A DNA stretch of 64,000 nucleotides. It comes from Chytriomyces cf. hyalinus JEL632. Lineage: Eukaryota > Chytridiomycota > Chytridiomycetes > Chytridiales > Chytriomycetaceae. Positions 1-64,000 of the stretch are shown here, piece after piece. The stretch is from NCBI GenBank assembly GCA_025435555.1, contig JAIWWG010000042.1, positions 223,922 through 287,921 of the forward strand, in the 5' to 3' direction. The translations under genes were made by a program, and so were the position numbers. Position 1 is the first letter of the stretch. Each line of letters opens with the position of its first letter. Below the pieces are notes generated by a model that had not been told where the DNA came from, ran no database searches, and saw only the letters and a program-made list of their open reading frames with translations.

Positions 1-286
1 TGGAGGGCCTCTGTTCCTAAATTCAACTGCATTTCAACTATTTTTGCAACAGTCGCAGACCAAGTAAATCGACTCGAAGCCGTGTCTCGCCGACACTGTT
101 ACGCAATGGAAACTTATCTGCGCTGCGGTGCCTTTGTCTGTCTTCTAAAAATAAACCCCTTGACCAACCTTCGTTGGCATCAAAACGCACCAACACGGAC
201 ACTGTCACAAGTACAAAAAACGACTTCCCCACTTTTTTTATTGTTAACAAAAGGAAATGATGACATGAAAGCCGCAGCACAAATTC
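1..286. other. 3' flank of the kinesin-like gene
   Basis: I see no convincing gene here. On the minus strand an AATAAA hexamer lies at about 236-242, some 45 bp past the stop codon of the kinesin-like gene, and is a plausible poly(A) signal. The short ORFs on both strands lack recognisable motifs. Confidence 0.5.
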
Positions 287-3138
287 TCATTTCCTTACTT
301 TCCGTCGTCGCATCGGAGAGTCCTCAGGCATCATCGCTTTTTCAGTGCGCAACTTGCGCGTTTTCTTATGCCTTTCTTCCTCCACAGGTTCATCCACTTT
401 CAATTCGTCAATGTGGATTTCTGGAGTTTCGTCACTAACCGTCTCACTCTCCCTATCAACACCGCTGCTACAACGCCGCAAAAGATCACCCCATTTTCCA
501 ACTCCGACACTTGCAGATCCACGCGCGCCTTGTTTGCTTACAGGTTGCAATACGCTTCCATTAGATCCACCAACTCCTCCCGACACTCCAACGGAAATTT
601 TGTGAATTGACGCTGAAAGCGATACACTTGCGCTCACTCCATCATCGCCCACAACCGCATCTAAAGGCTTCCGGCTTCCCGCCTGCAGTGCTCCAATCAA
701 AGCACGCGTGCGACGACTTGCACCCACTGGGATTAAAACGGGGGCAGGGTTTTGAATTGTCTTTACAGAGAATGACAGTTTCAGACCTTCAGTGGTGGAA
801 GTTTTTGTTTTCGGGTGATCCAACTTTTTGGATTCGTCATGCAATATGGAACCGTCGGTGTCCTCATTGTCCGAGTTTCCGTTGTGTTCATGCACGCCAA
901 ATCCAAACGCGCGTTTTGAAGGTCTTCGTGATGCAGAGACAGGCGGTGAAGATTGGCTACTTCTCCTGCTCCTCCTCCTTCGTTTCAAATCTTTACCAGA
1001 TTCTGTTGATTTATCGCTTGCAGGGATCAATGAGGTCCGAGAAATGCGCCGACATCTGCGAGGTACTAGCTCAATGTCTTGTGCATCCTCGATTTCTTCA
1101 TTTTGATACTTGTCGAACGATTTAGTGCTGGTCAATGTGGTTTGCGAGTCTGGCAACGGTTGATCACTGGGATTCGATGAACCCTGGCTCGAGTCGAAGC
1201 AACCATCGGTTTGAGTTTCACAATCTTCGTAAAGTTTCAAAAAGCCGATTTTTGCGGTCGAGGACTTTTCACAGACTGCAGCTGCAGGGTTCGTTTGAGT
1301 TTCGACTGAGACCCCAGTTTTGTGACCAACGGCATCGCAGATGTTGATTACAATACTTTCTCCGCCTGGTTCATGTTCAGACTCTTGCTGAATTTCGACT
1401 TGGGTTTCAGTGTCAGTGGTAACTGTTTCTGAGATGGTCAATTCTCGAGTCGCCTGCAATTGCTTAACCTTGAACGAGAGGTGGATGATGAGCGAATGTG
1501 ATCTAATGGTCAAAAATTAAAGCTGACCAGTTGCTGATCTTGCAGCTGTTTTTCGGTCATGGCTTGAATCCGGTCCTCTAAGGACAAAACGTCCACTTCC
1601 CTCGCATCGTACATTTCCAAAGTTGTGCAAGTTCATTATCCTTCTGTTCGAGTTCGATTTCCTTCAACCCAAGCTCCTCCTTTAGCTGATCGATAATGTC
1701 ATGAGCCAAGAAATATCCCATGCAAAATCAAAGATTAACAATACCTCATCAGCCATCTCCAAAAGCCCTTTGGCAACCTTGAATCGTCGTTCCATCTTTT
1801 CCAAGCAATCCCTCTCGATTCTGGCTCTGGCCTCGCGCAAGCTGGCATCCCCGCCCCCAACAAAGCGCACACACTCTTCCTTCATCCGCCGACCCTGCAA
1901 AAGCAAAATTCGAATCAATAAACAAAATGCTTATGAAATCGCCAAAACACATCACCTCATTTTCAACAAGCCCGCGCATCTGCGCCTCGATTTCGGAAAG
2001 AACCGCTTCAAGTTCGTGATTCTTGAGCGTAAGCGTGTCCCGTTCGCGTTCTGCGCGTGTCGCCCTCACGCGCATGCGATGCTGTTCCACTGCAACTTGC
2101 GCGGCTGAAAAATCAGCGTCTCCACTGCTTCGCGCATCGGATCTGAACGCGTCGCCGCCACGTTTTCGTTTCAGGTTCGGGCTGAACGGTTGGAACGTGA
2201 CGAGCTGGCATGTTTGGTGGCTTTTGTTTGGTCTTCGTTTGTGGGGTCGATATGGAAGAGAAATGTCACGAGACCTGTTCGGAAAAGGGGTTGCAGGGAT
2301 TTGGTGAGTTGGCAGCTGTTGTATGGGATTTTCTTTTGTAGATCGCCAGATTTCAGATCCTTGTATATATTTCGAAGACGTGTGAATAAAGCAAAATTTA
2401 CCTCCAGTTTGACTCTTTTCTTTTCTCGCTCAAACGCGCTTTGAGATTTCTGGTTTTTGACCATTTTATTCACACAGTCGCTGAGCGAAATCACTCGATT
2501 TACGAGGAATGCAATGGATTTGTTGAGAATTGCTGAAAGAGTGTGTGTTTTCGCGGAGCCGCTGGGTCCATACGCGAGAATCAGTTCGTCCGTTGGAGTG
2601 GGTTCGTCAAACAGGTGAACAAGCAGCGGTAAAGTTGTTGTCCGAAACACTGAAAAAATGCCAAAATCGATGAGTGTGCGATACCCTCAAATCAATGAAA
2701 AAAAGAAGCACCTTCTTCATTGTCTGCAGTCTCTTGAAACACGTGGTCGAAATTGTAAACCGCCTCTGCGTCCGATTGAGTTGAATTAAACGACACGGGT
2801 CTGAAGCTCACGCTTTTGGATTTTGTCGATGCTTTCGAAGGAATGTGAATCGCGCGTGCAAGTTGTGGTGAGGAAGGGCGTTGGCGGAGAAAGACTTTGT
2901 CACTGTGGGGAGACCGAGCATCCTCAACAGAAATGCCGTCCATTGAAACATCCGCCGCTGCATCCGCCTCTACTGAAACGTCTGCTGATGAGGGTATAGA
3001 TACGGATATGGATGCAGTTTCTGCTGGTGCGCGAGAATGAGTGTTTGAGTTGCTTCTCTCGATGGGGACACGTTTTGCTTGCACAGATGGCGTAGCGTGC
3101 GGGTCAGAGTTGGGCGAGCAGCCAAAGAGCATGGCCAT
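287..3138 (-). CDS. Kinesin-6-like protein with shortened motor domain
   Basis: A multi-exon gene. The first in-frame ATG is at 3138 (MAMLFGCSPN). Kinesin landmarks in order: YNFDHVFQET near the end of exon 1; the P-loop AYGPSGSAKTHT in exon 2 (about 2560); and an IPYNSCQLTK stretch followed by LQPLF, matching the 'IPFRESKLTxLFQPFF' region of kinesin-6 (KIF20/KIF23). Switch I (SSRSH) and switch II (DLAGSE), which normally lie between the last two, are absent. After the motor come a coiled coil (EQHRMRVRATRAERERD... at 2000-2090) and a basic Ser-rich tail of about 400 residues (1513-287). Introns lie at about 2627-2690, 2143-2201, 1895-1955 and 1680-1740. The coding frame is kept across these, so I call it a gene. 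Function as a motor is doubtful without the switches; a microtubule- or cargo-binding role is possible. Confidence 0.7.
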
Positions 3139-3339
3139 GTTGGCGCCGATTAAGTTGCTCACAAAGCGGGGAGTTGCGAAAAGAATCCGTTTCTGTGATG
3201 GAGTAAATGAACCCGTTCTATATGTCTCAACAATTTACGTACCCGCCTCGCTCGTCCGCAGACGGTGTCTTTGGAACAAGCTCTTGCTCATCTTCCACCT
3301 CCATGATTTATTTACACGAGAAATTTACAACGGATGTAT

Positions 3340-5553
3340 TCAATTCAGTACGACTCCCCTGCCCGCGCCAATTGCAAAGTCGTGCATTCTGTGCACCTCT
3401 TCTTCGGTCACGCCACTATCACTCCAGCTCGCATCACGCACGCCTGGAACATGTGTCTCCACCCCATCAATAGAGTCCGCAATGGTCTTGACAATCACTA
3501 ACACGCGTCGATGCTTCCAACCCGCCTTCTTCAACTTGTCAACAAATCGTTCAAGTTCCCGACTCCGCATTTTGGCACAAACGGAAATCAGGCCACGAAC
3601 TGAAACCTTCCATATTGAACTATCTAAACTGTCCAGGAATGCAAACGTTCGATCCGCACTGCTACTACAGCGAAGCAGCATGCCATCCGTAACAGCACTT
3701 TCTCGCGCACTCTTGCCATTCAATGTCTGAACAATTTCAGAAAACCTTTGGAAATCTTGAAACACGGCATCAGCCTCCTCTCCAGTCCCAGATGCTGAAA
3801 TCAGCGCCGCAAAACACGCATCGGCCTCAGTTTGATTGATACGGCCAACTAAATCATTCCCCTCAGATGCATGCGCTGCCACTGATTCAACAGCAAGACG
3901 CACAAGCAGCCCAGCATCGCTTATGGATGCCTTTGAATTCACAACTGCACCAGTAAACGTAGCAAGCAACCCCCACACACGCAATGCATCCATTGCTATC
4001 GCGTCTTTTAAAACATCCCCGGCGGCACTGTACTCTCCCGCACGAATCAACACAGTTGCAACCATTTCCATTAACGCCCACGCAGGACTTGTTTTGCAAG
4101 TGTCCCGCAATCCAACATAAATGCGCTCAAGATTTTGAACGTGAGATGCATCCATTTGGCTAGAAGTATCGAGACACTGCTTTGAGACGGTGTATGCCAC
4201 AGCTGTATACATGGTCAACGTGGGCACCATTCCCTTCGCAACCATTTCATCAACCAAGCCCACTGCTGCTATCAAGTAAATGCTGCTTGATGAACTGAAC
4301 CGGCAATACGCTGTTGCAACAAGTTGGTAGGTGTACGCTGTGGCTACATGCTGCTGTTTCATTTCTTGGAACAGAGCCACCACAGTGTCCATGTACTTCG
4401 CATCGCGTGAGATTTGAGCCAGCACACGATGCGTCACATTCGCACGATCCCACTGCTGCGAGACGCCCGGTTCTGCGGGTGCGGCATCCAGAAACTCGCG
4501 ATGCACCAAAACAAGCGATTCGAAGTCTTCTGATTTTTCAGCGGCACGCAGAGCTGTTTTGTAACTGTTGATACTGGGTTTCAGATGCAAGGAAGCCATT
4601 TCGCCGTATGCGGTTATCACTTGCTGCCATTTAGATTGCCGGTACAATGCAAGCATTTGTAAATCGAATGTGAGACTGTTTTTGGGGACGTGGGATTGTA
4701 TCATATGTTGGAACAGAGACATCATGGGCCCAAACGCATGCGTGTCCAGATAGTGACGAAGAATCAAGTTGTATGTTTTCGTGTTAGGTGATGCCTCTTT
4801 TTTGGAATCGGGCAATTGCAGTGTTTCAAAAACGGCGAGTGCAGCTGCTGAGTCACCATGCGCGAGAGAAACTTTGATGAGGCTGTTATAAATGGAAATA
4901 TGCGGCGTCGTTGCAGAGATGGCGCTTCCAGGCAGTGCTGCTGATGACCGAACCCTGTTCACGAGCGCTCGGATGCCTGCAAGATTGTTTTGCCGTTCAT
5001 ACAGCGACGCAAGGCGCACATATTCGTCCATTCGAGCGTCTCTGCCCAGCTGGAGAACGATTTTGTTGAGAAGATGCGTTTTGGATTCAAGGTCCGTGGA
5101 TTGCGTTGTTGGTGTGGAGCAGATGGACTTGAACAGGAAATGATGCGACACGATCGATACGCTGACTTTGTCCAGCATTGAGTCGAGCAGCCGGGAGTAG
5201 TCTGACCAGGCAATGTCCGCATCACCCTTGTGCAGAAGCTGCGTCGGTGTGCGGGAGAGTTATTTACTGCTAGGTCAGACAGATATGCAATTATCTGGCT
5301 CACTTACCTTTGATTCAAACTGGTTGCGCAGCTTGTTGAAGAGCGGCCCATTCTCAGCAAGAGTAATCTTGGCATCCGAGTGTCTTCCGACGTTGCCGCC
5401 AGATTCATTCACACGATCAGGGACAAGCTTAGAGGTTCGATCCGGTGTCACTTGCAATGTTTGCGAGAAGGGCCATGATGAGAGACACCGTCGGGAGGGT
5501 GTGGCGAAGCCGCCTCGTAATGATGAGCAGTGCATGTGAGATTTTGAAAACAT
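3340..5553 (-). CDS. Pentatricopeptide-repeat protein, probably mitochondrial
   Basis: Two exons. Exon 1 starts at ATG 5553 (MFSKSHMHCSSLRGG) and ends at a GTAAGT donor near 5307. Exon 2 starts after a CAG near 5239 and runs to the stop at 3340. The N-terminus is Arg/Ser-rich with almost no acidic residues, as in a mitochondrial presequence. The body has repeated helical pairs typical of PPR motifs, such as IYNSLIKVSLAHGDSAAALA, TYNLILRHYLDTHAFGPMMS and AYTYQLVATAYCRF. Family members bind organellar RNA and act in its processing, stability or translation. The exact target cannot be read from the sequence. A minus-strand AATAAA at about 3308 lies just past the stop. The gene ends 200 bp before the start of the kinesin-like gene, in the same direction. 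Confidence 0.82.
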
Positions 5554-5733
5554 TTTTTGCACATTCAGAACGCGACCCGATATTCACTGCCCTCTCATCG
5601 TACCAGCCATAAAGTATCTCTGTTTGTCACAGCTACCTCAGAATAGCACCTTCGAAGGAGTGTAAACACTTCATTTCGCAAGAGAGATCATGAAGCTTTA
5701 CATAATGATTATTGTTTTTTGCCAACGTCATGT

Positions 5734-5816
5734 GGGCAGATGGCCGAGTTGGTCTAAGGCGTCACGTTAAGGCCGTGATCTAGTAATAGGCGTGGGTTCG
5801 AATCCCACTCTGCTCA
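5734..5816 (+). tRNA. tRNA-Leu (anticodon AAG)
   Basis: Class II tRNA with acceptor stem GGGCAGA/TCTGCTC, A box TGGCCGAGTTGGTCTAAGG, anticodon loop TTAAGGC, long variable arm and B box GGTTCGAATCC. No intron. A T-rich run follows the 3' end. The anticodon AAG (read as IAG) decodes CUU/CUC. Confidence 0.95.
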
Positions 5817-6575
5817 TTGCTCATTTCTCTTTTCATTGTTATGGCTGTCCAGCTGAAACGCGTTGCATTCGATCTTTTCTTGATTATTCTCTCCCATCAT
5901 AAGCGCACGTACAGACAAAGATATTTGTCAAAGAACACGTAGATTTATATGATGATTTTCTTGAAGTTTGCAGTTAATGTGCACTAGTTCATAAAATGGC
6001 TCGATTGCCTCCATCGTTGATAGAACCGAAACATGTGACGATTTGAGTTGCGATAAATTCCTCAAAAGATCGCTGGAAAACTCTCACAGAGAGAAAGACC
6101 GTACAAGATGAAGTGCTCCTTCTCATTCCCGAGGACTGCCTTTTTCTTTCTCAAACTTTTTTGAAGTGATGCCGGCAATGGATATTCTCCTACTGTAGAT
6201 AGTCTGCTGTTCCTTTTCTGATGTTCTGTGGATTGAAGAGTAAAGTGAAAAAATAAATACCTCATGTTAAACAAAACGACAAGTCACCGTCGTCAAGATA
6301 AAAAAAATACTGTGTTCCGCGATCTTACGATTTTGCCGGCATGTGCAGGTGAGGTTCTGACAGCAAATGGGTGGCGCCAGATTATGACTCCCTCTGATTT
6401 TGCCAGGATACACAGAGCGCCTCATGCTCGACAGGATATGGATTCAATGGCAAGTGAAAACAAATGACGGAGCTCTTGTGCTTGGAATTGATTTGGGCAA
6501 CTATAACATGCGCCTTTGTGTTGTCCTAAAATCGTGACAGAATTGCCAACTGGGTATGAATAACCCATTGCAAAT
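5817..6575. other. Intergenic region with a possible HSP70-like fragment
   Basis: No gene with supportable structure. Near 6476-6533 on the plus strand one frame reads LVLGIDLGNYNMRLCVV before a stop. This resembles the first phosphate-binding motif of HSP70/HSP110 proteins (GIDLGTTNS), but no further HSP70 motif follows. It may be a gene relic next to the transposon at 6581 or a chance match. Confidence 0.3.
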
Positions 6576-6580
6576 CTTAA

Positions 6581-7250
6581 GCCCCGTTTGGCAACGAAAA
6601 TTTTCCATTTTTGCCGTACACCAGATACTGCTCCAAATCAGGATCTGAACAAAACAGTATTTGCAAATACCGACTTGGCCAAATACTGATTTGAAGACTC
6701 CAAATTCTATTTTGCGTCCAAATCAGTATTTGCAAATACAGGCGTTTTTCAAGTTGAAATAGATCATGACTTGACCCCAAATACTGCCAAAATCCAAATA
6801 CGGCTTTTTCCTGTATCTGACGTTTACGAGTTGTTTTTTTTTTTTTTTTTTTTTTTTTTTTTGAAGAGTCAGTTTATTGTCAGTCTCGCACGACAAATAA
6901 CAGGGCGCAAAAGTAGCAGTGAAACAGGGACGCAAAAAATTGCTGTCTAGCAGCGGAGAGCGGGGGATTAAAATATCAAAGTCCAGCGCAATGGGAAAAG
7001 TCAAACACTAGGGGAAATTTCAGCTTCCCAGAGCTGGCACAGATACTCCATGGAAGCGGCATCGGTAGTTGTTCCCAAAAACATAGCCGCTCGATGAGGC
7101 TGCGAGAAAATTTCACCTTACTTGAAAGTTAAGCTGAGATCAAGCCACTTGCAAGTTTCACCGGTGCAGTATTTGCAGATACTGTTTTGCCGCAGCACTT
7201 CGTAATTTGCAAAAAATCGTCCAAATCATACTTTTATTGCCAAACGGGGC
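6581..7250. mobile_element. 670-bp MITE-like DNA transposon with 14-bp TIRs
   Basis: The element begins GCCCCGTTTGGCAA at 6581 and ends with the exact reverse complement at 7237-7250. It is flanked by a 5-bp direct repeat CTTAA (6576-6580 and 7251-7255), read as the target-site duplication. A TTAA duplication with a one-base offset is an alternative. Near both ends are repeated motifs such as CAGTATTTGCAAATAC and CAGTATTTGCAGATAC, as expected of transposase-binding subterminal repeats. There is no transposase ORF, so it is non-autonomous. A T29 run lies inside at 6834-6862. The superfamily (hAT-like or piggyBac-like) cannot be settled from one copy. Confidence 0.85.
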
Positions 7251-7830
7251 CTTAATTCTATTTTATTGCAAATCTCGGAATATTCAAGATTGACATAACA
7301 ACCAAGCAACGTTGATCTCTTGTCTCTATTCCTATTTAAGCTCACGTCTTTAGCTGAATTAAGACCAGTTAATCCATAATCTCCTCTTCCTCTCTACAAA
7401 CCTGAAAAACCTTCCTCATTGATCAAGAGCCACTCCGCAGCCCTTGACCAATTCTGTATCAGAACAATAAGAATACAAGAACTCTATGTTACTCTCTATG
7501 TTACTGCCACCGTGCTCAAGAAATGTGGTTCAAACTTATGACAGCATGACATCTTAGATAACAAATATAAATACGAATGAAGCTTGTTCACAAGATATCA
7601 TGACACATCTGATTGGCCATCTCACCGTGAAAGTTCTGTCGATAATGTCATGGGTTTGAGACCAAACATTGTGGTTTGGAATCAAATCAGTCACACACAC
7701 ACACGAGTAACAACTGAGGAAACAGAATTTTGGAGTCAACCACAGTGAATATATATGGAAATGAATATAAGTGTATGTCAACACCAAACGCAATGTCCAA
7801 AACAGTGACAGAGGCAAACAAAAAAATTAA
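7251..7830. other. Intergenic region
   Basis: AT-rich sequence with a short (CA)n run near 7690. I see no supported gene, RNA or repeat here. Confidence 0.5.
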
Positions 7831-7948
7831 GAGGGATGGATGCCGGGCAGTGAGCCGAATCACACGGTAGTGCCCCTTTTAGTCGACGGCTGCAGCCAGC
7901 TCCCAGGATAAGGCCCGCATCTCCGAGTTTTACACCGTGTAATCCCTC
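7831..7948. ncRNA. Candidate structured RNA, unidentified
   Basis: A GC-rich island in AT-rich DNA with three sets of complementary arms. GAGGGAT (7831-7837) pairs with ATCCCTC (7942-7948). ACACGGT (7862-7868) pairs with ACCGTGT (7934-7940). GATGC-C-GGGC (7839-7848) pairs with GCCCGCATC (7913-7921) with one bulged C. The second and third sets cross, which would make a pseudoknot if both form. A GGCTGCAGCC palindrome lies in the loop. It resembles no RNA family I can name with confidence, and transcription is not shown. It lies 75 bp upstream of a tRNA-Leu gene. Confidence 0.3.
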
Positions 7949-8023
7949 AGTCAATCATCTATTGTTTTGCATGAGGGTCTGGCGTCGTGAAATAATAGTT
8001 TTCTTTAAGTACACTGTTCACGT

Positions 8024-8106
8024 GGACAGATGGCCGAGCTGGTCTAAGGCGCCACACTCAAGTTGTGGTCTAGTAATAGGCGTGGGTTCGAATCCCACTC
8101 TGTTCA
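8024..8106 (+). tRNA. tRNA-Leu (anticodon CAA), copy 1
   Basis: Class II tRNA with acceptor stem GGACAGA/TCTGTTC, anticodon loop CTCAAGT, long variable arm and B box GGTTCGAATCC. No intron interrupts the anticodon arm, although CAA leucine tRNAs in many eukaryotes carry one. Nearly identical to the copies at 23143 and 61970. Confidence 0.95.
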
Positions 8107-8269
8107 TCTTTTGTCCGAAGACAAGTATTTTTTTTTGCTTGCGCAAGCTGCCTGTCTGTTTCTTTTGACCGGGAATGAATACTTTCATCGAGGTTCTTTT
8201 TGATCTGCGCTGTCTGTGAAAGTCAAAGATTCTCGAGTGACACTGCCATTTTCATTAAACACAGCCAAA

Positions 8270-9499
8270 ATGAATGCAGATGGCATAAGCGCCTCAAAAA
8301 AACAACCTGTGCGAGGCATCCTGAAAGGCTACTCTCACAGTCTCTCGGACTATGCCGCCGATTCGTCCGCCAACAAGTATAAATCCCGACTGGAAACCTT
8401 GTTTTCTCAAGAAACTGACCCGCACCCCTCTAATTTTTTTTCACACAAACCAGACTCAAGTGGGATGGTAAGCCGTTTTTTTTTGCAATTGCCGCCGCTC
8501 CATTCTCTTCGTGTGATTTCTTATTGCGGTAACTATGGGGTAACGCAGAGGACAACCTGATGATGACGGAGGCGCAAAAAAACAGCACCATGAAAATTGA
8601 CGAGCCAAAGACACCGTATATCCACTACAATGCATTAACGGACGAAATTGTCGGACATTCAGGTGATTGACTGACTCGACTGATAGAGGGGCAACTGTTT
8701 TTCTTGCCGCGATCTTACAAAAACGGGTTGTGTTTTTTTTAAAGGTGCGATTCCGCCTATGGAACTCAGCAGTGCATTAGATGACGTCAAGGATGCGCAA
8801 CAAAAGATGTCTGCTGGTGGAAGCGCAAGTTCCTCTATGCTGACGAGCGATACAAGTGGAACCAGGTCAACAGGCGGTCCTCATTTTACAGGAAGCATCT
8901 CTGGTGGTGGTGCAAGCGGAGATTGGGATGATGATGAAGGTGACTCTGGGATGAAAGAGATGACGGCAGAAGGTGCGGAAATGCTTTCTTTTTTTTTTTT
9001 TTTTTTTTTTTTTTTTGGTTTTGAGCGTTTATTGACTTGTTGTTGTTTGGAGCAGAGCGGGAAAAGCATGAAAAGTTTGAAAGGATGCGGAGTCAGCATT
9101 ACGACATGAAGCTCAAGCTTGCTGCTGCGCGTAAACAGATTCAAGACGAAGAAAGCGGTGAGGACGCCGATAATGACGATGGGAATCTAGATGCTAGCAG
9201 TGATGGTGACGATGATGATGGTAACGTGGCTGTCGAGCGTCGGAGAATTCATTGAATGCCTCATGTATTCAGACTATGAAGACGAATCTGATGATGAAGA
9301 CGGCGCGCAAGCCCCGATTTCGAAATCAGAATTTGGGACTGAATCGCTGCGTTCGATGGCCGGGCGAAATCCAAACCATTTGAAAGAGGACGAACCAGCA
9401 TCCATGAGCAGTAATAGTAACAATGGTGGATCCGCGGACAGGAGCGAGAGCATTAGCAGCAAGAAGGCGCGAGGGAACCAGATGGACATGTCTGGGTGA
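8270..9499 (+). CDS. GLC8: Protein phosphatase 1 inhibitor-2 (IPP-2/Glc8 family)
   Basis: Five exons: 8270-8467, 8551-8662, 8745-8972, 9056-9220 and 9273-9499, all joining in frame to about 309 residues. Family motifs occur in order. [10 protein letters not shown] near the N-terminus matches the PP1-docking KGILK motif. DEPKTPY carries the conserved Thr-Pro site phosphorylated by GSK3-type kinases. [18 protein letters not shown] matches the helix that enters the PP1 active site. The rest is acidic and Ser-rich, longer than the usual 200 residues. The protein is expected to bind PP1 catalytic subunit in cytosol and nucleus and control its activity or maturation. Intron 3 holds a T28 run (8989-9016). 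Confidence 0.9.
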
Positions 9500-9661
9500 T
9501 GCACTGGCGCAATGTTGTCTGAATCTTGAACGTTGCGAAACGCCAGAATATAACTTGCATGATGAGTCATATACTTAAATAAAACAAAGTAATCGGCGAC
9601 TAAAAACACGAGGACCAATCAGGAACAGAAGACAAGTGAAGAAAAAAGGGGCGTTTCGAAC

Positions 9662-14563
<4,902 letters not shown>

Positions 14564-14870
14564 GCGCCCGATTGCATCGAGTCGCGACCATTGCCTCGTC
14601 TTCTCCCAGCATGCACAGGATTTCACGCTTCTCAAGGCGCCGTCTTCTGTCTTGGGTCGGTTGTTTTTATTTCAGTTCTGGCTGTTTGTTTCCCGGTTTT
14701 TCCCCTTTTACTTTTACTAGAGCTTAATGGGAGCCTGAATGTACGTCATATGATGACTCCATACCAAAACACCAAAAATAAATTAACGAGTAAATAATAT
14801 TTATGAGACCATGGCGAGCACGGTTAGAATTTGAACATGGTTGACGAAGGCGTAAAATATTGTTGAATAA
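14564..14870. other. Intergenic region between the nucleotidyltransferase and verprolin genes
   Basis: Probable 3' UTR and promoter DNA. An AATAAA at about 14777 is a plausible poly(A) signal for the upstream gene. No other feature seen. Confidence 0.5.
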
Positions 14871-15903
14871 ATGCCCGCGCCGCCCCCGCCTCCACCGCCA
14901 TCTGCTTCTGCGGGCCCTGCTCCCGCAGCTGCACCGAACGCACTGCTAAAGTCAATCCAGAAAGGCGCCAAGCTCAAGAAAGCAGTGACAAATGACCGGA
15001 GTGCAGCCATTATCGAAGGTGAGTAAGAGAGAGAGAAACAATATGGATTGGGCCACTAACTCTCTCTCCTTCAAGCTCCGAAGGGCGGCGGCGGTGGAGG
15101 GTCTATACCAGTCCCGCGGCCACCTGGTGCTTCGGTGTCAAGCGGGTCAGGGTCGTCTGGTGGTGCACCGCAACTTGGGGGACTCTTTGCTGGCGGAATG
15201 CCCAAACTTAAATCTGCGGGGTCCAACCCAGGTGAGAGTAACCGCAGTATCAAGGGATCGCAATTCTGAGGGGCTTCATTTCTCGCAAACAGGTTCGGAT
15301 ACCCGTCCATCTCCATCCCTTCCATTTAAGCCTCCCCAGTCATCTTCCAATGCGGCTCCACCGCCACCTTCACGCGCGAATATTCCACCTCCAGCGCCAC
15401 CTCGAAACCCTGTTCCATCCAGCGCTGCCGCACCTCCACCAGCTCCGCCGAAACGGCCATCCGTCGGCGCCAACCAGCAAAACGATCGTCCAATCCCAAC
15501 TCCGCTGCCACCACCGAGACCATCAACTGCATCGTCCGGTTTCACATCGTCCGGCCCACCACAACCCCCTTCTCGTCCATCATTTGCACAGCAGCCGGCA
15601 CCTCCCCCGCGTCCATCTGTTCCAACAACCTCCTACTCAGCGCCTGCAGCCCCTCCCCGGCCACCCCCAACGCCTGCAAAGCCAGGGTCTTCTGGCTTTT
15701 CGAGTTCGAATTCGAATGATGGATATGAGATGGATGGTCGCTGGCGGTTTCGTGTTGATTTGCCGCCCATTCGAAGCTGGCCGAATGGGGATGTAGTTTC
15801 GAACTCAGGGTCGCGGTCGGGTTCTGTGTCTTCGCATTCGGGAGGGAATAGTAATGGCGGATCAGTGAAGAGGCCGCCACCTCCACCACCTCCCAGGCGT
15901 TGA
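14871..15903 (+). CDS. VRP1: Verprolin/WIP-like proline-rich actin regulator with WH2 domain
   Basis: Three exons (14871-15018, 15076-15231, 15293-15903), in frame, about 304 residues. The N-terminus has a polyproline run and then a WH2 actin-binding motif, NALLKSIQKGAKLKKAVTNDRS, with the LKKAVTNDRS signature of verprolin/WIP. The middle is rich in PPPxPP stretches that can bind profilin and SH3 domains. GRWRFRVDLPPIRSW near the C-terminus resembles the WASP-binding motif of WIP. The protein should bind actin monomers and WASP to promote Arp2/3-driven assembly at endocytic sites. It is convergent with ELP2. Confidence 0.85.
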
Positions 15904-16144
15904 AATGTGACTCGCGCAAGTCTGATCTCGATTTCTTGGAATGGTGGCCCTGTTATTTTCGTGTGCCCTTTTGTTGCTCAATTCTGCACCTATAACGATG
16001 CTGAAACTGTTTGGCATTAAAGTCCTGCTTTAAGCCACCTTGCAATCGAAACAGAATCCATCAAAGGTTAAAATAATCACGAGCTTTATTTGTCGCCACA
16101 GACATTGAGAGAGGAGGCAAGCAAAAAGTCCAACACCCCAAAAC

Positions 16145-19100
16145 TCAAAACGAGTAAATTCTCACAGAATGATCCTCACTCGCACTCGCCAAAACCCATT
16201 CCCCATCCCTTGGCCGCCACGCAAGTTTCTTAACCGCCGCCCCCGGACAGTCCTCCACTGGCAAGTAAAATATGTCACCCACTTCAGCGACCGTTGAAAT
16301 GAGACCTGTTTCTGCTTCTCGGACTGACACAATCTGGATGCTGCCGTCTTCGTGACCCACAGCGACAAGGTAGACGTTGGTTCCGTTGTTCTGTTGATGA
16401 AATCGTGGGGAAAATGCGATGCTTGTGATACTGGATTCCATTTTGATGGTCAGTGCGGCGTCTGCGTTGGTGGTTGCTAGTTCGCGATTCCAGATTTTAA
16501 CCTGTTTCCAAAGCAAAGTTTTGCACGTTGGCACATTGATACTACGGACGAGCAAAAATGTGAGACAAACAGTCTTGTCTCGGGACGCAGTTCCAAAATA
16601 CTTGTCATCATGACTCCAAGAGCATCCCCAGATAATACGAGCATGTGCCGCATTGGTCACAGTCAACTTGAAAGTACCATCTGACAAAAACCCGACAGTC
16701 AATATTTGTTCACTGATGACAAGTGACCTCAACAAACCTTCGGCCGCTTCGAATAGGGACCACATTCGGTCACGTCCACAACTCAAAATGTACTTATCGT
16801 TATGCGAGAACTGAATCGCAGTCACGGTCGATGAATGCGAAGACAGCGGAATTTGGGATTCCTTCCAATTTGACGTGGACCACACACGGATCACAGCGTG
16901 ATCACGAACGGCGGCCTGAATATTGTTTTGGCTTGAGTTCGTAACAAGCTACAATTCGAAAACTTGAATCACCTTTGATGAAGACGCGACGAACTTCCCA
17001 TCATGACTTGCTGCAATGCTAATAAGTTCATATCCGTGGCCATAACTGCATTATAATCAAGCTTATTTCAGCACTGGCTTTGCTTCTTTGCTCAGCAGTT
17101 GACTCACAGCTTGTTCACTTCTGGCCACAATGTGTGCTGAATCAGATACTGCTCCAATGGAGGGCCTTGCACGACATCAGGTGCCATCGGTTCAAAGATA
17201 AGCTGCGCGTTCGTATCAATGGCAGCGCCTACACATGGTTTGTTAAATACCCAGTACTTTTCAGTCTTCAGATTTCTGCCTGCTTTCACCTGGTAAAATG
17301 GCTTTGTTTGAGAGACCCAGTGCGGGCACACTTGCCCCAATCGGGCGCTCTTTCTAGTTGAAAAAAAAATTGTGAGATAACTTCCAGACTTCACATGTCA
17401 AACACAATAGACCCACATAAACTTCTTGCGATTCCACAATTCCAGAAATATTTTGCAACGACTCCAAAAACGTTTTGGATGCCTCAAACACGCGAATAAC
17501 CTGCGATATGTAAATGAAATGCATTCAACCTAAGCGACCTTGTGAAGCCCACAGAAGTGAGAAAAAAAAGAACACCAAACCTTCTCATCAGCACCACTGA
17601 CAAATCCATACTTGTGCACCATCGCCAAGCAATGCAAGTCATACCCATGAATTTGAGGGCGCGCAATTTCATGCCATGAAACCTGAGTTTTGCCCGGCTG
17701 CCTCCATTCACCCCATAACCGCGAAGTTTGATCGAGACTGGACGAAATCAGGAAATCACCTGTTTCATTCCATGCGATACCTTCGACAGACGCGTAGTGC
17801 CCTGAAAGACCGGGGATAGGTTTCCACGTTTCTCCAGATTCTGGTTTTTCAATGACTCAGGTCGACTTTACACTTCGTGAAAAAAAAGAGAGGAAGAACC
17901 TGTCACACGGCGTCCCCAAAATTGAACGGCTCCGTGGTACCCATGTGCGAGAATCCAGTCGCTGTTGGGACCGAAACGCGCCCCATAAAAACCAAACGAG
18001 TTTTGTCCTCCGACTTCACCCAACCGCACCTTTGAAAAATAAATATAATTGATACGATGTAAGTTCGAAGCAATGGTACACGATTTCATTTTCGAAATGC
18101 TCACATCCGGGGACCAAACATGGCCCGAGTCTGGTCGCCAAACAGTCACGCACTTGTCAGCAGAGGCAGAGACAATTTCCAGTTTTTGATGGTACACTAG
18201 TCACAACGAATGTTGACACTTGCTGTCAGTTCCACAGATGAAAGAAATAACTAGAAAGATACGAACTGCCGTCTTTGATGATAGGAGGTGCCCATGCAAT
18301 GCTGTGCACCCAATCTTCATGTCCAATTAGAAGCGCATCGAACATGACCGTATATTTCCTTTTGCTGAATTTGAACCGAGAGTGAGACTTGATAAAAATT
18401 CGGAAAAGGATTTGACCAACATGTTGTCGACTACAACTTCGATGATGTGCGCCTTTGTACTCAGCTGTCGGCCACCCTCTCTGTTTATCGGAATTTCGCG
18501 TCAGCGAAAGATGATTCACCTCACATGGTTTTCGAAAGAAATTGCAGAAATCTTTCACCCTTCATCGCCGACAAGAGCCTCCAACATTTTGATGGCATCA
18601 TTAAACTCGCTGATATCTGCATCCGCTTTGGTTTCATCTTTCGCGCTAACCAGCCCTCCGAGCCGATCCACAACCGCAGATTCAGCAGCTGCTGCAAGCC
18701 CACCTTCACTCACTTTCCACAGCCGAACATACTTATCCTGCGAAGCACTTGCAATCATTAAATCGCCGTCAAGTAAACCGGGAATATCTAATGCGTTTTT
18801 CCCAGCAGTAAATGTGGCCACATCCAGGTTTCGAATCCAATCTGTGTGTCCTTGCAGCGAAAGCATTTTCGTAAATTGTGAACCGGAGCGAATATAGACT
18901 GAGATCATGTTATCGCAGCCTCCAAGGAAGAGAATCGGGATATCTGTGTTCGGCAACACTCCAAGAGCCGCCGCAAGCGCATACCTCGGACCAGTTTTAA
19001 TAACCTGCACGCACGTCACTGAGTTGATTCCACATTGGTGAGTATTCTTTGAGATCGCGTTAGTGGAGGATAAATACCTTCGTCATTTTCTGCATCCAAC

Positions 19101-19674
19101 TCTCTGCGCTCCCAAATCCGTGCGGTTCCATCTGTAGCTGCACTGACAATGAGATCCTTTCCGCCGAGAGAAGGCATGCGTCTTCCTTTCATGACAGCAA
19201 GAGCATTGACAGGAGCAGTGTGGCCCTCGAGCACGGCAGAGCAAATCCACTCGCTGTTTGTCGATTCCTTCTTTTTTGCCGCATCCGTCGACACCTTTGT
19301 CGACATCGGCTTCCACACCCGCAGCGTCTTGTCAGCAGACGCAGATACAATCGCTGCCTCTTCTTGCGTGGCATCCTGATTAGTCATCTGTCGCCGAATA
19401 AACGCCACAGCAACGACCGAGTCGGTGTGCGCCTGAACAAGCGAGGTAAGTACGAAATTATGGCTTAGCCTATGACTCCCAATCAATAACTCACCTTAAG
19501 GGTGCGCACACATGACTTGGCCCCTTGGCCGTGTGGCTCGTACACACCGACTGCATTGTGCGCGGCCATGGCCACGAGTCCATGTGGAATTCCAAGATGC
19601 CCTGAACCGCATGCAACGTCAGTAATCTGGGTCGCGCGGTTGCTGCTTGTGAATGTGTGGGCAGCTGAGGGCAT
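16145..19674 (-). CDS. ELP2: Elongator complex subunit 2 (WD40 protein)
   Basis: A multi-exon gene starting at ATG 19674 (MPSAAHTFTSSNR). WD repeats are visible throughout: VSASADKTLRVWKP, VSAATDGTARIWER, SASQDKYVRLWKV, VSASADKCVTVWRP, HDDKYFGTASRDKTVCL and LASASEDHSVRIYSF. The segment [25 protein letters not shown] is diagnostic of Elp2, as is the N-terminal pattern that ends in AVGVYEP. Elp2 has two seven-bladed propellers and is part of the Elongator Elp1-Elp2-Elp3 core, which makes the xcm5/mcm5 side chain on wobble uridines of tRNAs. A minus-strand AATAAA at about 16086 follows the stop. Only about 51 bp separate its start codon from that of the divergent prenyltransferase gene, so they probably share a promoter. 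Confidence 0.88.
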
Positions 19675-19725
19675 TTGCTTCACAACCGATTTTAACTAAA
19701 TATTTACATAAATATATCCCAAGCT

Positions 19726-21112
19726 ATGAAAGCCGTGTCGGTTCAAAGTCCGGCCAAGGCAGAGAGGCCGGCAGAGGCAGCGCTGCAAAGGATACATCCG
19801 CTGAGGCCAATGGTGAAGCTTATGTTTGCTGTCTGGGCGTGGATCATCGATGCATTGACGAGATTGATGGTAGCCGTCATCAGGTGAGCAGGTCGATTTG
19901 GACATATCCTTGCTGTCTGCATGTCCCTCATCTGGTATGTATGCTTACGGCCTGAACTGTTTTGCGCGACTCAGAATTGGACCCATCCCATCCCACGTGG
20001 CATTCGTGATGGACGGAAACCGACGATACGCACGCCGATTCGGACTGGATGTCAGCAAGGGCCACGCCGAGGGTGCCGATACTCTGGAGCAGGTATGCCT
20101 GCAGTTTTACTTTCGAAGCTTGTCAAGTCATTGCCTTGTTGTCTGATTTCCACACATCACTCAACAAAACCAGACCCTCGATTGGTGCCTCAAACTTGGT
20201 GTCAAGACAGTCACTGTGTTTGCTTTCAGCACAGAAAACTTTAGTAGAAACAAGGAGCGCGAAGTCGACCCCATCATGCAGCTCTGTACAGATAAATTCA
20301 AAAAATTCGCAGCGCACAGGTTTGTCATGGCGTTTAAGTGAAAGATGGATCCTTGCGACTGTAGCGAGTGTCCGAGAATAACCATTCCATTTCTTTTTCT
20401 TTTCGCAGTGAGTTGATCGAAAGACACAACATTGCAGTGCGAGTTTACGGAAAGCTTCATCTCCTTCCTCGGAGTGTTCAAAACGCAGCCGCGCTTGCTA
20501 CAAAAATGACGCAAAACAACACGAACGCAACCTTGAACGTATGCATGCCTTACACGTCGCGCGAGGAAATTACCGATGCAATCCAAAGGCTCGTCGCAGC
20601 TGTTGAAGACGGCGTTTTGAATGAAGATGACATAAGCGAAGAAGTTTTAGAAGCCGTGTTTTGGACGGGCGGAGTGTCGGGCCCATTAGACATCTTGGTG
20701 CGAACGAGTGGGGAGGTTCGACTCAGTGATTTCATGATGTGGCAGGTACATTCCATCGCTGTCTTAATCGAATTTCTCGCCGGAGCACTCACGCACTTCT
20801 TTGAAACAGGCTTCAAAGTCATGTCAGATCCATTTCCTGAAGATTATGTGGCCCGATTTTACATTTTGGCACATGCTGCCAGCGCTGCTACAATACCAAG
20901 CTAACTACATTAGCTTATCGAAATCCAGAAAACAGTACGAAAATGAGAGCAATTTTTTGTTGTTGCGAGAGACGGAAACGCTGGACACTGAAACCATCAA
21001 ACGCGTAGACCGAGTCAAATCATTCTTGGAAGTCGATATGAAACATAGATTGAACCAAGCTTTGAACCTTGTTGATAGTTGTGAGGAGGGCAAGAGTGGG
21101 AAGTTGGCTTGA
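19726..21112 (+). CDS. RER2: Dehydrodolichyl diphosphate synthase (cis-prenyltransferase)
   Basis: Five exons (19726-19883, 19975-20092, 20174-20319, 20409-20745, 20810-21112) join in frame to about 353 residues. Exon 1 encodes a hydrophobic membrane-associating segment. FVMDGNRRYARR carries the catalytic Asp of the UPP-synthase family. VTVFAFSTENFSRNKEREVD and LDILVRTSGEVRLSDFMMWQ are the other family signatures; MWPDFTFWHMLPALLQYQ completes the fold. The enzyme condenses isopentenyl diphosphate units in cis onto farnesyl or geranylgeranyl diphosphate to make the dolichol precursor used in ER glycosylation. The usual partner is a Nus1/NgBR subunit, not seen here. Confidence 0.92.
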
Positions 21113-21314
21113 AAGGAAAGGGAGGAGGATAAAGGCGCCTTCAACATTCGCAGTTCATATCGGGTAGGGACACTCGCTTGGGGACTTGCTCTGATGGAGA
21201 GGTCCTGTTTTGCTCAAGCATAAGCAGCAAGTGGTTATCACAGTAAATAAATTATTCGTTCTTCAGTTGATAATTAATTTAATTTCCTTCAAAATATAAC
21301 ACGGATCTGCAAGG
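21113..21314. other. Intergenic region between prenyltransferase and DUF4515-like genes
   Basis: Short spacer; AATAAA at about 21245 is a plausible poly(A) signal for the prenyltransferase gene. No other feature seen. Confidence 0.45.
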
Positions 21315-23047
21315 ATGGTCACAAAGTCAAAGAAGGCAACGAAAGCAGCGCCGGCTGCGAAAAAAGTCGTTTCGCCAATCAAACCCGATCCTCCAGCAGT
21401 CACAGCAACTCCAAAGGGCCTCTTTGCCCCAATTCCAATCCCAGACCCACCAGAAAAGGACGAAAACTACGACGAAGCTGTCGCGGCAAAACTCGCTGAA
21501 GCGAGAACGACTACTCCCGCCTCCACAAGTAAACCCAAGAAGAAGAAACTGCATGGGGCGGGACTGGCTGGACACGTGCTAGTGAAGCAGTTGCTGGGTA
21601 CAGCGCCAAAAGCATCCGCGAATCCAGCAACCTCGGAAATCAAGTTGGAGGAGCTGGATGAGGTGGTTCTCAAACAGAGGTGAGTTTGGGCATGTTTTGT
21701 TGAACGGAATGGCTCTTGTTTTCAACTCTCACTGACAACTTGTTCCGAAAAAGACTGGCGGCACTGGACAAGGATCTTGCCACCTACAAAGAAAAATGCA
21801 CACGATAGTAAGTTATTATTTTATTGTGCTAAACTCCACCGTTTGAAAAACTGGTCTCATGCGGTTGTTGGATTCTTGACAGCAAGAATGAAAACGAATG
21901 GTACCGCGACGAAATCGAGTCATGCGAAAAAGACACGGTAATTCAGCATAATGGCCCATCAAATACATAAAATAACCCATTTTTCGTCTTCTCTTTTCCG
22001 TTCAGACCGATTATATCAAATACCTTATTTCAAAGAAGGAAGAAAAGCAAGCAACCATTGATTTTCTACAAGGAGGCAAAAGGAAAGATATGGAGCTATT
22101 TGCGCAGAAACGACGAGAGCGCGAAGCATACAATAACGTCAAACTTGAAGGTACTGTCGACCACACACTTACACGTCATGGTAACCTAACAGAAATATCC
22201 AACAGAACTCAAGAAATACATCATTGAGCTCGAGTTAAAACTGGAATCAAAACAACAAGAGATGATGTCACTGTCAGACATCATTTCCAAACGTTCGAAA
22301 CACGAAGCCGAAATCGTCAAAATCAAACAAGACATGCAAGACGCAGACCGTGCCCACAACGACCGTGTTTCCGCACTTGAACGATCGCTCCTCGAAACGC
22401 GCATCAAATTGCAGCGAGACGCCGATTTAAAGATCCAGCAAATGGAAAACGCGGCGCACGAAAAGGCAACAAAGTATTTAGCCGAGCATACAGCCGCGCT
22501 CGAACTTGAAAACACGCGTTTGGAGGGCGAGCTCCGCTTTTGCATCACAAACACGCAAGCTTTGCTCAAGAAAAAGGACTTGATTGAACAGGAAAATAAA
22601 GCGCTGGAACGGGATCAAGCAGTTCGAGAAGACTTGCTGCGACTGCGAATTCAACGTGTCTCCGAGGCTCAGTTGCGCGAAAAGAAGGTAGCCTTGCAAA
22701 AGAGGGACCGCGTCGTTTCCGCCAAAAAAGAAGTGTTCAAAAAATTGGGCGCTAAATATCCGAGCTTGAAACGAGACGGAATGCTGCCCACTGTTTCTGA
22801 CGACATTCGCAAACCAACAACTGCGGATTCAAGCCTCTCTCGCGCCACGCTTAGCGGCAAAAACAAAAGCCGGCTGGGGCCCAACGCAGCTGAGAAACCT
22901 GTCATGAAACTTGTTGTTGTTGCTGGGAGTGGGAAGGCCGCTGTCCCGAACCAGAAAGATATATCAACTGCCGCACATGAAAATGGGTCATTCGCATCGG
23001 GTTTGCAATGGGAAATCAGCGATGAAGATGATGAGGAGTTTCTTTGA
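21315..23047 (+). CDS. Coiled-coil protein of the DUF4515 type (BBOF1/CCDC166-like), probably flagellar
   Basis: Five exons (21315-21679, 21754-21807, 21883-21937, 22006-22150, 22206-23047), in frame, about 486 residues. The N-terminus is Lys/Pro-rich. A long coiled coil runs from LAALDKDLATYKEKC through ENEWYRDEIESCEKDTDYI and SKKEEKQATIDFLQ to about residue 390, followed by a basic disordered tail ending DEDDEEFL. The pattern of a W-x-x-x-I start and long Glu/Lys-rich helices resembles DUF4515 proteins such as BBOF1, known at basal bodies and axonemes. That assignment rests on remembered family features and is moderate. With IFT54 at 32-34 kb it supports a flagellate life stage. Confidence 0.7.
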
Positions 23048-23142
23048 AATAAATCCTTTGCATGTCGCGGAGACGCAACGTCCTGCATGTCAACTGTTTA
23101 ACTGCTTTGATGGTATTTGCACAAATATTTCTGTAATCATAT

Positions 23143-23225
23143 GGACAGATGGCCGAGTTGGTCTAAGGCGCCACACTCAAGTTGTGGTCTAGTAATAGGC
23201 GTGGGTTCGAATCCCACTCTGTTCA
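23143..23225 (+). tRNA. tRNA-Leu (anticodon CAA), copy 2
   Basis: Acceptor stem GGACAGA/TCTGTTC, anticodon loop CTCAAGT, long variable arm, B box GGTTCGAATCC and no intron. It differs from copy 1 by one base in the D-loop region (GAGTTGG versus GAGCTGG). Confidence 0.95.
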
Positions 23226-23662
23226 CATACTTTTCCTCCTTCAGCTGTTCTCTGGTCAATTTTTGCAACCCGTTCCCAAACACCCTCCACCAAAGTCTCC
23301 CTTTGAGGTGATGGTAAAACACTCTCCAACTCTCTCTGCCCTGCAGATCCTGATGATGTGTCTGTCTGCTTGTCTTTCTGTACAGCGGTGTTAAAATAAC
23401 TTCGAGATGAAGCGTCAAGCGGATGAATATTGTTTATTTGTGAAAGCGTTCTCTCATGCTAGTGAAGTTTCTTACTTCACTCGCTTGCTGTGCATCATCT
23501 CAGAAAATGCCGATAGTATTTCCATCGACCGCTTGGTGACAGAATCATACAGTATTAGAAGGGCAGGCAGAGGATGTCAGAGTTCGCAGAATCAGAGACA
23601 TTGGAATGGGAGGAGTTGGGCTTTCATCATTTGGTTTATAAAAATAGAACAGGATGCTCGGC
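23226..23662. other. Intergenic region between tRNA-Leu and U2
   Basis: No supported gene. The ORF that crosses this stretch continues through the U2 snRNA gene on the opposite strand and is taken as fortuitous. Confidence 0.5.
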
Positions 23663-23830
23663 GTCAGCTGGTGGCAGTGAAAGACCAGCGACACGCGTTT
23701 CCCAGGGTCTGTGCAAGCACAGATGACCGAGAACAGTGGTCCAAAAATAATTGTGATAATGGATTTAGTTATCACACTAAATAGAACAGATACTACACTT
23801 GATCTTAGCCAATATAGGCTTGAGATGAAT
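23663..23830 (-). ncRNA. U2 spliceosomal snRNA
   Basis: Read on the minus strand from 23830, the RNA contains TTGGCTAAGATCAAGTGTAG, the conserved U2 stem I/II core. GTAGTA (complement of 23791-23796) pairs with the intron branch site. The Sm site ATTATTTTTGGA lies at about 23740-23752. A perfect hairpin TCTGTGC-TT-GCACAGA follows (23708-23723). The last hairpin, with stem GCTGGT/ACCAGC and a loop containing TTTCACTGCC, is in the place of stem-loop IV, where U2B'' binds. The 5' end (ATTCATCTCAAGCC) departs from the usual ATCGCTTCTCGGCC. The 3' end is set at the end of the last stem and may be off by a few bases. Confidence 0.92.
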
Positions 23831-23859
23831 GTGCTTTTTAACTGAAGTACACTCCCCTG

Positions 23860-23867
23860 CTTTTATA
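23860..23867 (-). promoter_or_regulatory. TATA box of the U2 snRNA gene
   Basis: On the minus strand TATAAAAG lies 30-37 nt upstream of the predicted U2 5' end, the spacing expected of a TATA-driven snRNA promoter. No other promoter element is recognised. Confidence 0.6.
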
Positions 23868-23869
23868 CC

Positions 23870-24521
23870 CTTTTTTTCGGTGAATTTCTGCAGCATGCGC
23901 AGTCGGATTGCGATCATGCGCAGTTTTTACGTTGCTTCACCACGGCAAACGAGTCCATGCTTCGAACAGCCAGGAGTAAATAGGCATATCGCACGCAACA
24001 CCTTGCATATATGGTGATTTTGGGGGCGATGATGTCGGCAGTTGGGTTGGGACTTGTCGGCATGGAATCTATAGCGTGTCAGGGACACCAATGAATCTCT
24101 GGGACGTTGCATTGTGCCTACCTGGAGAATGCATGGTTGTTCAGGGTAACACGCAACTGTCACGACAAACTTGGCGTTTGTTCCGCGACAACAGGGTTTC
24201 AAAAATGGTAAAAGGTACCGAATTAAAACTGGAATGCGCTCAGGGCGTGTAAGAAGCCATTGCTATGAAGTCAAGGGTCTTTAGAGATACCAAACACGCC
24301 AAGACGATTTTGGGACGAATTAAAGCGCGTATTGTTTGCAAGTTTTCATGGCATAAGACAGACGTATCATCATACTGCGCATGCTTGAGCTTTCTGGGCC
24401 CATTTGACATTCATTTTGAACAGCGTCATCTTGTTGGGTTCGGATATAAAATCCCATGAGCTTAACACAAAGCGCTTGCCTACATGTGTTTTTGACTTGG
24501 GCATCATGTTCAGAAAAAAGA
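23870..24521. other. Intergenic region upstream of U2
   Basis: Contains two copies of CATGCGCAGT near 23894 and 23914, which could belong to the U2 promoter. I see no supported gene in the rest. Confidence 0.4.
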
Positions 24522-24603
24522 TGAGCAAAGTGGGGTTTGAACCCACGCATCCGGAGATACCAGGGCCTAAACCTGGCGCCTTAGACCACTCGGCCATTTG
24601 CCC
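24522..24603 (-). tRNA. tRNA-Leu (anticodon UAG)
   Basis: On the minus strand: acceptor stem GGGCAAA/TTTGCTC, A box TGGCCGAGTGGTCTAAGG, anticodon loop TTTAGGC, variable arm and B box GGTTCAAACCC. Decodes CUA and, by wobble, CUG. An LTR-like repeat begins at its 5' flank. Confidence 0.95.
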
Positions 24604-25210
24604 GTTGGGTAAATAATAGAGAATAGTTGGACTGCTGGAACTGGCTTCTTGACTATTCAGAGGCTGGACTTGGACTGCTTTCGTGCAGGAGAGAGATAGA
24701 GAGTAGTAAATGAGTTGTGGAGAGACTGCTCTTTATTGGAGAAAAGGGGCAGGCTTAAATAGGAGTTTCTGGTAACTGATCACAAAGTGAAACAATTGGA
24801 AAATGGTTTGGAGATTTTAGAAGGAAGAGAATTTTGGTGTGTTGGAATTGGTTCAAAATAACGAGCGGGTTTCTGAAACGTGGGAAATTTTGTTGTTGAG
24901 AACTTTTTGCTGCGCATTCTTTGAAGTACGTCAACGTAATCCAGTCGATTACGTAACAGTAAATGTGGAGAATAGGTCACAACTATTCTTGACTATTTAG
25001 GACTTGATTTGGGACTGCAAAGGCAGGAGAGTTAAGAAGGAGTTATGGAGAGACTGGAGTTTATTGTAAGAGAGCGACGCGCTTAAATGGCAAGTAAGGT
25101 TTTCCAAAAATAAGAATGATGTGAGAGAAATTTGTGGCGTTTGAAGAGAGTGGATGAAGCCAAAAATACGCACGCTCGAAGTGAAGTCCATTTTTCAATA
25201 AATAAATATT
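24604..25210 (-). repeat. Two diverged tandem copies of an LTR-like repeat beside tRNA-Leu
   Basis: Two related blocks of about 350 bp lie head to tail (about 24604-24957 and 24958-25210). Shared landmarks in the same order are AGAATAG, CTTGACTATT, a GGACTTG/GGGACTGC stretch, GCAGGAGAG, TGGAGAGACTG, a TTTATTG and CTTAAAT. On the minus strand each copy reads as TATTTAAG or ATTTAAG, then AATAAA, then a CT-rich part, the layout of a retrotransposon LTR promoter and R region. No coding sequence lies between them. The insertion point directly at the 5' side of a tRNA recalls tRNA-targeted retroelements. Identity between copies is partial, so boundaries are approximate. Confidence 0.5.
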
Positions 25211-25255
25211 AATTTATGGATATAAATAAAACATCACAGTTAAAATCAAGCTCTC

Positions 25256-26753
25256 ATGTTTGGACAGCCGGCAGCGACAGGTGAACTGGACTTATCGAAT
25301 CCATGCATGCGCTTTGCTCACGTCCAACCAACAAACAGGGTCCTCGTTCTTCGGACAACAGACGCAACCACAGCAGCAATCCAGTCTCTTTGGTGCGCAA
25401 ACACCGCAAGCGAATGCTTCCTCTTCGCTGTTTAGCGGGTTCGGCCAGTCGACAAACAACGCGCAAACTATCAACAACAACGCAAGCATGGGCTTTGGTG
25501 GAATGAACACGCAGCAGCAACAACAGCAACAGCAACAACAACAGCAGCAACAGCGAGTCGTGACTGTCTTGGATAAGATTCGGGAAATTCAGGCGTTTTG
25601 GGATCCAAACAGTCCCACATGCCAGTTTCGGGTTTGGTTTCTGTTTTTATTCGTTAGTTTTGCGCTAACTCAATGCTTTCCTTTTTTGCCAGCACTATTT
25701 CTACAACATGGTGCATCCTAATGAAGTCCACAGGTATGGATGTGGACCGAACCATGATCCGACGCTGTATAATCAGGCTGTGCAGGATAACCCTGATCCA
25801 ACCTGGTACTGCATTCAACTGACATCCCCTTGATCGGATGTACAAACGTGATCTTCCTTTTCTAACCATTCACGCTCCAGCATGGTTCCAGTTCTTGCGG
25901 TTGGATTCGAACACTTGAAAATGCGCATTGCTGAGCAAGATGGCATGAGTGATCAGCATAAAGCGAAACTGGAGGTATGATGCACTTGATTTTATGTGCC
26001 GTTTTTCGCACCAGTATCGAAGCTTATTCGCGTTCATATGATGGTCCTTTGTAGCAACTCGCAGAGCGATTGAACGCGATTGAGCGAAAACACTACCTCG
26101 AAACAACAATCAAGCTGGACGAATACCGGCGCAGACATGTGGAGCTTTCTCAGCGAGTTTTATCCGTTGAGTAGATTGGATGAAGGGGAACTTGCGATAT
26201 TCCTTTGACACGTCAACCCCCCCCCCCCCCCCCCCCCCCCCCCCACCCCCCTCCCCCCTCCCCCCTCGCACACACACCCACACACACACACAAATCACAG
26301 ATCATGAAAACGGTCGAAGTCCTCAGAAATAAGGGATACCCAATTCGCGGCGAAGAAGAGTCTCTGCGCGGACGTTTGGAAGCCATGAGCATGCAACTCA
26401 AAAAACCTGCTCACTTTCGTGGACGGGTGCAGGAGCTCGAAGCGTCTCTGCGGATGCTCAAAGACGCGCGACGTATCGATTCAATTGCGTCCGTTGGAGG
26501 AGGTGGTGCGTATGTGAGTGGAGATGGGTCACAGGGAATTGATTTTACTGAGGATCAAATTGGACATGTTGCTGAGGTGAGTTTTTTGTTTCTTCATTAT
26601 CGTACGACCTGACACGATTTGTACCCGCGTGTTAAGGCGCTTGGAACTTCTCAGCAAGGGCTGAAAAATCTGACCGAGTTGGTGGAAGAGGATGGAAAAG
26701 TTGTTGAAGTCATGAGTCGCGGTTACTCTGAGAGTATTTACAGAAGAAATTGA
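25256..26753 (+). CDS. NUP57: FG nucleoporin Nup54/Nup57
   Basis: A multi-exon gene with a 25-nt first exon (MFGQPAAT) joined to an FG/Q-rich segment (SSFFGQQTQ, SSLFGAQTP, LFSGFGQS, GFGGMN) containing 14 Gln in a row. FYNMVHPNEVHRYGCGPNHD and NPDPTCMVPVLAVGFEHLK are signatures of the Nup54 alpha/beta domain. The C-terminal half is a long helical region (LAERLNAIERKHYLETT, LRGRLEAMSMQLKKPAHFRG) that forms the Nup62-Nup58-Nup54 coiled-coil trimer of the central channel. The stop is at 26751. The intron before IMKTVEVLRN contains 28 consecutive C residues (26217-26244). An AATAAA at about 26818 follows the stop. Confidence 0.9.
26217..26244 (+). repeat. C28 homopolymer in an intron of the nucleoporin gene
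   Basis: Twenty-eight consecutive C residues followed by C-rich and (CA)n sequence up to the splice acceptor. Such runs are prone to length error in sequencing. Confidence 0.95.
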
Positions 26754-26835
26754 CAAATGACCAAACAAAGAAGCCGCTTGGAATGCCTGTGTCACTCACT
26801 TCCTTTGGGAACTGGGAATAAAATAATAATTGGCA

Positions 26836-27156
26836 TGTACAGCGGCGGTAGTTTCCGCTTTGCAACTGACGATAACCTCTTGACTGGTCATTCAATGGAG
26901 CAGCTAACTCAGATGATCCGTTCGTGCACGAAGTTTATGCGCTTGGTTAGCGAGGATGACGATTCAGCAGCAGGAAACAAAAAAGCCATTGTTGGTGTCT
27001 TTCCAGAAACATCATCTGTGGTACCAGAATTGCATCACATTTTAGTTGGGTAAAGCATGTCCAGGTGCGAGTGGGTGTGCTGCGTATCTTCCTAACCCGC
27101 GATAGTTTCAAAGCTGCTCCATTTGGTTTGGCAGTCTTCAACATCCTCAACCCGTA
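26836..27156 (+). CDS. Small hypothetical protein
   Basis: An ORF from ATG 26836 (MYSGGSFRFATDDNLLTGHS) runs 72 codons to GGG-TAA. Splicing a GTAAAG...TAG intron at about 27053-27107 would extend it to 88 residues ending FGLAVFNILNP. Composition looks protein-like, but I recognise no family. It starts just after the poly(A) signal of the nucleoporin gene. It could be part of the 3' UTR or a chance ORF. Confidence 0.3.
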
Positions 27157-27474
27157 AAGTCATACGAGTATGCTTCCTTGATTGGCTCTAGAACGAACTT
27201 CTCTTCTGTGGAACATGTGAACATTTGTGGAACTTTTGTAAAGATATCCAAGAAAACATCGCACGAGCAATCAACGTGAAAAAAAGGCAAAAGAATAAAG
27301 GATGACCTACTTGAAGAATAAAACTCGGTGGAAGATTGGTTGTTGAAAAAGGCGTTGGCCGGTTTGCAGCGAACAACTCATGTGGAGTTCAAAAAGTTTT
27401 ATTGGCGCAACACGCAAAGTGACCTGCGCCCTTCATTGTGATGTATATTTTATATCTGTAAAATATACCAAGGC
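27157..27474. other. Intergenic region before the F-box/LRR array
   Basis: Two AATAAA hexamers near 27295 and 27317. No gene recognised. Confidence 0.4.
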
Positions 27475-28886
27475 ATGAACGACCTGCCCAACGAAGTCCT
27501 GATTCAAGTCTTTCTGCAGCTCGACCCGTTCAAGATCGCAAAAGTATCGGCGAGTCTGCCGCTCCTTAACACCAAATTGACACGCCGTCAATTCTCGAAC
27601 CTGATTGGCCTTGTTCACATTGGACACACCCACAGCGACTTGACGAGGATAAAACGGGATGTTTTCTGTTTCGTTACGCCAGCAAGTTCTGGGGTGGCTT
27701 TCTTGACAGACGTGCAAGAACATGTGGACAATTCATTGAAATCCGGAGTATGTTCATATGAAGCTGCAGTATTCACGCAGTATCCCGCCAACACTCTGAA
27801 TACCACGTCACTGAATGCCGCGTTGAATCCACTCGAAGAAGTCAGGCCTTCTTTGCGCATGTCAGAGCGGCATCTTTCTCATAACAAGCTCACTGGGAGA
27901 TTTCCAAACTACATCGCATCGTTTACAAACCTCACCCACCTTCGTTTGAATGAGAATAATCTCAGTGGTCCCTTTCCAACTGAAATGGGAGGGTTAAAAA
28001 ACTTGCGCGTCCTGTCACTTGGCAGAAACCAATTCTCTGGGGTGCTTCCTGATTCCATAAACGGTTTTGTCGCGTGGACAGAGCTGGACGAGCTGGATCT
28101 CAGCCAGAACTCGTTCGTTGGCAGAATTCCCAATTCAATCATGTCGCTCGCAACTCTCCGTCATCTGTTGCTGCAATGCAACAAGCTTAGCGGTCAAATA
28201 CCGGCGAAATTCCACCAAGAATTTGCATGCTATCTAATATCCGCACACTCGAATTAAACAACAACAGCCTTGTTGGCCCGTTGCATCCGGACAATGGAGC
28301 TTTGACCAAGTTGAATGCATTGGACCTCAGCCACAATCAGTTGACTGGTACAGTGCCTGAAAGTATTTTGCTGCGGGGTTTGAACACGCTGAAATTGAAT
28401 CACAATCAACTGTCAGGTACACTACCGAAATTTGGAGAATGGATTTATATTGAAACCCTGCGCCTGGATGACAATCAATTCTCTGGTCACCTGTCAACGG
28501 ATGTGCGAAACCTGTTCTATCTCAAAACTATGAATTTCAGCCACGATCAGTTATCCTTCCACCTCCCTCCGTCCAGTTTCTGCTTGAAATCCATCGAAAG
28601 CATGGGTCTGGGCAACAACAGTTTCGACGGTACCCTTCCTACGGAGTTCAAATCCATGCAACGACTCAAGATGCTCGATCTGAGCAACAACCAGTTCAAT
28701 GGGTTTATTCCCGCGGTTCTTGCTAGTTGTAGCAAGTTGGAGCTGCTGGATTTGAGTGGAGGTCATTTTGCAGGGGATTTGCCGGAACGTTTTCGAACGC
28801 AGTCGGCGGACAAGCAGGCTGTGCCGTTTCGTTGGGTGAAGGAAATTGAATCTCGGCGGCTGGATGGTGCTGGCATATCTCAATAA
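27475..28886 (+). pseudogene. F-box / plant-type LRR protein, frameshifted (array copy 1)
   Basis: The N-terminus MNDLPNEVLIQVFLQLDPFK is an F-box motif, followed by a linker (DVFCFVTPASSGVAFL) shared with the two neighbouring copies. Then come LRRs of the plant-specific type (LxxNxLsGxfPxxxgxLxxLxxL), e.g. LRLNENNLSGPFPTEMGGLK. The first frame stops at 28254. The LRRs resume at once in another frame from about 28216 (RTLELNNNSLVGPL...) to a stop at 28884. At the break two similar 11-bp units, GGTCAAATACC and GGCGAAATTCC, stand side by side; removing one would restore one frame. No intron of normal size fits. If expressed, the first frame gives an F-box with about five LRRs. Confidence 0.7.
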
Positions 28887-29142
28887 AAAAATTTCTAATG
28901 TTTCAACACGGCAGACTTGGAAGATGTCTGGATGAAACTTTTCGGCGCGGTGGCACAGTAAATAAACACCAGCATCATTTGTTTAACAACTCAGAATGAC
29001 TGGCACGTGAAACTGCCTGACAAACTGGCTGTGGTTGTTCAATGGTCGGAGTTCGTGTTTGGCACATACGCGATCAGTGCGACTTGTGAAGCAACCCAAC
29101 ATTTTGAAATTATTTACATAAACTAAAATATATACCAAAGGC

Positions 29143-31259
29143 ATGAACGACCTCCCCTTCGAAGTGCTGGTGCAGATCTTTCTGCAGCTCGATCCGTTCA
29201 AGATGGCAAAGTATCGTCGAGTCAGCCACTTCTTCAACAATGCGTTGGCAGCGCATCACTTCTCGAACCTGATTGGCCTCGCTCATGTTGGACACACCAA
29301 CGGAGGAGTGGAAGTCTTCTGTTTCGTCACGCCTGAAACGTTTGGGGAAGCTTTCTTGACGAAAGCGCAAAACAACTTGGACAATGCATATACTACTGAG
29401 TATAGAGCTCGAAACTTCATCAAGTATCCAGTCAATAGTGTGAAGGTTCTTCCAATCAACCCTCTCAAGACCATCAATGAGGTTTCCCTGTTGGAATTCT
29501 TGAAAGGCCACATCTTGTCTGGCCCGCTTCCGCGCGCTCTCGGCAATATGTCGAAAGTTTCGAATAATGTGGACTTGAAAGGCAATTACGTGACCGGCCC
29601 TCTCCCGTCGGAATTGGGAAACCTAGTTCATTTAAAGAAACTGGATTTGAGTGACACACTTCTTGACGGCACGATACCCAGCAGTTTCGGGAACTTGATC
29701 AACTTGGAGGTGCTGGACATGTCCAATGCCAGCTTGACTGGCTGCATTCCTGAAAGTTTGGTGGACTTGGTGAATTTGGTCAAGTTGAATCTGCAGAGGA
29801 ACAAGCTTTCGGGCCAGTTGCCAGATATGTTTGGAGGGATGACCAAGCTGCAAACTTTGTCATTGGACAGAAACCATCTGGACGGGCCAATACCGAAATC
29901 TATTGGTCGATGCATGCAACTGACGACGCTGACGTGCCAATTGAATAAATTTTCAAGTCCTATACCTGAATCGATTTTCCAACTGCCATTGCTTCGGAGC
30001 GCAAATTTCGGAAGCAACCTGATTCTCTCCAAAAGTCCTCCAACTTGCGACGCGAGCGTCGAAGTCGTCGGTATGGACGCCATATTTGATGACTGTGATC
30101 CTGGAATAACTCTCTGTTTCCATCAGCATCGATCGATGTCAAGTCACTCAATGTCGCGTCGAATCCAGTCAAAGAGGGCCATGCTTCGCTGCTTCTGTCA
30201 AATCTGGATCTTTCGGATAACCAGCTCTCTGGGATACTTCCAAACTACATCACATCACTGACAAGCCTCCGGTACCTTTATCTGCATGAAAACAATCTTA
30301 CTGGTCCGTTACCAACTGAAATCGCAGAGTTGTCATGTTTGTGGACCCTGAATCTTGGCAGCAATGAAATCTCTGGCACGATTCCGGATTCAATCATTTT
30401 GCTTGCAAATCTCCGTCATCTTTCGCTGCAACACAACAGACTGAGTGGTCGTTTGCCGACGGAAATTGGACTTTTGGCTTCTCTTGGTGTTTTGGACCTC
30501 AGTCACAACCACTTAAGTGATGAAATTCCAGATTCGTTTGGAAGGCTAAGGTATCTGTACACTTTGGATCTCAGTCACAACCAGCTCACTGGCGAGATTC
30601 CTCCGGGCGTTTTCATGCAACGTGGTATTGTCACGCTTCATTTGAACAACAACAACCTTGTGGGTCAGTTGCACCAAGGTATGCGACCTTTGATCCATTT
30701 AGTCGCACTGGACCTCAGCCACAATCATTTGACTGGCCCCGTGCCGTGCTTGACTGCCCCCTTTCCCACAAGCTTTATGCCGCCGCGTTTGAAAACGCTG
30801 AAACTGAGTCATAATCAACTGTCGGGTCCGCTTCCGAAATTTGGAAAGTGGTGTTCAATTGAAACGCTGCACCTGGATCACAATCAGTTCTCTGGTCCCC
30901 TGCCAACGGACACGCAAGACCTGAGGAATCTGAAAAGTTTGAATTTCAGCCACAACGAGTTGTCAGGCCCTATTCTGGCAACCATAATGCACGGGAAATC
31001 CATCGAAAGCTTGAATCTAAGCAACAATTCCTTCCACGGTAACTTGCCCATGTTATGGTGCGGACGCGGGTCACGAATCAAGACGCTGGATTTAAGCAAT
31101 AATCAGTTGAGCGGGGTTGTTCACAAAAATTATTTCGATTTTCGTCAGTTGGAGCTGCTGGATCTACGCGGGAACCGATTTGAAGAGGGTCTGGTTTCGA
31201 TCCTGGTCGCCGGAAAGCATGCCGGGCCGTTTATTAGGGAAAAGGAAAACGAATCTTAA
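29143..31259 (+). CDS. F-box / plant-type LRR protein, intact copy (array copy 2)
   Basis: The F-box MNDLPFEVLVQIFLQLDPFK is followed by a linker (EVFCFVTPETFGEAFL) and more than 15 plant-type LRRs, such as LDLSDTLLDGTIPSSFGNLI and LDLSHNQLTGEIPPGVFM. An apparent frame change at 30070 is resolved by a 56-nt intron (30071-30126, GTATGG...TTCCATCAG) that joins the halves in frame, giving about 686 residues. F-box proteins link substrates to SCF ubiquitin ligases through Skp1, and the LRRs would bind the substrate. No signal peptide or membrane segment is visible, unlike plant receptor proteins with the same LRR type. The linker sequence recurs after the intron (VKSLNVASNPVKEG), hinting at internal duplication. 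Confidence 0.75.
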
Positions 31260-31613
31260 GTCGGTTTGCATAGGTGAAGAACTGTTGAAAACGTTTGGTT
31301 CAAGCGAACTTGATTCACGGATTTAGCTTTTCGGCACTGGCGCAATCGCAAATAAACAGTTGCGGGTATTTGTAGAGGCACCTCAGAAAGATTGACCAAC
31401 TGAAACAGACTGAACTTGCCGTTGTTAGCCAATGGTCGGAATATGTGTTTCGGGTCGGCAGCCATTGGGGCACTGCAATGAGCGCAAAAATTGTTCACGC
31501 TTTACATTTTGGTTGCAAAGATTGCTCAGATGAGAGGGAGCCTTGCAGATTTACATCGCGACTGCAAAACGCGCTGATCTTGCGAAACCGCTCAACGTAA
31601 AATAAAACCAGCC
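31260..31613. other. Duplicated spacer between LRR copies 2 and 3
   Basis: Shares segments with the spacer before copy 2. CAATGGTCGGAATATGTGTTT here matches CAATGGTCGGAGTTCGTGTTT at about 29040, and an AAATAAACA follows both upstream genes. The duplication unit therefore includes flanking DNA. No separate gene. Confidence 0.6.
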
Positions 31614-31991
31614 ATGCACGACATACCCATCGAAGTCCTGGAGCATATCTTTCTGCAGCTCGACTCACTCAAGATCGCAAAGTATCGGCGGGTCTGCCGC
31701 TCCTTCAACAACGTATTTACCGGCCCTCGCTTCTCGAATCCGATGCTTGTTGGCCACGCCTGCGCAGGGGCGGAAGTCTTCTGTTTCGTCACGCCTTAAA
31801 CCTTTGGGAAGGCCTTCTTGACAATGGCGCAGAACAACGTGGACGATGTGCATAAAACTGGGCACACAGTTGGAAGATACAAGAAGTACCGCATAAACAG
31901 TCTGAAGATTCTTCGAATTGGCCCCCTCAAGATAATCAACGAGGTTTCCCTGTTTGAATACTTGAAAGACCAAATGAAAAAACAACCTTAA
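31614..31991 (+). pseudogene. F-box/LRR relic with premature stop (array copy 3)
   Basis: It begins MHDIPIEVLEHIFLQLDSLK, an F-box 70-80% similar by eye to copies 1 and 2. It reaches EVFCFVTP and then a TAA (31797-31799) where copy 2 has GAA (Glu). The same frame continues past the stop with recognisable homology (TFGKAFLTMAQNNVDD, NEVSLFEYLKDQ) to a second stop at 31989. No LRRs follow. It is a truncated, nonsense-mutated copy; the F-box fragment alone (61 residues) could still be translated. Confidence 0.75.
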
Positions 31992-32090
31992 ATTCATCCA
32001 CACAAGAATATGAACACGTCTTTTCTGAACCATTCGCGCTTCAGATTCTTCGCAGTGTTAATTTGATTTGCCCAGAAATATGACGCGTTT

Positions 32091-33411
32091 TTATTTGACT
32101 GGATGCGTTATCATTTTCAAAAGTCTTTGAAGAGCAACCTCGTTCTGCGAAGTTCAAGTTACTGAAAAGGAATCTTCAAAAGGAAAAACACACCTGAATA
32201 ATGCCAGCTTTCTGATTCCCAATCTTATCCATCATATCCTCAATGTTCTCCTCAATCTGCTTCAACTTGAGATCCAGCGGCATCAACGCGTCGTATGAAT
32301 CCCGCGACGCTTCTTCCAATTCCGCACTGTACTTCTTGGACTCCTTTCTCCACATTTCCAGCTCCTTGTTCATGCCATCCACGTCTTCTTGCATGTAGTC
32401 CATGGTCTTTGCGAGTGGGTTTGTGCTGCGACACAGTGTTTGGATGGATTCGCGGAGTCCTTCAATCTGTTCAAGTGGAAATTGATCAAGCTGGTGATTA
32501 TTGGAGCATTGAAAGATACCTCTTTTTTGGCGACTGATTTTTCTTTTGGTTTTTCGGATGGGTCTCCTTTTTCTTTTGCGTTGTCGTCTTCCTTGTTCCT
32601 CGGTTTTCCCTTTGCATCGAGAATCTTTCGTACCAATCCGCCTTATTGGTATAAAACATGTGTTATTGAAATGAATGCATCGCACACTTGACTCACACAC
32701 CATGGTTTTCGTCGTCGGTTCGCTCGCTATCACTGCTTCCACGGTCCTTATCGCCACCATCTTCCGGGTCATTCCCGATAATTACATAATTCTCATCGTC
32801 CGATTCTTCAGCGCGGCCACCTTCTTGAATGAGAGTTGGAGACCTTTTTTTTTTTTTGGTAAATGTGTTCAGCTTTCAAAAAGGAATTGACTAAATCAGC
32901 ATTTTTTACACTGCCGCCTCCTCCACAGCCGCGAAATCTGAACCCTTCAATCTGGGAGGTGGTGCTCTGGCTGTAGTGGGTCTTTCCCTGCGTTTGACTG
33001 CCGGTGCCGGGACCAGCGAGACTTTCTTGTCCGAGTCTTCTCCCTCGGAGTCTGAGCTGGCGCGTTCTCTGGAAACACCTCTGCTGCCTAAAATGTTGAG
33101 TGTTTTAAAGAGTGATTCATTTTTTTTGAATCAAAAACAAACAGATTGAAAAAACCTTCGCGATCACGAACAGTCAAATCACGGTGTCTGTTTTCCTTGT
33201 CGCCTTCTTTTTCGCGTTCTTTTTCTTTTTCTTTTTCTTTTTCCTTTTCCTTTTCCTTTTCCTTTTCACGGTGTTCGCGGTGTTCGCGTTGCTTCTCTTC
33301 TTCCATTTCCTGCACATTGTCTGATGAGCGCGATGGTTTTTCTTTTGTCTCGACTTTCGCTGCTTCACTGTTTGGCGTGTGTGAGTGAATCGGGACTGAG
33401 CACGAAGAGCC

Positions 33412-33444
<33 letters not shown>

Positions 33445-34231
33445 CGCGGTTTCGCTGATGCGGGTGCTTGTCTCCGTTGTTCGTGGTCTCCTTGGGGTCT
33501 AGGCGCTGTGTTTTGCTGCGGCTGTTGGGCTGAGGCTGAAGGTTGCGGTGCCGATGTAGCCGCTTTTTTGAAATGTTCACCAGATAGCACGCGTTTTACT
33601 GCAAATGAAGTGTCGGCCTGATATAGAGATGGAAAACGCGTGAAAAAAACGGTGGGGGGGTGAGAATTTGAAGAACTAAAAGGCTGCTCCAAACCTTCTT
33701 GAGAACAACTTTGGCCAAGAGTTGCAAGAATGAATTGGTGTCTTCTGGATCCATTCCTGCAACAATCTTGAGCGGGTTTGCCTTAATGTCAACGTTGGTG
33801 ACCATTCCTGGATTTGACTCGTTTAGATTGGGCTGACTCAGAGCGACCCATCCACCCACCTATCACATCAATCATCTTGAGCAGGTAAGCTACTTTCGCA
33901 TCCTTGTCCTGAGTGTCCAAGTTGTTGAAAGAAATCCAACAAACAACCTCACAAATACACACACCTTGACATTCTCCGCGTTCCGCTCCGTCTCATCATA
34001 CAATCCCTTTGCAAACCCGATTTCGTCCGACACGCGCACGATTTCTGAAAACATGTCGTGCAGGTACCGGAACGGCGGCTTTGAGAGCAGTTTTGTGTTG
34101 AGAGGTGGCTTTTTGATGATGCGGGACAAGAGATCGATGGTCTTTTTGACTGATTCTTCGAGTGCGGGTGGTAGAGATGGGCCTGCGGGGGTGGCGGCAG
34201 TGGCGGCGGCGGCGGCGGCGGGGGTGGCCAT
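32091..34231 (-). CDS. IFT54: Intraflagellar transport protein IFT54 (TRAF3IP1 / MIP-T3)
   Basis: A multi-exon gene from ATG 34231. The N-terminal domain reads VKKTIDLLSRIIKKPPLNTK, LLSKPPFRYLHDMFSEI and GFAKGLYDETERNAENVK, closely matching the CH-like tubulin-binding domain of IFT54. It continues with KIVAGMDPEDTNSFLQLLAK. The middle is charged and disordered, with a KEKEKEKE tract (about 33210-33270). The C-terminal coiled coil (IEGLRESIQTLCRSTNPLAK, TMDYMQEDVDGMNKELEMW) matches the IFT20-binding end, and a short last exon ends MITHPVK. IFT54 is an IFT-B subunit that carries cargo and kinesin-2 during assembly of cilia. An intron near 33412-33438 holds an A27 run. Confidence 0.92.
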
Positions 34232-34422
34232 GGTTGAATGCGCTGAGATGATTGGTCAAAACAAATGGAACTGGAATTGGAATTGTCGTTAAAATATTTT
34301 ATGCGTCTTTAAAGTGGCAATACGAACTCCCTCTCTCTTTCTCGAGGTGGGAGCCACGTAGCACTTCTTGTTCATGTTTAAAAGCACAGCTGGTTTGGCC
34401 GGCAAAAGAAGAACAAAAAACC

Positions 34423-35463
34423 ATGGACACACCAACAACAGCAACAATCGCAGCCATCGTTGCCGCAACCACCGCCACTGCATACTACAAGCTGCGTCAA
34501 CTGGGACACAGTCATCTCAAACCCACGGCTTCCAAGTTCAACCCATCATCAAACATCCCAGATCTCACTGTCAAGACGGTTCTTGTCACCGAAGGATCGT
34601 ATGGCAGCGGTCTCGAAGTATGTCGAATGCTCGGAAAGCGTGGTGCACGAGTGTTTATGGGCTGTGGCGTGAAGCAGAGGGGCGTGGACGCTGTCATTAG
34701 GCTCAAGCAGGAGTTGCCCAATGCCGACATTCATGTGCTTGTGCTCCGAGCAACGGACCCGATCCAGATCCGTGGCACTGCACTCATGCTGGCCGAGCGC
34801 ATTGGCAGCGTGGATGTTGTCGTGTTCAGCGATGCGTCAGTTGTGAGTCATGTAATTAGTCATCCATGCAATGATTACTAATCACACTCTCAGTCGCCCA
34901 ATGAGACTGGATACAGCAACGCCCAATTTGCCGCATTCGAGTCCGTGTTGGGACTGGACCGAGACGCTGTCTTGCAGCACATGGCACGCTTTGTGCTCAC
35001 TCTGCATCTGCTGCCTGTCCTGCAAAAGGCATCAAACCCACGCATCTGTGTTGCTTCAAATCAGGCCAACGATCATTCTATTATCTTTGCGAAAGAACTC
35101 AATGCTCGCTACGGTGAAACCATCCATGTCAACGCATTTAACGCTGGTCTATGTCTCCAAGACTTGTCTGCCCATTCGCTGCACATGCGAGCGACTGCTG
35201 CCATCTTTTCAGTCTTGCCCAAATCAGTGCGTAACCATTTCAACATTATCTCCCCAGAGGAGGCCGCCACTGCGCCGCTGTATGCTGCCACATCCAGCGA
35301 GATTGTTGAAAACAAAGTCAAGGGCCAACTGATTGTTCCGTTAGGTCTTGTTTCAAATGAGCCGGTTGATTCCAGTGTTGCCAGCAGAGATGCGGGTGCA
35401 AATCTGTGGGAACTGAGTGAGCAGGTGTATTCCGAGTTCGAAAAAAGCTTCCCAATTTCGTGA
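34423..35463 (+). CDS. Short-chain dehydrogenase/reductase-like protein, catalytic motifs altered
   Basis: Two exons (34423-34842 and 34894-35463), about 329 residues. It starts with a hydrophobic Thr/Ala helix (TIAAIVAATTATAYYKLRQL), a likely membrane anchor. A Rossmann-like segment follows: TVLVTEGSYGSGLEVCRMLG stands where SDRs have TGxxxGIG. IGSVDVVVFSDAS aligns with the usual D-V-L-V-N-N-A strand. INPRICVAS-type strands and the AKELNARYG helix are present, but no YxxxK catalytic pair is evident in place. It may bind a nucleotide without reducing a substrate, or be a divergent retinol-dehydrogenase relative. AATAAA lies at 35489. It is divergent from IFT54, with 191 bp between start codons. 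Confidence 0.6.
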
Positions 35464-35863
35464 ACCGTGTGCCAAACAAACGTGGCTCCAATAAAGCCCT
35501 TGGGTTTCTGATTATGATAATGGAGTTGAATGGGGGTCAGAGGAGTTTTGATTTTTGTTTGACTGGTAGTTGCTACCAGTACAATAGGATCGTTTTTCGT
35601 GCAAATCTTGGCCAAGCAAGGCGACAAACTTGCTTCGAAAGTGGCGATGGCTCCTTTAAAAGTTGTCGCGTGTAGGTTGCGTGTTTTTGTTTTTTTTCTT
35701 TCATCAAGCACAAAGTTGTGTCATGAACCCGAAGAATACAACTGCAGCCTCTAAAATGATGCACCCAAAATTGCGGTCATCGAGCCGCGTCCAGTGCTTG
35801 AACTCGTGGCTCACGCATGGCTTGCCACAGTTCTTTCCACATAAAATCGTACAATCTTCACCG
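35464..35863. other. Convergent intergenic region
   Basis: Holds the poly(A) signal of the SDR gene and a perfect hairpin, ACTGGTAG-TTG-CTACCAGT (35562-35580). In the minus direction, sequence just past the helicase stop still resembles the end of a helicase domain (VKIVRFYVERTV at about 35823-35860). Confidence 0.5.
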
Positions 35864-38668
35864 TCATTTCTTAACCTCTTCATAGCAATCGCGCAATCCC
35901 TTGCTGTTCAGAGGCAACCGCGTTTCTTCCCTCGCAGACACGAACGGATGCAAGATGATGCAGTGAGATGCTGTCAAAAACGAATAACAATCAATTTTTA
36001 AAATATCCAATAAAAATGTTGAACTTTGAAAATATAAACACGCATTGCCTCACCTTCCGTCAAGTTCAATCCACTGACTGAATCCCGTGCAGAGAGTATG
36101 AGCACCTTGACCGGTTCTTGGCCTGGTTTGTTCAGCTTTACTCGTTTGGCAGCTTTCAGTCGCCGTTCTGACTGTTCGCCATCAACGCGTTTCCCTTTTC
36201 CCTTGAGATCCAAAGGATCAATTACTGGCTCGGATATTTCGGCCAGAACAGTACCGGGATTTTCGACTGCTGCTGTGACAGGTTTCGAAAGGCCTGCACG
36301 AAAAAGTCGCAACGCTTTCTCTCGTTGCTGCCAGCCATTCTTGACTCGCGCAGTTGACAGTCCATACGTTTTCAAAGCAGACGGGACAAGGTCTGCAAGG
36401 TCTGAATACTGAATAAATACAATGAATCGATGGTCCTCCGACTTGAGGCTTTCTTCCTTAATGTACTTGACCACCTCGCGAATTTTGGATCCAAACTATC
36501 GAAAGAGTTGAATACTTAAGCCAAAGCGGGATCAGGACAACAACATTACCATGTTCGGGTCCAGATTTCCAGTTCCGTCCTCTGCAGCTGCCTCTTCACC
36601 ATCGACAGTTTCTTCAACGGTTGGAGGTGGAAGCACCTCATCACTCCCCCCACCTGACCTGGAACACTTCGCGGCAATTGGGACACTTTCCTTGTGTCGT
36701 AATTGCATCAGCACATTCCCCACACAACGAATGTCCGCACGGCACAATCCCAATCTCGCCTTGCACGTTTTCCTCCAGACACACGCTGCATTCAATCTTC
36801 TGTCCTTCTTTGGATAAATGCATATTCATAAAGTTTTCGAAAAAATTAAACTGTGCTTGAATCGATGGCAGTTGGATGCGCATCTCGTCAATTTCGACTG
36901 TGATGGTCTCGATTTTTGCTTCCTTAGTTTTGATGTTTGCAACGCGCTTGGTATCCGGGTCATTCAATGTGATTTGAAGCTCCTCGGCGTCGTCTTCCAT
37001 TCGTGAAATCTGATTTTTCAAGTCCGCCATTTCTGATACGCGATTCTTTTGGACCATTTGAGTGACTCTTTCAATCGACATTGCAGCATGAACTCCGAGG
37101 TTGGCTCCTTCTCTCCCAATCTGATAGTGGTTGCACAGCTTCAACAGATTCACAACGCCAGAATGAATGCAAGATTGATAAAACGCGCGTTCAATCGGAG
37201 TCTGACGGCAACTGAATGTCTCAAACATGGGCGGTGGATACGTCACGTCTGGCTCGTTCCGTCTGACGCGGTTTTGAATGAACCGAAACGTCCTTAACTG
37301 GGGCGCAATCCAGTTATTGGTTGCATCGAGGTTCAAGAAGTCTGCATATCGACAAATTACTTTCATTGAATCAAAGGTGGTGGTTCCCGTTAATCCCCAC
37401 AAGAAGTTGGCAGACAGCTGCCGCACATGATCTTTAATCGCGTCTTGCTTGTCAAGAACTTCATGGAATTCACCACACACGATTCGATGAAAATGGCACC
37501 ACGTCAAGGCAAAGTCTCCCTTTTTGCGGCTGGTCACAAACTTCTGGCGGTCGGTGGCAGAGTTTTCCAAATCCACGTTTTTGCCATAGTTTGACAAGTA
37601 CCGGCCACTTTCTTTTGAGCCTCGATACGCCTTGCTTACAAGGAATTGATACGACACAATCACGAAATCGCAAGTGAGAATGTCTTTCAAGCTTTTTTTT
37701 GTGTAATTCACTTTCCCCTTCATTTGGATCACCGAGACGGAGTCTCCAAGGCATTTGCGGATCTCTTGTTCCCACTGGTCTGCAATGTTGTGTGGGACCA
37801 GAATGAGGGTAGCTTTTGAACGGAACATGTCTTTGCGCATGGAGTACAAGAAGTCTTGGTCCAAAAACGGACGCGAATGGTGAAGAGCCAGCGTTGTGAT
37901 TGTTTTCCCGACACCAGGTTTGTCCCAGTGAGCGCAGAAAATGAGATAGTGGGCCAACAAAAATAGCCAGTATAGCGCATTACCGCAATAATTCCAGAAG
38001 TCACGTTCCGTGATTTACGGATATCTTTGTCCAGTTTGATAAACGTGTTGGACTCCACGTCAAACCACGTATCCTTAATCCCATCTTCCACTGGAAACAA
38101 GTTTGGCGCATAAAATAGCGACGTTTCTCCATCTTCGACTGCTTGCGTCCATGCGAGAGTTCGCATAATCAAACAGGTTCAACGCAAATGGCTCGAAGGG
38201 TGCAGCGCATGGAATAATATCGAATGTGGCAGGCACTGCAAGCGTTGAAAGAGTGAAATCAATGCCTCCCTCCGGTGAGTGGGTCCAGACTAATTCGTCT
38301 TCAACATATCGACAGGCGCCCCGCCGTTTGCCCAATACATTTGTACAAATTCGTTTTCGAGAGCCTCTGGCGTTCTTAAAGCGTCCAAGTCGTTATTTTT
38401 CCATCGAATAAAGGGGGGGAGTGGATCCACTCTCCATTGGTCATTGTTAAAGGGCGTGCGCTTTGGATAGAAATGCTTTGGCAAAAAACGGAGGGGTACA
38501 GCAGCCGAGATCTCCTTGGGCCATTGGGCGTACTTCATCCAAGGAGTTTGGGTCATGAACACGGCGAGTTCGATGTGGTTGTGTTTGGCTGGATCATCGG
38601 CTGTGTGGTTGTTGCTCAAGCTGTCACCCATGAACGCCGCAAGATCCTCATCACCATCCACTTTGAAT

Positions 38669-38677
38669 GTTAGGGAG
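38669..38677. repeat. Target-site duplication GTTAGGGAG, left copy
   Basis: The same nine bases occur at 39856-39864. Joining the flanks through a single copy restores an open helicase reading frame. Confidence 0.85.
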
Positions 38678-39855
38678 TGGGGTCCAGCATCATATGCCGC
38701 TGCAGTTCAGCAGACGTCCACACCAAACCCAGTTCATCAGTTCCCATCATATGCCGAAAAGCTAAAGCTAGCCAAGCAAGAGCAGACAGCAGCAGCTCAA
38801 GCAGCCTCCAATCTGGAACTACTGGCTGATCTCAAGAAGCAACAAGAACATTGTACCAACCCACCCATTCGTCGGGAGCCAGTCGAGTACAAGTCCTTCA
38901 TTATCAAGAACCCACTTGGGAACAGGACACGTTTTGTCCAGAACCCACTGTGGCGCATTCAAAGCATCCTCACTGACGAGTACAAAGTCCCTCGCACTAT
39001 CCGTGAGATCAGCTACATTGGTGCAGCCAAGTCCACCCTCGAGATTTTCATCAAGGTCTCAGACTATGATGATGCAATCACCAAGCTCTCAACACCCCTT
39101 GACCCAAGTCTTCCATCCATCTTTGTAACATCCAACCTTGCCCAAGTACCAGACCACCGAGTGTTTGGCCTCCCCCCCCCCCCCCACCTTTCTCCCAGTG
39201 AACAGCAGATGGAGGAGGCCCTCGTAAGGCGCCATGCTGTCATGCTGGAACGTGCCTTGCGTGAACGTGTCCCAGTCATGTGCAACGTGGCTACATCCAA
39301 CGTCGACAGCTACTTGAAGAACCAAATCTACACAGCAGCCCTTATCCTATTTGAATCAGGATCCCTCAAGCCATTCCTATTCCCAAATGACATCTCCCAT
39401 ACAAATCTTGATGCACTCAAAGCCGCAGCAGACAATTTGATCAGAGACGGAGAACTCCGCCCCCTCAAAGCCTCAGCGGAGCAAGTTAATCTAGTTGCAA
39501 AGCGATGTGAACTCCCCAAAGAGGAAGCAAAGCAGCAAGTCAAGAACTTTATTCGTGCCTTTCCACTATCAGCTCTGGCAGAGTGTCAAGCTGAAGCAGA
39601 TTGATGATAACCTCAGATTTCCTTTCTTTTCTTTTCTCTTATCTTTTGGTCTTTTCTTTTGATTACGACCTGGCCTGACTTTCTTCTCTCGCGTGGGATA
39701 TCCCCCACCTGTCTTTGCTGTTCCCACCTGTCTACCTCAGAAAACTCTTAGTCCATTCATTCTTCCTGAATATCTCCTAGTTTACGCGTTTTTTCTTGTC
39801 GCAAAGCAAATCTGATCCCCCTCGGGGCTGTATTGGAATAAAACAAACTGAAAAC
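38678..39855 (+). mobile_element. 5'-truncated non-LTR-type retroelement insertion with one ORF
   Basis: A 1178-bp insert between 9-bp target duplications. It is open from its first base (WGPASYAAAV...) to a stop at 39602-39604, giving 308 codons without a start codon, as expected of 5' truncation during target-primed reverse transcription. The protein has a Gln/Ala-rich start, then YKSFIIKNPLGNRTRF through ISYIGAAKSTLEIFIKVSDY, which alternates like a small RNA-binding fold, and a helical C-terminus ending AECQAEAD. About 250 bp of pyrimidine-rich 3' UTR ends GGAATAAAACAAACTGAAAAC. No reverse transcriptase is present. The ORF is likely ORF1p-like, but I cannot name the family. A run of 14 C lies in the ORF near 39171-39184. 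Confidence 0.7.
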
Positions 39856-39864
39856 GTTAGGGAG
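39856..39864. repeat. Target-site duplication GTTAGGGAG, right copy
   Basis: Exact match to 38669-38677; lies inside the first exon of the helicase gene, where it encodes Ser-Leu-Thr on the minus strand. Confidence 0.85.
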
Positions 39865-40223
39865 CGGCTGAGTGTCTTTGTCGCTTCTGCGATTACGGCC
39901 GGTGCAGTTGCGGTGGTTGGCCCAGCAGTGGCAGTGACGGAGCCTGCCTCCATTGCAAGGAAATTCCAAGCCAGACAAAAATAAATCAACGAAGTTTCGG
40001 ACATGGATGCCCCATTTGCAACCAACCTCCACAAAGCAAAGGTATGGAATATACCGTCAAGAATACTTGCGATTAAGCGTTCCGACGACTGCTACGCGCA
40101 AAAAAGTTGTTGCGTTCCAAGCATTGATAGAATTGCCATTTCGCTCATCTCGTTTGGTGGAAATCAATAAAACATTGCTTCTTTCCATGTTTATTCTGCC
40201 TGGCAGTAGCTGCTGAACCGGGT

Positions 40224-42002
40224 CTAAAGTTCATCATGCTCATTCTCGAACCCAGATGCACTTTCATGCGTTGCATCCCGTCCATGCTCCTTGCTATCAT
40301 CCTGTGAAACTTCTTTCACAGCTTCAGCAGCCGCCTTATGACTCCCCCGATTCGCCACATCTTCATCGCTTTCGCAAAGTCCCGGCGTCGTGACCCGTGC
40401 CGCGTACTCGCACTTGTTTGGCTCTGAGAAGGATACAATTTCATTCTTTGCACCGCATTCGAAGCTCACACGCACGGAACGCTGTGGGCCTTGCCAGCAG
40501 CCCAGACCATTGATGAATTCTCCTTCTGTGTATTTGAGGTTTTTTCCAGAGAATGCAGTTAAGTCTTTGCCAGTGAATCCATTCCAGTTTCTGGAATTTG
40601 GAGAAGTTGTTTAGTTTTTGCAACAGATTTTGCAAACAACATTCGACACAGTACCCAAGACTTGTTTCAAGGAACTGATCCTTTCCCTTTTGGGCGGCCG
40701 TGTCAAAAAAGCACAGCTTGTACGTGTATTCGTGAGTGTGGTGTTCGAGGCATTGATTAAGAAGAACTCCAAGTCCACCGTCAAATCCGAGATCCATTTT
40801 TAATAAGTTTTGAATCGTTTCGAGTTGTGTGTATTTGGCGCTGTATGCGTTGAAATGAGTATTGTACTCGGCGCGAGCGTCTTGAGCGGCTGACACAAGC
40901 GACACAAAAAAAGTTTATCGGTTCACTGGAAAAGGGGTTTGGAAATAATAAGGATTTCACCTTTCTTTGCTGCAAGGACTTCTGGCGGATCTGGAATGGC
41001 TTCCTCCGGAGTATCGGAGGTTTCAGCTTCTCCAGACTCAGCAGGAGCAATCTTTGATTCGGGAGAGTTTTCGTATTCGCTTTTGATGGCGCGTTCTTTT
41101 GCTTCAAGCTGGTTTGTAATCTCTGCGCTAGCGGTTACTTTCAATACTCAAGTGCTCAAATGCCAAAGAAAAAACATGCCACGAACCCCAGTATCCATCC
41201 ATAATCTTTTTCAGTTCGGCAACTTCCGGCTCCAGAGCTGCAATGTCAAAAAGCCGTTGAGCATCCTCGGCTTTCTTTTTCGCCAAGTATTCGCGCTTGA
41301 CAGTCAGGCCCTTGGAATATGGCAAATGAGAGAGAAATTCAGAAGAAAAGCCTATCTTAGGTGAATTCTCACCTCCTCAGTGACTTTCTGTGCCACAAAC
41401 GCGGACTCGTTCTCTTGTTCAGCCATTTCGAAACAGAAATCAATGCACTCCACAGTCCCATCATACTCATCAGATCCATCACAGCATTCGTAATCGCAAA
41501 CGCCATCATTGACTCGTGATGAGGGAATATCTGCAGCAACATGGTGTTCATTTTGACAGTGGAATCTGGTGTTTGGACATGCGCTGGTTCCTGCAACAGC
41601 AAAAAAATCGAGGGTGTCAGAGGACCCGTACTTTCATTCAGGTACCGCGCTGTTGAATATTGTACCAGGTTCGTCGGATCCGTCTGCGCAATCACAGAAA
41701 TCATCTGTCAAAGTTTTTTCGACCGTTTTTTAGCTTGTGATAGATTTCATAGGTTCCGGCGGAAAAGGGGCTTCACCGTTCACGGCATCGAATGGAATAG
41801 TTCGAGATCCGTCGAGACATGTGAAAGAGGAGTCGCTGGTGGGCGTGTAGCGATGAGAAGCTGGAGTGCGTGTCCCAGTTACTCTCAAGCAGCACGCACA
41901 AGCATCACAGTGGATACCTTCTTTCGAAACTCCGCGGGGTATTGCGACAGACTGGCTAGCAACAAGTACGCACAGCAGCAGTTGTGCAATCATCATTCGC
42001 AT
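40224..42002 (-). CDS. GTB1: Glucosidase II beta subunit (ER lectin with HDEL)
   Basis: A multi-exon gene from ATG 42002. MRMMIAQLLLCVLVASQSVA is a clear signal peptide, followed by RGVSK. FTCLDGSRTIPFDAVN and DDFCDCADGSDEPGT form the first LDLa-like Cys repeat. SSRVNDGVCDYECCDGSDEY is the second. A Glu/Lys-rich coiled coil follows. The C-terminal MRH domain is marked by CWQGPQRSVRVSFECG and FSEPNKCEYAARVTTPGLC. The protein ends HDEL, the ER retrieval signal. The beta subunit holds the alpha catalytic subunit in the ER and recognises mannose so that glucoses 2 and 3 are trimmed from N-glycans. The intact exon order and retained HDEL argue for a functional gene. Confidence 0.93.
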
Positions 42003-42210
42003 GCGCTTCGCAATTAATTTTGTTCAAGAATTTATTATTTTTGACGTCTTCACACGGCTGAAGGGTCGTCGGTTGACCGAGCGGATGGAGGGGTGATGAC
42101 ACTGGAGGATTGCTGGTGGCAGTTGATGGAGCTGAGGCGGTGGGGATGGCGTTGCGGTGATGAAGCGTTTTGACAAGTGGAGCGCGTGAAGATCCAAGCG
42201 CAAACACGCA

Positions 42211-42556
42211 CCAGGTGTTGAGACACGTCATTCTGTGGTGGCAGAAGTCGACAACGTCCACGAGCAAGTCAGCACTTGCAGTGCCGACTCTTTGTTGTAA
42301 AACAGAATTTCGAGCAGATTCACCAACGTGGCTTCGTTATTGCGTGCAATATTGTTGAAGTTGTTGTGATGTGAGGAGGTAATCGGATTTATGAACTCAC
42401 GATCATGTACGACTTGGTGGAATGCGCAGCCGCAACGTCCAAACCCTTCGGAAACACTCCCCTCTTCCACGCTTCGATGGTCAACAAGTCACGCACCAGG
42501 AAATCAATCGGGTCTTCCAACTGCCGCTTCCATATTTGGCAATGGGCACCAATCCA
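42211..42556 (-). pseudogene. Relic resembling the N-terminal part of ZMYND10
   Basis: On the minus strand one frame reads QLEDPIDFLVRDLLTIEAWK then RGVFP. After a possible intron come LVNLLEILFYNKES and, in a shifted frame, SADLLVDVVDFCHHRMTCLN. In ZMYND10, a factor for assembly of axonemal dyneins, the same order occurs (LVEELIAVEMWKQKVFP, INLLETVFFHKE, LDLVDYCHRKL). Only about 100 residues are present. The rest of the protein and its MYND zinc finger would have to fit in the 210 bp before the glucosidase II gene, which is impossible, and the frame change adds to the case for decay. Homology is from memory, so the identification is moderate. Confidence 0.45.
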
Positions 42557-42800
42557 TCACTTCTCCTCAGTTTTCCAAATTTTAGATTTTCCGCCCGAAA
42601 ATACGCAATCATGTTATGCTTTCTCGAAAGGGACATATCTCTTCTGAATTTAACGGCGTTGCATATTTTTTTATAAGTGAAATGAATGAAAAGGGGCACG
42701 TTGCAGGAGTTCATCGAAAGAGCGGTGTCAAACAATGTAAGAAACCTCGTCATAGTCTCGGTTCCCTGTGAAGACAAGTCAACTACAAAACGCATCGCAA

Positions 42801-45728
42801 TTAAACAACCCAAAACGTACACACACACATACCATGCATAACAAGAATCGACAACATCTCCTTTGTAAACTCTTCAAGCAGCACCACATTTTTGTAAAAC
42901 TCATGATCAAACTCGTCCATCCCGCCAAAAAACTGAGTCACCGCTTCAGGCGCTTTCCTGCGCAGACCAAACAGCTCTTCACGAGCTACACTCAAATCAA
43001 CGTCGAAATTGGGCATTGCGTTTCGCCGTTCTTCGACTTCTTTTCGTAATCGAATGATGGTTGTGTATAGCGATTGTGTGGGTACGAGGGGTGCGATTAC
43101 GCCGCGCTGTCCGAGCAGTAAATCGGATGAGAACATGTACATGTACAACAGCGGTGCTGGCGCTGATGCCAGTTGGGAAAGGACTCCAGTCAAGGCCTGT
43201 ACCGTGTCATTCAAGGGTCAAGCAAAAAAAAAAGTCAGTGATTGTTGACTGCAATCTAAAAAATAAACAATACCAGGTTGATTGAATACGAGTGACTGAA
43301 GAATTCAGACAGCTTGTCCATAAATTTTTTCAACGTCGTGTCCTTGGTCAATTCCATCATGGCATTCCGCTCGAGACTTCCTCGTTTCAAAATCCCAATC
43401 TCTTCACCATCACCCAGCATTGCATTTAACGCGATATTTGTCTTGGCCTTCTTTCTTTTCCTTCGCTCCGCATCATATCCTTTCGAACTTCCAGCTGCCC
43501 CAAGCAACAGCAACTCTTCCAAATCAATTTGAGCGCGCGAATTGAGGTTCTTGAGAGTGTGGTTATCAATGATGCGTTCGGCTGCCGCTACATAGGTCGC
43601 AAGCGTCGTTTCAATGGGAACAAGACCATTTGATTTTGCAACGAGGGATCCAAACGCTTGACTCGAATTGTCCAAACTACTTCCAACAAGGGAATCCATC
43701 ATTGAAAATAAATCAAATGGCCCCGAAGACGATGCGGGTTGCAGTTTAGTCTGTGGCTGTGCAGTGACTTGCTGGTTTGGAGAGTCTGCTGGAACGAGCG
43801 CAAAGTATCGAGCCACCATCCATAAATGCGTATGAATACTGATTTTGATCACAAAGGGAGTGCTCTTTGATGCAGTGGGGACGGGCAATGGAGTAGATGC
43901 CATCCTCGAAGGAGACAGCTCGTCCGCAAAGTTCTCCTGCTCCTCTGAAGCAGCGAGGGCCTCCTCAGACTCCTCTAAAATAACCCCATTCTGGGCATCA
44001 ATCGCGCGGTTGATAGCTTCAGGCTGTGGCATCTTTTCAATAACCATATGAATCGCGCGATCCGAATGGTTCGAAATAATGACTCGAAACAGATTCAACG
44101 TCGCAATTACCACTTCCTCCGACAAGGAACCCAACTTGGAAATCAAAATGTCACGGACATGCAAGCGCATTTCTTTCGCATCTCCGAAACTGGCAGCTGT
44201 TGGAACGGCACCTTTCCCCAGAAGCGCCCCTCGCGACATGATGGATGAAGGCCTGAGACTCCTTCGATGCATTGATTTGCGCAGAGCTTTCTTTTTCGCT
44301 TCATCTTCCACATCTTCATCCACATCGCTGCTCAACAAAAACTGGATGACCATGGCAACCATGCTCTCCTCCTTCAGCGTTTCCAACATTTTCTGCAGAT
44401 AGAAGAGCGTCGAGACAGTGGTTCCATCAAAGTCGCTGGCACTTGTCAGAGTGCTCTGCACTATATTGTCCAAAAATGTCCCTTGAAAGTCCTCCAAAAT
44501 CGCAACCGTAATCTCCGAATCGGGACACCGCAACACAATTGCTTGCACGAAATGAATCACGCGAATAAAGGCTTCTACGTCGGCCCGGAAAGATTCCGCC
44601 GGACGACTGGACCGTACAGTATTGCCAATGGACCTGTGCCTGAACTGCTCGCCCCATGAAATGCCCGGCGGAATGCGCGGTGGAAGCTGCGAAAAGACGC
44701 CTCCGAGACCTGCAGTTGCGACTGCGCTGAACTCGGACACGTGGATATACGTTGCAAGGTCGCCCGCTGCGAGCTCGACGAGGAACAGTGCCGCCTCACG
44801 TGCATAGTCGCCGGTGATGCTTTCGCTGTGCAAGTGCAGCAGGATGTGGTCAAGGATCAGGCATTCGTACCCGGTGATCAGGGCCGGCGAACCAATCTCG
44901 AACGTGATTCCGCCTCCGTTAGATGTGCCCAAGACGGCACTCTTGGAAAAGAAAATGTACAACAATTGAGGGTAGTCGTAGATTTTGCCGCAAATGTCAA
45001 GTTCCAGCATGAGAAGCTCCTTGTCGTACTTTTGAGATTGGAGACACTGCTCAATGATAATCAGCAATGGTCGGTGGATAGCATTATGGATGAGGATTTT
45101 CGGATCGAGCACGAGGAGTAGATTGGTGAGGAATGTGATGACGGCGCCACGGAAGCCCATTGGCACATCCGCCTCGCTGAATCGCACAAGTCTGTTCATC
45201 ATGTCTTCGCCCAAGAATTTTTCAGTGCATCCACCTGGATCAACACCGCCTGGGTAATTGAAACCGAGTAAGCATCGCGAAATCATGGTTTATAATTCGA
45301 GAGAGGCGCCGCAGATTCGGGATCGTGATTTTTAATGAAGTTCAATATATTTCGCAACATACCATCCACGACGGCATGCTCCTTAACCAAGATGTCGACC
45401 ATGACGTTTAGATTTCGCACAATGTCCGTGTCGCCGACGTGCCTGCTCCAGTTGCTTTCGGTCTCATAGTCCAGCACGATCGAGTCCCATGCTGTTTTTT
45501 TGATGGCAACACACACACCAGGATCAGAACCCGTCATTTTAGAGCAGTCAGTCTATCCTATCTATGCAACTCACCCCGCTGGAACCGGTGCTGAAGCAGA
45601 CCTGGCTGCAGATACACCGACGATGGCCGCGTCTTGAGCCCTATTGAGGTTGTGCCCAGAGGCGTCCCAGCCCCGAAGGTGTTGGTAAGTCGGCTGCGGA
45701 ACGACTGGAAAAAGTCAATGTGTGCCAT
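42801..45728 (-). CDS. FTS- and Hook-interacting protein (FHIP/FAM160, RAI16-like)
   Basis: Exon 1 starts at ATG 45728 (MAHIDFFQSFRSRLTNTFG). It joins through an intron to AWDSIVLDYETESNWSRHVGD, then through a second intron (about 45250-45362) to GGVDPGGCTEKFLGEDMMNR. The large exon has the helical RAI16-like domain: VPMGFRGAVITFLTNLLLVL, LITGYECLILDHILLHLHSE and EAFIRVIHFVQAIVLRCPDS. The C-terminus (FYKNVVLLEEFTKEMLSIL) matches the conserved FHIP end. FHIP proteins join Hook adaptors and FTS to link endosomes to dynein. The last residues after VMHG are uncertain: either a stop at 42801 or a short spliced tail ending near 42737. Confidence 0.8.
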
Positions 45729-45841
45729 GAGGGACGGACAAAGGAAGCGATGGGTCTTTTAAATTGTTCCTCCTTCAGCGATATATTTATTTTACTTTTT
45801 ATTTAAATACTTTGGGTTATGACTGACACTCTGGAATATTT

Positions 45842-46903
45842 CTACACTAGCAGCCGGCGCAGGCTTTTCCTAGAATTTCCCTTCATTACACTCTCGTTGC
45901 CAACACTGTTTCGCTCCCTGTCATTGGACGTGTTCTCAAACAAGGGCAGCGCAGTTACGTTTCCACCAGTGTCAACAGCCCTTCTCTTGCCCGAACTTTC
46001 AGATACTGAATCTTCAGCACACGAAGCAGCTTGCGCTGTTTCCATGGCCCTCCCAAACATGGATCCCCGCAGTGAAACAGCTGCCACGCCATCGGTCATT
46101 TTCGATGAGGAGATTTTTGAAATGTTTGAAAAGCCCGCATTTCCTGAATTGCTGGTCGTTGAAGGAGGTAGTAGCGAGATGGATTGTCCAGGAAACGGAT
46201 TCGGAACGCCCGCTGGGATTCGTGCGTGTAAAGACGTGAATAGTTTCGCATGTCTGCCGTAGGATTCGTAATCTTCGAGAAGAAGTCGGCCAGCGTCATT
46301 GTTTAGAGCGCTTTCTGGGTTTGGGGCAATCAGAAGACACCGGATTGTCTGAAGTAAGATATGGTCAGCTTGTCATCAAGAGAAGCACGTACAGTGACAT
46401 ACAAGAAGAATATGCGCTATTCCAAGGGACGGAAACCAGTCCTTTTTGAGGGTGTTGACGCAGAGTTCCCCTGTTGAAGGAGATACGTTCGGATGGAATA
46501 TTTTGGTTTCAAAGAACCCTGAAATGAAGCAGTGTTTGGCCAAGTTATTCGGTGGAGAGAATCGGCGATAAGCACATACCCTTTGGCGGGGACGATGGGA
46601 ATTGCGGACCGGGAACTAGACGGATTTTGAAGCAGCCTCCCGCGTAGGGCGTTCCCTCTGCCGAGAATGAGAGTGAAAATGAGCATAGGCGGAAGAAGGA
46701 GGAGTTGGGTTGCTGTACCTGGGCCGGCCATCCAAGCCTGGATATCGAGGACATCGCCAGTGTCGATCATGCGAACACCCTCAGCAGGAGGTTTTGCATT
46801 CAACTGGACGAGTTCTGCGGGTCGAGTGGGTATCTGAGGTGCTGTCTCTGGTGCGTTTGACGGGCAGCTTACCGCGCATAACTGCCTTCACAGACTGTGA
46901 CAT
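45842..46903 (-). CDS. UBE2S: Ubiquitin-conjugating enzyme E2, UBE2S type
   Basis: Five exons from ATG 46903 ([20 protein letters not shown]). The UBC fold reads: [58 protein letters not shown] with the HPN motif and catalytic Cys, then [18 protein letters not shown] and [20 protein letters not shown]. This matches UBE2S (E2-EPF), which extends Lys11-linked ubiquitin chains with the anaphase-promoting complex. After the fold is a Ser/Asn-rich tail of about 120 residues ending [12 protein letters not shown]2S also has a C-terminal extension that ends in a basic Leu-rich peptide docking to the APC/C, and this terminus fits. Yeast-type ascomycetes lack UBE2S, so its presence suits an early-diverging fungus. 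Confidence 0.88.
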
Positions 46904-47226
46904 TTTCGGAAAGTAAAAATAAAGATTTGCAACGGATTTACCAACAACCGCATTTCGCGAAAGGAATATTTATTGCTGCGAATGTTGCGAATAACGAGCG
47001 TGATATTATTGGATCAGAAATCACAACGATGCTTACACCACACGCGCCTGATTGACCAGCATCCAAATCCCGCATGCTGTTTGCTTGTGTGTGTGTGCGC
47101 AGTGTTCCATTTGTTCCATCCGATGACTTTATCAAAGAATAAGTTTACGAATTTCAGACACCACTGAGAACCCATTGTTGCCAACAACGAACCCAAACCC
47201 CAACTTCCACTTCAAAGAGACACGCA
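46904..47226. other. Divergent intergenic region
   Basis: Shared upstream region of the UBE2S and ankyrin genes, with a short GTGTGTGTG run near 47086. No other feature seen. Confidence 0.5.
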
Positions 47227-50200
47227 ATGAAGGGGCGAAGTACTGCGAAGGAGAGAGAGCGGGAGAAGGACGCCGCAAAGGACAAGGACAGGGACTCGGA
47301 CAACGTGAGCATTGCCTCGGCCTCATCCGGTGCCAGCTTCGCAAGCGTATCCAGCAATGCAAGCACAGGCTCAGCCTTGGGTTCCCTCAGCTTCCTCAAT
47401 ATCAGAAAGAGAATGTCGAAATCGCAAACGCCGTCCGTACAGTCCAACAACACATCCAACTCAGCCGGGTCAACAGCAATTAAGGGACTATTCTCGAAAC
47501 AACTCTCGGTCGCAACTTCAGCATCGTCGTCAGTCAACTCGCAAACACCGTCGCCAACCTCAGCGGCCAAACGATTCGCAAACTCACCCACGCCGCCTGT
47601 TGTTACTGTTGGAAGCGGGTCTGGATTTGCGCGATCCATTTCTTTCGCGGAATTCCGGCTCGCCGACACGCGCCAGCAGCGCCAGCGTCGGTGTTTGTAT
47701 GCGCTGCAGAAGCTTGAGGCCCGCTGCAAGGCCGACGGCGTCGCACTCGGCGTCTCCAGCGCTGCAGCGCCAGGCTCCATTAAGAAGCCGTACAAAGGTG
47801 CTTGTTTTGTGTAAAGTCCCAATCAACGAGAAACGCGCTTTTTAATCCCCTTGAATCTTAAAAATCAATAGAACCCAAATTTAAGGACGACAAGCGCCTC
47901 GGCCTGGGGAAACTGAGCAACCTGCTGCAAAAGAAACGGAGGAGACGGTCGCGTACAGGTTTGGGATCTCAAATTTGACCTGGATTAGAGGCCACTTCTC
48001 ATAACGCAAATGCTAGAGGTGTTTCACCTGATCAACCTCGCAATCACGGATCAAAGCATACCCTTCGCACTCAATCTTCTAGACGATCTCAGCAGCGGCG
48101 CGCTTCGCAAAAAGTTTCCGCTCCATGCGAATCGAGCATTTTACAGCGCAATGGGTCAAGGATTCGAACCAATATGCATTGCCATGTTTGAAAAGGGGTT
48201 TCCCTTGAGCGTCAACTCTCCGATCATTATCAAAGCAAGCACAAATTTATGGAAATATGTTCCGCGGGAAACGCCGACAGGCAAAGTCGTGAGCAAATTC
48301 AAAAGAATCAGTACCACTACAGCGCCGGATCGAAATGGTGGCGGAAGAAATGGTAGCGTTGCGGTGGGTGGTAAAAATGCATCAGGCGATGCTAAAACGG
48401 GTGGTGCGTTGGGAGCTGGGGACATGATGCCATCCATTCAGTTGCCTTCGTATTTCATGTCTGCAGTTAGTCTAGGGTTGGACAATGTAGTCCGTGCCAT
48501 GGTTAAGGTGTGAATGTTGCATGCTTGTTCCTCAGAATGTTCCCCCTTACTAAACCGAATCTGATTAGCGTGCCGATGTGAATCAGAATTGGCATGGCCT
48601 TACTCCTCTGCATATTGCCGCAAGTAAAAATTTGGTCGGAATAACCCAATTCCTGCTAGATAACGGTGCAGATCCTACAATTGGGATTCTCGTATCTCAG
48701 TACGCGCTGTTGCGAAAATTGAAATCCATATCGTCATACCCAGATATCAGAACAAGCATGCCAGTCGTTGGAAATTCTCAGTCGCAGTCTCAAACTCCTA
48801 CAGTAGACACGCCCAGCACGGGCCCTGCAGTCTTTATTCTGCAACCATCGCGCCCAGTTTCAATGATTGACTCAAATATGATGGCTTCGTTTCCCCGAGA
48901 ACCCTCAAACAACCTTGGAATCGATACAACCTTAATGTCTCCATCGCCCCCGCTCACGAGCCCTCTAACTGGATCTCTCCCTTTAACTGCAACAAAAGAG
49001 GATACAACGTCTCCAAAAACATCTCTTGCAATATCCCACACAACTTCTTCCACTTTACCCCCCAAACCTCAACTTCGAAATCCGTCCCCATCATCGTCAA
49101 ATCGAAGCGCGAGCGCTCTTGATCGATCTCGAGCTTCTTCGTTAAGCGCAGCGGCCGGTGTTAGCTTCATTGGTCCATCCTCCTCCATCAAACGGAATTT
49201 AATCAGCAGCGGAGCCAGCATCAAAAGCAACGCTCAAGCTTCCATAAACCGGCCGATTAATGCGCGGCTGACTGGATGCATATTTTTCAGCCAACCAGGT
49301 TGTGAAGGCGAAAAGGGGCTGACGAGCGTATCGCATGAAGACGGAAAACGGCGGAGCAGTGTCTTTCACATGTGGCAAACGGATTTCATGAAAGATAAAG
49401 TCATTTACCCCGTAGAACTTGCCGCGGCATGTGGGAATTATGATTTGGCGCGGTTGCTTTTAACGCGGTGAGCTGTTTTGCATGTCAATCCAGTACATTT
49501 TTCTTAGTCGTGGCCGCATGCAGAATGGATTCGAAGCTTTTGGCAAAGTCTTCTTTTGGACTGCTGGTGCAACGCGATGTAGACCTATCATTACTATTTA
49601 TTCGAACGGGAGTGCCAATAACACAGCAAGACGCGTATGGTTCAAATTCTCTGCATCTCGCATGCCGCGCTGGAGATTTGGAGCTTGTCACCGCTTATAT
49701 TGAATCTGGAAAGTTTGATATCAACTCAAAAGGCCAAAATGAATGGTATGATTTTCTGCAGTTATTTTTGTCAGTTTGCTCAACATAGCCGCGTTCTCCG
49801 CTCATTTATCACAGGACACCACTTCACGAAGCTGTCGGTTTGAGGCGATACGAAGTTTCTCGGTATCTTGTAAAAGCTGGCGCAAGCATGGATGTCGTGA
49901 ATAAACTGGGTGAAACCCCAAGGGCCTTGGGGGTCAAACTCGGAATACCCAAATTAGAACTCGACGAAGCCTTTTGTAAGCGCTCTTTATGTTTAATTTA
50001 AAACATGCCTCGGTACGCTTGACGTTTATATTTTTTAAAACTCATCAGTAGCAACAAGCCCCACGACTGCCAGCTCCTTCCATGAATCCAATACAACAGG
50101 AAGTCCAGATACCAATTCATTACCAGCATCTCCGAAAAAAGCGGCACCTCCAGAAAAGTCTGGATCACTTGGTCGGCTCAACTTGCTCGACAAAATTAAA

Positions 50201-50374
50201 CAGAAGCTGCCCGTGGAGCCGAAAAACACGGGGTCTGTGCCGTCGCTTGCGACTACGGCTTTGACAAGTAAAGCTGCAGCAGCGTTGGTGGCAGCGGCGG
50301 CTGCGTCGAATGCGAGTGGGAATGAGTTGAGGCCTGTCAAGTCGGATAACGATGTCGCTGGTGCAACCTCGTGA
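47227..50374 (+). CDS. Ankyrin-repeat protein with long disordered regions
   Basis: Seven exons (47227-47797, 47872-47958, 48017-48507, 48569-49467, 49524-49745, 49815-49975, 50049-50374) join in frame to about 918 residues. The N-terminal 200 residues are Ser-rich and basic. A helical stretch (EVFHLINLAITDQSIPFALN) precedes ankyrin repeats: HGLTPLHIAASKNLVGITQF with LLDNGADP; YPVELAAACGNYDLARLLL; GSNSLHLACRAGDLELVTAY; and TPLHEAVGLRRYEVSRYLVK with AGASMDVVN. A 200-residue Ser/Pro/Thr-rich loop separates the first repeats from the rest. The C-terminus is Ala/Lys-rich. Ankyrin repeats bind other proteins; no catalytic domain is seen and the partner is unknown. Confidence 0.8.
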
Positions 50375-50900
50375 GAGATAAAGAGAAAGGAAAAAGAGAG
50401 AAAGTGCGCGTGTATGATTTTGTTTTGTTTGCCTGGGAGGACATCTATGGAACTGAGGGGAGCGGGGGAAAAATTGAAATTTTTCAGAACATGACTGTGG
50501 TTTTTTCTGTATCTTGTTGGCATTCTTTTGCTCCGATGCTTTCTTGCTTCATTTTCCTCATTTTTGTCAGAGACGTGCGCACGTCTTTAAAAATATTTCA
50601 AGAGCATATTTTTTTTTATCTAATGGCGGATTCCGGGATAAGGGCAAGGGGGCAGTGTGAGGGCAGGATGCTTTCTTTCTGCCTGAGAATAAACATATTT
50701 TGAAAGCAGCAATCAAATCGAGAAGGCGACTTCGATGTACCAAAACTCTGGTACCCCCGTTTAATTTTCCATAAATTACAGATCCGCAAGCAGCACAACC
50801 GCTTGCAGTGAATTAGTACAAGATGACAAAAAACAAGAAAAGAAGGCAACAAAAAGAGTGGCGGTGTTTTTACCAAAGTTAATATATAACGCCAACATCT
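50375..50900. other. Convergent intergenic region
   Basis: Between the ends of the ankyrin and PHD genes. AATAAA at about 50689 (plus) is a late poly(A) candidate. No gene is supported; the plus-strand ORF at 50371-50703 has no recognisable feature. Confidence 0.45.
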
Positions 50901-53900
50901 TTACGCGCTTTCATGCGCGTTCCTCTCCAATTCAAGAAGCCTCTTGTACCGTTCCAAAGACATTGCTTTGCCTGATACAATGCTACTGCTGTTTGCCCTG
51001 CACTGCCGAACTTTGGCAAAAAAGTCACGTTTGATTTTCGACTCTGTGATTCGATACACAGTGTTCACAGGCAGAGACCCTGGCTCAGGCCGCGGTTCAG
51101 ATTCAAAGGCGTTTGCCAGGTTGGATGAGCCAGTGGGTCTCACGGCCAATCGCACTCTAAGTTTCGGGATCGGCGGAACACTGACTGGTAACGATGAGGG
51201 ATCCTTCTCGCTTGCAATTAGAGGAGCAATGGCAGTTGGAATAGTTGATAATGCAGTAGGTGCGTTTGGTTTCGGGATTTTGAGTTTCTGCGATTTCGGA
51301 GGCCGACCAGGTCTTCCTTTGGGTCGATCTACTGAGCGTAAAGCACCCGAGTCTTTCAGTCGCGCCATGGCCGCTGAAATACCAGAGAGGATATGATGTG
51401 ATTGCGGTAACTGAGTCTGAGTCGGTTGTTCTGGTATAATGTCGTCCTGCACAAAAATATTAAGATTTAGAAACGTTTGACAATGCAAAAAAAAAAAATT
51501 AACGCACACACACCTCTTGCATAAACTGACAGCGATTACAAATGTATTTCTTTTGCGCTTCCAAGTTCTTTTCGAGTCCTTCTTCGACGCAAGTGAAATG
51601 GTATGACAGGAGACAGGTTGTGCAGTCCAAAAGTTTTCCAGGTGTTTTACATGAATGGCAAACCCCGCTGCGCTTCGGAGCTTCTGCGGGAATAGGGGCA
51701 GGTGGGCCGATGACAGGAGTTGATTGCGCAGCAATTTCTACAGGTTTATCTGGGGCGTTCGGCACTGTGTCCACGACAATTGGAGTGGGCATTCCATTTG
51801 GCTTCACTTCTGAAGGAGTGAGGGCATTTTGACCTTCACTCATGCTTAACGAACCTTCTTTTGGCAACTGAGCGACAGCAGGGATTGAAACTTGTGGTAA
51901 CTGCCCATCAGGAATGATGGGAACTGGCGGCACTGCAATTTCAGGAAGGACGGAGCTTTCAACCTTCATTTCAGCAGCTCCAACTTCGCTGTTGACAACT
52001 GGAAGCTCTGACTTCCGCCGCTTCGCTTTTCGCCCCGCTTCAATTCCATCAACCTCTGTTCGCGTAGATGCTCGCTCATGCGCGTCACTTGTTCTTGTCC
52101 GCAGTGACCGTCCTGCAGACAAGTCAACCGGTTTCACCTCCGCAGGAATCACTGGAACCCATGCCCAAATCTGCCTCTTTCCACGCTTTGCGCGTTTCCC
52201 CTGAGATTCATTTTGTGGAACAACTGCTGCTGCATCTGCAACAAAAGGGGGAGTGGGGATCGGTGCTTTGGCGGGCATTGGCTGAACCGCTTCTGAGGGT
52301 TTGGATTCGATTGGCAAATTTGTTGATGAAGGTTCGGATTTCTTCAAATCTTGTGATACATGGGTTGAGTGTGGATCGTGCTTGGTTGTTGGTTCTGGAG
52401 CTATGATGGGTTTCTGCGTTATTCCCGCTGGCATAATTGATGGTACCACAGCAAGCTGGTGTATAGGAGCACTTTCATGGACGGTCGCAGCAACGGGTGT
52501 TATGACAGTTACTATTGCTGCGGCTGGTTGGGATGCCACAAAAAGCTTTTCAGGCAATGCATCCGCATTCTCCTGCAGGGGTTCTACAGTTGGATTCTGT
52601 TGCAATATTCTTGACTCCTGTGCATTCGACGCAACCGAATTCGAGCCAACAATCTCTTTCTGATTTGCAATTGCGAGGCTTTGAATCCCAGCTGCTGCGA
52701 TGGCCCTTTGATCATCCGCCTTCTTCTGCTCGTTTAAAGATTCAGACTTTGAACTGATGACTGAATTTCCTGTCCTTAGCCGCAGCTTGAGTTTCGGCAA
52801 AGTGGGTGGAGATAATGGGGCCACTCGAATAGCCAGCCTCTTTTCCGGCTGCTTTACATCCGGTGCCGCAATGACTGATTCTGATAGATTTATAGTGGGG
52901 GTTTTGGATTCGTGGATCCGCTGACGTTGACTTGTAGAAACGGTGGCTGAAGAAGCCACAGTCCCATTCTGCAATCCTGCTCCTGCTGTCAGATTGGAGG
53001 AATTAATATTCGTTCGTCGATCCTCGTGGATAGGTACAATTGGAGGAAAAATTTCAGATTGTTGAGTGGGTGGAAGGATAGCATTTCGGCCGTTTTCGGT
53101 TTGGAAAAGATTGCTTCGAGCATTGAGGGTATTTGAAATTGAGGGCGCGTTGCTGATTCGCCCTTGGGTGAGGGTAGCGGAAGATCCGGCAGTGATGGGG
53201 TAGTCAAAGTCATGCTGCAAGAAGAAAAGGTAATGAGGACTGCATCGGGTGAAAAAAAAACGCAAAAGGGAACGGCAACACTCACCGACGAGTCAAACGA
53301 AAAGGTCACAAGATCCAGCTGTCCCGATGTTTCATCCACGTTTGCACCCCCAAACACATCAACCTTTGGTGGTTTCGATGGCGCCGACACTCGCACGCCA
53401 AAGGGGTCATACGCTTGTTCGGCCCGGTCGTTCGCAAACATGGATTCAAAATCCAGCGCACCAATGCCAGGGAATATTGAATCCTCCGTAATCATTTGAT
53501 TATGGTCAAAATAGAATAGTTCCGAGTGCTGATTTCCCACAGACGCTGCGCCGATAAAATCCAGAGGTGCTGCGGGAGTGGACCCATTCGTGGAGCTGCT
53601 TTTGTTAACAGAGGATATTGAGATGGATGACGGGCCGTTTGTTGAAGTTGTGCTCCGCCGGGAACTGTTAACTCGTGTTGGCGCAGTCGCAGGGATTGAC
53701 ATGGACGCACTGTTATGCATGGAGAGAGCAGCTGAGCTCTGAGGCCGGTTCGCAGAATCATTTGCAGAAGATTGGAGTGAATCGAAGGCTGCCGAGTATG
53801 GTGTCTGTTTGAGAGGGGATAGTTGTGACAAGGGCAATAGCGAGGAGTCCAGGAAGGGAAGCCCGGCCATGGCGGAAGAACCGAGAATTGTTGGCGGACC

Positions 53901-53948
53901 CTTCGAAAGAGACTGTGTTTCGATCCGAGTCGTGGAGGTGTTATTCAT
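50901..53948 (-). CDS. PHD-finger and AT-hook protein, probable chromatin factor
   Basis: Three main exons from ATG 53948 (MNNTSTTRIETQSLSKG). The first 900 residues are disordered, rich in Ser, Pro and Ala, with a basic patch (GKRAKRGKRQIWAWVPV). A PHD-type zinc finger follows: CHSCKTPGKLLDCTTCLLSY, HFTCVEEGLEK and YICNRCQF, a Cys4-His-Cys3 pattern. After the next intron is an AT-hook, DRPKGRPGRPPKSQKLK, and a helical C-terminus (KAMSLERYKRLLELERNAHE). PHD fingers read histone tails and AT-hooks bind the minor groove of AT-rich DNA, so a nuclear chromatin role is likely. I do not recognise the exact orthologue. Confidence 0.75.
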
Positions 53949-54416
53949 GCTGAGCTGCGGGAGGTGGTAATTTTGCGGTGATTATTGATGGTGCATACAC
54001 AACACAACAAGGGGCAAAACTGTTCACCATCGATTCGTTGAGTGGGATGATTGGCGGGGAGGTTGGTGGTGTTTTGATTGCACAAAGTGTTTTTGCGGAG
54101 ACAAGATGCAGACCCTCACAGCAGCCGTCCAAGCTTAGAACGACGCTTTCGATTCAAGGATTGATGCTGATGCAATGGATACGATAAGATAAGAGTGCGG
54201 TTCGTCCCGCGTGTGATGGAGTGAGGCTGAAGAAACTCTCGAGAAAGAGCCACCAAGGAACGGAATTCGCCAAATGCTCGAAGGCCAATGACGCTGCAGG
54301 TGAGGCAGGGTCTGACCGGGCCTGGAATGTTTGAGCCGAGCGGGGGGAAGCAGGAAAGCTGGAAAGCTGCCAAGTTTTGCTTTCTTGTGTCTGTTTATTT
54401 TACTTTGAACACACTA
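53949..54416. other. Divergent intergenic region
   Basis: Probable promoters of the PHD gene and the Ser/Thr-rich gene. At 54417 an ATG opens a short frame (MSSLPVTSWFKQ) ending at a GTAAGT donor, which could be a first exon, but no normal-sized intron joins it in frame to the next exon. Confidence 0.4.
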
Positions 54417-54544
54417 TGTCATCATTGCCTGTGACGAGTTGGTTCAAGCAGGTAAGTATTTAAAACCAATGGCAGTGGTGTTTTGATGGAACGAATGGAA
54501 GAGTTGCAATTTACGCTCAAACATCCAACGCTGTGACCTCCTGC

Positions 54545-57002
54545 ATGGCGTCCACTTTGACCCGGAGCGGCGATCACGCTGGCAATACCCAACTAAGCAA
54601 TAACAATATCGTCATGCGAGAGAACAGCAGTCGTGGGCCCAGGAGTTGGTCCAACAAAATCAAAAGCCTTGTCGCGCCTGGACCGAATCAAAACGCGTCT
54701 CAAGAGACATTTTCAGAAGATAGACTCGGAGAAAGGAAAAGAAGCGCCAGTGAAAGCATTTCAAAGTGGGGATACAAGTTTAATCTGGGCAAAAAGAGCC
54801 AGGACCTGGGTTCCCAGCTTGAGACTGAAGATGTGCATCCCGTGTATGCTTTGGTGCATGCTTCGGTAAATACCAAACCAAAGATGATACCCAGAGTAAC
54901 TCAGTCTCTGTTGCGAGATTTGGTAGCACTGAATTTATTATTGCTCGAAGCAGGAAGTGCAGCCAGCCCGCGCGTTTGCCAAAGCAGAAGACGCAGCAAC
55001 CGACACTCTGGAGTCCAATGCTTTGAAAGATGCGATTGAAGATGCTTTAAATGCTGCGAACAATGTCAGCGACATGGCTTCCTCTGGTCAAGAAAACATG
55101 ATGTCCCCTTCAAAACTGCCTTCAAATCGCGATAGCCTGAACTCGGCTCTCAAACTGAACAATACTCCGACAAAAACTCTAAATCGGTTCCCACTAAGAT
55201 CCAAGCTGACCACGCAACCCAGCACTGAGCAACTGTCGGTGCACAAAAGCGCGATCCGACATCAGAGGGCGGAGCATGATTCCAAATATGGTCGCAGCAG
55301 TCATGCCAAAGTGTCATTCGACCTTACTTGCGACTTCAAAGAAGCGATGGACCAACATGCCACGGTAGAATCAAGTCCCTCGCTTGTTGGAACTAGAACA
55401 AACGATTCTGTTTCAAGAAAAACAAGCACAACACACGCCCGCTCAACCGCAAACTGCCCTGCGTCACCCCATGTCGAATCTTCAAATGTCGCCCACAACT
55501 CCAAATAGGACTAAAACACTTCGCAGTCGACCGCCATCGCGAATCCCAGTTCCCGTGCATTCGGCATGTGCAACATCTCAAACGCCAAACTCGAAATCTT
55601 TCAACTCCAAAGAAAAATCTTTGAAAGGCGTATCGCTTGTTAGGTTGTACTGGAGTCCATCCAGACTTCCAGTGAGCACGCGCACAACATCGATAAGAAC
55701 AGGCCAATCCGCCATGGACAAAATCCGTTCCCGGTACAACCTGCTCTGTCACATTTACAACCTATCACAGTGAAGAATCATCCGTTGGAACGACCAGTCG
55801 ACAGACAACTCTTTTCGGACTCCTCGCAACTTGCAAATGGTTTAGAATCAGACACATCTGGAACTGGCAATGCTATGCGGTTAGTTTCGAGTGACGCATT
55901 TGAATGCATGCTTGGGCCAGCAGAAGCTCGGAATGAGAAGCCAAGGGAACTTGTGTATATGATAGCCGCGCAGCCTTCCTCACACCCGAGCCATTTGGAC
56001 GCGCCACTACATCTCCCAACCTCAACCCAAGATACAGACCAACATTCTTGAAACAAACAAGGCTCGAATAGGCTTCTTAATGGCTGCGGCAACTCTTTAG
56101 CTGGTGCAGATTCAATTCAAACCATTTCAGCCAACATTTTCAAAGTACTCGAGCCATTCCTCAAAGATTCTGAGAGGGAGAAACAAGCAGCTGCTCAACT
56201 TCTTTCGGCACAACTGAAGGATGGGCTTGCACAGTTCGAGTTATGCGGAATCAAGTGCAGTCATACATCGGCCATGGTTCAAACTATCGAAAGCGGGACT
56301 AGAAACGCGTTGAATACGTCTACCTCAGCGATAAAGAGGCAGGGTTTGGATCTTTCGTCATCTCAGGAGAAGCTCCGACCGACTCTAAAATTCAGACTCG
56401 CCCCAGGCATTCGCTACGCGTCTGAACCAGAATCAGTGTCGGGGTCGTCATGCGGGAGGGTATCCGTAGCTGGATGCAGTTGTAACGGCAGTGAGGAAAC
56501 ATGCACAGAAAACAGCGAGGAAGGGTATCTAGGACCAAAACGCCAAAGTGATGCTCGATTGGAGGAAGCCAAGATGACATCTAAACTGGCGCTGAGCCGA
56601 TATTACTCGAGCCTCGAAGCGGCGAATGCGCAAGAACAGAAGCTGGCAGACAATGCCGAAACTGCCTCCTCAACTGACACTCTGAATAAGATGGGATGGA
56701 ATGTATCTTCTTTTCAAACGTCAGCATCCGCAATTGGTCGGTACATGGAAGGGTACCCTATTGCCAAGTCGCTGGCACCTGAGTCTGGGTCCTCAGCAAC
56801 TCGAAGAAAACGGGTTGGAAGCAAAAAAAGGGAATCCAACGCGACTAACATCGACAAGGGTCCACTGCTGGGATCCGACACACTGGATGTCGTGCGAGCG
56901 AGGGCTGCTTCAACAAGATCGCTTGCGTCAAATCAGTCCATGATTGCGAGTGTGGGCACGTTGCGTTCGAGGTTAACGTCTGTAGAGCCTCAAAGCGAGT
57001 AG
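54545..57002 (+). CDS. Ser/Thr-rich protein of unknown function, multi-exon model uncertain
   Basis: A chain of overlapping open frames that can be joined by plausible introns: MASTLTRSGDHAGNTQ... to HPVYALVHAS (donor about 54865), then EVQPARAFAKAEDAA... to about 55372, then KQAQHTPAQPQTAL... to SLKG (donor about 55630), then SSEHAHNIDKNRPIRHG and onward. In that last frame a TGA stands at 56049, with good coding on both sides (MRLVSSDAFECMLGPAEARN before, SIQTISANIFKVLEPFLKDS after). An intron from a GTATAT near 55957 to CGAATAG near 56072 would skip it. The product has no recognisable domain; it is rich in Ser, Thr and Asn with a short coiled coil near 56580-56660. It may be a real gene or one beginning to decay. 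Confidence 0.45.
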
Positions 57003-57134
57003 GTACATTCGCTATGCGAGCAGCCAGTGAATGTAGTTTAAGTAGGTCACATGCATTCATGTTAAGGATCACCAAGCACTAAGCATGTTTGAATAATCTG
57101 ATCTGTGGGACAATTGAAGCGTATCACAAAATAA

Positions 57135-59882
57135 ATGCGGGAGGAAGAAGAACCGCTGCTTCTCGATCAGAACACAGCTCAGTCTGCGCATCCGCAACCA
57201 CGCAGAGTAGCCTATGCAGCAACGGGGCCTCAACCGGCAACGGCTCGGCGGCTCGGTTCGCTCGGCATGGCTGTGAACACTGTGGGACCAGTGCGGAGCA
57301 TGAACATGTCGCGTGAGTCTTTGCACTGTACATCTATCGATTATAGCGCCGAACTTGATGCTTAGCATCGTTGGTAGTTGCACATATCTGTTGCTCACAT
57401 ATGCTTGTCTCCAGCTGTGCATGCAAGCAGCAATATCAACCACCCAAGCTCCAACAACCTCACTGGCTCCTCAGATTGGACCACCGATATCAGTGCAGCT
57501 CAATCCTTCAGTCGCGACATGTCGTTTTCAACAAACCCGAATCAGAATCTTCTCGGCGCAACTCCTCGAGCGTCCATCTTCAACTCGAACTCAGCCCAGC
57601 ACTCAAACTCTTCATCGAACTCGAAATCGCAACATCGTCGGGCAATAACCCCGCCGAGCAACTTGCATCATGCAGGTTTAAATATCAACAAGGGAAGGGA
57701 CAGCAACATGACCACCAGCTGTGCTCGAATTCTCTCTTCTTCGTATTCTTCACTATCCTCTCAGCATAGCATGGTCGTCATGCAGTCCTCTAGGCACTTC
57801 AATTCTCTGTCCCCCCGTGCAGCCGGTTCCACCGCGTCAGCTGATTCGCTCGGATTGGAACGGAATCCAATCTCATCGAAAAGCAGCATTGGGTTCAGTC
57901 CACATATCCTCGCTCAATCTGACGACCAAATATTCACTTCGTCGCATTCACACTCGGATTCAACGGCAAAAGATACCGCAAGTGAAGCGCACCCTTCTGC
58001 GTTTGAGGATTCAACAAGCAACCATGGCAATGATACGTCAAGTGGAAGCCATAGTTGGGATTTTGGGCCCGATCCTTTGCCTGCTAGAATTCCGTCTGCC
58101 GAGAGTGAGCAAGATACTCGGAAGCAAAAAAGTCTCGCTGAGCAAGGAAACCCGCCCGCAGAGACTGCCAGCAATTCCCGTCTACCGCATTTAGATGACT
58201 CTCCAGCAATAGGCAGAATATTGAACGATGATTTCCGAGAGCCTGCATCACCACGTCCGGTGCCTTTTATCGACTTGTCAAAGTTGGAACCCGAGGGAAA
58301 CTTGTTCTTGGACACTCCTCGAAGCAGATCAGCCAGCTCAAACAATCGCGCCAGAAACAAAAGCGGTGGCAGCAGTGCGACAGGAACGATTCGGAGAAGG
58401 TTTCGCACAAGCGACCATCACGGCAATCCAGACAGTATCATGGACGACACTGAGGACGAAGATCGCGAATCTAATCAACCATTTAGCCATCGAAATCATC
58501 TAGACTTTAACATCATCTCTGACTACCTGACCTCGGTCATGATCAATTCGAGCGCAGACTTGTACGACTCGTTTCATTCCAACCAGGCTGAGACAGCACC
58601 AGCAAACACTTCATGGCGCCATCGAAGCAGCCTTTCTGGTCGTAATTTGGATCGCGGCGAATACTATTATCAGCAAAAATCTATGCGTTTCATGTTTCAT
58701 AGCGACGTGACAGAGACTGTGCGGAGCCCATTGTTTGAAACACTTCCATTGGCCTCGTATGAATCCTCGATAGCTGAGATCCTACAAGCTGGAACATTTT
58801 GGCTGGACGTGTGCAATCCAACTTCGGAAGAAATGAACACACTTACTCGGCTCTTCAAAATTCATCCTTTGTCAGCCGAAGATATCATGACTGAGGAGAC
58901 GCGAGAAAAATGCGAGGCGTTCCCGAATTATTATTTTATAGCCATTCGCACATTCGATAGCGATCAATTCAGCGCCACATACATGCAGCCCATTAACGTT
59001 TATATTATCGTGTTCCGCGAGTGTGTTTTATCGGTATGTCTGGGTGCGAGTATTCGTTGTCAAAAGTCTGACTTTATATTTCAGTTTCATTCGCAACCCA
59101 TCGTCCATCTGAACAACGTACTGAATCGTGTGGAGCAGTTGAAATTGTATGGTCTGAATATCTCTCCCGATTGGCTCAATTATGCTCTCATTGATGACAT
59201 AACCGATGGATTTATGCCATCTTTGAGACACATTGAATTGGAAGTTGATGCAATCGATGAGCTTGTGCTGATTCTGAAGGAGAGAGAGCAGGTATCATAT
59301 CGTGTCTTGCTTATTACCTGTCGCGATGTTCCTCAATTGCAGGTATTGCCATTACTCAGAGTGATATGCTACGACGCATTGGCCATGCCCGTAAACGTGT
59401 GATGGTGTTACTTCGACTGCTCATCACCAAGGCGGATGTGATCAAAGCAGTAATCAAGCGATGCGGGCAGAGACTTGCGCCTGAAAGTGAAACAACTCTC
59501 TACTTGGGAGACATTCAAGGTAGGACTTGACCGGTTGCTGCAAACGTGAACTAAGCCAACCCGTTTAGACCATATCATCACAATGGTCCAGACACTCAAC
59601 CACTGCGACAAAACACTGACACGATCCCATAGCAACTACTTGGCCCAAATCTCGATCGAAATCACACAAGCATCCAACCGCACTAACGACGTTGTTCTCA
59701 AAATGACTGCACTCGCAAGTATCCTTGTTCCGCTCAACATTATCACGGGATTATGGGGGATGAATGTGAGAGTTCCAGGCGAAGAGAGTGAAGGTTTGGC
59801 TTGGTTTTTTGTTGTTTTGGGGCTTATGGTGGTGGTTGCGATTGTTTCGTTCATGGTTGTGCGGAGACATAATATAGTTTGA
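57135..59882 (+). CDS. CorA-type magnesium transporter (Alr1/Mnr2-like)
   Basis: Five exons (57135-57312, 57415-59033, 59085-59291, 59360-59519, 59569-59882) join in frame to about 825 residues. The first 430 residues are Ser/Asn-rich and cytosolic; EEEEPLLLDQN near the start is an acidic dileucine-type motif, as on vacuolar proteins. The CorA domain follows: WLDVCNPTSEEMNTLTRLF, IHPLSAEDIMTEETREKCE, FPNYYFIAIRTF and FMPSLRHIELEVDAIDELVL. Near the C-terminus ITGLWGMNV holds the invariant GMN selectivity motif at the end of the first membrane helix, followed by a second helix (AWFFVVLGLMVVVAIVSFMV). It should form a pentameric Mg2+ channel; the long N-terminus fits the fungal Alr1/Mnr2 branch. 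Confidence 0.9.
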
Positions 59883-60014
59883 ACAGGCAACATGTTGTTT
59901 AGTGGGAATGAATTCAATGTGTGCACAGATTCAAGTGCAAAGTGCAAGTGGTCGAGCAAGGAGCGTGAAGAGGTGCAAACATTCTGGTATAGTTTGTATT
60001 AAGAGTATTGCATC

Positions 60015-60096
60015 GGGGAAATGGCCGAGTGGTCCAAGGCGCTACGTTCAGGTCGTAGTCCAGCAATGGGCGTGGGTTCGAACCCCACTTTCCTCA
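60015..60096 (+). tRNA. tRNA-Leu (anticodon CAG)
   Basis: Acceptor stem GGGGAAA/TTTCCTC, A box TGGCCGAGTGGTCCAAGG, anticodon loop TTCAGGT, long variable arm and B box GGTTCGAACCC. No intron. Decodes CUG. Confidence 0.95.
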
Positions 60097-60299
60097 CCCT
60101 TTTCGTTATCATGCACAGGCTTGTGCATATTGAACTATGTTATTCTTTTTTTTTTTTCCCACTATTCTGCTATGCTGGGCTGATAAGACGATTTCTAATA
60201 GATAGAGCTCGTACCTCACTGTTCATACTAGAGGACATGGAGCAAGATGCGCCTTGACTTCCAAATGTCTCATGAAAAGTGGCTGGCGTCAGAACGTGA

Positions 60300-60445
60300 C
60301 ACATTCTCGCATGTGAGTTCAATGAAGAAAGCATAAAGCCGCACGTAAAGGGACTTTATTCTTGGTCGATTAATATCGATCAAGCGCTTCCCTGAGTATT
60401 GATAAGCTAGTTTGAGTTGCCGAAGGTGCATCTCGATTTAAATGA
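60300..60445 (-). repeat. Partial inverted copy of the 225-bp tRNA-flanking repeat
   Basis: On the minus strand this reads ATGCACCTTCGG..., CTCAGGGAAGCG..., TTAATCGACCAAGAATAAAG and CTTCATTGAAC in the order found in the plus-strand copies at 61215 and 62172. Similarity is patchy, so ends are approximate. Confidence 0.55.
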
Positions 60446-60509
60446 AGTAATAAGTTTGACCGAGCAATAGGTATTATAATTAATAATGTTTGAATTTTAA
60501 TTTATTATA

Positions 60510-60591
60510 GCGTAGTTGGCCGAGTGGTCTAAGGCGTCGGTCTTAAGATCCGATATGGTAACATGCGTGGGTTCAAACCCCACACTACGCA
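60510..60591 (+). tRNA. tRNA-Leu (anticodon UAA)
   Basis: Acceptor stem GCGTAGT/ACTACGC, A box TGGCCGAGTGGTCTAAGG, anticodon loop CTTAAGA, variable arm and B box GGTTCAAACCC. The last anticodon-stem pair is T-T. Decodes UUA/UUG. Confidence 0.93.
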
Positions 60592-61214
60592 TCGTTTTTA
60601 CACCACCGTCAAACAGGTGGAAGATGTTGTTGGTCTTCAGCGAATCACAACGGGCTGAAAGCAAAGTACGTAACGGCAAATACAGTGAAACGCGAGGTCA
60701 TGAACAAAGAACAGCTTGATTTGAGCACAGAGCAAAGATAAATCTCATCAGCTTTTTGCTTGCCAAGTATGCACCTTTCATGGCATGTTTCTGTCACTTT
60801 GCATTTTCCCAATCTATTTTGAGACGTTAATTTTGGTGTCGTGTCGTCCAATTGCCCATGAGTAGCACTTAGAACAGATCTCTTATCTCTAGATTGGTAC
60901 GTGTGGCGTACAAGAGGTGCCACAGTTGATATTGAATGAGAGTTTATTTAGAGAGTTCTAAGTACAGATGTCTGTCGTGTAAACACTGATAATAAAGGAT
61001 AGGCCGTAGCATTTATCGATCCTAAACAAGCATTTGTGTCAATAAAAGACAGGCAAATGTGAATAATGCATCTTGCGCATTATTTTGCTGATCACGCTTG
61101 AGACGGCATTCATTTACACTGGCTGCGCATTCAGGAGCAGTTCTTCCTCTGCAACTGATTCAACATTATTATGTGCACCTTTATAGCATTTTGACTGAAC
61201 AGAAACAGCGTCTT
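60592..61214. other. Intergenic region
   Basis: No supported gene or repeat; the minus-strand ORF at 60645-60923 has no recognisable feature. Confidence 0.4.
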
Positions 61215-61435
61215 GTCATGATTCATGGATCAAATTCGTCAAAGATACACCTTCGGTGACTCATCTAAGTGATAGCCTATGAATGCTCAGGGAGGCAGGC
61301 ATTGCACAAACATTGTTTCAATCTCTGAAACATGTGCCGTTTTGATCGCCGACCAAGAATAAAGTCTCGGAACACCTGACTTTATACTTCCTTTACTGAA
61401 CTTAAACTTGAGAGAGCGTGTCTAGATCTATACTA
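61215..61435 (+). repeat. 225-bp dispersed repeat, copy A
   Basis: Roughly 80% similar by eye to 62172-62400. Shared blocks include GTCATGATTCATGGATCAA, AGATACACCTTC, AGCCTATGAA, CGACCAAGAATAAAGTCT, GAACACCTGACTTTATACTT and CCTTTA(C/T)TGAAC. It has no coding frame. An AATAAA sits in each copy. Confidence 0.8.
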
Positions 61436-61969
61436 TGAGAAGGTGCTCAAGGCGGATGCTGGTGCCCCTGTACACAGCCACAATCATTACAAATGCGCAT
61501 TTGCATGCTTGCAGGTCGAATGGTGATAGTATTTTGGCCTCCAGTCCAATGTCTGTAATGTACGTGTTGCGCTAGTGCAACGCATCCTGCACAACGCGAA
61601 GTCTTACCAAGAGCCAGAAGCCCTTTCCAACAAAGTTCGAATCGCAAACATTTAACTTGTCGCTTTTTTGTGCATCCCAATCCGTGGAAGCCTGCCGACA
61701 AGTCAAAACATAAGTAGATAGCTCGCGCTTTTTGTTCACCTCATGGGATTTTATTTTCCGCACCCAACAAAATGACGGCATTAAAGATGAATGTGACATA
61801 ATCGTCCCCCAACTCACCACTATGCACCGTGTTGCATGCGATGTGGCCAGAATGTTTCAATCACATTCCTAACCACTGCCAGACCTTTCTTGCTCCCGGC
61901 AGTATTGGCATTCAAGTTAAATCTCGTGGTCAAGGACCGACCGATTCAATAAGGTGACGTGACAAAAGG
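61436..61969. other. Intergenic region between repeat copy A and tRNA-Leu
   Basis: No supported gene; the minus-strand ORFs at 61447-61820 overlap in two frames and lack recognisable motifs. Confidence 0.4.
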
Positions 61970-62052
61970 TGAACAGAGTGGGATTCGAACCCACGCCTAT
62001 TACTAGACCACAACTTGAGTGTGGCGCCTTAGACCAACTCGGCCATCTGTCC
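61970..62052 (-). tRNA. tRNA-Leu (anticodon CAA), copy 3
   Basis: Minus-strand copy with acceptor stem GGACAGA/TCTGTTC, anticodon loop CTCAAGT and B box GGTTCGAATCC, no intron; matches copy 2 across the tRNA body. It lies between two direct copies of the 225-bp repeat. Confidence 0.95.
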
Positions 62053-62171
62053 ATGTCGCATTGAAAGAAACGTTGCATGATTATTACAAGTAAAAAGTAC
62101 TTCGATTGCCTTTTCAAATGAGCTGCCGCTACTGCAGCATGATCCTGCGCATCTAAATCATTTCCATGTGT

Positions 62172-62400
62172 GTCATGATTCATGGATCAATTTCGTTGTA
62201 GATACACCTTCAGTGACTTTATCTAAGCTACAGCCTATGAAAGCTCAGGGAAGCAGGGCGTTGCACCATTGTTGTTTCAATCTGAAACTGGTGCCATTTG
62301 ATCAAAATTAATCGACCAAGAATAAAGTCTGTGAACACCTGACTTTATACTTCCTTTATTGAACGTAAACACAAGAGACTGTGTCAAACTCTGACAATGT
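62172..62400 (+). repeat. 225-bp dispersed repeat, copy B
   Basis: Direct repeat of copy A with the same block order; 957 bp separate their starts, and a tRNA-Leu gene lies between. Homology ends near 62400. Confidence 0.8.
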
Positions 62401-62780
62401 GCCACTGACACATCCACAACCTGCATTGTCTCTCTCGAGATCATGAACGCAATCCCCGCAACCACCGCAAATACGGCAGATGCAACTGCCAGAACTCCAA
62501 GGATATCCACAGCTAGTTCATGAGAAGGAATGAATATGCACAGAGGGCAGGGATTAAAGATTCAGAGGTAATCGTAAAAGTTGTCCGAGTAAGCATCCTA
62601 ACCATATTCATTGCTGCCGGAGTTGTCATCACCACAATTGCAATTGATTCTGCCACACCTGTACCTGAGAAATATGTCTTCACAAAATTGTGGTAATATG
62701 GGCACATGCATGACAGCAAACATATGCGCGTCAAATGCTTTGTGAAGCAAGTTGAAAAGTATTACTATGGAGCCCTGCAA
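62277..62780 (-). CDS. Possible small membrane protein
   Basis: Two overlapping minus-strand ORF groups. The downstream frame contains a strong hydrophobic helix, DILGVLAVASAVFAVVAGIA (about 62440-62505). An upstream frame starts MQGSIVILFNLLHKAFDAHM at 62780 and is also hydrophobic. An intron between about 62520 and 62660 could join them, but the exact junction is not clear and no family is recognised. The 3' part overlaps repeat copy B. It may be a real two-helix protein or chance. Confidence 0.25.
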
Positions 62781-63119
62781 AGGAGGGATTCAGCTATGGC
62801 TTGGGGTGGGTGCATGACATAATGAAAATTTCCCCTACCTGGAGCCAGATTTGTGATTTGTCTGTCTGTCTGTCTGTGTGTCCCACTTTCTACTGTTTGC
62901 AGTGTACTGTAAACATGTGTTTATTGATTATTGATTTATGCGTGTGTTGAGCCAGTGACACAAGAAAAAAGAAAAAGTCACATGACATCAATAAATTGGG
63001 ACGGGTATTAGACTAGGATGTAGCTGTAAACCTGTGGTGAGTAATGGGTGTGAAAGTATAGGTATGATTAGACCAATGTATGGAGTGGTGGGAGTCAATG
63101 GGCAAAGGAATATTAACAG
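62781..63119. other. Intergenic region with TGTC microsatellite
   Basis: Contains about five TGTC/TGTG units near 62858-62880. No gene recognised. Confidence 0.5.
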
Positions 63120-63998
63120 ATGATAAAGTGCTACATATTTAACAATTCCAGTTTAATGGACCAAGGGTGTGGGAGCACTTCAAAGGAGCAAGAGTCGGAG
63201 CAGAAGAGGAACTATCTTGCGCGCTGCTGTCTTGAGGCTGAAACTGACTCCACAAGGGCAGCTGAATTGCAAGAAGCAAGAGCCTGCTATGCTGCTCAGC
63301 AAAAGGAACTAAGAGCTTCAGAAAGCCGTGAAGCCGCTGAGCTGAGGAGGAGACAAGATGCAGAGTCCACACAATTACAGCAAGCTGCCCGGGATGGTGC
63401 TGAAATCAATGAACGCATTCACCTGCAAGACGCTAAACAGCACAGGCTTCAGAGAGCATCTATGGACTCCATCAACCATGAGCAAATTCTCCTTTGAAAC
63501 ACACAGCAGCGCAGTATTCAGCGATCATCAATGGATGCTGCAGAATCCAACTGCATGTGTCTACAAAACACACAGCAGCACAGTATTCAGCAATCATCAA
63601 TGGATGCTGCAGAATCCAACTGCATGTGTCTACAAAACACACAGCAGCACAGTATTCAGCAATCATCAATGGATGCTGCAGAATCCAACTGCATGCATCT
63701 ACAAAATACAGAGCAGCACAGTTTTCAGTGATCAGCAATGGACCCTGCAGAATCTGAGTGCATTTGTGAGCAAAATGCAGAGCAGCATCGCATCATGTGT
63801 GAAACCATTTTCCAACAGCAAAAGAACATGATTATATATCAAGCAAGGTCATATGGAATCTGGGGGAATGACAAGGATCTCACTCGAAAAATTCACAAAC
63901 TCTTGGGTGAGTGCAGAAGTCACATTCTTTTATGGAAAGAAATATCTAAATTCCCAATAATAGAAAATAAACTGCTATTCCATGAAAAACTCTTGTGA
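63120..63998 (+). pseudogene. Gln-rich coiled-coil ORF with 69-bp repeats and two in-frame stops
   Basis: One frame runs from ATG 63120 to the TGA at 63996 near the end of the window, broken only by TGA at 63495 and TGA at 63729. The first part is Ala/Glu/Gln/Arg-rich and likely helical (AAELQEARACYAAQQKELRA, AELRRRQDAESTQLQQAARD). It grades into 23-residue repeats of the type SSMDAAESNCMCLQNTQQHS-IQQ, encoded by 69-bp DNA repeats. At the second stop the earlier repeats have CGA or CAA in the same place, so a C-to-T change in CGA would create the TGA. The last part (NDKDLTRKIHKLLGECRSHI) has no recognised domain. It may be a decayed gene, or one with unseen introns. Confidence 0.45.
63498..63773 (+). 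repeat. Four tandem 69-bp repeats
   Basis: Units start at 63498, 63567, 63636 and 63705. The first three are nearly identical; the fourth is more diverged. Each begins AACACACAGCAGC or a variant and contains TCAATGGATGCTGCAGAATC. 69 is a multiple of 3, so the reading frame is kept, which suggests that the array arose in coding sequence. Confidence 0.92.
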
Positions 63999-64000
63999 AA

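What the first reader, a model, noticed from the sequence alone, without database searches (positions are those of the whole stretch)
5734..62052. All seven tRNA genes in the window are leucine tRNAs and cover five anticodons
The seven genes at 5734, 8024, 23143, 24522, 60015, 60510 and 61970 carry anticodons AAG, CAA, CAA, UAG, CAG, UAA and CAA. These are five Leu isoacceptors, and no tRNA for another amino acid was seen. With about 20 amino acids to choose from, seven of seven for one is very unlikely by chance. The three CAA copies are near-identical and could come from recent duplication. The others differ in acceptor stems and look old. Either Leu tRNA genes cluster here, or they diversified locally by duplication and anticodon change.
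Basis: partly seen in the sequence, partly recalled or inferred. Interest (0 to 1): 0.75.

Follow-up and report, generated by a model that had tools for sequence, protein, structure and literature searches.

The report
Clustered leucine tRNA genes in eukaryote
In this unnamed eukaryote, probably a fungus, one chromosomal region holds leucine tRNA genes of five anticodon kinds and no other tRNA that could be found, an unusually complete case of like tRNA genes lying near each other.

Summary
In detail: the window has seven tRNA genes, all leucine, with five anticodons. It is not chance. The contig (C180, 288 kb) holds nine catalogued tRNAs, all Leu, within 65 kb; in a partial genome catalogue of 269 tRNA hits this is the longest same-amino-acid run (9; shuffled maximum 5). 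The 18 non-AAG Leu genes found (8 CAA, 7 CAG, 2 UAG, 1 UAA) lie on five contigs, C180, C176, C64, C19, C169; AAG (18) is widespread. C176 and C64 are collinear with C180 as a diverged second copy, with six Leu genes in the same order, so that part of the cluster predates the two copies. Same-amino-acid neighbours are common even without Leu (25 of 58 against 4.4 expected), but 23 of those 25 share one anticodon; the isoacceptor mixture is mainly a Leu feature, weakly shared by Ser. Best reading: an old locus grown by short-range single-gene duplication from already ancient anticodon families; only AAG/CAA look locally remoulded. Separately, Ty3-like LTR elements lie 8-12 bp upstream of tRNAs of many kinds, including Leu genes of the second copy.

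The parts
5734..5816 (+). tRNA-Leu(AAG) gene
   Evidence: (56.0 bits); aligned; counterpart at C176:291277
8024..8106 (+). tRNA-Leu(CAA) gene, one D-loop base unlike the other two CAA copies of the window
   Evidence: (56.1 bits); counterpart at C64:48139
23143..23225 (+). tRNA-Leu(CAA) gene
   Evidence: (57.7 bits); counterpart at C64:26622
24522..24603 (-). tRNA-Leu(UAG) gene; one of two UAG matches in the genome scans
   Evidence: (58.7 bits); counterpart at C64:25260
60015..60096 (+). tRNA-Leu(CAG) gene
   Evidence: (55.7 bits)
60510..60591 (+). tRNA-Leu(UAA) gene; the only UAA match in the genome scans
   Evidence: (59.9 bits)
61970..62052 (-). tRNA-Leu(CAA) gene
   Evidence: (57.7 bits)
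23652..23830 (-). U2 spliceosomal RNA gene lying between Leu(CAA) and Leu(UAG)
   Evidence: 105.3 bits; a U2 match lies between the same two genes on C64
8024..57015 (.). stretch with a collinear diverged counterpart on C64 (reverse): blocks of 84-92% identity, the shortest (376 columns) 80%; window 26.8-42.6 kb has no counterpart there
1..5556 (.). stretch with a collinear diverged counterpart on C176:283-290.7 kb, 85-89% identity, continuing left outside the window
61214..61429 (.). dispersed repeat beside Leu(CAA) 61970, possibly an old solo LTR (not shown)
62171..62396 (.). second copy of the same repeat, upstream of Leu(CAA) 61970
24666..24958 (.). dispersed repeat upstream of Leu(UAG); similar DNA lies upstream of Leu(CAA) at C64:48139 and at C176:245.3 kb

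Best explanation
This is a real leucine-tRNA domain: an old locus, present in two diverged copies in the assembly, where Leu tRNA genes of five anticodon families have accumulated and been kept. Shown: only Leu tRNAs were found in the window and the 80 kb to its left; the 18 catalogued non-AAG Leu genes are all on C180, on its second copy (C176, C64) or on two further contigs (C19, partly homologous to C176; C169, no link shown); six genes keep order and strand in both copies; same-amino-acid proximity is common across the genome. Inferred: the locus grew by repeated short-range duplication, with inversions, of single tRNA genes rather than of long segments, because paralogues share little more than the gene and a few flanking bases and sit kilobases apart on both strands; flanks of old duplicates have decayed while the genes stayed alike through selection or gene conversion. 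Also inferred: UAG, CAG and UAA are old families that came to lie together, while AAG and CAA exchanged or inherited one body locally.
For: Catalogue and shuffles: neighbours at most 20 kb apart are same-amino-acid in 39 of 77 cases (shuffle mean 5.65, maximum 17 in 5000 shuffles); without Leu 25 of 58 (mean 4.4, maximum 13), 23 of these 25 with the same anticodon. Different-anticodon neighbours of one amino acid: 10 against 2.6, a value reached in 2 of 5000 shuffles. After collapsing runs of one anticodon and dropping C176, C64, C19 and C169, different-anticodon Leu neighbours within 20 kb are 5 against 0.18 expected, maximum 3 in 20000 shuffles. 47 same-anticodon neighbour pairs up to 100 kb apart have a median spacing of 14.7 kb and 28 of 47 lie on one strand, unlike tandem arrays. 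Non-allelic flanks align mostly only from about -30 to +110 around the gene. Order CAA-, AAG-, AAG+, CAA+, CAA+, UAG- is the same on C180 and on C176 followed by reversed C64 (that C64 follows C176 is inferred from their match to C180); the copies differ at 9-19% of fourfold sites in five ORFs. AAG and CAA are 88% identical, the differences lying almost only in the anticodon arm and pair 3-70.
Against: The catalogue (269) is partial: it rests on exact consensus patterns; one listing of 121 matches was cut short and only partly refilled; by my reading Glu, His, Phe, Cys and Trp did not appear, though 16 hits stayed unassigned. Missing genes could break up runs outside the stretches scanned by ARAGORN. 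Other duplicated regions were not removed from the shuffles. Duplication events themselves were not observed. Two non-allelic flanks share more than stated above: AAG (C180:222972) and CAA (C180:285889) from -46, and UAG (C180:248443) and CAA (C64:48139) from -340, the latter through a dispersed repeat. The age of the anticodon families leans on six sequences recalled from memory. No related species could be compared. The distal CAG-UAA-CAA trio has no assembled counterpart on C64, and C176:229-249 kb (CAG, CAA) showed no collinear match in the part of C180 held (from 143.9 kb), so only part of the cluster is shown to predate the two copies.
Confidence: 0.6

Rival explanations
1. Local diversification: one Leu gene duplicated here and changed its anticodon repeatedly, giving all five isoacceptors.
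For: AAG and CAA share nearly one body (88%), lie 1.3-2.4 kb apart in three places, and no CAA match lies outside C64, C176 and C180. AAG, CAA and CAG share a similar variable arm (by eye). Isoacceptor shifts are documented in eukaryotes (PMC3923123, abstract and passages).
Against: UAA is 62-72% and UAG 72-78% identical to the other kinds; the seven loop bases of all five kinds equal those of human tRNA-Leu of the same anticodon (human sequences recalled).
Confidence: 0.15
2. Gathering kept by selection: the Leu genes stay together because a shared chromatin or Pol III domain, or joint dosage control, is useful.
For: The catalogued genes of four of the five Leu anticodon kinds lie in the domain, its second copy, C19 or C169; order of six genes kept in two copies that differ by 9-19% at fourfold sites.
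Against: AAG, the commonest kind, is mostly elsewhere (14 of 18). Other amino acids show clustering of single anticodons, which duplication alone explains. No expression data.
Confidence: 0.12
3. Retrotransposon-driven build-up: Ty3-like elements that integrate next to tRNA genes cause breaks and recombination between LTRs, which copy tRNA genes over short distances.
For: 15 of 41 and 10 of 40 matches of two LTR families end 8-12 bp upstream of a catalogued tRNA; the letters beside one Leu(CAA) gene on C64 read as three successive insertions. Dispersed repeats lie near some window Leu genes.
Against: The elements sit at tRNAs of many amino acids, so they do not explain Leu. Neither LTR family has a reported match on C180, which has the best cluster (only 40 of 56 and 40 of 53 candidates were scored there), nor a blastn match of 80 bp or more in the 144 kb of C180 held. 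The C64 insertion is absent from the matching place in the window, so the genes beside it were there before it.
Confidence: 0.1
4. Chance or assembly artefact.
For: The assembly is fragmented and holds diverged second copies, which inflates counts.
Against: Run of 9 never reached in 5000 shuffles; the signal stays with the C180 copy alone; the same six-gene order on independent contigs.
Confidence: 0.02

Closest known systems
Homogeneous tDNA clusters as defined in 'Genomic organization of eukaryotic tRNAs' (PMC2888827; passages seen)
   Same: Neighbouring tRNA genes charge the same amino acid; reported there as mostly homogeneous pairs in Tetrahymena, Monosiga and drosophilids.
   Different: That definition needs spacing under 1000 nt; on C180 only CAG-UAA (413 nt between) meets it, the others being 1.3-35 kb apart. 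Five anticodons of one amino acid in one place is not described in the passages seen.
tRNA turnover, concerted evolution and isoacceptor remolding (PMC4981973, PMC3923123; passages seen)
   Same: Local and non-local tRNA copies, near-identical paralogues, anticodon changes within one amino acid.
   Different: Those works used related species; here only one genome was available, so remolding of AAG/CAA is inferred from body similarity.
Ty3 / Tj1 / DGLT-A targeting of Pol III genes (PMC8632968, PMC4600332, PMC5006619; passages seen)
   Same: Ty3/gypsy-type elements; Tj1 inserts 5-11 bp upstream of mature tRNA ends and has a 5-bp target duplication, much like the 8-12 positions and 5-bp duplications seen here.
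   Different: Another host; both LTR orientations occur relative to the tRNA, whereas Tj1 insertions were in one orientation. Targeting is read from positions in one assembly, not from new insertions. It is a side finding, not the cause of the Leu identity.
Centromeric tRNA clusters of fission yeasts (PMC10085805; passages seen)
   Same: Fungal tRNA clusters with conserved synteny; the figure legend names Leu(CAA) and Leu(AAG) among them.
   Different: Those clusters mix amino acids and lie at centromeres; this region has ordinary protein genes between the tRNAs.

Membership tests
Homogeneous tDNA cluster (PMC2888827) | All tRNA genes of the cluster charge one amino acid | tested here: met
   only Leu found in the window and the 80 kb to its left
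Homogeneous tDNA cluster (PMC2888827) | Neighbours less than 1000 nt apart | tested here: not met
   Only CAG 60015-60096 and UAA 60510-60591 meet it
Tandem tRNA array | Repeat units with shared flanks in head-to-tail order | tested here: not met
   Non-allelic flanks mostly unalignable, both strands used; none of the 12 tandem-repeat rows overlaps a tRNA gene
Isoacceptor remolding of AAG and CAA | Body closer to another anticodon kind than to the same kind in relatives | tested here: inconclusive
   AAG-CAA 88% here, but human CAA (recalled) is the nearest human body to CAA at 76.5%; no relatives available
Ty3/gypsy elements targeting Pol III genes | Integration within a narrow window upstream of tRNA genes | tested here: met
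   15 of 41 and 10 of 40 LTR matches end 8-12 bp upstream of catalogued tRNAs; 11 and 10 more lie 4.5-7.5 kb upstream; the other 15 and 20 have no catalogued tRNA in these places
Ty3/gypsy elements targeting Pol III genes | 5-bp target duplication, LTRs beginning TG and ending CA | tested here: met
   C19: AGCCT on both sides; C64: CGAAA four times. At the C176 CAG gene the two sides agree in only four bases
Ty3/gypsy elements targeting Pol III genes | Integrase of Ty3/gypsy type | tested here: met
   Pfam rve, Integrase_H2C2 and SH3_Tf2-1 in the C19 element; in the C64 fragment only SH3_Tf2-1
Chromovirus | Chromodomain at the integrase C-terminus | tested here: inconclusive
   Chromodomain-like by eye; no Pfam chromodomain at E 0.01 in the two fragments scanned

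The most novel reading that the evidence does not exclude
tRNA genes in this genome spread as roughly 100-bp units over about 5-25 kb, on either strand and without their flanks, and so build isotype domains; the point a few bases upstream of the gene is where Ty3-like integration recurs, so integration and repair at that point may be the engine. The Leu domain would be the most complete product, with every gene found of four isoacceptor kinds in one region and its second copy.
Probability: 0.15. Interest if true: 0.65.

Novelty: new variant of a known kind. Interest (0 to 1): 0.42.

Why it matters
tRNA gene order is usually thought of as turning over fast. A locus that gathers isoacceptor kinds of one amino acid and keeps its order across two diverged copies would be a tractable case for how tRNA families duplicate, convert one another and stay together. 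The side finding, LTR elements a few bases upstream of many tRNA genes, would extend a behaviour known from yeasts and Dictyostelium to this host.

Tried and rejected
Considered and rejected: (1) missed intron-bearing tRNAs of other amino acids in the window: none with introns allowed. (2) Recent tandem or segmental duplication of the CAA genes: non-allelic flanks mostly do not align. (3) Leu-specific targeting by the LTR elements: they sit at Gly, Val, Ser, Asn, Pro, Lys, Arg, Ile and Leu genes alike. (4) That only Leu clusters: Lys, Ser and Gly runs exist too. My first statement that isoacceptor mixing is unique to Leu (note) was weakened when one search added Ser(AGA) genes next to Ser(GCT) on C237 and C209. 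(5) A chytrid origin is only a guess from recalled gene content; not tested.

Limits: one search found 121 matches but listed only the first. One search scored 63 of 1887 candidates; searches scored 40 of 56 and 40 of 53. The reversed-pattern controls gave 0 to 3 matches per search. Two tRNA groups in the catalogue (U643, U684; 16 genes) were not assigned an amino acid, and Unk-in (2 matches) is uncertain. Anticodons of catalogue entries were read by eye. Rows left out of the catalogue by eye as not tRNA, without folding them: 2, 8 of the listed rows, 3, 3; one row was a duplicate of the window's Leu(UAA), and Leu rows were taken once. In one search the printed label '5.2-6.5kb' is wrong: the script counted 4.5-7.5 kb; tRNA 5' ends there were estimated from pattern offsets.
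Full report
Check of the observation. ARAGORN, ARAGORN with introns allowed and Rfam agree on seven tRNA genes in the window, all leucine: AAG, CAA, CAA, UAG, CAG, UAA, CAA. The coordinates agree with the finding within two bases. All score 55.7-59.9 bits and, by eye, each is followed within about 25 bases by a run of at least four T, as expected of Pol III genes. The window is eukaryotic: it has a U2 snRNA gene and protein genes with PPR, F-box/LRR, SNF2/RING, RAI16-like, PHD, CorA, short-chain dehydrogenase and WD40 domains.

Setting. The window is C180:223922-287921 of a 37.8-Mb, 242-contig assembly, and its right edge is the contig end. Left of the window the cluster continues with CAA and AAG (C180:220604-223055); ARAGORN found no other tRNA in the 80 kb to the left.

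Genome-wide scan. Since the RF00005 search scored only 63 of 1887 candidates, I searched consensus A-box/B-box patterns and assembled 269 tRNA hits (262). A Leu-specific pattern gives 36 genes: AAG 18 on 12 contigs, CAA 8 on C64, C176 and C180, CAG 7 on C19, C169, C176 and C180, UAG 2 on C64 and C180, UAA 1 on C180 (tally). A looser class-II pattern gave 55 matches: 35 Leu, 14 Ser(AGA), 5 Ser(CGA) and one non-tRNA, with no further Leu kind; the Leu match at C221:1291 is not among them. So 22 of 36 Leu genes, and 18 of 18 non-AAG ones, are on five contigs. These contigs hold four other catalogued matches: Arg(TCT) on C19 and on C176, and Val(AAC) and one uncertain match on C169.

Is it more than chance? 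Neighbours up to 20 kb apart charge the same amino acid in 39 of 77 cases (shuffle mean 5.65, maximum 17 in 5000 shuffles). Without Leu it is 25 of 58 (mean 4.4, maximum 13), so like-with-like is a property of the whole genome; 23 of those 25 share the anticodon. Different-anticodon neighbours of the same amino acid are 10 against 2.6 expected with Leu (reached in 2 of 5000 shuffles) and 2 against 1.7 without Leu, no excess. When runs of one anticodon are collapsed and C176, C64, C19 and C169 are dropped, Leu still has 5 such neighbours against 0.18 expected. Of 22 overlapping 64-kb spans with four or more catalogued tRNAs, nine are of one amino acid: eight Leu on C180 or C176 and one Ser on C167. 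Ser shows a weaker form of the mixture, with Ser(AGA) next to Ser(GCT) on C237, C1 and C209.

Two copies of the region. C64 (reverse) is collinear with window 8.0-57.0 kb, without a counterpart for window 26.8-42.6 kb, and C176:275-291 kb with C180:207.7 kb to window 5.6 kb; most blocks are 82-92% identical, the lowest 73%. Fourfold sites differ by 9-19% in five ORFs and the proteins are 84-98% identical, more than I would expect of ordinary alleles (recalled expectation), so these may be homoeologues or very diverged haplotypes. Six Leu genes keep order and strand in both copies, with a U2 gene between CAA and UAG in both; that C64 follows C176 is inferred from C180. C19:1.6-4.7 kb matches C176:229-232 kb at 93% and also carries a CAG gene beside it. 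The last trio of the window (CAG, UAA, CAA) has no assembled counterpart on C64, and C176:229-249 kb has no collinear match in the part of C180 held.

How old are the anticodon kinds? AAG and CAA differ almost only in the anticodon arm and one acceptor pair (88% identical), CAG is 78-81% like them, UAG 72-78% and UAA 62-72% like any. The seven loop bases of each kind equal those of human tRNA-Leu with the same anticodon, five of five; these human sequences and one yeast sequence were recalled, not fetched. This favours old families for UAG, CAG and UAA, while AAG/CAA may have been remoulded or converted here; against remolding, the nearest human body to CAA is human CAA (76.5%). Non-allelic genes of one kind share little beyond about 100 bp around the gene, against hundreds of bases of flank between the two copies of one locus, so the duplications look older than the split of the copies. 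Exceptions are an AAG/CAA pair alike from -46 and a UAG/CAA pair alike from -340 through a dispersed repeat.

LTR elements. In the second copy and on C19, LTR elements sit directly upstream of Leu genes. On C19 an element with two identical repeats of about 324 bp lies next to Leu(CAG), with the 5-bp duplication AGCCT beginning 3 bp from the gene. On C64 the five bases CGAAA occur four times, which I read as three stacked insertions beside Leu(CAA). Pfam finds integrase domains of Ty3/gypsy type in the C19 element. Genome searches with two LTRs gave 41 and 40 matches, 40 of 56 and 40 of 53 candidates being scored; 15 and 10 of these end 8-12 bp upstream of a catalogued tRNA of many amino acids, 11 and 10 more lie 4.5-7.5 kb upstream as a far LTR would, and 15 and 20 have no catalogued tRNA in these places. 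By my arithmetic from these counts, 81 matches and 269 genes in 37.8 Mb would put far less than one match in so narrow a window by chance. Tj1, Ty3 and DGLT-A behave in a similar way (passages in PMC4600332, PMC8632968, PMC5006619). Two searches for chytrid elements at tRNA genes (12 of 30 papers listed, 3 of 3) listed no paper whose title or abstract start describes this; I did not read those papers for it beyond the passages named. The elements do not explain why the genes are Leu, and neither LTR family has a reported match on C180.

Verdict. The best explanation is an old Leu locus grown by short-range single-gene duplication in a genome where like tRNAs tend to lie near each other, with ancient anticodon families brought or kept together. 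Known homogeneous clusters (passages in PMC2888827) are the nearest kind, but their spacing rule is not met. Other literature searches listed no paper whose title or abstract start describes a Leu domain of this sort. No comparison with related species was possible.

Noticed in passing
C19:9079-14582, C64:26.7-32.7 kb, C176:239.7-245.0 kb (L013/L014, L010, L016): LTR elements directly upstream of Leu tRNA genes (Ty3/gypsy type by Pfam on C19); two LTR families end 8-12 bp upstream of tRNAs of many amino acids genome-wide, with apparently three stacked insertions at one gene.
   Followed up: yes
C176/C64 against C180: Diverged second copy of the region (9-19% at fourfold sites): hybrid, ancient duplication or very diverged haplotypes.
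   Followed up: partly
C164:218-286 kb, C223:20-70 kb, C232:397-487 kb: The same order Gln(TTG), Met(CAT) and two unassigned tRNAs on three contigs, so some regions may exist in three copies.
   Followed up: no
23652-23830 (-); L028: U2 snRNA gene inside the Leu cluster scoring 105 bits against 130-143 for nine others in the genome; a diverged U2 kind, also on C64 (104.5).
   Followed up: no
C1:554852, C3:80333, C46:45936, C164:178638, C166:518776, C188:449453 against C38:65185, C112:290092: tRNAs read by eye as Thr(CGT) have a body very like those read as Arg(CCT): a possible change of amino-acid identity or a misread anticodon.
   Followed up: no
13971-14130: 53 AAC units; one reading frame gives a long glutamine run inside a 727-aa ORF, other frames asparagine or leucine runs.
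   Followed up: no
63497-63787: 69-bp tandem repeat close to the contig end.
   Followed up: no
27475-31259: Neighbouring ORFs with leucine-rich repeats; Pfam confirms LRR and an F-box-like start for the one scanned (29143-30258); the others look alike by eye, perhaps a local gene family.
   Followed up: no
C167:45-131 kb; C90:321-436 kb; C188:193-268 kb: Runs of Ser(CGA) x5, Lys(CTT) x6 and Lys(TTT) x4: single-anticodon clusters elsewhere in the genome.
   Followed up: partly
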